From the NCBI GenBank assembly GCA_025363205.1, contig JANYEI010000213.1, forward strand, positions 1 to 43,864: DNA of 43,864 nucleotides. Reading direction: 5' to 3'. Below, in pieces: positions 1-43,864 of the stretch (positions within the stretch are counted from its first letter, which is position 1; every line of letters begins with the position of its first letter). The notes beneath the pieces were generated by a model that worked only from the letters and a program-made list of their open reading frames with translations, did no database searches and was not told the DNA's origin. Source of the DNA: Frigoribacterium sp. (GTDB lineage: Bacteria; Actinomycetota; Actinomycetes; Actinomycetales; Microbacteriaceae). A program made the translations under genes and the position numbers.

Positions 1-582
1 GCGCAGCGCCGTCGGAGTGGTCTCGTACACCGCCTGCACGGTCTCGTTGAACTGACGGATACTGGAGAATCCCGATGCGAACGCGATGTCGGCGATCGAC
101 AGGTCGGTTCCCGACAGCAGGGTGTGAGCGGTCTGCGCGCGGTGGGCACGGGAGAGTGCGAGCGCACCCGCCCCAAGCTCGTTCACCAACACGCGACCAA
201 GGTGGCGGGGCGTGTAGCCCAGTCGTTTGGCGAGGCCGGGAACACCATCGCGGTCGACGGTTCCGTCCGCGATGAGCCGCATCGCCCGGGAAGCGACGTC
301 ATCGTGGATATTCCACTCCGGCGATCCCGGAACCGCGTCCGGGAGGCAGCGCTTACAGGCACGGAGCCCGGCCTGGTGAGCGGCGGCGGCGGTGCGATAG
401 AAGGTGACGTTCGAGGGTTTCGGGGTCATCGCCGGGCAACTCGGTCGACAGTAGATACCGGTCGAATGCACGCCGGTGATGAACTGCCCGTCGAATCGAG
501 AGTCGCGCGATGACATCGCGCGGTACCGCTCTACGAACCGGGGATCAGCGCTCGTGACGCTGGCGATGGATTCGGTGCTCAT
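1..582 (-). CDS. Ada/AlkA-type DNA alkylation repair protein, N-terminal part (runs off left edge)
   Basis: The 194 codons present give the N-terminal half of an Ada-like protein. An Ada zinc-binding domain spans about residues 25-85, with the four-cysteine set C45, C49, C76 and C79 (motifs [10 protein letters not shown] and RACKRCLPD). An AraC-type HTH follows at about 95-194, ending in [12 protein letters not shown]. In Ada the cysteine domain accepts methyl groups from DNA phosphotriesters and turns the protein into a transcription activator. The HTH ending ([14 protein letters not shown]) resembles proteins that continue into an AlkA 3-methyladenine glycosylase domain rather than a methyltransferase domain, but that part lies outside the window. 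The start is the ATG whose complement is at 580-582. It is divergent from the FAD oxidase gene, with about 345 bases between them. Confidence 0.85.
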
Positions 583-927
583 TCGTCAACTCTCGCACCG
601 GCCACCGACTGCAGCTAGCGGGAATCAGACACCGCGCGAAACGTCTACGCTGGCGTGATGGGCGGCTCGACATGATGAATGGCGTGAAGTGATGAACGGC
701 CCTGCGCGTGTTCGCACCGGCGTTTCAATTCTGGGAATTACCAACCTAGACCTCGCCAGTCGAATGGAGCGCACGCCGGAGCGGTGGGAGACCTTGCACG
801 CCAAGCCGACCCAGGAGCGCGCGCGCGGCACGAGACGTGACCGGGCGATCGGTGCGATACGCCTCGCGGTGATACCCGCACAGATCGACGCGGCACGGAT
901 TCAGTGCACAGAGGCAGAGGGAGCACA
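583..927. other. Divergent intergenic region, no gene recognised
   Basis: These 345 bases separate the Ada-like gene from the FAD oxidase gene. I see no convincing gene. A TACGCT box six bases before an ATG at 658 looks like the leaderless promoters elsewhere in the window, but the ATG opens only a five-codon frame. A small inverted repeat, AATTC-TGG-GAATT, lies near 727-739. Both flanking promoters must be in here, but neither can be placed with confidence. Confidence 0.4.
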
Positions 928-2289
928 GTGACCGTCATCGACGCCCTGCGCGACCTGCTTGGCGACGCCGTGTCGACGGATGCCGCTGTGCTCGCTCCGC
1001 TCACCACAGACAAGTCCGGTCACGACTCCCGCAGCGCGCCTCTCGCCCTCGTGATGGCACGATCGATCGACGATGTGCAGGCCACCCTCCGTATCGCGAC
1101 GGAGCACGGCGTCGGGGTCGTGACGCGCGGGGCGGGAACCGGCCTCGCTGGCGGTTCCATCGCGAGCGCTGGCCAGATCGTGCTCTCGACCCTCGCGATG
1201 AACCACATCCTCGAGGTGTCCGTCGCCGATGAGCTCGCCGTCGTCGAGCCGGGCATCCTCAACGGTGATCTCAACGCAGCCCTTGCGAGCCACGGCTTGT
1301 GGTTCACCCCCGATCCGGCCAGCCGGGCAATCTCCACGGTCGGTGGCAATATCGCCACGAATGCGGGCGGACTGCTGTGCGCAAAGTACGGCGTCACCCG
1401 GGAGTCTGTGCTTGCACTGAAGGTCGTGCTCGCTGACGGTCGGTTACTCACCATCGGACACCGCAGCGTGAAAGGCGTGACCGGCCTCGACCTCACCGCT
1501 CTGATGATCGGCTCGGAGGGCACCCTCGGGGTGATCGTCGAGGCCACCGTGCGACTGCGACCGTTGCCGACCGGACCGGTCGCGACCATCGGTGCGTGGT
1601 TCGGGGACGTGGTGACCGCGGCCGCCGCGTGCGCCGCCATCACGGCGGCCGGCATCCGTCCCGCTGCCCTGGAACTGATGGATGCTGCGTCTCTCACCGC
1701 CATCGATGCCTATCTCGGCGAGGCACTCTCGAACCGCGGCAACACCTTCCTGCTTCTCCAGGCGGATGGCGCGGCAGGCGCCGACGAGGCGGCCGTTGCG
1801 CTCGAGATCATCCGCCGGTGTGGTGGTGATGCCGAACTCACCTCGGATCCGGCTGAGGGGGAGCGGCTGTTCGCGATCAGGCGTGCGTTCCACCCGGCTC
1901 TCGAAGCGCAGGGCACTGTGCTCATCGAGGATGTCGCGGTGCCCCGAAGTGCACTTCCGCAGATCTTCGCCGAAATCGCCCGGATCGGTGAACGTTACGG
2001 GATCAGCATTCCAACGGTGGCCCATGCGGGGGACGGCAACCTGCATCCCAACTTTGTCTACGAGCCGGAGGCGGACGGATCGGTGCCCGGGGTGATCTGG
2101 ACGGCCGCGGGAGAACTCTTCGCCACGGCGCTTCGCCTCGGCGGCACCCTGACCGGTGAGCACGGGGTCGGCCTGCTGAAGCGCAATTGGTTACGGGATG
2201 AACTCGGTGACGACCAGTTCGATATTCAGCGCCAGATCAAGGCCGTGTTCGACCCACTGGGAGTGTTGAACCCCGGCAAGGTCTTCTAG
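928..2289 (+). CDS. FAD-linked oxidase, glycolate oxidase GlcD / D-lactate dehydrogenase family
   Basis: A 453-residue flavoprotein of the FAD_binding_4 plus FAD-oxidase_C type, which oxidises a D-2-hydroxy acid such as glycolate or D-lactate to the 2-oxo acid. The N-terminal half carries the FAD pyrophosphate-binding segment (VTRGAGTGLAGGS) followed by GGNIATNAGG and LIGSEGTLGVI-like motifs. The C-terminal half has HAGDGNLHPN and GEHGVGLLKR, which are hallmarks of this family. GTG at 928 is preferred because AGAGGGAG lies about 5-7 bases upstream; an in-frame GTG at 904 has no such site. The exact substrate cannot be read from sequence. No separate iron-sulfur subunit (GlcF) is adjacent, which favours a single-subunit enzyme. 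The stop codon TAG is also the first half of the next gene's probable -10 box. Confidence 0.88.
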   Translation: MTVIDALRDLLGDAVSTDAAVLAPLTTDKSGHDSRSAPLALVMARSIDDVQATLRIATEHGVGVVTRGAGTGLAGGSIASAGQIVLSTLAMNHILEVSVADELAVVEPGILNGDLNAALASHGLWFTPDPASRAISTVGGNIATNAGGLLCAKYGVTRESVLALKVVLADGRLLTIGHRSVKGVTGLDLTALMIGSEGTLGVIVEATVRLRPLPTGPVATIGAWFGDVVTAAAACAAITAAGIRPAALELMDAASLTAIDAYLGEALSNRGNTFLLLQADGAAGADEAAVALEIIRRCGGDAELTSDPAEGERLFAIRRAFHPALEAQGTVLIEDVAVPRSALPQIFAEIARIGERYGISIPTVAHAGDGNLHPNFVYEPEADGSVPGVIWTAAGELFATALRLGGTLTGEHGVGLLKRNWLRDELGDDQFDIQRQIKAVFDPLGVLNPGKVF

Positions 2290-2292
2290 TCT
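2287..2292 (+). promoter_or_regulatory. -10 box of a leaderless promoter for the gene at 2299
   Basis: TAGTCT followed by six bases and then ATG. The first three bases are also the TAG stop codon of the FAD oxidase gene. The spacing puts the transcription start on the A of the ATG. The assignment rests on pattern only. Confidence 0.5.
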
Positions 2293-2298
2293 GAGTTC

Positions 2299-2691
2299 AT
2301 GGATTTTCTGCCACTCACCCGTGCCGACGACCTCGGTTGGCACGCCCTCCGCGATGAAATCGCGCCGTGGATCGGGGAACGTGCCGTCACACTCTTCTCC
2401 TACGCGATCTCCGACGAGTACGGGTCTGCGGTCACGACACGATATTTTCGCGACCTCCTCACGGCGGCGGGGGACGATCCGGATCATCCGCAGGTCACCG
2501 AGACGGAACAGCTCATTATCGACTGGGGCCGGCTCATAGTGTCGAGACCGCGCGATATCCCGGAGGCGTTTTATGCCCGTCTCGAGGGCGCGTTCACTCC
2601 AGGGAGACGTCTGGCACTCCTGTCGTTTGCAGCGCGGGTTGTTGCCATCAACCTCGTCAACACCGTCGGTCGCGTGCCGGTCGATGCCTGA
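2299..2691 (+). CDS. Carboxymuconolactone decarboxylase (AhpD-like) superfamily protein
   Basis: A 130-residue, mostly helical protein without signal peptide or membrane segment. Its second half (TEQLIIDWGRLIVSRPRDIP, then a hydrophobic helix LLSFAARVVAINLVNTVGRV and PVD at the end) resembles actinobacterial CMD/AhpD-fold proteins. The CxxC thiol pair used by AhpD peroxidases is absent, so peroxidase activity is not expected and the function is unknown. It starts ten bases after the FAD oxidase gene and has its own leaderless-type -10 box. Its stop codon sits inside a GATGCCT repeat that also contains the start codon of the next gene. Confidence 0.6.
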   Translation: MDFLPLTRADDLGWHALRDEIAPWIGERAVTLFSYAISDEYGSAVTTRYFRDLLTAAGDDPDHPQVTETEQLIIDWGRLIVSRPRDIPEAFYARLEGAFTPGRRLALLSFAARVVAINLVNTVGRVPVDA

Positions 2692-2719
2692 TGCCTGGTG
2701 CCCCTGATGCCTGATGCCT
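2683..2719. repeat. GATGCCT repeats bridging a stop and the next start codon
   Basis: The 7-base unit GATGCCT occurs twice in tandem (2683-2696), then a diverged stretch, then twice more (2706-2719). The TGA stop of the upstream gene (2689-2691) and the ATG of the PrsW gene (2714-2716) both lie inside repeat units. Confidence 0.8.
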
Positions 2720-3913
2720 GATACCGCTGGTGCGGTCCCCTCGGTCGCGATCAATAGCTATCCCGTGTCTGAGCAGAGCGGCCAGGAGCGGATCACTCGT
2801 CCCGTTCGTCGCACTGCCGCGACCGTGCTGCTCGCTTCGCTCGGATTAGTTGTGCTCACAATCGTGATCCTGCTCGTGGCCAGGTACCTCTTGGTCGTGC
2901 TGGGACCAACGGCGTTGACCGTGGCGCTCCTGCTCGCGACCATTCCCCTCGTGGGAGTGCTGCTTTTCATCCGCTGGATCGATCGCTGGGAGCCGGAACC
3001 GCGCGGGGCACTGCTGTTCGCGCTGCTGTGGGGGGCCGGGGCATCCGTTCTGATCGCGTTGATCTTTTCCGGCGTCACCCGGCATTACGAGGCGCTCGCC
3101 GGGCTTGCTGGATCAGGGGTCGCCACGTTCTTCGAGACCGTCGTGCAGGCTCCGATAATCGAGGAGTTCGCCAAGGGGCTCGGCATCCTGCTGATCCTGT
3201 GGGTGATGCGCCGCACCTTCGACGGCCCGGTCGACGGTGTCGTGTACGCCGCGACGATCGCTACCGGGTTCGCCTTCACCGAGAACCTGCAGTACTTCGG
3301 CCTGGCGATCAACCATGACGGCGGATTGGGCAGTGATGTCGCTCAGACCTTCCTGCTGCGCGCCATCCTCTCACCGTTCGCGCACGTGATGTTCACCGCC
3401 TGCACGGGAGTGCTGCTCGGCCTGGCCGCCCAGCGCACCGGCCGCCTCGGAGCGATCGGCTACTTCGTGCTCGGCCTGGTGCCGGCGGTTTTTCTGCACT
3501 CCTTCTGGAACAGCGCCGGATACTGGGCAACCGACTGGTATCGCTACTACTTCGTGGTGCAGGTGCCGCTCTTCCTGCTCGCGATCGCGGGGGTCACCCG
3601 CCTGCGCCGGCTGGAACAGCGACTCACCCGCGCCCGGCTTTCCGAGTACGCGGCGGCCGGCTGGTTTACCGGCTCGGAGGTCAACCTGCTGTCGACCGCG
3701 GCAGGTCGCCAGCAGGTCATCGGTTGGGCGGCACGCCATGGGCTTGGCCGTCCCTACCGAATGTTTGTGCGGGATGCGACGAAATTGGCCTTCACTCGCG
3801 AGCGGCTGGTGAACGGGCGCGACGGAATCGGGGCGAGCCTCGACGAGGCAGTGATCCTCGCGTCGATCGTGAAGCATCGCCGGGAGCTCGCAGCGCTACC
3901 GCCGATGCACTGA
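2714..3913 (+). CDS. PrsW-family intramembrane metalloprotease
   Basis: A 399-residue polytopic membrane protein with about eight hydrophobic segments. It carries the motifs of the PrsW family, glutamic-type membrane proteases distantly related to CAAX proteases: IIEEFAKG (E150, E151, K154), GPVDGVVYA (D174), FTENLQYFG (E190, N191), a histidine at 224 in PFAHVMF and a late LHSFWN. In Bacillus PrsW cleaves the anti-sigma factor RsiW; actinobacterial members are mostly uncharacterised. A cytosolic tail of about 85 residues follows the last membrane segment. No anti-sigma or sigma gene lies next to it. The start ATG lies in a repeat unit and has no obvious ribosome-binding site, so a later start cannot be excluded. 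The stop codon is inside a tandem array. Confidence 0.88.
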   Translation: MPDTAGAVPSVAINSYPVSEQSGQERITRPVRRTAATVLLASLGLVVLTIVILLVARYLLVVLGPTALTVALLLATIPLVGVLLFIRWIDRWEPEPRGALLFALLWGAGASVLIALIFSGVTRHYEALAGLAGSGVATFFETVVQAPIIEEFAKGLGILLILWVMRRTFDGPVDGVVYAATIATGFAFTENLQYFGLAINHDGGLGSDVAQTFLLRAILSPFAHVMFTACTGVLLGLAAQRTGRLGAIGYFVLGLVPAVFLHSFWNSAGYWATDWYRYYFVVQVPLFLLAIAGVTRLRRLEQRLTRARLSEYAAAGWFTGSEVNLLSTAAGRQQVIGWAARHGLGRPYRMFVRDATKLAFTRERLVNGRDGIGASLDEAVILASIVKHRRELAALPPMH

Positions 3914-3993
3914 CGTCTGATGCACTGACGTCCGATGCACTGACGTCCGATGCACTGGCGTCCGATGCACTGGCGTCCGATGCACCCACGTCT
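3904..3993. repeat. Six-copy 15-bp tandem array starting inside the PrsW stop region
   Basis: Six contiguous 15-bp units of the form GATGCACTGACGTCY (3904, 3919, 3934, 3949, 3964, 3979). Unit 1 contains the PrsW stop codon. Because 15 is a multiple of three, units 2 and 3 repeat an in-frame TGA. Units 4 and 5 carry TGG at that place and unit 6 is more diverged. Confidence 0.92.
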
Positions 3994-3996
3994 GCA

Positions 3997-4057
3997 ATCG
4001 ACTTGGTAGTTGTTGCGACTTTTTCGGCGCCAAAGTCACAACAACTACCAAGTCGAT
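3997..4057. repeat. 26-bp near-perfect inverted repeat (REP-like palindrome)
   Basis: The left arm 3997-4022 and right arm 4032-4057 are complementary at 25 of 26 positions (one C/A mismatch, 4016 against 4038) around a 9-base loop. The arms begin ATCGACTTGGTAGTTGTTG. It is much more AT-rich than its surroundings and has no T-run after it, so it does not look like an ordinary intrinsic terminator. It resembles dispersed palindromic elements of the REP/MITE kind, but only one copy is in the window. Confidence 0.85.
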
Positions 4058-4137
4058 GACGGGCGGCCCGGGAGGCGCCGCGCCGCCTCGGGCTACCGGG
4101 CAGAATCACCTCGGTAAGTTGCCCACGCGGGGACACG

Positions 4138-4143
4138 TAAACT
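4138..4143 (+). promoter_or_regulatory. Possible -10 box for the HelD/HelR-type gene
   Basis: TAAACT about 42 bases before the GTG at 4186. No matching -35 hexamer was found at standard spacing. The assignment is tentative. Confidence 0.3.
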
Positions 4144-4185
4144 TGATAGCCGCATTTCAGGACGGCGTTCGAGGGGAATTTGCCA

Positions 4186-6438
4186 GTGGTAGACCGTGAA
4201 CTTCAGCGCGAACAGCAGTACGTAGCAACGCTGTACGCGCGCCTTGACGCGCTGCAGCGGGAAGCCGAACAGCAGCTCGACGCGGTGCGCCTGCTCGACG
4301 TGGGAGGCAACCATCAGGGCCGATCCGAGCGCGACACCTTCGCCCGCATCTATGAAGATCGCATCCTGCAATTGCGTGAGGTCGACGAGAGACTCGCCTT
4401 CGGGCGCCTCGAGTTCGAACCGGAGACCTCGGGTGGCGCGGACGACGGCACAAACGGCTCCGTGTTCCGCTACATCGGCCGCATCGGCCTGCGCGATGAA
4501 GACCTGCAGCCGCTGTTGCTCGACTGGCGGGTGCCGCAAGCGAGTGCGTTCTACCAGGCCACCGCCGCGACGCCGCTCGGAGCGCGAGCCCGCCGGCACC
4601 TGCTCTCGAAGGGGCGGGGCATCATCCGCATCGAGGATGAGATCTTCGACGCAGAGCTGCTCGAGAGCGCGACCTCCGAGTTGCAGGGCGAGGGTGCCCT
4701 CCTTGCCGCGCTCACCGCCCAGCGCACCGGACGGATGTCCGACATCGTCGCCACCATCCAGGGTGAACAGGACCGCATCATCCGCTCCGATCTCAGGGGA
4801 GTGCTCGTCGTGCAGGGAGGGCCAGGCACCGGCAAGACCGCCGTCGCCCTGCACCGGGCGGCCTACCTGCTGTATTCCCACCGGGATCGCCTTCGTAACT
4901 CCGGTGTGCTCATCGTCGGGCCGTCCCGATCGTTCCTGCAGTACATCGAGGCGGTGCTTCCCTCGCTCGGCGAGACCGGCGTCGTACTCGCGAGCGTCGG
5001 CCAGCTCTACCCCGGCGTCGAAGCGACACGGGAGGATGCCCCCGCCACCGCCGCGATCAAAGGCCGGGCGTCGATGGCGGGGCTTGTTGCCCGCGCGGTA
5101 CGTTCGCGCCAGCGTGTGCCCTCCGCACCGCAGGACCTTGAGGTGAACGGTGACCGGCTCACCCTCGACCCACGTCTGATCGCGACGGCGATCGGCCGGG
5201 CGCGCGAGAGTAACAAGACCCACAACGAAGCGCGCGTGGTGTTTGTGAAGAATGCCCTGAACGCGCTGTCCCGCCAGTGGCTCATGCAGCTGCAGGATGC
5301 CGGCAACTCGATGGACGATACCGATCTGTCGATGTTGCGCGAAGACCTGCGAGCGGCCGAAGATGTGCGGGTGGCGCTGAATACGGCATGGCTGCCGCTC
5401 ACCCCCCAAAAGCTGCTGCAAGACCTCTACGCCCGTCCCCAGTGGCTCGCCGAACTCACCCCAGGGTGGACCGAGACCGACCGTGCCCTGCTGCAGCGCG
5501 ACCGCGAGGCAGAGTTCACGATCGCCGACATCCCGCTGCTCGACGAGGCCGCTGAGCACCTCGGCGAATACAGCGTTGCGGATGCCGCGCAGAAGCGCGA
5601 GGCGAAGCAGCAGCGCAAACGGGACATCGAAAACGCCGAACGTGCGATCGAGAACATGCAGGTGGGCGGCCTGGTGAATGCCAAGGCGCTCGCCGACAAC
5701 TTCGCGGAGCTCGGCGATCGGGCAACCACTGCCGAGAAGGCTGCGGTTGATCGCACCTGGACCTACGGCCATGTGGTGGTGGATGAGGCCCAGGAGCTCT
5801 CGCCGATGCAGTGGCGGCTGTTGCTTCGTCGGGGTCCGCAGCGCTCGTTCACGATCGTGGGTGACATTGCCCAGGCGGCATCGGCGGCCGCGGCATCCAA
5901 CTGGAAGGATGCTCTCGCGCCTCTGCTCGCGGATTCTCCGGAGTCCGATCGGTGGCGGCTCGAGGAACTGACGGTCAACTACCGCACGCCGAGCCAGATT
6001 GCGGCCGCGGCCGAGTCGATGGCGATCGCGAACGGCCTGCACGTGACCGAATCCCGTGCGGTGCGCTCGAGCGAATGGCCGATCACCGTTGTGGCGGATG
6101 CGGTGGAGGCGGTGCGGATCGATCGCGCGCCGGATGGCGCGGGCGGCACCCTCGCCGTGATCGTGCTCGAGTCGGGCATCCGCGAGCTCACGGATCGTCT
6201 CGTTGCCGATTTCGGCGATGCGGTGGGGCTCGGCGCGGTCGGACTCACCCGGGACATCGCCGTGATCACCCCCCAGGAGGCGAAGGGGCTGGAATTCGAT
6301 TCGGTCGTGGTCGTGGATCCGGCGGCGATCCTCGCGGCATCCGAGCGGGGGGCAGGGGCGCTCTACGTCGCGATGACCCGCGCCACCCAGCGCCTCACGC
6401 TCGTTGCCGACGGAGAGTTGCCCGCCGGCATCCGGTGA
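4186..6438 (+). CDS. HelD/HelR-type RNA polymerase-associated ATPase (UvrD-like helicase fold)
   Basis: About 750 residues, the usual size for actinobacterial HelD-family proteins. These bind RNA polymerase and use ATP to remove it from stalled or drug-bound complexes. Visible features are an N-terminal charged helical arm (about 1-60), Walker A GGPGTGKT (about 211-218), Walker B VVDEAQELSPMQW (about 533), and C-terminal superfamily-1 motifs ELTVNYRTPSQI, TPQEAKGLEFDSVVV and YVAMTRATQRL. GTG at 4186 is preferred because GAGGGG lies nine bases upstream; an in-frame TTG at 4180 would leave that site too close. The GC-rich inverted repeat known as the rifamycin-associated element, found upstream of some helR genes, is not seen here. 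UvrD-type DNA helicases are the alternative, but the N-terminal arm favours HelD. Confidence 0.85.
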   Translation: MVDRELQREQQYVATLYARLDALQREAEQQLDAVRLLDVGGNHQGRSERDTFARIYEDRILQLREVDERLAFGRLEFEPETSGGADDGTNGSVFRYIGRIGLRDEDLQPLLLDWRVPQASAFYQATAATPLGARARRHLLSKGRGIIRIEDEIFDAELLESATSELQGEGALLAALTAQRTGRMSDIVATIQGEQDRIIRSDLRGVLVVQGGPGTGKTAVALHRAAYLLYSHRDRLRNSGVLIVGPSRSFLQYIEAVLPSLGETGVVLASVGQLYPGVEATREDAPATAAIKGRASMAGLVARAVRSRQRVPSAPQDLEVNGDRLTLDPRLIATAIGRARESNKTHNEARVVFVKNALNALSRQWLMQLQDAGNSMDDTDLSMLREDLRAAEDVRVALNTAWLPLTPQKLLQDLYARPQWLAELTPGWTETDRALLQRDREAEFTIADIPLLDEAAEHLGEYSVADAAQKREAKQQRKRDIENAERAIENMQVGGLVNAKALADNFAELGDRATTAEKAAVDRTWTYGHVVVDEAQELSPMQWRLLLRRGPQRSFTIVGDIAQAASAAAASNWKDALAPLLADSPESDRWRLEELTVNYRTPSQIAAAAESMAIANGLHVTESRAVRSSEWPITVVADAVEAVRIDRAPDGAGGTLAVIVLESGIRELTDRLVADFGDAVGLGAVGLTRDIAVITPQEAKGLEFDSVVVVDPAAILAASERGAGALYVAMTRATQRLTLVADGELPAGIR

Positions 6439-6441
6439 GTC

Positions 6442-7773
6442 CTACGCCGTGGGCGCCAGCGCGTCGTAGCGAAGGAAACCGCGCTGCAGACGCGTGAGAA
6501 ATACCAAGATCACAATTATCGCGAGTCCACCGAGCAACGGCGGCAGCCAGATCGCGCCGATACTCGCGATAATTCCGATGTAAATATCGCCTACCCGCGG
6601 TCCACCGGTGACGACCACCGTGAAGACCCCCTGCAGCCGCCCGCGCATGCTGTCAGGCACCGCGACCTGCAGCATCGTCTGCCGGAAGATGCTGCTGACG
6701 TTGTCGGCCGCTCCGGCCCCCGCGAGCATCACGCTTGCGACAATGATCGCCGGAACATTGGCCCGGGTAGGGCTCACCGGCCCGAATCCGCCGAGAGACA
6801 GGGTGAGCAGTACCCCTCCGAACCCCGCGATGAAGGCTCCGTAGACGACAATCGAGGTGCGGATGGCCCGGCCGTGCCAGCGCACCCCGCCGAGTCGACC
6901 CGACAGCAGGCTGCACAGCAGCAGGCCGATCGCCCCGGCCGCCGTCAGCACGCCGACGGTCACCGCGCCTCCGCCGAGCACGAGGGCGCCGACGGCGGGG
7001 AACAGCACACGGGGCTGGCCGAGGGTCATCGCGATGATGTCAACGACGAAGGTCATTCGGATGTTCGGTGCAGACCGCAGGAAGTTGATTCCCGAGCGTA
7101 GCGAGGCGAGCCCCGGCCGCTGCGTGTCACCCTCTGGTGCGAGTTTCGGCAGCGAGAAGATACCGGCGAACGCGGTGAGAAAGAGCACGACATCCACGGT
7201 GTAGGTCCACCCGAATCCCACGGTCGCGACCAGCACGCCAGCGAGCGCAGGGCCGATCGTCACCATCACGCCGAAGCTCATGCCGGTGAGGGCGGATGCC
7301 GAGGGCATCAGCCGCGCCGGAAGCAGCCGCGGCAGCACGGCCGACCGCACCGTGTTCATCACCGTCGCGGCGACCGCGTTCAGGGTGGTGAGCAGGTAAA
7401 ACGGCCAGATGATGTCTACGCCGGTCCACGCGATGAGGGCGAGAGCGATGGTCGATCCCCACGCGACGATCGCGGCCAGCAGCAGGATGAGCCGTCGGTC
7501 GAAGGCGTCCGCGAGCATCCCGCCATAGAGCCCGGCGAAAATCATCGGCACGAGGGCGAAGGCACCGACAAGCGAGACCGCGAGGGTGGACTGGGTCAGC
7601 TGGTAGATGTGAAGGCCGACCGCGACAATTGTCATCTGGCCGCCGATGCCGGAGATCGCGTTGCCGGCCCAGAGCTTTCTGAATGCCGCACTCTCTCTCA
7701 ACGGGGACAGATCGATGAGGTGCGAGCTTCTCCCGACATATTCCTGATGCGTGCTCACCCGCACCATTCTCAC
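6442..7773 (-). CDS. MFS transporter (EntS/macrolide-efflux-like)
   Basis: About 440 residues with some 12 hydrophobic segments. It has the layout of MFS_3/EntS-like exporters: an N-terminal LWAGNAISGIGGQMTIVAVG helix, the inter-helix motif GGMLADAFDRR, and long central and C-terminal hydrophobic runs. Family members export siderophores or drugs; the substrate here is unknown. It converges on the HelD gene with three bases between the stops and is divergent from the acyl-CoA dehydrogenase gene. Several starts are possible (GTG 7773, ATG 7767, GTG 7764, GTG 7758). The extra N-terminal residues before LSPLRESAAFRKLW make a shorter form plausible. Confidence 0.85.
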   Translation of the reverse strand: MRMVRVSTHQEYVGRSSHLIDLSPLRESAAFRKLWAGNAISGIGGQMTIVAVGLHIYQLTQSTLAVSLVGAFALVPMIFAGLYGGMLADAFDRRLILLLAAIVAWGSTIALALIAWTGVDIIWPFYLLTTLNAVAATVMNTVRSAVLPRLLPARLMPSASALTGMSFGVMVTIGPALAGVLVATVGFGWTYTVDVVLFLTAFAGIFSLPKLAPEGDTQRPGLASLRSGINFLRSAPNIRMTFVVDIIAMTLGQPRVLFPAVGALVLGGGAVTVGVLTAAGAIGLLLCSLLSGRLGGVRWHGRAIRTSIVVYGAFIAGFGGVLLTLSLGGFGPVSPTRANVPAIIVASVMLAGAGAADNVSSIFRQTMLQVAVPDSMRGRLQGVFTVVVTGGPRVGDIYIGIIASIGAIWLPPLLGGLAIIVILVFLTRLQRGFLRYDALAPTA

Positions 7774-7786
7774 CCGAGCGCGGTGT

Positions 7787-7792
7787 CATGCT
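7787..7792 (+). promoter_or_regulatory. -10-like box before the acyl-CoA dehydrogenase gene
   Basis: CATGCT, six bases, ATG. It fits the leaderless pattern seen at other genes here, with C instead of T at the first position. Confidence 0.35.
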
Positions 7793-7798
7793 TGACCG

Positions 7799-8968
7799 AT
7801 GACTGTTCTCACTGACGAGCTGCTGGCCCGCATCCACGAGCGGGCGCCGGGCTACGATCGCGACAACGTGTTCTTCACCGAGGATCTCGAGGAGCTCGCC
7901 TCTGCCGGCTACCTGCGTGCTCTCGTGCCCGAGTCCTTCGGTGGCCTCGGCCTGAGCCTCCAACAGGTTGCCCACCATCAGATGCGTCTCGCGATGGCCG
8001 CCCCGGCGACGGCGCTCGCCGTGAACATGCACCTGGTCTGGACCGGCGTCGCGAAGACCCTGCACGACCGCGGGGTCGACTCGCTCGACTTCGTTTTGCG
8101 GGATGCTGCGGCGGGGGAGATCTACGCCTTCGCGATCAGCGAAGCCGGCAACGACCTCGTGCTGTTCGACAGCACCACGGACGCCAAGCCGCTTCCGGAC
8201 GGCGGCTACGCCTTCACCGGCACCAAGATCTTCACCAGCCTCTCGCCGGCATGGACCCGGCTTGGTCTCTTCGGACTTGACACCGAGTCAGCGGATGCGC
8301 CAAAGCTCGTGCATGCCGTCGTCACCCGCGAGGCGCCGGGAATCTCTATCGCCGAGGACTGGAACACCCTTGGCATGCGGGCGAGCCAGAGCAACACCAC
8401 CCACCTCGATTCGGTGGCCGCGACATCCGACCGGGTGTTCCGCCGCCTCGACCCAGGTCCGAGCCGTGACGCCCTCATCTTCGCCATCTTTGCCAACTTT
8501 GAAATCCTCATCTCCTCCGTGTACGTGGGCATTGGTCAGCGGGCTCTCGAACTCGCGGTCGAATCCGCGCGCTCCCGCGGTTCGCGGAAAACGGGGCTCG
8601 GCCGCGACCAGGATCCGAACGTGCGCTGGAAAATTGCGGATGCGGCGCTCGCGCAGGACGCCATGCTTCCGCAGCTTGATGCGCTGGCGGTCGACCTCGA
8701 CTCCGGCGTCGATCGCGGTGCAGAGTGGTTTCGCGCTCTCGTCGGACTCAAGTCCCGATCGACCCGAACGGCCCGCTACGTAGTCGACCAGGCCATCGCG
8801 GTCGCGGGAGGAGCGGCGTTCTCGGCCACGAGTGAACTCTCCCGGTTGTATCGGGACGTACTCGCGGGCGGATTCCACCCGAGCAACGACGACTCAGTGC
8901 ACTCAACGGTTGCAACGGCGCTGCTGGGGCCGATCATCGAAGACCCGTCGCCTACCCTGAAGACATGA
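7799..8968 (+). CDS. Acyl-CoA dehydrogenase family flavoprotein
   Basis: A 389-residue acyl-CoA dehydrogenase-fold protein. The N-terminal helical domain includes LVPESFGGLGLSLQQVAHHQ. The middle beta domain has FAISEAGND and GYAFTGTKIFTSLSPAW, the typical FAD/substrate-binding stretches. A C-terminal helical bundle includes VDQAIAVAGGAAFSATSELSRLYRDV. Such enzymes introduce a 2,3-double bond into acyl-CoA thioesters using FAD. Some relatives act instead as flavin-dependent monooxygenases or desulfurisation enzymes, and the EAGND motif in place of EPxAGSD makes the exact reaction uncertain. It overlaps the following esterase gene by four bases (ATGA), suggesting coupling. Confidence 0.85.
   Translation: MTVLTDELLARIHERAPGYDRDNVFFTEDLEELASAGYLRALVPESFGGLGLSLQQVAHHQMRLAMAAPATALAVNMHLVWTGVAKTLHDRGVDSLDFVLRDAAAGEIYAFAISEAGNDLVLFDSTTDAKPLPDGGYAFTGTKIFTSLSPAWTRLGLFGLDTESADAPKLVHAVVTREAPGISIAEDWNTLGMRASQSNTTHLDSVAATSDRVFRRLDPGPSRDALIFAIFANFEILISSVYVGIGQRALELAVESARSRGSRKTGLGRDQDPNVRWKIADAALAQDAMLPQLDALAVDLDSGVDRGAEWFRALVGLKSRSTRTARYVVDQAIAVAGGAAFSATSELSRLYRDVLAGGFHPSNDDSVHSTVATALLGPIIEDPSPTLKT
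8953..8958 (+). promoter_or_regulatory. -10 box of an internal leaderless promoter for the esterase gene
   Basis: TACCCT, six bases, ATG (8965). It lies within the last codons of the acyl-CoA dehydrogenase gene, so the esterase may be transcribed on its own as well as with it. Confidence 0.5.
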
Positions 8969-9612
8969 CCTCTTCGCTCGCGATCGATCCCTCTGTCGTC
9001 GTCTGGTCCGTTCCCGAATCAGCGCGGGCGCAGGAGCTCACGACGCGTCCCCTGCTGGTGCTGATGCACGGTCGCGGGTCGCACGAACATGATCTCTTCG
9101 CCCTCGCCGCGATGCTTCCCCCGCAGTTCGTGATCGCCGCGCTCCGCGCGCCGCTTGAGTTGGGTCCGGGGTCATACTCGTGGTTTCCGGTCGGAGAGCC
9201 CGGTCGGCCGAGTTCCGTGGCCGCGGATGTCGCCGTCCAGGCTCTGTTCGACTGGCTGGATTCGATGCGGTCCGTTGCCTCGGTCTCGCTTCTCGGGTTC
9301 TCCCAGGGCGGTGCAATGACCCTTCATGCCCTGCGGCACGCTCCGGAGCGGTTCACCGCCCTGGTGAATCTCGCCGGCTTTGTGATTGGTGGCGACGCTC
9401 CCGCCGATCATTCGCTCGAGACACTGCGACCACCGGTGTTCTGGGGCAGCGATCCGGCGGATCCGGTGATCCCCGCCGAAGCGATTGCGCGCACCGCCGT
9501 GTGGCTTCCCTCGCACTCGACTCTTACGGAGCGTCACTACGCCGGCATCGGGCACTCGATCTCGCGCGAAGAACTTGAGGATGTGAATACGTTTCTGAAC
9601 AGCGCCGTCTGA
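8965..9612 (+). CDS. Phospholipase/carboxylesterase (alpha/beta hydrolase)
   Basis: A 215-residue serine hydrolase of the Abhydrolase_2 family. The oxyanion-hole segment is LVLMHGRGSHEHDL and the nucleophile elbow is LLGFSQGG with S113. The acid is probably D166 in GSDPADPVIP and the base H197 in AGIGHSIS, giving a complete Ser-Asp-His triad. There is no signal peptide, so it is cytoplasmic. The family cleaves short acyl or aryl esters; the substrate is unknown. Its ATGA overlap with the acyl-CoA dehydrogenase gene suggests a two-gene unit, and both could act on the same acyl compound. The last codons (LNSAV-stop) are tandemly duplicated downstream. Confidence 0.88.
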   Translation: MTSSLAIDPSVVVWSVPESARAQELTTRPLLVLMHGRGSHEHDLFALAAMLPPQFVIAALRAPLELGPGSYSWFPVGEPGRPSSVAADVAVQALFDWLDSMRSVASVSLLGFSQGGAMTLHALRHAPERFTALVNLAGFVIGGDAPADHSLETLRPPVFWGSDPADPVIPAEAIARTAVWLPSHSTLTERHYAGIGHSISREELEDVNTFLNSAV

Positions 9613-9680
9613 ACAGCGCCGTTACTTGAACAGTTCCGTCTGAACAGCGCCGTCTCAACAGCGCCGTCTGAACAAGTCCG
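9595..9680. repeat. 14-bp tandem array across the esterase stop codon
   Basis: Units of CTGAACAGCGCCGT at 9595, 9609 and 9640, with variants at about 9623-9639 (a longer, diverged unit), 9654 (CTCAAC start) and 9668. The TGA stop (9610-9612) is in the second unit. The 14-bp period is not a multiple of three, so successive copies change frame. Confidence 0.88.
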
Positions 9681-9694
9681 CCCCCACACAGACT

Positions 9695-9736
9695 CGTCGC
9701 CCGGTGCGGCACTTGGTGCGGCTCTTCCGGGCGACG
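9695..9736. terminator. Possible bidirectional hairpin terminator between convergent genes
   Basis: CGTCGCCCGG (9695-9704) pairs perfectly with 9727-9736 around a 22-base loop, and a T-rich GGTTGTTCT follows on the plus strand. It sits between the convergent esterase and aminotransferase genes. Confidence 0.5.
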
Positions 9737-9786
9737 GGTTGTTCTACTGACAGGATGCTCTCCTCGGGGCCAGAGCGCAATACCCC

Positions 9787-9850
9787 CATTGCTCGAAACC
9801 CGCATTGCTCAAAACCCGCATTGCTCGAAACCCGCATTGCTCAGATCGAA
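9787..9850. repeat. 16-bp tandem array across the aminotransferase stop codon
   Basis: Units of CATTGCTCGAAACCCG at 9787, 9803 (one base different), 9819 and a partial, diverging copy at 9835. The minus-strand stop codon of the aminotransferase (complement at 9841-9843) lies in the last copy. Confidence 0.88.
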
Positions 9851-11187
9851 CTTCGCGCGGGGTGATCGGGCCGCACGCGCTGCCGAGCCACCCGCAGTGC
9901 GCTGTCGAGCTCCGAAAGAAATCGGTCGGCGTCAGCCAGGCTGAAGCAGAGCGGCGGTCGTATCTTCAGCGTGTTTCGGGCTGCTCCGGATGCCCCGAGC
10001 AGCACTCCCCGCCGGCGCAGCTCGTTCACCACGAGGAGGGTCGTCGCCTCGTCAGGGGATTCCCCGCGCACGAGGTCGACCCCAAGAAACAGGCCGGCCC
10101 CGCGTACCTCCCCGAGGGAGTCGTGGAAGCCCGCGAGCATGCCAAGCCCGGCGGTGAGGTACTCGCCGACGACCCGTGCGTTCTCGATCAATCCTTCATC
10201 GCGAATGATGTCGAGCACCGCCTGTGCGGCGGCGATCGAGACCGCTGTGCCACCGAATGTGCTGAAGTATCGCCCGTTGGCAGCGAAGTTATCCACGAGC
10301 TCGCGACAGGCGACAACCGCGCCGATCGGCATGCCGTTACCCATCGGTTTGCCGACCGTCACGAGGTCGGGTACCACTGCCCCGAGGGCGGAGTCGTGGC
10401 GGCTGAAGCCCCACAGGCCGTGGCCAAGACGCCCGAAGCCAGCCTGCACCTCGTCGGCGATGTAGAGGCCGTCCGCGTCGTGCACGATGTCGCTGATGCG
10501 GCCGAGGAAGGCCGCACTGCCCGGCTGTACGCCGTCGGAGGCAAAGATCGAGTCCGCGATGAGCGCGGCAAATCCATGCTCGGAAGTGCCGAGATCTGCG
10601 GCTGCGGTCGCGACGGCGTCCGCGAACACCGCGCCGTCGCCGGTAGGAGCCTCCACGAGGCGCACCCACGGAGCGATGTTGTCGACGCCGCCGAGGGACG
10701 GCGAGACCGCTGCGGTCTCGGTGGTGACCCCGTGGTAGGCGTTTCGAGTGACGATCACGCCTCGTTTGCCGGTCACGGTTGTCGCGATCCGCAGGGCGAG
10801 ATCATTCGCCTCGGAACCGGTGCAGGTGTACATGACGTTCGCGAGCGCAGGGGGCAGCGTGCCGAGCAGATCTTCGGAGTAGTCGATCAGCGAACGGTCG
10901 AGGTAGCGGGTATTCGTATTGACGAGAGCCGCCTGGCGCGAAATGGCCTCGACCACCCGAGGATGCGAATGGCCCACTGAGGGCACGTTGTTGTACACGT
11001 CGAGGAACTCGGTGCCCGCCGCATCCCAAAGCTTCGAGCCGAGGCCGCGCACGATCTCGACGGGCTCGTCGTAGAACAGCCGATAGGCCGACCCGAGGCT
11101 GCGGTTACGGCGTTCGACCAGCAGGCGGGTCGGCTCGCTCAATTCGTCGAGGCGGTCGTTGCTCAAATAGGTGCTCGGTCCTGGCAT
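9841..11187 (-). CDS. Class-III PLP aminotransferase family protein, phospho-lyase-like
   Basis: 448 residues with the class-III (subgroup II) aminotransferase fold. NVPSVGHSHP is followed by TGSEANDLALR (about 122-133), AYHGVTTETAAVSP, the PLP-anchoring aspartate in IADEVQAGFGR (D245) and the Schiff-base lysine in LVTVGKPMGNG (K280). The sequence resembles the ETNPPL/PHYKPL group, human enzymes that cleave phosphoethanolamine or 5-phosphohydroxylysine rather than transaminate. The gene directly upstream on the same strand (nine bases between them) encodes a small-molecule kinase of the same fold as hydroxylysine kinase. Together they suggest phosphorylation of an amino alcohol followed by PLP-dependent phosphate elimination. 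The specific substrate is an inference. Ordinary transamination remains the alternative. Confidence 0.82.
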   Translation of the reverse strand: MPGPSTYLSNDRLDELSEPTRLLVERRNRSLGSAYRLFYDEPVEIVRGLGSKLWDAAGTEFLDVYNNVPSVGHSHPRVVEAISRQAALVNTNTRYLDRSLIDYSEDLLGTLPPALANVMYTCTGSEANDLALRIATTVTGKRGVIVTRNAYHGVTTETAAVSPSLGGVDNIAPWVRLVEAPTGDGAVFADAVATAAADLGTSEHGFAALIADSIFASDGVQPGSAAFLGRISDIVHDADGLYIADEVQAGFGRLGHGLWGFSRHDSALGAVVPDLVTVGKPMGNGMPIGAVVACRELVDNFAANGRYFSTFGGTAVSIAAAQAVLDIIRDEGLIENARVVGEYLTAGLGMLAGFHDSLGEVRGAGLFLGVDLVRGESPDEATTLLVVNELRRRGVLLGASGAARNTLKIRPPLCFSLADADRFLSELDSALRVARQRVRPDHPARSSI

Positions 11188-11193
11188 GATTCG

Positions 11194-11199
11194 ACCCTA
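11194..11199 (-). promoter_or_regulatory. -10 box of a leaderless promoter for the aminotransferase gene
   Basis: On the minus strand TAGGGT, six bases, ATG. It overlaps the end of the upstream kinase gene, so the aminotransferase may also be made from its own transcript. Confidence 0.5.
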
Positions 11200-12240
11200 C
11201 TGGCGCACCCCTCCCGTCGGCACAGGCGATTGCCGCAGACTCACGAACTGTCGCCAGGTGGATTCGAGATTGCGCGCGGTGTACTGCGAATTCTCGGGCC
11301 GTGCTTCGGCCAGCCAGGATGCGAGGAGCAGCCGCTGGGCGAGCCGACCGAGCACGAGGTGCGGAAGGAGAACTGACTCCGCGTCAGATAGCGACACCAG
11401 TTCGCGATAGCCGGAGGCGAGAGCGATGGCCGGGGCCCAGGGGTTGTCCGCCCGCGACGATGGCCTCGCATACGACATCGCGATAGCGAGGTCTGCGACA
11501 CGATGGCTTCGCACGACATCGCCGAAGTCGAGGATTCCGGTGATGAAGTCGGGCGCCTCGGGGTGAACGACAAGGTTGCCGCCGTGGAAGTCGTTGTGCA
11601 CCACCCGCCTCGGGGTCAGCTGCAGCGCTGGCAGCGTCTCGGCTGACAGCTCCGCGAGCAGGGTGGCAACTGCGCGCCGCCGATGCTCGCCATCGATCAC
11701 GGGCGCCAGCTCCGATAATTCGCCGAGGCGCGCGAGATCCCAGGCGAGCCAGCGGTCGGCTGCCGGATGCTCGAAGTCGACCAACGCGCCGGTGAGGCGC
11801 CCGAGCATCCGCCCGACCGCGCGCCAGTCGGACGGGGAGGGATCGACCTCGCTAAGCAGACGGCCCGGGAGATAGCGGAAGAGCCTCACCGCGCGGTCGC
11901 CGTGGCTGGTTGAGGGGCCGAGCGAAGGCACGAATTGTTGGAGCGGCAGCGAGCTGTCCTGCGCCGCGGCGTGGGCGATAGCGGCCTCCTGGAGCCCGAT
12001 CTCAGCCGGATCGTCGCCGGGTGCTGAGATCTTTAGCACGAAGCCGTGGGGGTCGCCGGTGACGGCCAACCGAAAGGTATCGTCGCGCTCGGTTGCGAGC
12101 CTGGTGATGGAGGCGGCCGTCACCCCGAAGCATCGCAGCGCGACGGTGGCGGCCTCGGCCGGTGGGGTGCGCTCGAACGCGACGCCGAGTCCGGCAAGGA
12201 GACGGCGTGTCAACTCAGTTGCCGGGAGTGCCTCATGCAT
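11197..12240 (-). CDS. APH-fold small-molecule kinase (hydroxylysine kinase/aminoglycoside phosphotransferase family)
   Basis: 347 residues of the APH family. The ATP-binding lysine is probably K70 in GFVLKIS, the catalytic loop is VVHNDFHGGNL (H215, D217, N222), and ILDFGD (D238) binds magnesium. In APH-type kinases this set transfers phosphate to a hydroxyl group of a small molecule. The neighbouring PLP enzyme argues for an amino-alcohol substrate rather than an antibiotic. In other bacteria such kinase and class-III aminotransferase domains are found fused in one protein, which supports a joint function. The start ATG has a CAGACT box six bases upstream. Confidence 0.8.
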   Translation of the reverse strand: MHEALPATELTRRLLAGLGVAFERTPPAEAATVALRCFGVTAASITRLATERDDTFRLAVTGDPHGFVLKISAPGDDPAEIGLQEAAIAHAAAQDSSLPLQQFVPSLGPSTSHGDRAVRLFRYLPGRLLSEVDPSPSDWRAVGRMLGRLTGALVDFEHPAADRWLAWDLARLGELSELAPVIDGEHRRRAVATLLAELSAETLPALQLTPRRVVHNDFHGGNLVVHPEAPDFITGILDFGDVVRSHRVADLAIAMSYARPSSRADNPWAPAIALASGYRELVSLSDAESVLLPHLVLGRLAQRLLLASWLAEARPENSQYTARNLESTWRQFVSLRQSPVPTGGVRQ

Positions 12241-12246
12241 TCATCG

Positions 12247-12252
12247 AGTCTG
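12247..12252 (-). promoter_or_regulatory. -10-like box of the kinase gene
   Basis: CAGACT on the minus strand, six bases before the ATG at 12240. It fits the leaderless pattern with C at the first position. Confidence 0.4.
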
Positions 12253-12276
12253 CTGCATTGACGCCCCGGGAGCGGG

Positions 12277-12352
12277 CAGACACAGCAGCAGCCAGACACA
12301 GCAGCAGGCAGACACAGCAGCAGCCAGACACAGCAGCAGCCAGGCACCGCAG
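12277..12352. repeat. 16-bp tandem array between the kinase gene and NERD-1
   Basis: Four 16-bp units CAGACACAGCAGCAGC (12277, 12293, 12309, 12325; one base differs in unit 2) plus a diverged partial fifth. It lies between divergent genes and upstream of both promoters. Confidence 0.92.
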
Positions 12353-12476
12353 TCGACCAAAGCGGGCTTCTCGGGGCTCACCTGTTTTGGGGAGTTCGCC
12401 TGCTGCGGCCGACGACTATATTCGAGTCAGAGGGCACAGCACACGACCTGCAGGGAAACATCCCGCGCACGGCATC

Positions 12477-12482
12477 TACCGT
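12477..12482 (+). promoter_or_regulatory. -10 box of NERD-1
   Basis: TACCGT upstream of a short leader that contains ATCA and then GGGGGA shortly before the start codon. The same order of elements is found at the two other NERD genes. Confidence 0.45.
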
Positions 12483-12517
12483 TGGGGGACGGAATCATCA
12501 CTATGGGGGATGATCAT

Positions 12518-13387
12518 GTGACGCTGTCTGTGTCTCGGCGCCCGGCCGGAGACCCGGGCGGCCCTGCAGACTGGGTGCCGTCGAACCACGCCCTGCGGGA
12601 GTGCCTTGCACTGCAAGCAGAGGCACCGCCCATTTCGCTGTTCGCCCGTCTGTTCGGAGTCGATCCGCTCTCGCGGCACGCGCGGCGCTCCTACAGCGGA
12701 GCCCTCGCCGAGATCGCACTCGCAGACTCCCTTGCCGCTCTCGGGCCAGAGTGGACCGTGCTGCATTCGGTGCCGGTCGATGCTGTCCTCACCGCGAGAC
12801 ATTCACCTCAGACCATCGATCACCTCGTGATCGGTCCGGCCGGAATCTTCTCGATTACCGTTCACAGCCACGCCGGGCAAACAGTTTGGGTCGGTGAGCG
12901 CACGTTCATGGTCGATGATGAGCGACTCGATCACCTTGCCGTCGCCGAGGACGCGGCATCGGCCGCGTCCCGGTTGCTGGCGGTTGCGCTCGCAGCCGCG
13001 GGAATGACGGCGGATGTCGTGGTGACTCCCTGTATTGTCGTGGACTCGCCCGTTGCGCTGCAGGTGCGCCAGCGCCCCGATCGCATTCAGATAAGCACCG
13101 CCCGCAATTTCACCGCGTGGCTCGCCGCACTGCCCCGGCTGATTTCGCCGGCGGTCGTGAATTCCCTTTCAGTGGTTTCGCTCCGGGCCTCGACCTGGTC
13201 GGCGAGCGCAGCCGTCCCACTCCACGACGCCTATCACCGGCGTGATGACTTCGATCAGCTGCGTCTCCAGATCGCCTCCGCGAAACTCCGCCGCTTGGTC
13301 TGGACCGGTCTCGGTGTCATTCTCACCTACTGCCAGGTCATTTCGAGTGCCACCGGATTGTCTCCTTTGTCGGTGGTGTACCGCTAG
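12518..13387 (+). CDS. NERD-domain protein 1 (nuclease-related domain, altered active site)
   Basis: A 289-residue protein. The NERD domain covers about residues 60-200 and is recognisable from SYSGALAEIALADSLAALG, then WTVLHSVPV, TIDHLVIGPAGIFSI and TVWVG. NERD is a PD-(D/E)xK-like nuclease fold. The acidic residues are present (E in GALAEI, D in TIDH), but the expected lysine two residues after the beta strand is replaced (ITVHSH), so catalysis is doubtful. A hydrophobic segment near the C-terminus (LVWTGLGVILTYCQVI) may anchor it in the membrane. GTG at 12518 is preferred: GGGGGA lies seven bases upstream, as at the two paralogues. An in-frame ATG at 12503 is the alternative. It converges with the SDR gene with six bases between the stops. 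Confidence 0.75.
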   Translation: MTLSVSRRPAGDPGGPADWVPSNHALRECLALQAEAPPISLFARLFGVDPLSRHARRSYSGALAEIALADSLAALGPEWTVLHSVPVDAVLTARHSPQTIDHLVIGPAGIFSITVHSHAGQTVWVGERTFMVDDERLDHLAVAEDAASAASRLLAVALAAAGMTADVVVTPCIVVDSPVALQVRQRPDRIQISTARNFTAWLAALPRLISPAVVNSLSVVSLRASTWSASAAVPLHDAYHRRDDFDQLRLQIASAKLRRLVWTGLGVILTYCQVISSATGLSPLSVVYR

Positions 13388-13393
13388 GGATCT

Positions 13394-14170
13394 TCAGCGG
13401 CCGCGCAGCGCGCCGACCGCCACGATGCGCCTCGGCAGCAGACCGGAGAGCAGCACCACGAATTTGTAGCGCAGGGTGGGTATCGAAATGGCGCGGCCCT
13501 TCGCGACATCCTGCAGTGCGAGGCGCACGAGAGTCGCAGCATCGAGCCAGAGAAATGCGGGCACACCATCTTTCGATACGTGCATGCGGTCGTGGAACTC
13601 GGTGTGCACGAAGCCCGGGGCGACGGCGGTCACGGTGACGCCTCGTCGGCGATAGGTGAGATTGGCCCAGCGACTGAAGCTCAGCACCCACGCTTTCGAC
13701 GCACCATAGGTGCCGCGCGGGGTGAACCCGGCGACGCTCGCGATGTTGACGATCGTGCCGGATCCGCTCGCCAGCATCTGCTGCAGCGCGGCATGGGCGA
13801 GGCGCATCGGGGCGGTCACGAGCAGGTCGAGCAGGCGCTGTTCCTCGTCGACCGGATTCTCGTCGAACGGTTTTGGCAGCCCGAAACCCGCATTGTTGAC
13901 AAGCATGGTCACTCGGCGGGCTCCGGATGCTCCGACCCTGGCCTCCACCATCGCGAGGTCCGCCCGGCTCACGAGATCTGCCGCGAGCACCTCGACCGTC
14001 ACTCCGAACTCGGTACGCAACTCGGCGGCACGCTCCTCCAGCCGGTCCGCATCGCGAGCGACCAGCACGAGGTCGAAGCCATCCGCGGCGAGTTGACGGG
14101 CGAATTCTGCCCCGATCCCGGCGGTGGCCCCTGTGATGAGGGCGAGGCGTGTTTCGGTCGCAGAATTCAT
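13394..14170 (-). CDS. Short-chain dehydrogenase/reductase (SDR)
   Basis: 258 residues with a classical SDR pattern. The NAD(P)-binding motif is TGATAGIG (about 13-20), VNNAG is at 91-95, the catalytic serine is in NIASVAG (S145), and Y155 and K159 are in YGASK. An arginine soon after the first strand (VARDADR) suggests a preference for NADP. Such enzymes reduce or oxidise carbonyl/hydroxyl groups; the substrate is unknown. It is divergent from the dienelactone hydrolase gene (about 92 bases), and its promoter is of the leaderless type. Confidence 0.9.
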   Translation of the reverse strand: MNSATETRLALITGATAGIGAEFARQLAADGFDLVLVARDADRLEERAAELRTEFGVTVEVLAADLVSRADLAMVEARVGASGARRVTMLVNNAGFGLPKPFDENPVDEEQRLLDLLVTAPMRLAHAALQQMLASGSGTIVNIASVAGFTPRGTYGASKAWVLSFSRWANLTYRRRGVTVTAVAPGFVHTEFHDRMHVSKDGVPAFLWLDAATLVRLALQDVAKGRAISIPTLRYKFVVLLSGLLPRRIVAVGALRGR

Positions 14171-14176
14171 TCATTC

Positions 14177-14182
14177 ACGCTA
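14177..14182 (-). promoter_or_regulatory. -10 box of a leaderless promoter for the SDR gene
   Basis: On the minus strand TAGCGT, six bases, ATG (14170). Confidence 0.5.
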
Positions 14183-14262
14183 GCCGGTGTTTCCCCGCGA
14201 CCGAAGAATCTTCGCCGCAACCAGCACACCGCGCACACTGGCGAAGCTGGCAGAGTTATGAA

Positions 14263-15081
14263 ATGACTTTTGCTGATTCGACGACAATCACCCTGCCCAT
14301 CCCGGCCGCCACCATCGCCGCCCAGGCCTCCGTCGGTGACCGGGGTGTCACCGCCACGGAATTTTCCGCCTCTGTGGCGCGCCCTGAGGGCCCGCCCAAG
14401 GGCGCCCTGGTGGTCATCCATGAAATCTGGGGGCTTGTCGAGCACATCACTGGCATTGCCGATCGCTTTGCCGCGGAGGGGTACCTTGTGATCGCGCCCG
14501 ACCTGCTGTCGTCGATCGGCATCGATGCGCAGGTCGGAGCGGAGGCGAACGCCATCATGAATAGTCCGGACGCGACAGTGCGGTCGAATGGCCAGCCACG
14601 CTTGCGGGCCGCTTTCGCCAGTCTCAACGTTCCCGAGTTCGGGGCGTGGGCCCTCGCCGCGCTCGGCTCGAGTGTTGACTATCTCGCTGACCAGCCCGGT
14701 ATCGACGGTCGTATCGCGGTCACGGGATTCTGTTTCGGCGGTAGCTACAGTTTTGCGCTCGCGGCGGCCGATCCTCGCATCCGCGCTGCTGTGCCGTTTT
14801 ACGGGGTGCCGCCCGAGACTGCGACGATCTCGACGATCGAGGGCGCGGTGCTCGCCTTCTACGGTGAGACCGACACGAAACTCATCGACTCTCTGCCCGA
14901 AGTCACCGCGGCCATGCAGGCCGGTGGTGTCGACTTCACCGCAAAAATTTACGAAAATGCTGGTCATGCATTTTTCAACGACACGAACGTCCTCATGTAT
15001 CGGGCGAACGCCGCTGTCGACTCGTGGCAACGCACGCTGGCGTTCCTCGACACCGCCATCGAGACCGCCATCGAAGCCTGA
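14263..15081 (+). CDS. Dienelactone hydrolase family protein
   Basis: 272 residues of the dienelactone hydrolase group of alpha/beta hydrolases. The family's cysteine nucleophile is in VTGFCFGGSY (C157), with probable acid D204 (GETDTKL) and base H235 (NAGHAFFND). E54 in VIHEIWGL is the glutamate that in DLH modulates the cysteine. In aromatic degradation DLH opens dienelactones to maleylacetate, but most genomic relatives outside such operons have unknown substrates, and no aromatic catabolic genes are near. ATG 14263 is chosen because homology begins soon after it and a CAGAGT box lies six bases upstream. Confidence 0.88.
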   Translation: MTFADSTTITLPIPAATIAAQASVGDRGVTATEFSASVARPEGPPKGALVVIHEIWGLVEHITGIADRFAAEGYLVIAPDLLSSIGIDAQVGAEANAIMNSPDATVRSNGQPRLRAAFASLNVPEFGAWALAALGSSVDYLADQPGIDGRIAVTGFCFGGSYSFALAAADPRIRAAVPFYGVPPETATISTIEGAVLAFYGETDTKLIDSLPEVTAAMQAGGVDFTAKIYENAGHAFFNDTNVLMYRANAAVDSWQRTLAFLDTAIETAIEA

Positions 15082-15111
15082 CCCGCGGTCGGCCGGATTC
15101 AGCGGCGTGAG

Positions 15112-16293
15112 TCAGCCGCGCGTACAGGTGCCGGATGACACGGCCGCGCTCAAGCCCTGTGCCCGGGCGACCACCGGTGCCAGCTCCTGTGTCGTCATGG
15201 CGAACCCGAGGTGGCTGGTCGTCGCCGAGCGCGCGAAGATCACGCCGGTTACGCTGCCAGCGGCATCGATCAGCGGACCACCGGAGTTACCCTCCTGCAC
15301 GTCTGCCGCGAGGTAGTACACCTCTCGCGGACTGGGATTGGCGCCGTAGATATCCGGAGAGTTGATCGTGGCAACATTCTGCACAGCGGCCGGGCTCGAC
15401 AGGAACGGACCACCGAGGGGATACCCGTCGAAAACGGCAGTCGCACCGGTCGCGAGGTCAGCGCCGAGCGGGAGCGGGGCGGTGGGAAGACCATTGACCG
15501 CGATTACGGCGAGATCCTGAACGGCATCGAAGTAGACGACCCTGCCGGTGTAGGTCGAGCCGGAGGGGGTGAGTACGACCGGTTGCGTGACGCCAGCCAC
15601 GACATGTGCATTGGTGACGACGCGCCCGGACGAAGAGACGAATCCGCTTCCCGACTGGTTCTGGCCGCACTGGTAGGCGTTGCCGGTGATCTTCACGACG
15701 GAGCGAGCGGATGCCTGCTGGGCGGCGGTCGCTCCCGACGCTGGCACCGCAAGCGGAGTTCCGGTCCCGATCTCTTCGAACAGGCGCGGAAGGCCGTCGA
15801 GCGCGAAGAGTGACCGTACCTTCGCTTCGAGTGCTTTGACCGGATCGGGAGTGACCCGGTCGATCGTCGAGACGACGGTCGATGATCCGATGGCCTGGGA
15901 TACCACCGGCACGCCGAGCGATCCGAACCCGAAGGCGAGCATCGACACGACAAGCGCGGCGCCGACCAGCGTGATCGCGGCGCCGAACAGTCGATCGATC
16001 GCGCGCAGCGGCGTCTTGTCGACGCGTCGGCGGATGGCGCGGCCGAGCGCCGATCCGACAGCCTGCCCGAGCGCTATCAGCGCCACGACCACCACGAGAA
16101 TCACCGGAAGCCTGAACTGGCTTGCGGTAACCCAGCTTGTCACCAGCGGTATCGCAAAAAAGGCGGCTGCCGCTCCCGCGACGATTCCGACGAAACTGCC
16201 GACGCTCAGGATGAAGCCTCGCCGGAATCCGTATACGGCGTAGATGACGAGCAGGACGATGAGCAAGAGGTCAAGCACCACAGAGCCGGTCAT
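15112..16293 (-). CDS. MarP-type membrane-anchored serine protease (CvpA + trypsin domains)
   Basis: 393 residues. Four hydrophobic segments (about 5-20, 28-50, 62-80, 103-123) form a CvpA-like membrane domain. A chymotrypsin-fold protease follows, with the triad H230 (VVTNAHVVAG), D260 (FDAVQDLAVI) and S337 (QEGNSGGPLID). C209 and C390 flank the protease domain exactly as the disulfide pair of Mycobacterium tuberculosis MarP, a protease required for acid and oxidative stress resistance. The active site would face the outside of the membrane. The start ATG (complement 16291-16293) has GAGAGGA about eight bases upstream. A longer frame to 16365 is possible but lacks this site. Confidence 0.9.
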   Translation of the reverse strand: MTGSVVLDLLLIVLLVIYAVYGFRRGFILSVGSFVGIVAGAAAAFFAIPLVTSWVTASQFRLPVILVVVVALIALGQAVGSALGRAIRRRVDKTPLRAIDRLFGAAITLVGAALVVSMLAFGFGSLGVPVVSQAIGSSTVVSTIDRVTPDPVKALEAKVRSLFALDGLPRLFEEIGTGTPLAVPASGATAAQQASARSVVKITGNAYQCGQNQSGSGFVSSSGRVVTNAHVVAGVTQPVVLTPSGSTYTGRVVYFDAVQDLAVIAVNGLPTAPLPLGADLATGATAVFDGYPLGGPFLSSPAAVQNVATINSPDIYGANPSPREVYYLAADVQEGNSGGPLIDAAGSVTGVIFARSATTSHLGFAMTTQELAPVVARAQGLSAAVSSGTCTRG

Positions 16294-16420
16294 ACCATCG
16301 TCCTCTCGGTCCCAGCGCTGTCGCCCGGAGCCGTGCCAAGTGTCCCACGGGTGCCTGTACACCAATCGCTACCGCTGTCGAGCCCGCGGAGAAATTCCTC
16401 GACTGTGTAAGGGTGGAGGA

Positions 16421-17875
16421 ATGGATGAATGTGACGCGATCGTCGTCGGAGCCGGACCGAACGGCCTGGCGGCAGCGGTGGTACTCGCCCGCGCTGGTCT
16501 CTCGGTGCGGGTCTACGAACGCGACGATACGATCGGCGGGGGAGCGCGCACCGAGGAGCTGACCCTTCCGGGGTTCCTCCACGACGTCTGCTCGGCCGTG
16601 CACCCCCAGGCGCTGTCCTCCGGATTCTTCCGTGCGTTCGAGCTCGAAAAGCGCCTGAGTTTCGTCGTGCCGGAAATCTCGTACGCGCACCCTCTCGACG
16701 ACGGCCGCTCCGGCATCGCCTGGCGCGACCTGGATCGCACCGCCGATGGCCTCGGTATCGATGGGGCAGCGTGGAAGCGACTGTTGGGGCCACTCGTGCG
16801 GCATGCCGACCAGGTGGCACAGTTCGCTGGGTCGCAGGTGCTGCAGTTGCCGAGGCATCCGCTAACCCTCGCTCGACTCGGGTTGCGTATCCTCGAGCAG
16901 GGTAGTCGTGGCTGGAATCTGCGCTTTCGTGAAGACCTCGCACCGGCGATGCTCACCGGAGTCAACGTGCACGCGATTCGACCGGTTCCCAGCCTCTCGA
17001 CCGCCGCAGCCGGCCTCGTGCTCGCGACGACGGGCCACGCGCGCGGCTGGCCGATCCCGATCGGGGGCAGCAGGTCGATCATCGACGCACTGGCCGACGA
17101 CCTGCTCGCGCACGGGGGTGAAATTGTCACGGGCAGTGAGATTACTTCCGTGGCGGAGCTCCCGCAGGCACGGGTTATTCTCTTCGACGTCTCGCCGCGC
17201 GCTCTCTCGCGCATCGCCGGCGACCGCCTTCCCGACCGCTACCGTCGCTCGCTCGAAAAGTTCCGCTACGGTAACGCGGTCGCCAAGGTCGATTTCGCCC
17301 TCTCCGCAGCGGTCCCGTGGACAGACGACCGCCTCGCTGCGGCCGCGACTCTGCATGTTGGTGGAACCCGCCAGGAAATAGAGTCCTCCGAAGCGGATGT
17401 CGCGGCCGGACGGCATCCCGAGGATCCTTACGTTCTGGTGAGCCAGCCGACTGCCTTCGACCCGTCCCGAGCGCCGGAAGGCAAACACGTGCTGTGGGCT
17501 TACACCCACGTGCCGCGAGGCTCGACGGAGGACCGCACCGAGGCGATCACCGCGAAGATCGAACGCTATGCCCCCGGATTCCGAGACACGATCCTCGCAT
17601 CGGCGAGCCGCTCGGCAGTGGAGGTCGAACGACACAATCCGAATTACATCGGGGGGGACATCGCGGCGGGAGATGTGACCATTGCGCAACTGCTCGCCCG
17701 CCCTGTGCTGTCGCCGACGCCGTGGCGCACCGCCGCCCGTGGGCTCTACCTGTGCTCGTCGTCAACGCCACCCGGGCCAGCCGTGCACGGACTCGCCGGA
17801 TATTACGCCGCAATGACGGCGCTGCGGGATGAATTCGGCATCACCCGCCGACCGTTTCTCGGCGTGCAGAAGTAG
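16421..17875 (+). CDS. NAD(P)/FAD-dependent oxidoreductase, phytoene desaturase (CrtI)-like
   Basis: 484 residues. An N-terminal dinucleotide-binding fold, IVVGAGPNGLAAAVVLARAG (about 7-26), is followed by VYERDDTIGGGARTEEL. The C-terminal FAD motif LYLCSSSTPPGPAVHGLAGYYAA resembles the end of CrtI-type desaturases/isomerases. No carotenoid genes are adjacent, and many actinobacterial homologues are simply annotated as NAD(P)/FAD-dependent oxidoreductases, so the substrate is open. GGAGGA directly abuts the ATG, too close to act as a normal ribosome-binding site. TAAGGG seven bases before the ATG could be the -10 box of a leaderless message. The gene converges with the RNase H gene (four bases between stops). 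Confidence 0.82.
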   Translation: MDECDAIVVGAGPNGLAAAVVLARAGLSVRVYERDDTIGGGARTEELTLPGFLHDVCSAVHPQALSSGFFRAFELEKRLSFVVPEISYAHPLDDGRSGIAWRDLDRTADGLGIDGAAWKRLLGPLVRHADQVAQFAGSQVLQLPRHPLTLARLGLRILEQGSRGWNLRFREDLAPAMLTGVNVHAIRPVPSLSTAAAGLVLATTGHARGWPIPIGGSRSIIDALADDLLAHGGEIVTGSEITSVAELPQARVILFDVSPRALSRIAGDRLPDRYRRSLEKFRYGNAVAKVDFALSAAVPWTDDRLAAAATLHVGGTRQEIESSEADVAAGRHPEDPYVLVSQPTAFDPSRAPEGKHVLWAYTHVPRGSTEDRTEAITAKIERYAPGFRDTILASASRSAVEVERHNPNYIGGDIAAGDVTIAQLLARPVLSPTPWRTAARGLYLCSSSTPPGPAVHGLAGYYAAMTALRDEFGITRRPFLGVQK

Positions 17876-17879
17876 CGGA

Positions 17880-18596
17880 TCAGATCAGGTCGCGCAGTAC
17901 CTGTGCAGGACGCACGCCTCGCGTGCGCGCTCGGGCGGCCAGACGCTCGAATTCGGCGGCGCTGAGGGTCACGATCACGTCGATGGTGTCAGCGCCGTCG
18001 GATTGCCCGCTCGAAGGCTCGTCGAAGTCGAAGAGCGATGCGGGCGGGGCAACCGCAGCTACCGTTATCGCCTCTTCCGATCGCGCGGCAAAAAGGCGTG
18101 TCTCTGCCGGGCGTTCCACGGCGCCGTCGCCCGCACGCACGAAGCCCGGGCCAACCGGAACGGTCGCCCTGCGCTGGTACGCCTCTGAGACGGCGCGCGC
18201 GCGTGCGTCCGCCGCTTCATTGAGCGGATGATTCGCATGGCCCTTCACCCACTCGAAGCGATAGCGCCGACCGGGTAGCTCCGCGTCGATCTCCTGAAGA
18301 AGCTCCACGTTCATCACGGGTTTGCCGTCAGCCTTTCGCCAGCCCTTCCTCTTCCAGCCTGGCAACCATTTGGTGACGCAGTTAATCACGTACTGGCTGT
18401 CGCAGAGGATCAGCAGGTCGTCGTCGAGATGGGCGGTAGCCCGAAAGAACTGGAGCACCGCGGTGAGCTCGGCCTGGTTGTTGGTGGCATGCTTCCATCC
18501 GCCAGCTGCCCAGCAGGTGTCGTCGACGTACCAGGCCCATCCGGCCGGTCCCGGGTTGCCGAGAGCAGACCCATCGGCGGCGGCACGGATTGTCAT
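17880..18596 (-). CDS. Ribonuclease HI family protein with C-terminal extension
   Basis: 238 residues. Residues 1-145 form an RNase HI domain with the metal-binding set D8 (AADGSALGNPGPAG), E43 (NNQAEL), D66 (LCDSQYV) and D130, plus H120 (WVKGHANHPLNE). The enzyme would cut the RNA strand of RNA-DNA hybrids. About 90 further residues follow, rich in Ala/Pro/Glu, ending in a helical DVIVTLSAAEFERLAARARTR segment that may be a small interaction module of unknown role. The ATG at 18596 has GGGAG at a good distance; an upstream ATG at 18617 is possible. Confidence 0.88.
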   Translation of the reverse strand: MTIRAAADGSALGNPGPAGWAWYVDDTCWAAGGWKHATNNQAELTAVLQFFRATAHLDDDLLILCDSQYVINCVTKWLPGWKRKGWRKADGKPVMNVELLQEIDAELPGRRYRFEWVKGHANHPLNEAADARARAVSEAYQRRATVPVGPGFVRAGDGAVERPAETRLFAARSEEAITVAAVAPPASLFDFDEPSSGQSDGADTIDVIVTLSAAEFERLAARARTRGVRPAQVLRDLI

Positions 18597-18737
18597 TCTG
18601 GCTCCCGAAGTGATCATTGATCGGTGTGGTCGTAGATCGAAGTGCAGGATCGATCGACGGAGTGTCGCTGCCCGCTGGCATCGCACACCAGTCTGCCCCA
18701 CGCCCGATGCCAGATTTTCACCGATGTGACGAATCGC

Positions 18738-18881
18738 ATGAGCGTGGGGCATTGCCGTGCGTTACTCGCTCGTGTGCCAGCAGCGGATGCTCCCCGGCTG
18801 CGTTCCCGTTCTTCCTTCTACGACCTGTTAGTTGCCAGTCCGGATCAGATCGAGCCCGCCATCAAGACGACAAAGTCCTAG
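18738..18881 (+). CDS. Doubtful small ORF (47 aa)
   Basis: A 47-codon frame, ATG to TAG, with no recognisable family, ribosome-binding site or leaderless box. It is listed because its stop codon overlaps the first copy of an 18-bp tandem duplication, as at several real genes in this window. An unrelated reading frame extends upstream to 18642. It may be chance or a remnant. Confidence 0.2.
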   Translation: MSVGHCRALLARVPAADAPRLRSRSSFYDLLVASPDQIEPAIKTTKS

Positions 18882-18915
18882 TCCCGCCAATGAGCCCAGT
18901 CCCGCCAATGAGCCC
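18880..18915. repeat. Perfect 18-bp tandem duplication
   Basis: Two identical copies of AGTCCCGCCAATGAGCCC at 18880-18897 and 18898-18915. The first copy begins with the last two bases of a TAG. Confidence 0.92.
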
Positions 18916-18974
18916 GGTCGAGGAAAATCTCGGGGTAGCCTCGGCGCGTGTCACCGCCACCCTGCCGGGCTGCA

Positions 18975-19769
18975 TCATGGTGCACCGGTGACCGTCGATC
19001 GCGCCTGCTTGCGCCTGCTCGCACGTTCGGCCTCCGTCGCTGCGGCTTCGGCCGGTGTCGGCGCGGTGCCTCCCAGCGAACGTGGCTGCCACCACTGTCC
19101 GGTCCCGTCGACCGGATAGCCGGACTGAAGGCCATTGACCATGCCCTGCATCGTCTCCCGCAGCGAGTCCGTTATGGCCCGGGGGTCGTCTGTCGGAACA
19201 ACATTAATTGGTGCGCCGAAGGCGAAGGAGATCGGCACCCCGAACCGCTCGCGGAACGCCACCGGATGGTTCTTGGTCATCAGCCGCTGCCCGCCCCAGA
19301 CCGCCACTGGAATCACCGGAACTCCTGCTTCTGCCGCCAGGCGCACGGCGCCCGACTTGAGCTCGCGAACCTCGAATGATGCGCTGACGCCTGCTTCGGG
19401 GAACACCCCGATCAGCTCGCCGGCTCGAAGAGCGGCGACGGCTTCGGCATAGGCGGCGGCGCCGCGCTCCATGTCGACCGGGATGTGATGCATGCCCTTG
19501 AGCAGCCAGCCGATTCCTGGCTTGTCGAAGGCGCGCTTGGTGGCGAGGAAGCGGATGCGTCGGCGATTGTGCGTCCAGGCCGTCCATTCGATGAGGGCGA
19601 ATTCGAGGTACCCGAAGTGGGTCATCGACAGCACCGCGCCGCCAGTGGCAGGCAGGTGGCCGAGACCGGTTTCGATTCGGCGCAATCTCCAAAATCGGAA
19701 CAGCGCCAGTCCCAGGCTCGTCGCCGCGCGATAGATCGGCTCCGGATGCGACACGGGGAGAGAAGACAT
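18975..19769 (-). CDS. 1-acyl-sn-glycerol-3-phosphate acyltransferase-like (PlsC/LPLAT) protein
   Basis: 264 residues of the LPLAT family, which moves acyl chains onto lysophosphatidate or similar acceptors at the membrane. Block I is MTHFGYLEF, with a histidine followed by four residues and then Glu; the canonical motif is HX4D. Block III is IGVFPEAGVS, equivalent to FPEG, and a late VIPVAVWGG segment matches block IV. The conservative Asp-to-Glu change is unusual and could alter activity. The ATG at 19769 is chosen because a TACGCT box lies exactly six bases upstream, and the family homology starts soon after it. A longer frame to 19952 is made of low-complexity repeats. Confidence 0.82.
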   Translation of the reverse strand: MSSLPVSHPEPIYRAATSLGLALFRFWRLRRIETGLGHLPATGGAVLSMTHFGYLEFALIEWTAWTHNRRRIRFLATKRAFDKPGIGWLLKGMHHIPVDMERGAAAYAEAVAALRAGELIGVFPEAGVSASFEVRELKSGAVRLAAEAGVPVIPVAVWGGQRLMTKNHPVAFRERFGVPISFAFGAPINVVPTDDPRAITDSLRETMQGMVNGLQSGYPVDGTGQWWQPRSLGGTAPTPAEAAATEAERASRRKQARSTVTGAP

Positions 19770-19775
19770 GACAGA

Positions 19776-19781
19776 AGCGTA
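19776..19781 (-). promoter_or_regulatory. -10 box of a leaderless promoter for the acyltransferase gene
   Basis: On the minus strand TACGCT, six bases, ATG (19769). Confidence 0.5.
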
Positions 19782-19870
19782 AAACGGGATACTGCGTATT
19801 TGCGGTGGGAGAAAGAGCATGCTCCCCGCGGCATATGTCGATGCCGCACCCTGTGTAAAACTCCGCAAAG

Positions 19871-19972
19871 CTCCCGTGATACCCCCGTGATACCCCCGTG
19901 CAAAACCCCGTGCCAAAGCGCGTGCCAAACCGTGTGCAAAGCCCCCGTGCAATACCCCCGTTTAGGCGTGCC
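19871..19972. repeat. Degenerate 11-13-bp repeats between divergent genes
   Basis: About seven imperfect copies of a CCCCCGTGCAAAA-like unit (variants CCCCCGTGATA, CCCCGTGCCAAAG, CCGTGTGCAAAG). It lies between the acyltransferase and NERD-2 promoters and looks like an older, diverged tandem array. Confidence 0.7.
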
Positions 19973-20009
19973 CTTTTTTGGGGACTGCCGATTTTTCGCA
20001 AGCCCGAGT

Positions 20010-20015
20010 TATCGT
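20010..20015 (+). promoter_or_regulatory. -10 box of NERD-2
   Basis: TATCGT, six bases, then ATCA (probable transcription start on the A), a short leader, GGGGGA and the GTG start at 20042. Confidence 0.45.
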
Positions 20016-20041
20016 AAGGGCATCACAATTCGGGGGAAACA

Positions 20042-20707
20042 GTGACAGATCTTGCAGCGAACAGAGGGGCCGATTCGAGGCGGCACGGTCGCGCGGAGTT
20101 TGTTACCACGGAGACGACGCGGCGCATCGGTTTCACTTTCCGTGCTCTATTCGGTCGCGGGGGCGCACCGGAGGCCACGCCAGGATGGAACACTGAGGCT
20201 CCCACGGAGTATGAGCTCGGTCGCATGCTGACATCGCTCGACGACCGCTTCACGGTGCTCCGCGCATTCGACGTCTTCGGCGACCTGGATGCCGACTTCG
20301 TGGTCGTGGGGCCCGCCGGACTCTTTCTCATCACCAGCAGGGTGCAAAGTAACGCCAAGGTCTGGGTCGACGAAGAGGTTCTCTGGGTCAATGGTCGACC
20401 GACCAACCGGGTGCGCGATGCGCGAAATGCTGCCGATCGGGCATCCGCTCGGTTTAGTGCGGTGGTAGGTCAACCCGTTCGCGCGACCCCGGTCATTGCG
20501 GTCATGAATCCTCTCTCGTTGTCGTTCGGCGGCGAGCCCACACAACGTGTCGTCACCCTTCCGGCGGATCTGGTGACCCAGTGGCTCTCCGACTGTTCCC
20601 GAACGCTCTCCGATGACGCTGTCGCCGACTTCGCACTAATTGCGGAAGATCGTGCCACCTGGGGACCGCCACCGAGCGGCTCCAGCCGGCTGGCGCGAGT
20701 GCGCTGA
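20042..20707 (+). CDS. NERD-domain-like protein 2 (degenerate)
   Basis: 221 residues, related to NERD-1 and NERD-3 over the core: YELGRMLTSLDDRFTVLRAFDV, DADFVVVGPAGLFLITSR, KVWVDEEVLWVNG and DDAVADFALIAEDRATW. One acidic residue is kept (DADF), but the site lysine is replaced (ITSRVQ). The C-terminal membrane segment of the other two is missing, so this looks like a catalytically dead, soluble paralogue. GTG start with GGGGGA four bases upstream. It is 182 bases before NERD-3 on the same strand, each with its own promoter-like box. Its stop codon lies in an 18-bp tandem duplication. Confidence 0.68.
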   Translation: MTDLAANRGADSRRHGRAEFVTTETTRRIGFTFRALFGRGGAPEATPGWNTEAPTEYELGRMLTSLDDRFTVLRAFDVFGDLDADFVVVGPAGLFLITSRVQSNAKVWVDEEVLWVNGRPTNRVRDARNAADRASARFSAVVGQPVRATPVIAVMNPLSLSFGGEPTQRVVTLPADLVTQWLSDCSRTLSDDAVADFALIAEDRATWGPPPSGSSRLARVR

Positions 20708-20734
20708 GTTAGTCGGGTGCGCTGAGTTAATCGG
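20699..20734. repeat. 18-bp tandem duplication across the NERD-2 stop codon
   Basis: Two copies of GTGCGCTGAGTTAGTCGG (20699-20716 and 20717-20734, one base different). The TGA stop is at 20705-20707 in the first copy. Confidence 0.9.
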
Positions 20735-20755
20735 GTGCAGGGTCTTTCGTCGGCT

Positions 20756-20830
20756 GTTCCCACCCGTTCTGTTCCCACCCGTTCTGCTGCCACCCGTTCT
20801 GCTGCCACCCGTTCTGGGGCTGCCCGTTCT
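20756..20830. repeat. Five-copy 15-bp tandem array upstream of NERD-3
   Basis: Units GTTCCCACCCGTTCT (two copies), GCTGCCACCCGTTCT (two copies) and GGGGCTGCCCGTTCT (one), at 20756, 20771, 20786, 20801 and 20816. It ends 28 bases before the NERD-3 -10 box, so it occupies the position of upstream regulatory DNA. Confidence 0.92.
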
Positions 20831-20858
20831 GGGGATACACAGTGCTCGATCCCCCGTC

Positions 20859-20864
20859 TAGCCT
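20859..20864 (+). promoter_or_regulatory. -10 box of NERD-3
   Basis: TAGCCT, six bases, ATCA, then GGGGGA and the ATG at 20890. Same layout as NERD-2. Confidence 0.45.
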
Positions 20865-20889
20865 TGCAATATCAGAGCTTGGGGGAGCG

Positions 20890-22095
20890 ATGAACGACTC
20901 GCGTGGGAGCGCAGTGCACGAAGCGACAACGGTTATGCAGAACGGGCAGTTGCACTGCATCGAAACCCCCGTCTCTCCCGTTGGCCTCGTCGCTGCTGAG
21001 GAGTCTCCCTTCTCGGGTCCGATCACCACTGGTCCACTGCTCCCCGGCCTCTGTTTCACCCAGGGGTTCGACAGCGAACCCTTCGTCGTCTCCGCACACA
21101 CGGCGGCACCGGTGCCCGCGGAACGAACTGGCGTCGAGCAGGTCGCAGGAAAGCCGGCGACCACTGCCGTCCCGACCACTGCCGTCCCAACCACTTCCGT
21201 CCCGACCACTGCCGCCGCACGAGTCGACCCTCTGGCTGCTGTCGCATCTGACTTCACCGCCGAGTCCCGCTCCTGGTGCATCGAACCGAACCTCGCAGCA
21301 CGCGGTCCGGCATACTCCGTTATGCAGGAGTGTCTCGCTCGCCAGGAGGTGGCTACGCCTCGCGGTCGACTCGCTCGGGCGCTGGGCAGCAGCCCGCTGC
21401 ATCCGGATGCCCGCACTTGGTACAGCGGCGCTCTCGGCGAGATCGTGGTCGCGAACGCGCTTGCCCAGCTGGGAGAGGGGTGGACCGTACTGCACGCGGT
21501 GCCGGTGGGCTCCACGAGCGCCGAGATCGATCACCTGATTCTCGGCCCCGGCGGCATCTTCACAATCAACACCAAGAACCACTCTGGCAAGAAGATCTGG
21601 ATTGGCGGAAGCACGTTCCTGGTGAACGGCTATAAGCAGGAGCACATGCGAAACTCCGCCCATCAGGCCGAGCGGGCATCTCGGCTGCTCAGCAGCGTGA
21701 CCGGGCGCCCGGTCACGGTGACCCCGCTCATCGTGGTGGTCAATCCGTCATCCATCACGACCGGGCGTAAGCAACCGCGCATCACCGTACTCTCCAGCAA
21801 CACGCTCAAGCGCTGGCTGGTGAAACGACCCCGCGTGCTGTCGGATCGCGCCGTCGCCCACTTCTCGATGTTCGCTGAAGAGCGCAGCACCTGGCACACC
21901 GAGCCCGTGACGATGAATGACACCACCGACCGGCTGTGTCGATTTGGGGAGCTCCGAATTGCGGTGGATACCGCCCGCCAGCGCGCCCGCCTGTGGCTCC
22001 TTGTATTCGGTGTGGGAGCCATCCTGATAACCCCGGTCGCCATCGCCCAGATTGTGCGCCTGCTCGCGTCGTTTCTGGTCATTCCCGGCCGCTGA
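20890..22095 (+). CDS. NERD-domain protein 3 (intact site, membrane anchor)
   Basis: 401 residues. Residues 1-130 are a variable, low-complexity region that includes a TTAVP-type 5-residue repeat. The NERD domain (about 175-320) shows YSGALGEIVVANALAQLG, WTVLHAVPVG, EIDHLILGPGGIFTINTKNH and KIWIG. It retains E, D and the lysine (NTK), so it is the best nuclease candidate of the three. Residues about 365-395 form a hydrophobic segment (LWLLVFGVGAILITPVAIAQ), suggesting a membrane-tethered protein facing the cytoplasm. NERD proteins are widespread but their cellular role is largely unknown. ATG start with GGGGGA three bases upstream. Stop-proximal tandem repeats follow. Confidence 0.8.
   Translation: MNDSRGSAVHEATTVMQNGQLHCIETPVSPVGLVAAEESPFSGPITTGPLLPGLCFTQGFDSEPFVVSAHTAAPVPAERTGVEQVAGKPATTAVPTTAVPTTSVPTTAAARVDPLAAVASDFTAESRSWCIEPNLAARGPAYSVMQECLARQEVATPRGRLARALGSSPLHPDARTWYSGALGEIVVANALAQLGEGWTVLHAVPVGSTSAEIDHLILGPGGIFTINTKNHSGKKIWIGGSTFLVNGYKQEHMRNSAHQAERASRLLSSVTGRPVTVTPLIVVVNPSSITTGRKQPRITVLSSNTLKRWLVKRPRVLSDRAVAHFSMFAEERSTWHTEPVTMNDTTDRLCRFGELRIAVDTARQRARLWLLVFGVGAILITPVAIAQIVRLLASFLVIPGR
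21161..21215. repeat. 15-bp in-frame repeat within NERD-3
   Basis: Three full units CCACTGCCGTCCCGA (21161, 21176, 21191; one base varies in each later unit) and a partial fourth, encoding TTAVP-TTAVP-TTSVP-TTAA in the linker before the NERD domain. Confidence 0.9.
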
Positions 22096-22096
22096 C

Positions 22097-22144
22097 CTGC
22101 GACTGGCACGGACTGCGACTGGCACGGACTGCGGCTGGCACGGA
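22097..22144. repeat. 16-bp tandem array directly after the NERD-3 stop
   Basis: Three units CTGCGACTGGCACGGA at 22097, 22113 and 22129 (one base different in the third), beginning two bases after the TGA stop and followed by a partial copy. It lies between convergent genes. Confidence 0.92.
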
Positions 22145-22156
22145 CTCACGACTGGG

Positions 22157-23572
22157 TTAGGCCGCGGCTCTGATCGCAGCCGTCATCATCACACGCGACC
22201 GTCCGACCGGTCGCCACTGTTGATCCGGATCCAGCCACAGCGGGGCGAGCATCTCCGGTCGACCGTCAACCATTCGCATCAGGTACGCCGACCCGTGCAG
22301 CATGTGGTGATGTGCTTCGCACAGCAACACGCCATTGTCGATATCGGTGGCTCCACTGTTCCCGTGTGAATTGAACTCCTCGACGTGATGCGCTTGGCAC
22401 CAGCCCGGGGGCGCCTGGCAGTTGGGCCAGACGCAGCCGCCATCGCGCACCGCCAGCGCGTATCGCTGGGCCGCGGTAAACAGTCGCTGCAATCGGCCGA
22501 CGTACAGAATCTCTCCCGCGTTTCCCAGAAGCACCTTGCGGTGCCCGGCATCGCAGACCAATTCCCGGATGCTGGCCATCGACAGCGGTTCGACTACGTC
22601 ATCGAGCCAGCCAACTCCGCGACCTGATTCCAGGTCTTCGAGCCGCACCACCGCCATCACGGTGGCTGTGCTGCGCATTCCGCCGGGTTCGAGCCCGGTC
22701 GAGCGGGTTCCGGCGGTGACGAGGCCGACGAGCACGTCGAGCTGCCGCTGTTCGCGCGTGCGCGGATCCCGAATGTGTTCCACCCGATTGCCCTGTTCGG
22801 TGGTGCGTGACTCGACCGCGCGCTCGCGATCCTCGTCGCTGAGAAACCGGGGCTCAGAGTGTGGCCGGGACGACTCAGTGAAGACGGCTCGTAGCAGGGC
22901 AGAGGATGCCGGATCACAGGCTCCCCAGAAAGGCACCAGACCATGCTTTTCGCGCCCGAGCCACAGCCCACGCCGAGCGCGAAGCTCAGCTTCGCGCGGC
23001 TCCGCACCATCGCTGTCGAGTCTTTCTCGCCAGACCCTGGCCCAGGTGGCCACGTGGTCGGCCGAGTCCGTCTCGGAGAGCGTCACGAGTTGCCGCTCGG
23101 CATCCGAAAAGAGCTCAACCTCGAGGCTGTGGCCGCGCGCTTGCTCGAGGCATCGCACTACCTGCGTCGCGGCATCCATGCCCATGACTCCGTCGGCCAG
23201 CGCATCGGCCACCAGTGGATAGTGGGGCGGTAGCGTGTGGCCGTCGAGCATGGTGCGCGGTCGCACCGCCGCACCAAGGCGGATCCGTCGGGCCGCCTCG
23301 CCTTGAGACACCCGAGTGAGCTGCTCTACGAAATGCACGCTCCGTCGGTGGCCGTAGTGGAAGGCCAGCCCGGCACTGCCGAGTTCGAAACGAGACCTCT
23401 CGTCGATCTCGCCGGCGGCCTGAACTCGAACGGAATCGATGAGGCGGCCAGCGGTTTCAGCGACAGTCGTCAACTCGCAGAGTTCGTTGTCACCGCGGGT
23501 GACGAGAGAGGCGTGCGACACTCGCTCGAGCAGGCTGATTGCCTGTCGCAGGAGTTCGAGTTCATCGCCCAT
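22157..23572 (-). CDS. DUF222 domain HNH endonuclease
   Basis: 471 residues. The DUF222 (13E12-type) domain covers about residues 30-330. A C-terminal HNH nuclease module follows: a cysteine pair in GGCVWPNCQAPPGWCQAHHV, then TDIDNGVLLCEAHHHMLH with the second cysteine/histidine set. This family is abundant and often multi-copy in actinobacteria, and its biological role is not settled; links to mobile elements have been proposed. It sits directly downstream of, and convergent with, the NERD-3 gene, giving a nuclease-rich neighbourhood. The ATG at 23572 has GGGAGAG about nine bases upstream. Confidence 0.9.
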   Translation of the reverse strand: MGDELELLRQAISLLERVSHASLVTRGDNELCELTTVAETAGRLIDSVRVQAAGEIDERSRFELGSAGLAFHYGHRRSVHFVEQLTRVSQGEAARRIRLGAAVRPRTMLDGHTLPPHYPLVADALADGVMGMDAATQVVRCLEQARGHSLEVELFSDAERQLVTLSETDSADHVATWARVWRERLDSDGAEPREAELRARRGLWLGREKHGLVPFWGACDPASSALLRAVFTESSRPHSEPRFLSDEDRERAVESRTTEQGNRVEHIRDPRTREQRQLDVLVGLVTAGTRSTGLEPGGMRSTATVMAVVRLEDLESGRGVGWLDDVVEPLSMASIRELVCDAGHRKVLLGNAGEILYVGRLQRLFTAAQRYALAVRDGGCVWPNCQAPPGWCQAHHVEEFNSHGNSGATDIDNGVLLCEAHHHMLHGSAYLMRMVDGRPEMLAPLWLDPDQQWRPVGRSRVMMTAAIRAAA

Positions 23573-23834
23573 GAACAGACTCTCCCAGGAGCCACCGACA
23601 TTCGTGTGATGCTGGACAGAGGTGGGCGAGCGATGGTGAAAAGAGACATAAACGTGATCTGTTCCGAAAAATACTGAGGGAATCTCGTGCGCCAGGGCGC
23701 GTCATCACTTTCGCACAGCGGCGGTAGTCACTCGGTCGCACAGTGATATTCCGGACCGGCACCGACGCCCTCGCGTGATTCTGAAATAGTTGTGAAACAA
23801 GAAGACCGGGCAACCCGACCGCACACGATCGGCG

Positions 23835-23840
23835 TACCGT
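23835..23840 (+). promoter_or_regulatory. -10 box upstream of the duplicated SOUL start
   Basis: TACCGT, seven bases, ATG (23848). The distance fits a leaderless start at the first, upstream ATG rather than at the gene's own ATG 20 bases later. Confidence 0.5.
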
Positions 23841-23880
23841 TCAGCACATGACCGAACAGCTCAGAGCATGACCGAACAGC
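23841..23880. repeat. 20-bp tandem duplication across the SOUL start codon
   Basis: 23841-23860 and 23861-23880 are the same 20-bp segment with two differences. Each copy contains CATGACCGAACAGC, so the start codon is present twice. Confidence 0.92.
23848..23871 (+). CDS. Seven-codon upstream ORF created by the duplication
   Basis: ATG at 23848 opens MTEQLRA followed by TGA at 23869-23871. Its stop overlaps the SOUL gene ATG (23868) as ATGA, an arrangement typical of translational coupling. Whether it is translated is an inference. Confidence 0.4.
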   Translation: MTEQLRA

Positions 23881-24380
23881 AGCCCTTCGAGGTCGAGCGC
23901 TCCTTCGACGAATTCGAACTCCGGCGATATCCCGATCACGTGCTCGTGCAGGTGACGGTGGATGGCGACTTCTTCCGTGCCGGAAATCTCGGCTTCCGCC
24001 CGCTCATCAGGTACATCAGCGGTCGGAATGCACAGGCCACGCGCATTCCGATGACCGCTCCGGTGACGCAGGAGCCGCTCGGCGACGACTCCCATACGGT
24101 GAGTTTCGTGCTGCCCGATGGCACCGACCCAACTACCGTGCCGGTGCCAACCGATGCCTCCGTAGCGACCGTGGCTGTCCCGGCCAGCCTCGTGGCTGCC
24201 CGCCGGTTCGGCGGCGGATGGACGGACGCCCGCTTCGAACAGAACGGCAGAATGCTGCTTGCGGCCGTCGAGCGCGCTGGCCTGCGGGCGGCTGGCAACC
24301 TGTACTTCGCCCGCTACGACCCGCCCTGGAAGCCCGGCTTTCTCAAGCACAATGAGGCGCTCGTGCAAGTGGAGGAGTAA
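23868..24380 (+). CDS. SOUL-family heme-binding-like protein
   Basis: 170 residues of the SOUL/HBP family: FEVERSFDEFELRRYPDHVLVQVTV at the start, FRPLIRYISGRN, IPMTAPVTQEPLG, VSFVLP, and RFGGGWTD ending in LYFARYDPPWKPGFLKHNEALV. Family members bind heme or other tetrapyrroles in eukaryotes; the bacterial role is unknown. There is no signal peptide. The start codon region is a 20-bp duplication, and the second ATG is the only one in the right frame. The exporter gene starts 29 bases after its stop and may be co-transcribed. Confidence 0.88.
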   Translation: MTEQQPFEVERSFDEFELRRYPDHVLVQVTVDGDFFRAGNLGFRPLIRYISGRNAQATRIPMTAPVTQEPLGDDSHTVSFVLPDGTDPTTVPVPTDASVATVAVPASLVAARRFGGGWTDARFEQNGRMLLAAVERAGLRAAGNLYFARYDPPWKPGFLKHNEALVQVEE

Positions 24381-24395
24381 GCGGCGCCCACACGC

Positions 24396-24401
24396 TAAGT
24401 T
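24396..24401 (+). promoter_or_regulatory. Possible -10 box for the exporter gene
   Basis: TAAGTT, eight bases, ATG (24410); CGGGAG within the eight bases could also act as a ribosome-binding site. Confidence 0.3.
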
Positions 24402-24409
24402 CGGGAGTC

Positions 24410-25807
24410 ATGGGGGACAACCGGCAGAGGAACATCGCGCTTCTCGTCGCCGGCACATTCTTCATGGAGAATCTCGACGGCACGATCCTCACCACTGCCG
24501 CCCCGAGCATCGGTCGGTCGCTCGGTGTGCCGTCGGTTGCGGTCGGCATCACGATCACGGCCTACTTGCTGACGCTCGCCGTGCTCATCCCGCTGAGTGG
24601 ATGGATCACCCGGCGCCTCGGGTCACGTCGTGTTTTCCTTGCAGCCATTGCGATCTTCACCCTCGCCTCGGTGCTCTGTGCGCTCAGCACGAGCCTGCCC
24701 GAACTCACCATCATGAGGGTGCTGCAGGGCGTTGGGGGAGCGATGATGGTGCCGGTCGGTCGGCTCGCGGTGCTCCGCGTCACCGACCGCACCGATCTCA
24801 TCCGCGCCATCGCACTGCTCACCTGGCCGGCGCTGGTTGCGCCCATCGTCGCGCCTCTCGCCGGGGGGATCATCACGACCTACTTCACCTGGCACTGGAT
24901 CTTTCTCATCAACGTGCCGCTCGGTATCGTCGCCTTCGTGACCGCTCTGCTGATAATCCCCGCGGAGGAGCGCGAGTCGCCGCCCCGGCTGGACTGGCTG
25001 GGGCTCGCGCTCACCTGCACCGGACTCGGCTCGCTGGTCTACCTCGGCTCCCTGTTGGCCGAGCGCGATCCCGGCGTGCTCGCAACCATCGGCTGGGCGG
25101 TCGTCGGTTTTGGCCTGGTGGGCCTCGCGATCACGCACCAGTTGCGCGCGCGGCATCCGTTGCTCGACCTCCGGGCGCTGCGCATTGAGACCTTTCGCCT
25201 CTCGCACGCGGGCGGATCCCTGTTCCGGCTCACGGTGAACGCGGTTCCATTCTTGCTACCGCTGCTCTTCCAGGATGTCTTCGGTTACTCGCCGCTGCTC
25301 TCCGGTGCGCTCGTGCTTTTCGTGTTTGTCGGCAATCTCGCCATCAAACCGGCAACGACATTCTTGCTGCGGCGCTTCGGATTCCAACCGGTGATCGTGG
25401 CTGCCAGCGCTGCGGCCGCCCTGTCGATGGCGCTCATGGCTCTGCTTTCTCGCTCGACCCCGTTGTGGCTCGTGATCGTGCTCCTCACCGCCAGCGGGGT
25501 GGCGCGCTCCACCGGTTTCACCGCCTACAACACCATCGCGTTCGCCGACGTGGAGCGGTTCGAAATGACGGATGCCAACACCCTCGCCTCAACGCTGCAA
25601 CAGCTCGCGGCGGGCTTCGGCGTCGCCGTCGGGGCCGTAGCCCTGCGGCTGGGGGAGGGCTTCGCTTCCGGATCGAGCGGATCGAGCGGATCGGGTGCCT
25701 TCGGCTTCGCGTTCGCGGTGCTCGCGGTGCTCACGGCGTTCGCGACCGTTGAGGCATTGCTGTTGTCGCGGACTGCGGGGGAGAACATCCGTCCGGGGCG
25801 AGGGTAG
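24410..25807 (+). CDS. MFS drug exporter, DHA2 (EmrB/QacA-like) family
   Basis: 465 residues with about 13-14 hydrophobic segments. Membrane segment 1 contains ENLDGTILTTAAPSI, the DHA2 motif corresponding to the D-x-TIVNxALP signature. It is followed by LIPLSGWITRRLGSRRVF and IMRVLQGVGGAMMVPVGRL (motif C-like region). It should export organic compounds using the proton gradient. A short Gly-Ser repeat (SGSSGSSGSG) near residue 425 is encoded by a 9-bp tandem repeat in a loop before the last membrane segment. It starts 29 bases after the SOUL gene. Confidence 0.88.
   Translation: MGDNRQRNIALLVAGTFFMENLDGTILTTAAPSIGRSLGVPSVAVGITITAYLLTLAVLIPLSGWITRRLGSRRVFLAAIAIFTLASVLCALSTSLPELTIMRVLQGVGGAMMVPVGRLAVLRVTDRTDLIRAIALLTWPALVAPIVAPLAGGIITTYFTWHWIFLINVPLGIVAFVTALLIIPAEERESPPRLDWLGLALTCTGLGSLVYLGSLLAERDPGVLATIGWAVVGFGLVGLAITHQLRARHPLLDLRALRIETFRLSHAGGSLFRLTVNAVPFLLPLLFQDVFGYSPLLSGALVLFVFVGNLAIKPATTFLLRRFGFQPVIVAASAAAALSMALMALLSRSTPLWLVIVLLTASGVARSTGFTAYNTIAFADVERFEMTDANTLASTLQQLAAGFGVAVGAVALRLGEGFASGSSGSSGSGAFGFAFAVLAVLTAFATVEALLLSRTAGENIRPGRG
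25670..25696. repeat. 9-bp in-frame repeat in the exporter gene
   Basis: GGATCGAGC twice and GGATCGGGT once, encoding a Gly-Ser-rich loop. Confidence 0.85.
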
Positions 25808-25907
25808 TGGCGCGAGTGGCCGTCGAGTGCCTGCCGCAGTGCCATCCGGATTTCTGCTTGCGGCATCCGCATCCGCGCTCAACATCATCAGTGCCCGTTC
25901 ACTCCCG

Positions 25908-25954
25908 GAAAACTACTGTTGAACGGCAACTTCGATGAAAAACTGATGTTGAAC
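25908..25954. repeat. Two direct repeats with 30-bp period
   Basis: On the minus strand GTTCAACATCAGTTTTTC and GTTCAACAGTAGTTTTCC, 15 of 18 positions alike. It could be a diverged 30-bp duplication or a pair of protein-binding sites. Confidence 0.6.
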
Positions 25955-25960
25955 CCGCAC

Positions 25961-26014
25961 GTCCGTCCGCCGTCCGAAGTCCGCCGTCATCCGCCGTCAT
26001 CCCCGTCATTCCCG
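25961..26014. repeat. CCGTC-rich low-complexity repeats
   Basis: CCGCCGTCAT at 25981 and 25991 in tandem, followed by CCCCGTCATT and preceded by related GTCCGCCGTC units. Confidence 0.75.
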
Positions 26015-26266
26015 CGATCCCGATCTGTAGGACTCGTCCCCGACGAACTCGGAGACTGAAGCCATCAAGGAACCCACTGGATGGCCCACGCGATTTCTAC
26101 CGGATGGTCACAGGCACGCTCAGGTCCCCGGTCTTCACCACGCGAGAGACCCGCTTCGGTGTGGCTGGCACCTGTCCTGGGAGGCTCCGAATCGGATCCG
26201 AAGCGCCCTCAGGATCTGGCTGGGTGATTGTTCAGTCCCAGGTGCTCCCCTATCCACCCGCTCTGC

Positions 26267-26272
26267 TAAACT
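26267..26272 (+). promoter_or_regulatory. -10 box of rpsO and its leader
   Basis: TAAACT, about 87 bases before the rpsO start, giving a leader of roughly 80 bases. The leader contains a small hairpin GCCGT-GTA-ACGGC (26282-26294). rpsO leaders in other bacteria carry S15-binding structures for autoregulation, but no specific match is claimed. Confidence 0.45.
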
Positions 26273-26358
26273 CCCAAGGTTGCCGTGTAACGGCCGCGGA
26301 CAAAGAGAGCTCACACATCAAGTGGCGGGCACCGCGCAACGAGTGAAAGGGGCCATCT

Positions 26359-26628
26359 ATGCCATTAGCACCAGATGCCAAAAAGACAATCATCGACGAG
26401 TACGCCACCCATCCTGGTGATACCGGTAGCCCCGAGGTGCAGGTCGCAATGCTGACCGCCCGCATCAAGGATCTCACCGAGCACTTGAAAGAGCACAAGC
26501 ACGACCACCACTCGCGTCGTGGCCTGCTTCTGCTCGTTGGCCAGCGCCGCCGTCTGCTTGGCTATCTTCAGGACATTGACATCGCGCGATACCGCACGCT
26601 GATTGAGCGCCTCGGCTTGCGCCGCTAG
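26359..26628 (+). CDS. rpsO: 30S ribosomal protein S15
   Basis: 89 residues, full length for S15. It shows the family signatures [35 protein letters not shown] and [11 protein letters not shown]15 binds 16S rRNA early in small-subunit assembly. A strong ribosome-binding site (GAAAGGGG) precedes the ATG. A hairpin terminator follows its stop. In many bacteria pnp is the next gene; here pnp is about 10.8 kb downstream. Confidence 0.98.
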
Positions 26629-26641
26629 TCATTCGCTCTTG

Positions 26642-26679
26642 GACGAAAGCCGTCATCCCTCGGGATGGCGGCTTTCGTC
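26642..26679 (+). terminator. rpsO terminator hairpin
   Basis: 18-bp stem (26642-26659 with 26662-26679, one T/G wobble in RNA) with a very short loop. No strong T-run follows. Confidence 0.75.
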
Positions 26680-26815
26680 ATTCCGCGTGCCGCTTCACCG
26701 CCGCACAACGATGCAAAGCCGCCCTCCGCTGTCAGTTACCTGTGAAGCGCCTCCGAGGAATCATCCGATGCTTTTTTGCGTTTACTAGTAGAGCAACAGT
26801 ACAGAGAGGCCCACC

Positions 26816-27268
26816 ATGGGAAGAGTAAACGAAGAAGTAGAGGCCGAGAACGGTACGGTTCTCAAATACCAGCATCACGCCAACGGTCGGGGATTTGTCT
26901 CGCCAAAGGCGCGTGTGCAGGCGAGCACTTTTGTGGCCGCGACGGCGTACATCGAGGCGGATGCCAGAATCGGCGACAACGGCACGATCGGTTCAGGCAG
27001 CTGGATCGATCAGGGTGTTGTGCTGGGTGAGCGTGTGTTCATCGGGCAAAACGTGCATATCGGCCGCGACACTGTCGTGGGCAACGACGTGCGTCTCGGC
27101 AGCCACTCCCGAATCGGCACGAACGTGCGCATAGCCGGCGGTATGCGTATCGACGCAGACGCTCAGGTCGCCAATGCTGCCGTGCTTGGAACGCCGCGTG
27201 AGTCGGCCATGCCAGTGAAACGCCCGGCGGGCCGGGTCAGCAGCTACGTGTCGGATAAGGCCGCGTAA
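26816..27268 (+). CDS. Left-handed beta-helix (hexapeptide repeat) protein
   Basis: 150 residues. Hexapeptide repeats of the [LIV]-G-x4 type fill about residues 25-125 (FVSPKARVQASTFVAATAYI, ARIGDNGTIGSGSWI, VFIGQNVHIGRDTVVG, VRLGSHSRIGTNVRIAG). This is the beta-helix of acyltransferases and gamma-carbonic anhydrases. The histidine and insertion loops of those enzymes are not evident, so enzymatic activity is uncertain and a structural or sugar-transferase-related role is possible. It has its own promoter region (TACTAG about 40 bases upstream), an AGAGAGG ribosome-binding site, and a terminator hairpin shortly after its stop. Confidence 0.75.
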   Translation: MGRVNEEVEAENGTVLKYQHHANGRGFVSPKARVQASTFVAATAYIEADARIGDNGTIGSGSWIDQGVVLGERVFIGQNVHIGRDTVVGNDVRLGSHSRIGTNVRIAGGMRIDADAQVANAAVLGTPRESAMPVKRPAGRVSSYVSDKAA

Positions 27269-27300
27269 GCGCGTCAGAAGCACAAAAAGAGCAAGGTAAG

Positions 27301-27330
27301 AAGAGGCCGACCCCGCAGGGTCGGCCTCTT
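27301..27330. terminator. Bidirectional terminator between the hexapeptide gene and dctA
   Basis: Perfect 13-bp stem (AAGAGGCCGACCC, 27301-27313 with 27318-27330), 4-base loop, followed by CTTTC on the plus strand. It lies between convergent genes and can serve both. Confidence 0.85.
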
Positions 27331-27350
27331 CTTTCGTGGGTGAGTTGCTG

Positions 27351-28768
27351 TCAGCGGGACCTTACCGGCTGGCGTTCCGAGTCTTCGACGGTGAGGGTGG
27401 TCGCGGCACTGGATTTAGCGGTGGTCGGCACGGAGTCGCTGCTGTGGCCATCCGTCCCGGTCAGCATCGACTCAAGGTACGGGCGATCACCCGAGAGCAC
27501 AGCTCGCACCTTGGCACTATCGATCTGGCGGGTCCAGCGACCGATGAGGAGAGTTGCGACAGCGTTTCCGGTGAAGTTCGTGACGGCGCGCGCCTCCGAC
27601 ATGAACCGGTCGATTCCCACGATTACACCGACACCGTTGACGAGGTCAGGGCGGTAGGTCTGCAGGCCGCCGGCCAGCGTTGGAGCCCGGCACCGGTAAC
27701 TCCCGCGGCGCCCTTCGAGGCGATGATCATGAAGGCGAGAAGGCCGATCTGGGCTCCGATCTCCAGCGGTTTGCCCATCGCGTTGGCGATGAACAGCGAT
27801 GCCATCGTGAGATAGATAGCAGTGCCGCCGAGATTGAACGAATAGCCCGTCGGTACGGTGATTCCGACAACTGACTTCGACACACCGAGGTGCTCCATCT
27901 TGGAGATGAGGCGGGGGAGCGCGGCTTCGGAAGACGAGGTTCCCACGATGAGCAGATATTCGCGCCCGAGGTATTTCATCAGGCTGAAAATATTCACTCC
28001 GGTGACGACCCGGAGCAGAGTGCCGAGGATCACGATGATGAATACCGCACAGGTGATGTAGAAACCCACGAGCAGGGTCGCGAGACTCAGTAGCGCGCCA
28101 CCCCCGGTGTTTCCGACCACCGCGGCGATCGCTCCGAAGGCGCCGATCGGGGCCAGCCAGAGCACCATGCTCAGGATGCGGAACACCAGTGCCTGCAGTT
28201 TTTTGACGGCCTCAAGGATGCTCGTGCCATTCTCACCGAGGCCCTGCAGCGCGAAGCCCACGAGCAGCGCGACCAGAAGTACCTGGAGGATGCTGCCGGA
28301 GGTGAAGGATGAGAACAGCGTCTCCGGGATGATGCCGAGAATGAAGGCGGTACCGCTCACCGGTTCGCCGACTGCCTTGTAGGTAGAGGTGGCGATGTTG
28401 AGTCCGGTGCCGGGATGAAGCAGGTTACCGACAACGAGTCCGATCCCGAGCGCGAAGGTGGACATGATGAGGAAGTAGCCGATCGCCAGTCCACCGATCT
28501 TGCCGACGGTGGCTGCTTTCGCGATGGAACCGACACCGATCACGATCGTGCAGAAGATCACCGGGGCGATCATCATCTTGATCAGCGCGACGAATCCTTT
28601 GCCGACCGGGTCGAGGGTCTTGGCGAACTCCGGGGCGGTGAGCCCCACGATCGCGCCAGCTGCCACGGCAACGATCACCGCAAGGTAGAGGTAGTGGTTG
28701 CGGTCGATGCGGCGAAGTATTCTCCGCTTGGGCATTGTCTGTGATTGTGCCGCCGGCATCTCTGCCAT
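27351..28768 (-). pseudogene. dctA: C4-dicarboxylate:cation symporter DctA, frameshifted
   Basis: Clear DctA (DAACS family). The N-terminal frame (28768 down to about 27690) contains NHYLYLAVIVAVAAGAIVG, KMMIAPVIFCTIVIGVGSIA, the SSSEAALPRLISKME serine-rich loop, VPTGYSFNLGGTAIYLTMAS and FMIIASKGAAGVTGAG. It then leaves the family sequence for LQRWPAACRP and a stop. The expected continuation (TLAGGLQTYRPDLVNGVGVI, GIDRFMSEARAVTNFTGNAV) is present in another frame down to 27351. A single-base deletion near 27680-27690 explains this. DctA imports succinate, fumarate and malate. Loss of the last part, which includes substrate and cation site residues, should inactivate it unless the shift is a sequencing error. 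It is divergent from its likely regulatory pair. Confidence 0.85.
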
Positions 28769-28826
28769 GGGGAGTCCTGTCTCTCGGAACGTCTTTGTGC
28801 CCGACCCCTGATGAGGTATGTCAGCA

Positions 28827-28873
28827 GCCTGTCCGATCAGGCAGCGGTGGCCTAGTTATGGTCATATTGGTCA
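28827..28873. promoter_or_regulatory. Inverted and direct repeats between dctA and the sensor kinase gene
   Basis: The 131 bases between the divergent starts contain an inverted repeat GCCTG-TCCGAT-CAGGC (28827-28842) and a direct repeat TGGTCA-TAT-TGGTCA (28859-28873). Either could bind the neighbouring response regulator. This is an inference from position. Confidence 0.35.
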
Positions 28874-28899
28874 CAGCAACCGATGGAGAGGTGAGCGGC

Positions 28900-30522
28900 A
28901 TGGCGCGACTGGAGGGGCGATGGAGCATCGCGAGCAGGGTCTTCGCCGCGCAGCTCGTTGCGGTGATCCTGCTGAGTGGATGCCTCACGCTCGCGCTCTG
29001 GTTCGTGTCGCGCCAGTCCGCCGATGACACGGCCGCACGCCTGAGCCTCGGCATCTCGGCGACGCTCGCCCGTGACCCCTACGTGATCGCGGGTGTACAG
29101 AAAGCTGATCCCACCGCTGAGCTCGAGCCATATGCACTCGCAATCGTGAAGACCGCCGGCGTGGATTTCGTGACGATCATGGATACCTCGGGCATCAGAT
29201 ACACGCACCCCGACCGCACACAGATCGGGGGCAGGTTCCTCGGCACCATCAACCGAGCGCTGCAGGGTCAGAGTCTCACCGAAACCTACACCGGCACCCT
29301 CGGTCCGTCGGTGCGAGCGGTCGTTCCGGTGATGCAGGGCGGCAGGGTGATCGCGATAGTCGCGGCCGGAGTCACCGTCGACCGGGTACTCGCCTCGCTC
29401 GCGCCGCGTATTCCGCTCGTGGTCGGGGCGGCGGTGCTGCTCGTCGCACTCGGCACCGCCGGAGCTTTCCTGGCCCGACGATCGCTCAGCCGGGTCACCG
29501 GTTCCCTGCGTCCCACCGAGCTTGCCCGCATGATCGGATACTACGAGTCGATGCTGCACTCGGTGCGGGAGGGACTCATCCTCACTGACGACCGTGGACG
29601 CGTCGTGCTCTACAACGATGAGGCAGCGGACCTGCTCGGGCTCGCGCCGGCCGCGAGCGATCAGCCTCCCTCGACGGTGGCCGAGCTTGGGCTACCGCCG
29701 TCAATCTCGGCACTCATCGAGAGTCGGGCACGCATCGTCGAGGAGTCGCACCTCGCCGGCGACCGGGTACTGCTCGTCAACCAGGAGCCTGCGAAACCCA
29801 CCGGTGCGCGCTCCGGTACCTCTCTCGGCAGCCTTACCACCCTCCGCGACCTCACGGAGGTGCAGCGGCTGTCGGGAGAGCTCGAATCGGTGCGCACGCT
29901 CAGCGACGCGCTGCGCTCGCAGACGCACGAGTACGCGAACCGCCTGCACACCGTCGTATCGCTCCTCGAGCTCGGTCGAACGCGCGAAGCGATCGAGCTG
30001 ATCGCCCAAGAGACCGAGACCAGCCAGTCGCTCGCCGACGACCTGGTCGGCGCCTCCTCCGAGCCGGCGCTCGCCGCACTGCTGCTCGGCAAGGTCGCGC
30101 AGGCGGGTGAGCGGGGCGTAGAGCTGCGCCTTGGGGTGGATGACGAGCTCGAGGCATCCGCCCTTTCCGCCTCGGACCTTGTCTCGGTGGTCGGAAACCT
30201 CGTCGACAATGCGCTGGATGCCGCGGCGGGGGGAGCCTCGCCTGCCCGGGTCAGTGTGCGCCTCACCATCGATCGCGCCGCGGGTGTCATCGAGCTCACC
30301 GTCACCGACAGCGGGGGAGGCATCGACCCCGATCACCTTCACCACATCTTCGACCGCGGGTTCTCTACCAAGCCGCCGGGATCCTCGGGGCGCGGCTTCG
30401 GCCTCGCGGTGGTGCGTGACACCCTGGCCCGCCGAGGCGGGGTCGTCGACGTGGCGTCCTCCGGCGTGAAGGGAACTCGGTTCGTCGCCCACTGGCCACT
30501 TGCCACGGTGGATCCGACGTGA
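28900..30522 (+). CDS. Sensor histidine kinase, CitA/DcuS family
   Basis: 540 residues. Membrane segment 1 (about 13-36), extracytoplasmic PDC/PAS sensor (about 40-170, with VDFVTIMDTSGIRYTHPD and SVRAVVPVMQGGRVIAIVAA), membrane segment 2 (about 176-198), cytoplasmic PAS (about 215-320), and a phosphoacceptor helix of the CitA/DcuS type (SQTHEYANRLHTVVSLLELG, H343). The ATPase domain has NLVDNALDAA, DSGGGI and GRGFGLAVV. This family senses citrate or C4-dicarboxylates; the adjacent dctA points to dicarboxylates. The ATG at 28900 has GGAGAGG eight bases upstream. The stop overlaps the regulator start (GTGA). Confidence 0.9.
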   Translation: MARLEGRWSIASRVFAAQLVAVILLSGCLTLALWFVSRQSADDTAARLSLGISATLARDPYVIAGVQKADPTAELEPYALAIVKTAGVDFVTIMDTSGIRYTHPDRTQIGGRFLGTINRALQGQSLTETYTGTLGPSVRAVVPVMQGGRVIAIVAAGVTVDRVLASLAPRIPLVVGAAVLLVALGTAGAFLARRSLSRVTGSLRPTELARMIGYYESMLHSVREGLILTDDRGRVVLYNDEAADLLGLAPAASDQPPSTVAELGLPPSISALIESRARIVEESHLAGDRVLLVNQEPAKPTGARSGTSLGSLTTLRDLTEVQRLSGELESVRTLSDALRSQTHEYANRLHTVVSLLELGRTREAIELIAQETETSQSLADDLVGASSEPALAALLLGKVAQAGERGVELRLGVDDELEASALSASDLVSVVGNLVDNALDAAAGGASPARVSVRLTIDRAAGVIELTVTDSGGGIDPDHLHHIFDRGFSTKPPGSSGRGFGLAVVRDTLARRGGVVDVASSGVKGTRFVAHWPLATVDPT

Positions 30523-31205
30523 TCCGCACCCTTGTCGTCGAGGACGACGCGCTCACGGCCGAGGCTCACGCAAATTATCTCGGCCGGCTCGAGGGCTTCG
30601 AACTCGCGGGCATCGCGCGAACGGCGGCGTCGGCTCAGGCGGCGATCCAGGCCTCGGCGCAGGGCGCGCCGATTGATCTCGTACTGCTCGACATGAATCT
30701 GCCCGACGGTCACGGACTCGAACTGGCCCGGCGCATCCGCTCGTCGGGGATTGCGGTCGATATCATCGCAATCACGGCCGTGCGGGAGACGGATGTGGTG
30801 CGCACGGCGATCTCTGCCGGTGTCGTGCAGTACCTGATCAAGCCGTTCTCTTTCGCCGTCTTCCGTGACCGCCTCGAGTCGTATCTCGAATGCCGGCGCC
30901 AACTCGAGTCTTCGGGTACGGCGACGACACAGGCGGATATCGACGGAATGCTCGCCTCCCTCCGCCCCTCGGCGCCTGCCCCCCTGCCCAAGGGGATCGC
31001 GGCACCAACCCTGGCGGTCGTCATGGCCTACCTCAGGGCTGCACCGGTGCCGGTCACCTCGGTCCAGGCCGCGGAGGCCCTCGATCTCTCGCGGGTCACC
31101 GCTCGTCGCTATCTCGAATATCTTGCCGATGGCTCTCGGGCGATCCGCACGCCGCGCTACGGCGCTCCCGGCAGACCCGAATTCGAATATCACTGGGTTG
31201 AGTGA
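30519..31205 (+). CDS. Response regulator, CitB/DcuR/DctR family
   Basis: 228 residues. The receiver domain (1-120) has acidic residues E8, D9 and D10, phosphoacceptor D58 (LVLLDMNLPDGHG), a conserved threonine in IITAV-like AITAVRE and a lysine in YLIKPF. The C-terminal part carries a helix-turn-helix (VTSVQAAEALDLSRVTARRY) as in CitB-type regulators. It should receive phosphate from the preceding kinase and activate dicarboxylate uptake genes such as dctA. The GTG start overlaps the kinase stop by four bases, so the two are translationally coupled. Confidence 0.92.
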   Translation: MIRTLVVEDDALTAEAHANYLGRLEGFELAGIARTAASAQAAIQASAQGAPIDLVLLDMNLPDGHGLELARRIRSSGIAVDIIAITAVRETDVVRTAISAGVVQYLIKPFSFAVFRDRLESYLECRRQLESSGTATTQADIDGMLASLRPSAPAPLPKGIAAPTLAVVMAYLRAAPVPVTSVQAAEALDLSRVTARRYLEYLADGSRAIRTPRYGAPGRPEFEYHWVE

Positions 31206-31235
31206 AACCACGGATTCGGTCGGCGCGCGGAGCAG

Positions 31236-31280
31236 TGTTCGGTTCGGCCCTGTTTAGTTCGGCACTGTTCGGTTCGGAGC
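31236..31280. repeat. Three-copy 15-bp tandem repeat upstream of the gene at 31314
   Basis: TGTTCGGTTCGGCCC, TGTTTAGTTCGGCAC and TGTTCGGTTCGGAGC at 31236, 31251 and 31266. It lies between the response regulator stop and the next promoter. Confidence 0.85.
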
Positions 31281-31301
31281 ATCGGTATCGCTCGCGCTCG
31301 G

Positions 31302-31307
31302 TAGCAT
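31302..31307 (+). promoter_or_regulatory. -10 box of a leaderless promoter for the gene at 31314
   Basis: TAGCAT, six bases, ATG. Confidence 0.5.
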
Positions 31308-31313
31308 TCACGC

Positions 31314-31742
31314 ATGGCTTTCTGGAATCGCGCGCGCGTTGACACGTCCCTCCCGAGCGATGATCGAGGATCCGGCTCGTTCGACGACTATAGATACAAC
31401 CTGCTGCCGAATAAGACGCGCACAACCCTGCGGCTTGCTAACAGCGCCCCGTACCAGACTGAACTGCAGCGCATCATCGACAGCGGAGAGTCGGAGCTCG
31501 AAACGGCGATTTCGCGCCGGAGTGCGGAAGATGAGCGTACGGATGCCCCGATGGACATCCGACTCTTCTCCGGATCACGGGTGACCGGCATTGTGGGCAG
31601 GATCCCGCGTGGACTTGAACCGGTCATCGATGAGGCTCTCAGTCGTCTCGACGGTGCCGGCAAGAAAGCCCGCATCCCGGCATCCGTTCAGAAGGCGCGG
31701 AGCGGATGGCGCGTCGACCTGCTCATCGGCCGCACGCGCTGA
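31314..31742 (+). CDS. Conserved-looking hypothetical protein, possibly HIRAN-like
   Basis: 142 residues, soluble. The first 75 residues are polar and charged. The second half (MDIRLFSGSRVTGIVGRIPR, then GLEPVIDEALSRL and KARIPASVQKARSGWRVDLL) has the strand pattern and the V-G-x-[VI]-P-R element of HIRAN-type domains, found in DNA repair and remodelling proteins. That similarity is weak and read by eye. It stands alone on the plus strand with a leaderless promoter pattern, 49 bases before the first lipoprotein gene. No function is assigned. Confidence 0.6.
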   Translation: MAFWNRARVDTSLPSDDRGSGSFDDYRYNLLPNKTRTTLRLANSAPYQTELQRIIDSGESELETAISRRSAEDERTDAPMDIRLFSGSRVTGIVGRIPRGLEPVIDEALSRLDGAGKKARIPASVQKARSGWRVDLLIGRTR

Positions 31743-31791
31743 CCCGCTCACAGTAACGAAGGCCAGTCCGGCCACGGTGGGAGAATCGGCC

Positions 31792-32475
31792 ATGGCGATC
31801 CTTTCGAGACGCGCCCGAACATCGGCGCTCGACCGCAGGGCAGGCACTGCTCGCGTGTTCCTTCGGCCTGTGGTGATACTGGTCGGCATCGCCCTGCTGG
31901 CAGGCTGCGCGCCGGTCACCCGCTTGGCCGAGCTCTCGTCCGCCGAGCGCGCCGCGATCCGTGTCGATTTGCAAGCCGATCACTGGAAGATCGTGGCCTC
32001 GCAGTTTCCCGATGCGAAACGTCCGCGGGTGGTGGTCACTCACACGGCGAATGACGGCAACTGGCAGGCGTTGATGGTCGACTGCCTTCGTGCCGAAGGC
32101 TTTACAGTCTTCGTCGACGGCCGTTACTTCCAGTTCGGCCAGACCGCGGGGCGGACAGCCGAGGATGTCGCGGTCGTGACCTACCGGTGCATCTCGCGCT
32201 ATCCCACCGCCGAAGATATTATGTACTTTCTCGACCGTGACCGCCTCGAGGCGCTCTATCGCTACTACGTCGGCACCGTGCGACCCTGCCTGTTGGTATC
32301 TGGCGTGCGCTCAGAGGCTCCGCCCTCTTTGTTGACGTTCCTGCGGAGCGGGTACACGCGCGACAGTTGGAATCCCTATCGGCTCGCCTGGAACAGCTCG
32401 ATGCCGACGCCGCGCCTTGCCTTCATCCAGAACCTTTGCCCGCCCCTGCCCGGCTGGATGGATCTCGCCACGTGA
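31792..32475 (+). CDS. Lipoprotein A of a tandem paralogous triad
   Basis: 227 residues with a lipoprotein signal (VVILVGIALLAGC, lipid-attachment C39). The mature part has four cysteines in the contexts VDCLRAEGF, TYRCIS, VRPCLL and NLCPPLPGW, plus DSWNPYRLAW. The same four sites occur in lipoproteins B and C, so two disulfides outside the membrane are likely. I do not recognise the family. Helices such as LSSAERAAIRVDLQADHWKI open the mature domain. ATG with GGGAG eight bases upstream. The gene is 66 bases before lipoprotein B. Confidence 0.78.
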   Translation: MAILSRRARTSALDRRAGTARVFLRPVVILVGIALLAGCAPVTRLAELSSAERAAIRVDLQADHWKIVASQFPDAKRPRVVVTHTANDGNWQALMVDCLRAEGFTVFVDGRYFQFGQTAGRTAEDVAVVTYRCISRYPTAEDIMYFLDRDRLEALYRYYVGTVRPCLLVSGVRSEAPPSLLTFLRSGYTRDSWNPYRLAWNSSMPTPRLAFIQNLCPPLPGWMDLAT

Positions 32476-32529
32476 AGCCCACCCCGACTCGCCCTGGCGG
32501 GTGCACGACCAATCACCAGACTCCGCTGA

Positions 32530-32535
32530 CACACT
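32530..32535 (+). promoter_or_regulatory. -10-like box before lipoprotein B
   Basis: CACACT, six bases, ATG (32542). A weak match to the leaderless pattern. Confidence 0.25.
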
Positions 32536-32541
32536 CTGGCA

Positions 32542-33180
32542 ATGGGTCGACTTCGCGCAACAGCGGCAACCGCTGCGGTGGTGACAGCGATCACCCTGCT
32601 CGGTGGGTGCGTGCCCGTGAATGGTGAATCGGGTGCGGTCGTCTTCACTGATCGCCAACGAGCCTCAATCCGCACCACGATCCTCGACTTGAAATGGTCG
32701 CCAGTCGCGGCGGAGTACCCCGAGGCGATCCGCCCGGAGGTCACCATGATGGTGACGGTTCCCGATCACGACTGGCCAGATGCCATGGTGGAGTGCCTGA
32801 GGTTGGCCGGGATCGTGGCCCACGTCGTGAACGGGAATGCTGTCTACGGCAGTGCGGGTCAAACTCCGCTCGAAGTGGCAGTGAGCTTCTACTCCTGCGA
32901 GGCGGGGCATCCGGCGGAGTCCCAGGTGGCGTCATATTTCACGCCAGCGCAGTCCGCAGCTCTCTATGACTACTACCTCCGGGTTGTTCGGCCGTGTCTT
33001 CTCACCGCCGGAGCGCCGTCGCCAGCCTCGCCTGACCGATCGGCTGCTGTGGGCCTCGCGGGGCTGGCCGGGTGGAACCCCTATCAGGTGATCTGGACCA
33101 GCACCATTACTGCCCAGACTCAGACCTATCTCGAACAGCGCTGCCCGCCGACGCCGATCTGGCTCAACCTCACACCGTGA
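32542..33180 (+). CDS. Lipoprotein B of a tandem paralogous triad
   Basis: 212 residues with lipobox LLGGC (C23). Paralogue of A and C: RASIRTTILDLKWSPVAAEYPEAIRPEV aligns with the same region of both. The four cysteine contexts are VECLRLAGI, YSCEAG, VRPCLL and RCPPTPIW, with GWNPYQVIW near the end. It is an exported, membrane-anchored protein of unknown function. Its stop overlaps the GTG start of lipoprotein C by four bases. Confidence 0.8.
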   Translation: MGRLRATAATAAVVTAITLLGGCVPVNGESGAVVFTDRQRASIRTTILDLKWSPVAAEYPEAIRPEVTMMVTVPDHDWPDAMVECLRLAGIVAHVVNGNAVYGSAGQTPLEVAVSFYSCEAGHPAESQVASYFTPAQSAALYDYYLRVVRPCLLTAGAPSPASPDRSAAVGLAGLAGWNPYQVIWTSTITAQTQTYLEQRCPPTPIWLNLTP

Positions 33181-33842
33181 CATTCTCCGGGCGCAGGTTA
33201 GTTGTAGTTATCACGGCCGCCGCCGGTGCGTTGCTCCTCGTGGGCTGCGTGGAGGCCCCTGCCATCGATCCGCTTGGACCGCAACGCCGGGAGCAGATCC
33301 GGCAGTCCATCCTTGACATTAACTGGGCGGATGTCGTCAAGGACTATCCCGACGCGCTGCGCCCCGAGGTGCCCGCTATGCGTCCCGTGACCGACCACGA
33401 TCAGCGCGCGGTTGTCTTCACCTGTCTTCGGGCCAACGGCATCCCGGCATCACCCACCGACAACGGTTTCCGCTACCAATCGAGTCTCGGTCAGTCCCAG
33501 CTCGAGTTCGAGATGCAGCGGTACGTCTGCGAGGCCAGTTCCCCGAGCGAGTCGGAGGTGGTGTCGTACCTGAGCGGAAGCTCCCGAGCCGCGCTGTTCG
33601 ACTACCAGCGGAAGATCGTGCGACCGTGTCTCCTCTCCGCAGGCGCGAAGTCCCCCGCCCCGCCTGATGGTGGCCCGGCCTATTACCTGTTCACGGCCCT
33701 TGCCGCGTGGAATCCCTACGTGGATATTCTGGCGGCACAGCCACGCTCCAGTGTCGTCGCGTATTTCGAGCGACGCTGTCCGCCCCTCCCGCCCTGGCTC
33801 ACCCTCAGCACTCCGGCAATGTCCGGAGACTCCACGCGTTAG
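33177..33842 (+). CDS. Lipoprotein C of a tandem paralogous triad
   Basis: 221 residues with signal VVVITAAAGALLLVGC (C24). It aligns with A and B along its length: IRQSILDINWADVVKDYPDALRPEV, FTCLRANGI, YVCEASS, VRPCLL, WNPYVDI and RCPPLPPW. GTG at 33177 is chosen from the GTGA overlap with lipoprotein B and because the signal peptide follows at once. B and C are therefore co-translated. It converges with the MFS gene, with 50 bases between stops. Confidence 0.8.
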   Translation: MTFSGRRLVVVITAAAGALLLVGCVEAPAIDPLGPQRREQIRQSILDINWADVVKDYPDALRPEVPAMRPVTDHDQRAVVFTCLRANGIPASPTDNGFRYQSSLGQSQLEFEMQRYVCEASSPSESEVVSYLSGSSRAALFDYQRKIVRPCLLSAGAKSPAPPDGGPAYYLFTALAAWNPYVDILAAQPRSSVVAYFERRCPPLPPWLTLSTPAMSGDSTR

Positions 33843-33892
33843 CGTCGCCGTAGACGAATTCAACGGTTGAGGCGATTGTGCAGTCGTAATTT

Positions 33893-35152
33893 TCACTGCG
33901 CTGCGTCGCTGTGTCGGGCGTGTCGAAAGGGGGATACGGCGAGGAAAACTGTGACGACGACAAACCCGGAAATGGCGATCCACAACGTTGGTTGATATCC
34001 GATGGCGACCGCGAGGAATCCGCCAAGGGGTGCGCCGATGACGATCATTGCGCGGTTGGCGGATCGAATCGTCGTGTTCATCCGGCCTTGCAGGCGATCG
34101 GGAGTGACGAGTTGGCGATAGCCCATTTCGTTTGCGTTGCTCAGCCCGAGCGCCAGCCCGTAAAGGGACTGACCGACAGCGAGTATGGCGATGACAATCC
34201 AGGTGGGGCTATGCCCTGTCGGGACCACGGCAATCACCGCCCACGCGACAACCATGAGCGCATCGCAGAGGATGACCGTGCGTCCGGCTCCCCAGAGCAG
34301 TCCGACACGGGTCGAGTACGAGCTGCCAACCAGTGCGGTGACGCCGGCTGCGGCCAGCGTGATTCCGAACTGCAGAGCAGACAGATGCAAATCAAGAAGA
34401 GCGAATGAGACGAACACGGTTCCGAGCATGCTGTTGAAGAGGAACCAGCCGTGGGAGCCGATCGCCATCGGCCCAAGCACTCGATGCCGGTACACCCACC
34501 GAAGTCCCTCCGCGATTTCAGAACGAAGTCCACGCGACTGCCCGGCACCCTCTTTACGGGTTTCGTCGACGTGAATTCGGGATATGGCCAGTGCAGAGAA
34601 CAGGTAAGAAGCGGCGTCGACAAGCACTGCGAGAGGTGCGCCGGCGAGGGCGACCAGTCCGCCCGCGACGAGAGGACCGGAGGTTTGGGCTACTGCGTCG
34701 CTTTGGTCTGTCCGTGCGTGCGCCGCCAACAGCGATCGTTTCGGCACGACGCGGGGGAGGAACGATTGAGATGCTGCGTCGCCGAAAAGGGAAAAAACAC
34801 CGAAGAAGGCCACGAACACAATCAGGACAGCGGTGTTCAGCCAGCCCGCGATGTAGAGGATCGGAATCGCCCCGAGAAGGACGGCTCGAGCAAGATCGGT
34901 GCCGATGAGGATCGGTCTGCGTCGTCGACGATCAACGAGCGCACCGACGATCACGCCCAGCAGCAGATATGGCAGCCATCTGGCCGCGTTCAGCAGCCCA
35001 ACATCCCCCGCAGTGCCGTGCAGCGTCAGCAGAACAAGAACCTGGAGCGCAAGGGTCGTGACGTATGTACCGAAACCCGACACCGTGTAGGCCGACCAGA
35101 ACGCAAAGTAGCCGGGAATCCGGAAGACATCCTCCGGGTCGCGAACCGCCAT
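33893..35152 (-). CDS. MFS transporter (macrolide-efflux-like)
   Basis: 419 residues with 12 hydrophobic segments of the MFS_3 type: FWSAYTVSGFGTYVTTLALQ, GVIVGALVDRRRRRPIL (motif A), FGDAASQSFLPRVVP and the C-terminal LVTPDRLQGRMNTTIRSANR. It is a relative of the transporter at 6442-7773 but not a recent duplicate. It probably exports a small molecule. The ATG is preceded by a GGCGGGGG stretch. Its promoter region contains a 16-bp tandem duplication carrying two copies of a -10-like box. It is divergent from the membrane protein/regulator pair. Confidence 0.87.
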   Translation of the reverse strand: MAVRDPEDVFRIPGYFAFWSAYTVSGFGTYVTTLALQVLVLLTLHGTAGDVGLLNAARWLPYLLLGVIVGALVDRRRRRPILIGTDLARAVLLGAIPILYIAGWLNTAVLIVFVAFFGVFSLFGDAASQSFLPRVVPKRSLLAAHARTDQSDAVAQTSGPLVAGGLVALAGAPLAVLVDAASYLFSALAISRIHVDETRKEGAGQSRGLRSEIAEGLRWVYRHRVLGPMAIGSHGWFLFNSMLGTVFVSFALLDLHLSALQFGITLAAAGVTALVGSSYSTRVGLLWGAGRTVILCDALMVVAWAVIAVVPTGHSPTWIVIAILAVGQSLYGLALGLSNANEMGYRQLVTPDRLQGRMNTTIRSANRAMIVIGAPLGGFLAVAIGYQPTLWIAISGFVVVTVFLAVSPFRHARHSDAAQ

Positions 35153-35178
35153 CGGTACCCCCGCCTGTGTCCGCCTCT

Positions 35179-35210
35179 ACAACACAGTATCGGCACAACA
35201 CAGTATCGGC
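35179..35210 (-). repeat. Perfect 16-bp tandem duplication with two -10-like boxes
   Basis: Two identical copies of ACAACACAGTATCGGC (35179-35194, 35195-35210). Read on the minus strand each holds TACTGT, at 35184-35189 and 35200-35205, upstream of the MFS gene. Confidence 0.88.
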
Positions 35211-35309
35211 ACAGCGCTCTTTCGCGCCCGGCAATCTGCGCTCATCGCGGTACCTCCGAGGTTGGCTGGGCAGATCTCAATAACTCCCGCGTGCAATTAA
35301 AGAATGTAC

Positions 35310-35324
35310 TTTCTAAATAAGAAA
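35310..35324. promoter_or_regulatory. Possible operator: TTTCT-AAATA-AGAAA inverted repeat
   Basis: A perfect 5-bp inverted repeat in an AT-rich patch 21-35 bases before the start of the membrane protein gene. The pair's winged-helix regulator could bind here. Tentative. Confidence 0.3.
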
Positions 35325-35344
35325 CAACATGCAAGTATGACTTC

Positions 35345-35803
35345 ATGACAACCAGCGAAAATGACGACTCCTACGACCGTGGACCAGAGCATGCGATGGA
35401 CGACCTTGGCACCGCCGCCAGGAGTGCTGACCGTGCTCGCGCGGGGAGCTGGCGTTGGGTGCGCATCTACCTTCTGGTCTGGGCGCTCGCCAGTATCGGT
35501 CTCGTTATCGGACTCGGACTCGATGATAAAGCGGTTACCATCAGCATATTATTGGCCTGGGTAATTTTGTCCCTCGTCGGTGGCATCTGGAGTAGATCCC
35601 GCGGGCTAACACCCCGCGGAGGCGCTCGCCGTATTGGCCGAGCGGCAGGACTGTGGGCGGCGTGCTACGCAATCGTGCTCGCCGTCGGCGTCACCCGGCA
35701 GTCGCAGACCAGCGGATTCTGGATCGCCGCGGCCGTGTTCACCGCCATACCGTTGGTTGTCGCCGCGCTCATCCCCGCACCGAAAGCCGCTGATGTCTCC
35801 TGA
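35345..35803 (+). CDS. Small membrane protein with four predicted membrane segments
   Basis: 152 residues. A polar N-terminus of about 38 residues is followed by four hydrophobic segments (WVRIYLLVWALASIGLVIGL, ISILLAWVILSLVGGIW, AGLWAACYAIVLAVGV, FWIAAAVFTAIPLVVAALI). No known family was recognised. Its stop lies 11 bases inside the regulator gene that follows, so the two are translated together; such regulator/membrane-protein pairs often form self-controlled stress or efflux loci. No strong ribosome-binding site precedes the ATG; AAGTAT six bases upstream may be a leaderless -10 box. Confidence 0.7.
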   Translation: MTTSENDDSYDRGPEHAMDDLGTAARSADRARAGSWRWVRIYLLVWALASIGLVIGLGLDDKAVTISILLAWVILSLVGGIWSRSRGLTPRGGARRIGRAAGLWAACYAIVLAVGVTRQSQTSGFWIAAAVFTAIPLVVAALIPAPKAADVS

Positions 35804-36116
35804 GCCCCATCCGCGGCATGGATTGAAGCAGACTCTTCTCTCCCCGGTCAGGCTGTCGATCGTCGCGGCGCTGTCTGAAGTAGAGCGAGCAGACTTCAAA
35901 TCGCTGGGTGCCATCATCGAACTGTCCGACTCCACACTGTCGAAGAATCTGGCGACACTGGAGGAAGAAGAAATCGTGAGCATTGAGAAGGGACGAATCA
36001 ACCGGAAACCCCGAACCTGGGTTCGGCTCACTCCAGCCGGTCGACAGGCGTTCCACGCCCACCTTGAAGCGCTTCGTGCCACCATCTCCACCAAATACTC
36101 TGGCCTTGAGGACTGA
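35793..36116 (+). CDS. Winged-helix transcriptional regulator (MarR/ArsR-like)
   Basis: 107 residues. A single winged-helix domain: LLSPVRLSIVAALSEVERAD, recognition helix LSDSTLSKNLATLEEEEIVS and the wing KGRINRKPRTWVRLTPAGRQ. This is the HTH_34-type fold, usually a dimeric repressor. It overlaps the preceding membrane protein gene by 11 bases and probably controls the promoter before it. The start ATG is chosen because the family sequence begins there; longer readings run through the membrane protein gene in another frame. Confidence 0.82.
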   Translation: MSPEPHPRHGLKQTLLSPVRLSIVAALSEVERADFKSLGAIIELSDSTLSKNLATLEEEEIVSIEKGRINRKPRTWVRLTPAGRQAFHAHLEALRATISTKYSGLED

Positions 36117-36503
36117 ACGTCAAATCTTCCTCGACGGCAACGCGGACCTCGCGCGTTTCCCGACTCTTGGTCACTTGGCCCCTCATAGCGCTCCTGAACA
36201 TCATTCGACTATTGGAGTCGAATCTGCTTGGTGGCGGGGTTGATCCGATACCCGCACGATTGCCATTCGACCCCAGCTCACCGCGATCGCCATTCCGCCA
36301 TCCGGGCGCTTTCAGGGGCAGCCAAGTTCACGCGCTGGCGAAGACGGAGCCGGTCGACAACTGCGTAATTCACAGCGGTTCGTCCTGATGCTCGGGGGTT
36401 CAACCGAATGTGACGGCGACCCGATTCGGCATCCTGGTAGCGCGGTTCCGGCCCGTCCGGGCGTCCTGCCGGAATGCTCAGGATGGCCCGGCATGATTAT
36501 TGG
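36117..36503. other. Intergenic stretch, nothing recognised
   Basis: About 390 bases between the regulator and the VanZ-like pseudogene. No convincing reading frame, tRNA or repeat. GGGGGTTCAACCGA near 36397-36410 looks like a tRNA T-loop, but no matching stem or acceptor is present. Confidence 0.4.
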
Positions 36504-36938
36504 ATGTTCCGTCGGCATCCCTTTCTCAGCCTTACGACTGTGATCTACCTCGCGGTCGTCTGCTGGATCACACTCGGTCCGCAGCCGATCAACACCGGCA
36601 ACGGCTATTAGCTCTGGCGTGCGCTGCGCTTTTTCTCAAGCCACGAATCGACCAGATGGCTCACCTATAACCGCGTCGAGTTTCTCGCGAACGTGGCGAT
36701 GTTCGTGCCGATCGGTATCTTCTTCGTGCTGTTGTTTGGGCGCCGGCTGTGGTTCATGAGTGTCATCAGCGGCATCCTGCTCACCCTGGCGATCGAGTTC
36801 GCCCAACTATTCATCCCCGGGCGAGTCTCCGATGTGCGGGATCTGGTCGCCAACAGCCTCGGCACGATGATCGGAGTCCTGGTCGCGCTGGTGCTCACGC
36901 GCGCGAAGGCCCGTCGATTGCGCACCCAGCGAGCCTGA
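36504..36938 (+). pseudogene. VanZ-family membrane protein with in-frame amber codon
   Basis: The reading frame MFRRHPFLSLTTVIYLAVVC, WITLGPQPINTGNGY is interrupted by TAG at 36609-36611. It then continues in the same frame (LWRALRFFSSHES, NRVEFLANVAMFVPIGIFFV, IEFAQLFIPGRVSDVRDLVA, NSLGTMIGVLVALVL) to the stop at 36938. The whole is about 144 codons with four membrane segments. WITLGPQP, EFLANVAMFVPIG and DVRDLVANSLG are typical of VanZ-like proteins. Everything except one codon is intact, so the lesion is recent, a sequencing error, or tolerated by reinitiation at ATG 36693. An in-frame ATG at 36483 is an alternative start. Confidence 0.8.
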
Positions 36939-36968
36939 TTGCGCTATTCGGCCGCGCTGGTGCTCACG
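36885..36968. repeat. 15-bp repeat of the VanZ-like gene end beyond its stop
   Basis: GCGCTGGTGCTCACG occurs at 36885-36899 inside the gene and again at 36954-36968 after its stop, 69 bases apart. Confidence 0.6.
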
Positions 36969-37021
36969 AGGTTATTGACGGCAGTGCGAAACACCCGGTG
37001 GCGATGGCCTTATTCCATTCG

Positions 37022-37203
37022 CTGCCGAGGTGATGGCGCGGGCGGCGCGCACCTTAGGTGCAAAGGGAGGCGACTGGTACCATGTGAGAGGTTGTTTGGT
37101 TGGGTCTGTCGTCTGCGGCGTCCTGCTGACAACCATTGGAGCAGGTCGGCACGAAGCTGGTCAGTAGTGGTGAACCCCTGAATCGAACCGATTCAGTGTT
37201 TTT
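37022..37203 (+). ncRNA. Possible small RNA or leader upstream of pnp ending in a terminator
   Basis: No reading frame is convincing here, but the segment ends in a canonical intrinsic terminator and contains complementary stretches (GGTTGT near 37092, ACAACC near 37130). It could be a small RNA, the 3' end of the VanZ transcript, or an attenuator for pnp. No known RNA family was recognised. Confidence 0.25.
37178..37203 (+). terminator. Intrinsic terminator upstream of pnp
   Basis: CTGAATCG-AAC-CGATTCAG (perfect 8-bp stem) followed by TGTTTTT on the plus strand. It is one of the few hairpins in this window with a true T-run. Confidence 0.85.
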
Positions 37204-37218
37204 CTACTGTTGGCCAGA

Positions 37219-37259
37219 GCTGTGTGTCTGTGTGGCATGGCCGCACTAGACACCACAGC
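37219..37259 (+). promoter_or_regulatory. Long hairpin in the probable pnp leader
   Basis: 37219-37235 pairs with 37241-37259 around the loop CATGG (outer stem GCTGTG/CACAGC and TGTCT/AGACA, inner GTGTGG/CCGCAC with one G-U), with one bulged base per junction. In E. coli a pnp leader hairpin is cut by RNase III and used by PNPase for autoregulation. A similar role here is inferred. A CACACGTGTG palindrome follows at 37268-37277. Confidence 0.5.
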
Positions 37260-37383
37260 CAAAGCGCCACACGTGTGTAGTTATTCACCATGCGAGTGCG
37301 CTTCTTTCTGCCGAGACTCCTGCTCCGTGACGAGTCGCGACCCGCACGGGGTTACGACGTAAAACAAAGGAGATAACCCCCCT

Positions 37384-39687
37384 ATGGAGGGTCCAGAAAT
37401 CAAATTCGCCGAAACCGTTCTCGATAACGGCAAGTTCGGCACGCGCACGGTCCGCTTTGAGACCGGTCGCCTCGCGCAGCAGGCACAGGGTGCCGTCGCC
37501 GCGTACCTCGATGAAGAAACCATGATCCTGTCGGCTACCTCGGCGGGCAAGCACCCCCGCGACGGCTTTGACTTTTTCCCCCTCACGGTGGATGTCGAAG
37601 AGCGCTCCTACGCCGCCGGCAAGATCCCCGGCTCGTTCTTCCGCCGTGAAGGACGCCCGTCGACCGAGGCCATCCTCGTCTGCCGCCTGATCGACCGCCC
37701 GCTGCGCCCGACCTTCGTCGAGGGTCTTCGCAACGAGGTGCAGATCGTCATCACCGTCCTCGCCATCGCGCCGGACGAGTTCTACGACGCCCTGGCTATC
37801 AACGCGGCGAGCCTCTCGACCCAGATCTCGGGCCTGCCGTTCTACGGACCGGTCGCGGGCATCCGCCTCGCCCTCATCCCCGGTTCCAACGGGGCAGACC
37901 AGTGGGTTGCTTTCCCCAAGTATTCGCAGCTCGAAGAGGCCGTCTTCGATCTCACCGTCGCCGGCCGTCTCACCACTGACAACGACGGTAACGAAGACGT
38001 CGCGATCATGATGGTCGAAGCCGAAGCCACCGAAGGCAGCTGGGACCTCATCAAGGGCGGTGCCACCAAGCCCGACGAGACCGTCGTCGCCCAGGGCCTC
38101 GAGGCGTCCAAGCCGTTCCTCAAGCAGCTCATCAAGGCCCAACTCGAGTTGGCCGCGCAGGCTGCCAAGCCGATCGCCGACTACCCGGTCTTCCCGCCCT
38201 ACGAGCAGGCCACCTACGACGCTGTCGCCAGCTTCGCCTACGACGAGCTGAAGGGGATCTACCAGATCGCCGACAAGGTCGAGCGCCAGAACGCGGATGA
38301 CGCCCTCAAGGACCGCGCGAAGGGTCACGTCGACGGCCTCATCGAGTCCGGCAACCTCCCGGAGTCTGCTCGTGGACAGGTCGGAGCCGCCTACAAGTCG
38401 GTCACCAAGAAGATCGTCCGAGGACGCATCCTCACCGACGGTGTGCGCATCGACGGCCGTGGCCTCTCGGACATCCGTGCCCTCGACGCCGAAGTGCAGG
38501 TCATCCCGCGCGTTCACGGTTCCGCGATCTTCCAGCGCGGAGAGACCCAGATCCTGGGTGTCACCACGCTGAACATGCTCAAGATGGAGCAGCAGATCGA
38601 CTCCCTCGCCCCGGTGAAGAAGAAGCGTTACCTCCACCACTACAACTTCCCGCCCTACTCGACCGGTGAGACCGGCCGCGTCGGATCGCCGAAGCGTCGC
38701 GAGATCGGGCACGGCTTCCTCGCCGAGCGCGCCCTCGTTCCGGTGCTGCCGCCCCGCGAGGAGTTCCCCTACGCGATCCGCCAGGTCTCCGAGGCGCTCT
38801 CGTCCAACGGATCAACCTCAATGGGTTCCGTCTGCGCTTCGACCCTCTCGCTCCTGAACGCCGGAGTGCCGCTGCGCGCTCCGGTTGCCGGCATCGCGAT
38901 GGGTCTCGTCTCCGACGAGGTCGATGGCCAGACTCGCTATGCGGCTTTGACCGACATCCTCGGCGCGGAAGACGCTCTTGGCGACATGGACTTCAAGGTC
39001 GCCGGCACCAGCGAGTTCATCACCGCGATCCAGCTTGACACCAAGCTCGCCGGTCTCCCGTCCTCCGTGCTCGATGGCGCGCTCAAGCAGGCGAAGGAGG
39101 CTCGCACGGCGATCCTTGCGGTCCTGAACGCGGCGATCGACGCTCCGGATGAGATGGCACCGACCGCCCCTCGCGTGATCTCGGTACAGATCCCGATCGA
39201 TAAGATCGGCGAGCTGATCGGCCCGAAGGGCAAGACGATCAACCAGATCCAGGACGACACCGGAGCCGACATCTCAATCGAGGATGACGGAACGGTTTAC
39301 ATCGGTGCTGTCGATGGTCCGTCGGCTGAAGCGGCACGCGCGGCGGTCAACGCCATCGCGAACCCGCTGAACCCCGAGGTCGGCGAGCGGTTTCTCGGAA
39401 CCGTCGTGAAGATTGCGACCTTCGGTGCGTTCGTCTCGCTCACCCCTGGCAAGGACGGGCTGCTGCATATCAGCGAGGTCCGCAAGCTTGCCGGCGGAAA
39501 GCGCGTCGAGAACGTCGAAGACGTGCTCGCGGTCGGCCAGAAGATCCAGGTGGAGATCACCAAGATCGACGACCGTGGAAAGCTCTCGCTCGCTCCGGTC
39601 GAGGCTGACGATGCAGAGGGCCAGGGCAGCGAAGTCGGCGCGGAGAAGGTCGATACGTCGTCAGAAGGCGGCTCGACCGAGGTCTAG
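37384..39687 (+). CDS. pnp: Polyribonucleotide nucleotidyltransferase (PNPase)
   Basis: 767 residues, normal for actinobacterial PNPase (GpsI). Two RNase PH domains (about 15-150 and 355-570, the second with [34 protein letters not shown] and [18 protein letters not shown]) flank an all-helical linker. A KH domain ([23 protein letters not shown] loop at about 613-616) and an S1 domain ([28 protein letters not shown]) follow. It degrades RNA 3' to 5' with phosphate and can synthesise tails. AAAGGAG ends 11 bases before the ATG, a slightly long spacing. A 17-bp terminator follows. It is usually next to rpsO; here the two are far apart. Confidence 0.98.
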
Positions 39688-39732
39688 CCCCGCTGGTCGA
39701 GTGAGCCGCTCGCGGCCGCGCCGAGACCAGAA

Positions 39733-39770
39733 GAAAACCCCGCCCCCACAGTCGTGGGGGCGGGGTTTTC
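39733..39770 (+). terminator. pnp intrinsic terminator
   Basis: Perfect 17-bp stem (GAAAACCCCGCCCCCAC, 39733-39749 with 39754-39770) and 4-base loop; the 3' arm ends in GGTTTTC, giving a U-run inside the stem. Confidence 0.9.
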
Positions 39771-39910
39771 TCGTCACCCCTGGGAGTCTCCAACGGAAAT
39801 CGTTCGTCATAATCGTCGCCCCATCTATCGCCCGGTCTCGGGCAGATAACGATTGGCTCGACGCTAGTGAGATTTCAGGTGTGGGACCGTGAATTCTCAG
39901 CACTCGCCTC

Positions 39911-39916
39911 TAGTGT
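39911..39916 (+). promoter_or_regulatory. Possible -10 box of the aldo/keto reductase gene
   Basis: TAGTGT about 39 bases before the ATG at 39955. No -35 box was recognised. Confidence 0.3.
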
Positions 39917-39954
39917 GAGATGAAATCGAACATCGTGGGAAAGAGAGTTCTGGC

Positions 39955-40947
39955 ATGGTCATGGCGCAGGTATCGCCGCCGAACGTAGTGTCTTCCGGCG
40001 ACCTCCCGACACTCGAGGTTTCACTGCCGATTCGTCGGCCGCTCGGCCAGTCTGCCCTGCGGGTCTTCCCCCTCGCTATCGGGGGCAATGTTTTCGGTTG
40101 GACCGCGGATGGCGGCGCGACCAACGATATTCTCGACACCTATTTCGACCATGGCGGAAATTTCATCGACACCGCCGACTCCTATGCCGCCGGTCGAAGC
40201 GAGACCATGATCGGCAACTGGATGCGCGATCGAGGGGTGCGCGACGGCATCGTCGTCGCGACCAAAGTGGGCAAGAGCGCCAACAACCCTGGGGTGACAG
40301 CCCAGGCAATCAGCCGCTCGGTGAATGCGTCGCTCGAACGTCTCAAGACCGACTACATCGACCTGCTCTACCTGCACATCGACGACCCCGAGGTGCCATT
40401 CGAAGAGACTCTGCTAGCGGTGGACGACCTCATCCGTGCGGGGAAGGTTCGTCATTTCGGCGCGTCGGATCACTCGAGCAACCGACTCGTCGAGGCTCGG
40501 GTTATTGCCGCCCAGCTCGGAGTCGCGCCAATGCTCGCCGTGCAAAATCATTACAACCTGATGCATCGCACCGGCTACGAAGGGGATCTCGCTCGCGTCG
40601 CCAACCAACAGGGTCTCGCCGTAATGCCGCGATTCGCCCTCGCGAGTGGATTCCTCACCGGCAAGTACCGCACGAAGGGTGATCTCGGCAACAATAACCG
40701 AGGAACGGAATTGGCCAATCACCTCTCGAAGCGTGGCCAGCGCATCCTCGCCGTCCTCGATCAGGTCGCGCGCCAACAGCAATCGAGTGTCGCGACCATC
40801 GCTCTTGCCTGGTTGCTTTCCAAGCCCGGAATTGTTGCGCCTGTGGCGAGCGCGAGCCGTCCTGAACAGGTGATCGAACTTGTCGACGCGGCCAAGATCC
40901 AGCTGGGACGTCACCAGGTGGCTGAGCTCGACCGGGTCTCGGCCTAG
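39955..40947 (+). CDS. Aldo/keto reductase
   Basis: 330 residues of the AKR family (NADPH-dependent carbonyl reduction, TIM barrel). The motifs are GGNFIDTADSYAAGRSE (Asp and catalytic Tyr), VVATKVG (Lys), LLYLHIDDPE (His), HFGASDHSS and VAPVASASRPEQV near the C-terminus for cofactor binding. The substrate is unknown. GGGAAAGAGAG lies about seven bases before ATG 39955; an in-frame ATG at 39961 is possible. It converges with the TetR gene, with six bases between stops, and may be its regulatory target only indirectly. Confidence 0.92.
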   Translation: MVMAQVSPPNVVSSGDLPTLEVSLPIRRPLGQSALRVFPLAIGGNVFGWTADGGATNDILDTYFDHGGNFIDTADSYAAGRSETMIGNWMRDRGVRDGIVVATKVGKSANNPGVTAQAISRSVNASLERLKTDYIDLLYLHIDDPEVPFEETLLAVDDLIRAGKVRHFGASDHSSNRLVEARVIAAQLGVAPMLAVQNHYNLMHRTGYEGDLARVANQQGLAVMPRFALASGFLTGKYRTKGDLGNNNRGTELANHLSKRGQRILAVLDQVARQQQSSVATIALAWLLSKPGIVAPVASASRPEQVIELVDAAKIQLGRHQVAELDRVSA

Positions 40948-40953
40948 TCGAAC

Positions 40954-41583
40954 TTAGCCTCGTGCTGTGCGGTCCAGAACGCGGTTGACGACGCGCACGA
41001 ACGCGGTCGTCGCGGCGATCGGGTCTCCGGCGAAGCCGCCGGTCATCACTCCGTCGCGGGCCAGTACCAGCTCGTCACCGCCATCGCCGGGCAGGGGATG
41101 ACCGAGTTCTTTGAGGAGGTCGCTCAGGGTCTCGGCGTACCACTCTCGGTGCTCGGCGACTATCTGACGCACGGCATGCCGGGGATCGGTGAATTCGGTT
41201 GCAGCATTGATGAAGGCGCAACCCCGGAACCCAGGGGCCACGACTTCTGCCACGATGTTCTCGATCAGCGTGCGAAGTGCAAGTTTCGGGTCATCCTTTT
41301 CACGGATGAGCTCGTGCACGGACTCTCGGTCGCGCGCATGACGTTGGGAGATGTACTCCACGATGAGGCGGTCCTTAGACCCGTAGTGCTTATAGAAGGT
41401 GGCCTTGGTCACCTCGGATTCGCTGATCAGTCGATCGATTCCCACCGATCGGATGCCCTCGTCATAGAAGAGGCGGTTGGCGGTTTCGAGAATTCGGCGC
41501 TTGGCTGGTGCCACGGAGGCGAGACGAGCACCAGCAGCCCACGAGGCACGCTGGCCGATCGGATGGGTATCAACAATCGGCAC
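40954..41583 (-). CDS. TetR/AcrR-family transcriptional regulator
   Basis: 209 residues. An N-terminal TetR helix-turn-helix (KRRILETANRLFYDEGIRSV, GIDRLISESEVTKATFYKHY, about residues 27-75) is followed by a helical ligand-binding domain. GTG at 41583 is chosen because AAGGGAGCC lies five bases upstream and the family sequence begins shortly after. A longer frame to 41898 runs through the promoter region. A 22-bp palindrome about 210 bases upstream is a candidate operator. Confidence 0.88.
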   Translation of the reverse strand: MPIVDTHPIGQRASWAAGARLASVAPAKRRILETANRLFYDEGIRSVGIDRLISESEVTKATFYKHYGSKDRLIVEYISQRHARDRESVHELIREKDDPKLALRTLIENIVAEVVAPGFRGCAFINAATEFTDPRHAVRQIVAEHREWYAETLSDLLKELGHPLPGDGGDELVLARDGVMTGGFAGDPIAATTAFVRVVNRVLDRTARG

Positions 41584-41743
41584 AGCGTGGCTCCCTTGGG
41601 CTAGTCGGCTAGGTGTCCTCGAAGCCGTTCGGCAGCTAACCGGATTATTGGGGATTGTCCGGTGTTGTTGCCCCGCAAATTTGGCATCTGCGGTCTTATA
41701 GTTTGAAGCACGGTCACTCCGCTCAAGAGCGAAATTCCCAGCG

Positions 41744-41756
41744 ACCACCAGGTGGT
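41744..41756. promoter_or_regulatory. 13-bp perfect palindrome ACCACCAGGTGGT
   Basis: Perfect symmetry around a central A. Position between divergent genes suggests a protein-binding site. Confidence 0.4.
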
Positions 41757-41789
41757 TTGCTCGCCGTGGAAACAGTAACACGAAAATGA

Positions 41790-41811
41790 GGACAGACAGC
41801 TCTGTTTGTCC
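41790..41811. promoter_or_regulatory. 22-bp palindrome, candidate TetR operator
   Basis: GGACAGACAG-CT-CTGTTTGTCC, 9 of 10 positions symmetrical. Length, symmetry and position upstream of the TetR gene fit an autoregulatory operator. Binding is inferred. Confidence 0.5.
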
Positions 41812-41884
41812 GCATTCACCGCCTCGGTCTTCCCGCCGGTGGGTCGGGCGGGCCCGTGTGCACTGAATCCCCCATGGGGTGACG

Positions 41885-41890
41885 TAAACT
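41885..41890 (+). promoter_or_regulatory. -10 box of a leaderless promoter for the M16 peptidase gene
   Basis: TAAACT, seven bases, ATG (41898). Confidence 0.5.
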
Positions 41891-41897
41891 CGGTCCA

Positions 41898-43253
41898 ATG
41901 ATCGGTGCTGTCCCGCTTCCCCTCGACCTCGCTGAACTCACAATCAGCTCCTCCGGAGATTCGCTCGTGCGACGCACCGTGCTCCCGAGTGGCGTGCGCA
42001 TCCTCAGCGAACAGGTGCCCGGTGCCCGCAGTGCGACGGTCGGCTACTGGATAGCCGTCGGCTCACGAGACGAGCTCCCCGCGACCTTCGGCAGCACACA
42101 CTTCCTCGAGCATCTTCTCTTCAAGGGCACCGCGGCGCGGACCGCACTCGATATCGCGGTGAGCTTCGACGCCGTGGGCGGCGAGCACAACGCCATGACG
42201 GCGAAGGAATACACCTGCTATTACGCCAAGGTGCAGGATCGCGACCTTCCCATGGCAGTGGACGTACTTTCCGACATGGTCACCTCTTCGCTCATCGATG
42301 CGGGGGAGTTCGAGACCGAACGCGACGTGATCCTTGAAGAGTTGGCCATGGCCGACGACGATCCATCGGACGTCACGAGTGAGCGTTTCTTTGAGGCGGT
42401 GCTCGGCGAACACCCGCTCGGTCGACCGATCGGGGGAAGCCCGGAAACCATCCGAGCGGCGACTCGGGACTCGGTCTGGAACCACTACCGTGCCAATTAT
42501 CGGGCCAAGGACCTCGTCATCACTGTCGCGGGTTCCGTCGACCACGATGGACTCGTCGCGGGAGTGCAGCGTGCGCTCGCCTCGGCTGGCTGGGACCTCG
42601 ACACGAAGGCGACTCCGGTAGAGCGCCGGGATGCCACCCTCGGCGTGATCCAGCGCGGCAGCCCCCTCGTGGTCGTGCATCGTCCCATCGAGCAGGCGAA
42701 TATCCTCATGGGTGTTCCCGGCATCCCCGCGTCCGACGACCGCCGGTCCACCATGGCCGTGCTGAACTCCATCCTGGGCGGTGGAATGTCATCCCGACTC
42801 TTTCAGGAGATCCGCGAGAAGCGCGGCCTCGCATACTCCGTCTACTCGTTCTCGCCGAGCTATTCAGACGCTGGCCTCTTCGGCCTCTACGCCGGATGCT
42901 CGCCGGCCAAGGCGGGACAGGTGGCCGAGTTGCTGCTGGCCGAGTTCCGGCGCCTCGGCTCGGGCGGCGTGACCGACGACGAAATGCGGCGCGCCGTTGG
43001 CCAGTTGAGCGGAGCGTCCGCCCTCGCCCTCGAGGACTCAGACACTCGGATGTCGCGCCTCGGACGTTCCGAGATCACACTCGGTGAGTATGCCGACCTC
43101 GACGAGTCGTTGCGCCGGCTGGCGCTCGTCACTCCGGACGACGTACGCGAACTCGCGGTCGAACTCGCCTCGCGGCCGTTGTCGATTGCGGCCGTCGGCA
43201 CTGTCGAGTCCTCGGTCTTCGACGGACTCGTCGATCAGCCCGCGTCCGTCTGA
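41898..43253 (+). CDS. M16-family zinc metallopeptidase (insulinase/processing-peptidase-like)
   Basis: 451 residues. The zinc-binding inverted motif HFLEH is at residues 68-72 and the third ligand region is ETERDVILEEL (about 140-150). The second half has the inactive-domain sequence MSSRLFQEIREKRGLAYSVY, typical of PepR/YmxG-type proteins. In actinobacteria this gene commonly follows pnp (gpsI-pepR order in mycobacteria). Here an aldo/keto reductase and a TetR gene sit between them. It probably cleaves small peptides in the cytoplasm. Confidence 0.93.
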   Translation: MIGAVPLPLDLAELTISSSGDSLVRRTVLPSGVRILSEQVPGARSATVGYWIAVGSRDELPATFGSTHFLEHLLFKGTAARTALDIAVSFDAVGGEHNAMTAKEYTCYYAKVQDRDLPMAVDVLSDMVTSSLIDAGEFETERDVILEELAMADDDPSDVTSERFFEAVLGEHPLGRPIGGSPETIRAATRDSVWNHYRANYRAKDLVITVAGSVDHDGLVAGVQRALASAGWDLDTKATPVERRDATLGVIQRGSPLVVVHRPIEQANILMGVPGIPASDDRRSTMAVLNSILGGGMSSRLFQEIREKRGLAYSVYSFSPSYSDAGLFGLYAGCSPAKAGQVAELLLAEFRRLGSGGVTDDEMRRAVGQLSGASALALEDSDTRMSRLGRSEITLGEYADLDESLRRLALVTPDDVRELAVELASRPLSIAAVGTVESSVFDGLVDQPASV

Positions 43254-43281
43254 CCGTTACCCACTTTCCAGAGGAACAACG

Positions 43282-43864
43282 ATGTCCCACTTCATCTATC
43301 TCGTGCGCCATGGCGAGCAGCAGGATGCCGAGCACGGCATGCCCGATGGTCCGCTTTCCGGTCGGGGCACGCGTCAGGCCAAGCTCGTGGCTGAACGGCT
43401 GAGCGGTGTGCCATTCACCGGCGCGTGGCACTCGCCACTACAGCGCGCGGAGGAAACCGCCAACATCATGACGGCGAGCATGCCGAGCCTCGATTCAAAG
43501 CCTTCGGCGCTGCTCTTCGACTGCATCCCGTCCGGCCCGACTCCCGACATGCCGCATGCCTTCGAGCCATTCTTCGGCTCGGTCACTCGCGATCAGATCG
43601 AGGCGGGCAAGGCTCAGATGGCGGATGCCGTGAGCGAGTGGCTCACGCCCGCCCGGGAAGACCGGCATGACCTGCTCATCACCCACAACTTCGTGATCGC
43701 CTGGTTCGTGCGCGAGGTGTTCGACGCGCCGCACTGGCGTTGGATGGGACTCAACCAGGCGAACTGCGGACTCACGATCATCCGCGTCCGTTCCGCCAAA
43801 CCCCCCGTGCTCATCACCCACAACGATCTTGGTCACCTGCCGGCCGAGTTACGCACGGGTTTGC
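43282..43864 (+). CDS. Histidine phosphatase family protein (runs off right edge)
   Basis: The 194 codons present show a phosphoglycerate-mutase-like histidine phosphatase. The catalytic RHG is at residues 9-11 (IYLVRHGEQQD), followed by LSGRGTRQAKLVAERL and AWHSPLQRAEETA, with a second histidine in LLITHNFVIAWFV. It would dephosphorylate a small molecule or protein through a phosphohistidine. ATG with AGAGGAA upstream, 28 bases after the M16 stop, so probably in one operon with it. The C-terminus is outside the window. Confidence 0.88.
   Translation, partial: MSHFIYLVRHGEQQDAEHGMPDGPLSGRGTRQAKLVAERLSGVPFTGAWHSPLQRAEETANIMTASMPSLDSKPSALLFDCIPSGPTPDMPHAFEPFFGSVTRDQIEAGKAQMADAVSEWLTPAREDRHDLLITHNFVIAWFVREVFDAPHWRWMGLNQANCGLTIIRVRSAKPPVLITHNDLGHLPAELRTGL

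Follow-up and report, generated by a model that had tools for sequence, protein, structure and literature searches.

Short tandem arrays with CTG/CAG-containing units at gene ends in Frigoribacterium sp. and its relatives

A contig of Frigoribacterium sp. (JANYEI010000213.1, assembly GCA_025363205.1), analyzed over its whole length of 43,864 nucleotides (the window), carries numerous short tandem arrays, many of them at gene ends. In the window and in a sample of six genomes (the genome of the window itself, G000, 1.25 Mb; the sister species G006; and G004, G007, G012, and G018), the arrays show a peak of unit length, a reading-frame rule within genes, enrichment at stop codons, turnover between species, and CTG/CAG in most noncoding units, on a background with no detectable MutS. 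Most probably, a process of this lineage duplicates segments of about 14–18 bp widely, slippage alters the copy number, and purifying selection filters the survivors.

Tandem arrays of the window and their position at gene ends

Analysis in the Tandem Repeats Finder (TRF) program (score of at least 50) detected 15 merged arrays in the window, compared with a mean of 0.63 and a maximum of 2 in 30 segment-wise dinucleotide shuffles used as the chance control. Among the 12 noncoding arrays, six cover a stop codon, where random placement predicts 1.5 (P 0.0013), and seven lie within 2 bp of one. The arrays and one imperfect duplication are listed below; no strand is assigned except where given.

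2687..2718: 16-bp unit, 2.0 copies, spans the stop of ORF 2299-2691 (TRF); in the sister, a 2.1-copy array with a partly similar unit
3902..3985: 15-bp unit, 5.6 copies; PrsW-family ORF 2714-3913 terminates 12 bases inside (TRF); in the sister, no TRF array and, by eye, one clear copy and degenerate ones
9594..9674: 14-bp unit, 5.6 copies; stop of esterase ORF 8965-9612 within the second copy (TRF); in the sister, an unrelated 18-bp array
9782..9842: 16-bp unit, 3.8 copies, 3' end of aminotransferase ORF 9841-11187 (minus strand), 2-base overlap; single copy in the sister
12277..12352: 16-bp CAG-rich unit, 4.8 copies, upstream of ORF 11197-12240; the corresponding gap of the sister holds a 15-bp array with an unrelated unit
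18880..18919: 18-bp unit, 2.2 copies, end of a doubtful 36-codon ORF; no reliable sister alignment
19865..19958: degenerate array of 11-23-bp units in a divergent gap; no array in the sister
20699..20738: 18-bp unit, 2.2 copies, covers the stop of ORF 20042-20707; not in the sister or G004
20760..20831: 15-bp unit, 4.8 copies, upstream of NERD ORF 20842-22095; a related 2.1-copy array in G004, no TRF array in the sister
21158..21214: 15-bp unit, 3.8 copies, in frame within the NERD ORF; no array at the site in the sister
22097..22155: 16-bp unit, 3.6 copies, fills the convergent gap between the stops of ORFs 20842-22095 and 22157-23572; no array in the sister
23847..23880, plus strand: imperfect 20-bp duplication whose two copies share 14 identical bases and each contain an ATG, at the start of ORF 23868-24380; read directly, not in the TRF list
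25669..25693: 9-bp unit, 2.8 copies, in frame within MFS ORF 24410-25807 (TRF)
25980..26009: 10-bp unit, 3.1 copies, intergenic; no array in the sister
31232..31277: 15-bp unit, 3.1 copies, between ORFs; 2.0 copies of a related unit in the sister
35179..35213: 16-bp unit, 2.2 copies, perfect, upstream of ORF 33893-35152; G006 and G004 lack an aligned counterpart

The original prediction placed tandem copies at no fewer than five gene ends, and TRF recovers the arrays it named; three of these contain the ends of the PrsW, esterase, and 20042-20707 ORFs. At the aminotransferase and second NERD-labeled gene ends the arrays are also real; the first reaches 2 bases into the gene, and the second, in a 61-bp convergent gap, stands 1 base from each flanking gene. 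The array proposed at the doubtful ORF ending at 18881 (low score) was found as well, along with those at 12277, 20756, 31236, and 35179 and in the protein linkers at 21161 and 25670. The array assigned to a start codon at 23841 exists but is weak, a 14-base run repeated at an offset of 20. At position 36968, a 16-base direct repeat at an offset of 69 is not tandem. Of the two ORFs first named NERD-2 and NERD-3, only 20842-22095 matches Pfam NERD; the Pfam search of 20042-20707 gave no NERD match. The repeats were rejected as copies of tRNA or other known RNAs, since the window contains no tRNA and no Rfam match at the gathering score.

Over the six genomes, 52 of the 158 noncoding arrays straddle a stop codon, at a density 2–3 times that of other silent positions and decreasing with distance. 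Such arrays make up 30/84 in tandem gaps (12.6 expected) and 22/48 in convergent gaps (12.8 expected); these expectations are based on a first duplication of 19 bp and on non-curated gene calls from our own caller. The stop-codon enrichment on which the original prediction hinged therefore holds both in its own genome and in the sampled relatives. Within 20 bp either side of a stop, there are 11–18 arrays per 10,000 positions; beyond 80 bp, about 7 in convergent and about 3 in tandem gaps, with 3.7 in divergent gaps. Divergent gaps hold 22/147 arrays on one third of the gap bases, and convergent gaps 44/147 on one sixth. The noncoding array density of the own genome is an underestimate because 15,057 N bases are counted in its length.

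The same map bears on the transcription-end alternative raised by the original prediction, which we consider unlikely. In the form considered here, RNA polymerase or R-loops stalled behind stops, where the transcript is no longer covered by translation, would cause the template to slip. The peak at stops, with its decay over about 80 bp and its presence in convergent gaps, is consistent with such slipping, but selection predicts much the same map, and duplications are common within genes, with 106 arrays counted there in the sampled part of the own genome. As an observation against the favoured reading, the stop excess persists in convergent gaps, which are expected to be promoter-free (17.9 arrays per 10,000 at stops vs 7.7 in the interior, about twofold); selection on hidden elements could be the cause.

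Unit length, reading frame, and turnover

Among exact duplications in noncoding DNA of the own genome (n=87), the unit length is 14-18 bp in 36, 10-12 bp in 9, 13 bp in 3, and 19-28 bp in 3. The remaining 36 have 5-9-bp units, for which shuffles give about 10; no exact duplication above 10 bp appeared in ten shuffles. The copy edges overlap by at least 3 bases in 7/18 perfect two-copy arrays.

Within genes, the periods modulo 3 are distributed as 124/0/3 of 127 arrays. At stops the distribution is 20/19/13 of 52, and the frame rule is absent because the first copy retains the gene end. Other noncoding arrays (46/31/29 of 106) lean slightly to multiples of three; away from stops, this lean is not required by neutrality and speaks against the favoured reading.

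According to the favoured explanation, a mutational process of the lineage would generate tandem duplications of about 14–18 bp over the chromosome, and slippage would later add and remove copies. Within genes, purifying selection would leave almost solely multiples of three, and few duplications would remain at start codons and promoters. When a duplication crosses a stop, the first copy would preserve the gene together with its first stop, so that the duplication is silent at any length and arrays can accumulate at and just behind stops; the pile-up at gene ends is probably due to the harmlessness of copies there. We infer slippage as the maker of copies and selection as the sole setter of position. 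Two proposals of the original prediction agree with these data: tolerance just outside coding ends, given the frame rule in genes and its absence at stops, and one process acting at many sites with no mobile repeat, each locus having its own unit. Its simplest cause, replication slippage, is supported in part: plain slippage alone leaves the 14-18 bp peak unaccounted for and does not predict the CTG content of most noncoding units.

In the sister species, 12 of the window sites could be compared, of which eight have no TRF array, two a different unit, and two a similar unit; array turnover is thus fast. The repair background is actinobacterial, with NucS instead of MutS: MutS_V has no match in any of the six genomes, and NucS_C was found in five, the exception being the incomplete G000. 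G006 is also incomplete; G012 is 99% complete in 10 contigs, and G004 consists of 2 contigs. A missing flap exonuclease domain of Pol I was rejected as a cause, since 6/6 genomes carry a Pol I-type 5'-3' exonuclease domain.

When overhangs are filled in and the ends then joined, the resulting tandem copies have the length of the overhang and require no homology. Staggered breaks that are filled in and then joined by Ku/LigD could accordingly be expected to give such copies, but Ku has matches in G004, G007, and G018 and none in G000, G006, and G012, the last of which has the densest arrays. End joining is therefore not needed; this very improbable explanation was rejected, G012 having already largely refuted it.

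The original prediction also allowed for assembly artefacts, and the window is indeed a whole contig of a 264-contig metagenome-bin assembly. However, the size peak and CTG content are similar in the better-assembled G004 and G012, and copies differ from one another within many arrays, so that an artefact is the least credible of the explanations considered.

CTG/CAG content and possible sources of the copies

The repeat units were originally described as unrelated in sequence, which does not hold. CTG or CAG occurs in 86/103 noncoding 15-18-bp arrays (one per gap) vs 47.5 expected from a background without N runs (binomial P 6e-15). The z value of CTG is 7.6 vs 3.7 for the next trinucleotide; as CTG was chosen after viewing all 32 triplets, a 32-fold correction gives P near 2e-13. 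By period, the triplet is present in 92/111 arrays at 15-18 bp, 18/22 at 19-22 bp, and 16/30 at 12-14 bp. It also occurs in 33/48 exact duplications inside genes (19.5 expected) and in 63/72 exact noncoding duplications of 15-18 bp, several events per array included. This content, like the peak of 15-17-bp units relative to those of 10-13 bp, is not predicted by slippage and runs against the favoured reading.

No excess was found in array flanks (65/136, background), coding TRF arrays (65/127 vs 57.0, z 1.4), or arrays of score 36-49 (17/35, chance level). CTG is present in only 4/8 arrays of G007 and in 8/17 arrays of six Frigoribacterium loci, coding and noncoding unsorted and one array lying in two loci. 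In 46 two-copy arrays its offsets are spread, with no fixed edge distance; of 116 TRF arrays, 15 have CTG exactly at their beginning and 15 exactly at their end, a mild edge excess. Outside arrays, no CTG spacing at 14-18 bp was detected. The lower mismatch rate at CTG is no peculiarity of that triplet, being shared by ATG, AGC, and GCA.

Analysis of longer motifs around CTG gave weak neighbours only. On the coding strand of tandem gaps, ACTG occurs in 18/84 (4.4 expected) and CACTG in 11/84 (1.5 expected); in convergent arrays oriented to the nearest stop, the counts are 6 vs 5 for ACTG and 2 vs 0 for CACTG, and no longer motif is therefore claimed. CTGA (8 vs 2 in convergent arrays) was rejected as confounded by the stop codon TGA.

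A less likely reading of these data is a genus-level factor that would recognise CTG in unwound DNA and tandem-copy the surrounding 15–18 bases within and between genes; it may be the primase of the lagging strand or an RNA polymerase stalled at transcript ends. If such a process operates, gene ends would tolerate its products and gain new downstream sequence, occasionally with new stop codons.

Taken singly, each candidate is less probable. For a CTG-reading process on single-stranded DNA, DnaG priming is the most plausible form: a ~16-nt overlap at failed fragment joints would be sealed as a copy. The CTG/CAG excess in noncoding and exact genic units, with flanks at background, fits such a reading, but its absence from low-score and coding TRF arrays and the lack of a fixed edge distance do not. 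According to PMC5204125 and PMC5429622, E. coli DnaG starts on 5'-CTG, and CTA or CCC serves as the start in other bacteria. The primase of this lineage may use a triplet other than CTG. On the lagging template, CTG-only units exceed CAG-only units in noncoding arrays (37 vs 25), though not significantly (P 0.16), and in coding exact duplications (9 vs 4; 4.3 and 4.2 expected); the counts are 13 vs 16 in convergent and divergent gaps together and 7 vs 7 in G004 alone. As a proxy for replichores, GC skew showed no consistent sign in the G004 and G018 samples.

Stalled RNA polymerase, about as doubtful, draws on the coding strand of tandem gaps, with 40 CTG-only vs 19 CAG-only units (P 0.009). 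The bias is 19 vs 4 in co-directional and 5 vs 5 in head-on gaps, and 19 vs 12 in convergent arrays oriented to the nearest stop. Exact genic duplications, however, show no coding-strand preference (CTG 19, CAG 20).

Comparison with known repeat systems

Bacterial minisatellites, or VNTR, consist of head-to-tail units above 9 bp, vary in copy number between relatives, and are noncoding or in frame. The present arrays resemble such MLVA markers: the copies are head-to-tail with units of at least 10 bp, and their number varies among close genomes, here between species (the window, G006, and G004). VNTR are usually scattered typing markers, whereas the 14-18-bp class seen here runs through the lineage, contains CTG/CAG, and piles up at stop codons. 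Clavibacter belongs to the same family as the genus studied. A term search of the Clavibacter michiganensis MLVA paper, within its accessible text, did not find 'intergenic' or 'stop codon' (PMC3691591). A reading-frame rule in coding DNA, shared by the present arrays, is described for prokaryotic short tandem repeats in PMC12699852; since that survey covers 1-9-bp units, the 14-18-bp class lies outside it.

REP/BIME and MIRU are families in which one sequence has been copied to many intergenic places, some over stop codons. The location is alike, but the arrays described here have their own unit at each site; no one sequence recurs at many loci, and CTG/CAG is what the units have in common. 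Yeast flap-endonuclease mutants accumulate tandem duplications of tens of bases flanked by short repeats; the copies are similar, but all six genomes here retain the exonuclease domain.

Among the literature titles and abstract openings listed, no report of this 14-18-bp stop-associated CTG class was found. The arrays provide a natural record of minisatellite birth in bacteria without MutS, and the contrast between a frame rule within genes and its absence at stops shows clearly how selection acts. Both the favoured unit size and the CTG content resemble an enzyme footprint, which is testable with public genomes. Minisatellite-type repeats as such are already known; the 14-18-bp size, the CTG/CAG content, and the stop pile-up set this class apart.

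Tandem Arrays of the Window and Their Turnover between Species

The assembly holding the window comprises 3.31 Mb in 264 contigs and is 90% complete, the window (43,864 bp) being one whole contig. For the NERD protein of the window, the best-matching public records are strains and metagenome bins under the labels Frigoribacterium, Microbacteriaceae, and Cryobacterium, so the window probably belongs to the Microbacteriaceae. The own-genome sample covered 1.27 Mb of the 3.31 Mb, with 15,057 of its bases being N; 1,231 genes were called in it using our own codon-based caller, and 122 noncoding and 106 coding arrays were found. The arrays named in the original prediction were present in the Tandem Repeats Finder (TRF) listing of the window, except for the case at the start codon at 23841, a repeat that is imperfect and weaker. 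In total, the window contained 15 arrays (TRF score of at least 50, overlapping rows merged), 12 of them with units of 12–22 bp, while 30 segment-wise dinucleotide shuffles yielded a mean of 0.63 and a maximum of 2 arrays. A called stop codon was overlapped by 6 of the 12 noncoding window arrays vs 1.5 under random placement (P = 0.0013). In addition, a direct repeat of 16 bases with an offset of 69 lies around the end of ORF 36693–36938 (window 36884–36968).

For comparison between species, 14 window sites, named by their first base, were aligned to two genomes of the same genus, G006 (syntenic contig of 34,585 bp, 87% identity over window 8900–11300; hereafter the sister) and G004 (two contigs, 76% identity over the same region). 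Twelve sites were comparable with the sister; 18880 (alignment unreliable) and 35179 (no counterpart) were left out. No TRF array was present in the sister at eight sites (3902, 9782, 19865, 20699, 20760, 21158, 22097, and 25980), a different unit occupied the same place at two (9594 and 12277), and a similar unit was found at 2687, with about equal copy number, and at 31232, with fewer copies.

The gap in which the esterase and aminotransferase genes converge contains a noncoding block (window 9683–9790) that is conserved and includes a GC-rich hairpin. It matches 8 of 13 genomes of the genus once each, the own genome being among the eight. Identity in the seven other genomes is 87–98%, four of them matching over the first 63–78 bases only; arrays lie on both flanks and hardly enter the block. 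The block is possibly a shared terminator or small RNA. Behind the PrsW gene lies an inverted repeat with arms of ~26 bp (window 3991–4062), which is kept in the sister. Elsewhere in the own-genome sample it has a single similar copy as well as partial ones; it resembles either a terminator or a small mobile hairpin.

Unit Size and Triplet Signature

The predicted clustering of unit sizes was borne out. Among 87 exact noncoding tandem duplications of the own genome (units of 5–80 bp), two size groups were observed: 36 had units of 5–9 bp, of which shuffles alone yield ~10, and 36 had units of 14–18 bp, of which shuffles yield none. Other sizes were scarce (nine of 10–12 bp, three of 13 bp, and three of 19–28 bp). 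With so few duplications between and beyond the two groups, the clustering is real and does not just reflect the limit of detection. The 14–18 bp peak recurs in G012, whose exact-duplication density (loci L174–L183) is nearly four times that of the own genome; the G012 genome is smaller and gave no Ku match. No exact 13–18 bp duplications were found in a 200 kb sample of E. coli K-12, and other genera gave 0 to 150 per Mb in samples of 11–21 kb each, which are little informative.

Table. Duplications and the CTG/CAG signature in six genomes of the genus (columns: genome; exact 13–18 bp duplications per Mb; 14–18 bp units among exact noncoding duplications; CTG/CAG in 15–18 bp units, one array per gap).
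Own; 50; 36/87; 45/57
G012; 190; 28/50; 16/17
G007; 40; 6/18; 4/8
G006; 29; –; 4/4
G004; 21; 7/18; 12/12
G018; 10; 2/10; 5/5

Against random noncoding windows matched to the unit in length, exactly or closely, CTG/CAG stands alone among triplets, being present in 117 of 152 units vs 72.8 expected. At 15–18 bp, with one array per gap, the figures were 86/103 vs 47.5 (P = 6e-15), the next triplet having a z of 3.7. By period, CTG/CAG was found in 16/30 units of 12–14 bp, 92/111 of 15–18 bp, and 18/22 of 19–22 bp, a comparison in which the chance presence of any triplet rises with unit length. Flanking windows carry CTG/CAG in 65 of 136 cases (background 46%), so the signature belongs to the unit and not to the neighbourhood. 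Exact duplications inside genes also carry it (33/48 vs 19.5 expected), while coding TRF arrays overall are barely raised (65/127 vs 57) and low-score arrays show no excess. Between-copy variation was lower at CTG bases (4.5% vs 7.0%, P = 0.02), as at some other triplets.

Placement at Stop Codons and Reading Frame

The enrichment at stop codons, proposed from the window, extends beyond it. Placement was analyzed for 158 noncoding TRF arrays (units of 12–22 bp) from six genomes, the null being every position where a 19-bp duplication keeps both neighbour genes intact. The stop was straddled by 30 of 84 arrays in tandem gaps (12.6 expected, P = 3e-6) and by 22 of 48 in convergent gaps (12.8 expected, P = 0.005); in divergent gaps (26 arrays) no stop is available. 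Stricter gene calls gave 31/86 (11.1 expected) and 19/50 (9.3 expected), respectively. In tandem and convergent gaps, array density peaks at the stop and directly behind it and drops below half past 80 bp. Relative to their share of gap bases, arrays are in excess in convergent gaps and in deficit in divergent ones.

Of 127 arrays inside genes, 124 had a period divisible by three, compared with 20/19/13 by remainder modulo 3 at stops and 46/31/29 in other noncoding DNA. The gene end fell inside the first copy in 51 of 58 stop crossings (3 bases allowed). In part this figure follows from the definition of a gene, which extends no further than its first stop codon, and the actual test lies in the period remainders. 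In the remaining seven the gene extends past the first copy. One of these is the esterase: its stop codon falls in copy two of a 14-bp unit (window 9594–9612), and its last residues are unlike the sister's in an alignment read by eye. A stop-spanning duplication does not alter the gene; a start-spanning one may.

Strand Tests, Repair Background, and Classification

Primase could be a reader of CTG: that of E. coli starts on 5'-CTG and that of other bacteria on CTA or CCC (PMC5429622, PMC5204125). For G004 and G018, replichores were assigned from dnaA; 15/56 own, 4/10 G012, and 2/10 G007 pieces were placed through their matches to G004. The terminus was taken to lie opposite the origin throughout. 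With this assumed terminus, CTG-only on the lagging template was seen in 37 vs 25 noncoding arrays (P = 0.16). In tandem gaps, CTG-only favoured the coding strand (40 vs 19, P = 0.009), a lean absent from exact duplications inside genes (19 vs 20). Two-copy duplications showed no constant CTG-to-edge distance (46 arrays), and 116 TRF arrays showed a mild CTG excess exactly at the edges. Edge overlaps of at least 3 bases in 7 of 18 perfect two-copy arrays are in keeping with slippage.

MutS had no matches in the six genomes tested, which agrees with the published statement that mutSL is lacking in almost all Actinobacteria (PMC11109965). NucS was found in five of the six; the same publication describes an indel rate not considerably affected by NucS loss in Streptomyces (PMC11109965). 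Ku was not found in three genomes, among them the one with the densest arrays. As far as tested, the arrays are under ordinary selection and carry, in addition, a size and triplet signature. They form a real minisatellite class common to the genus.
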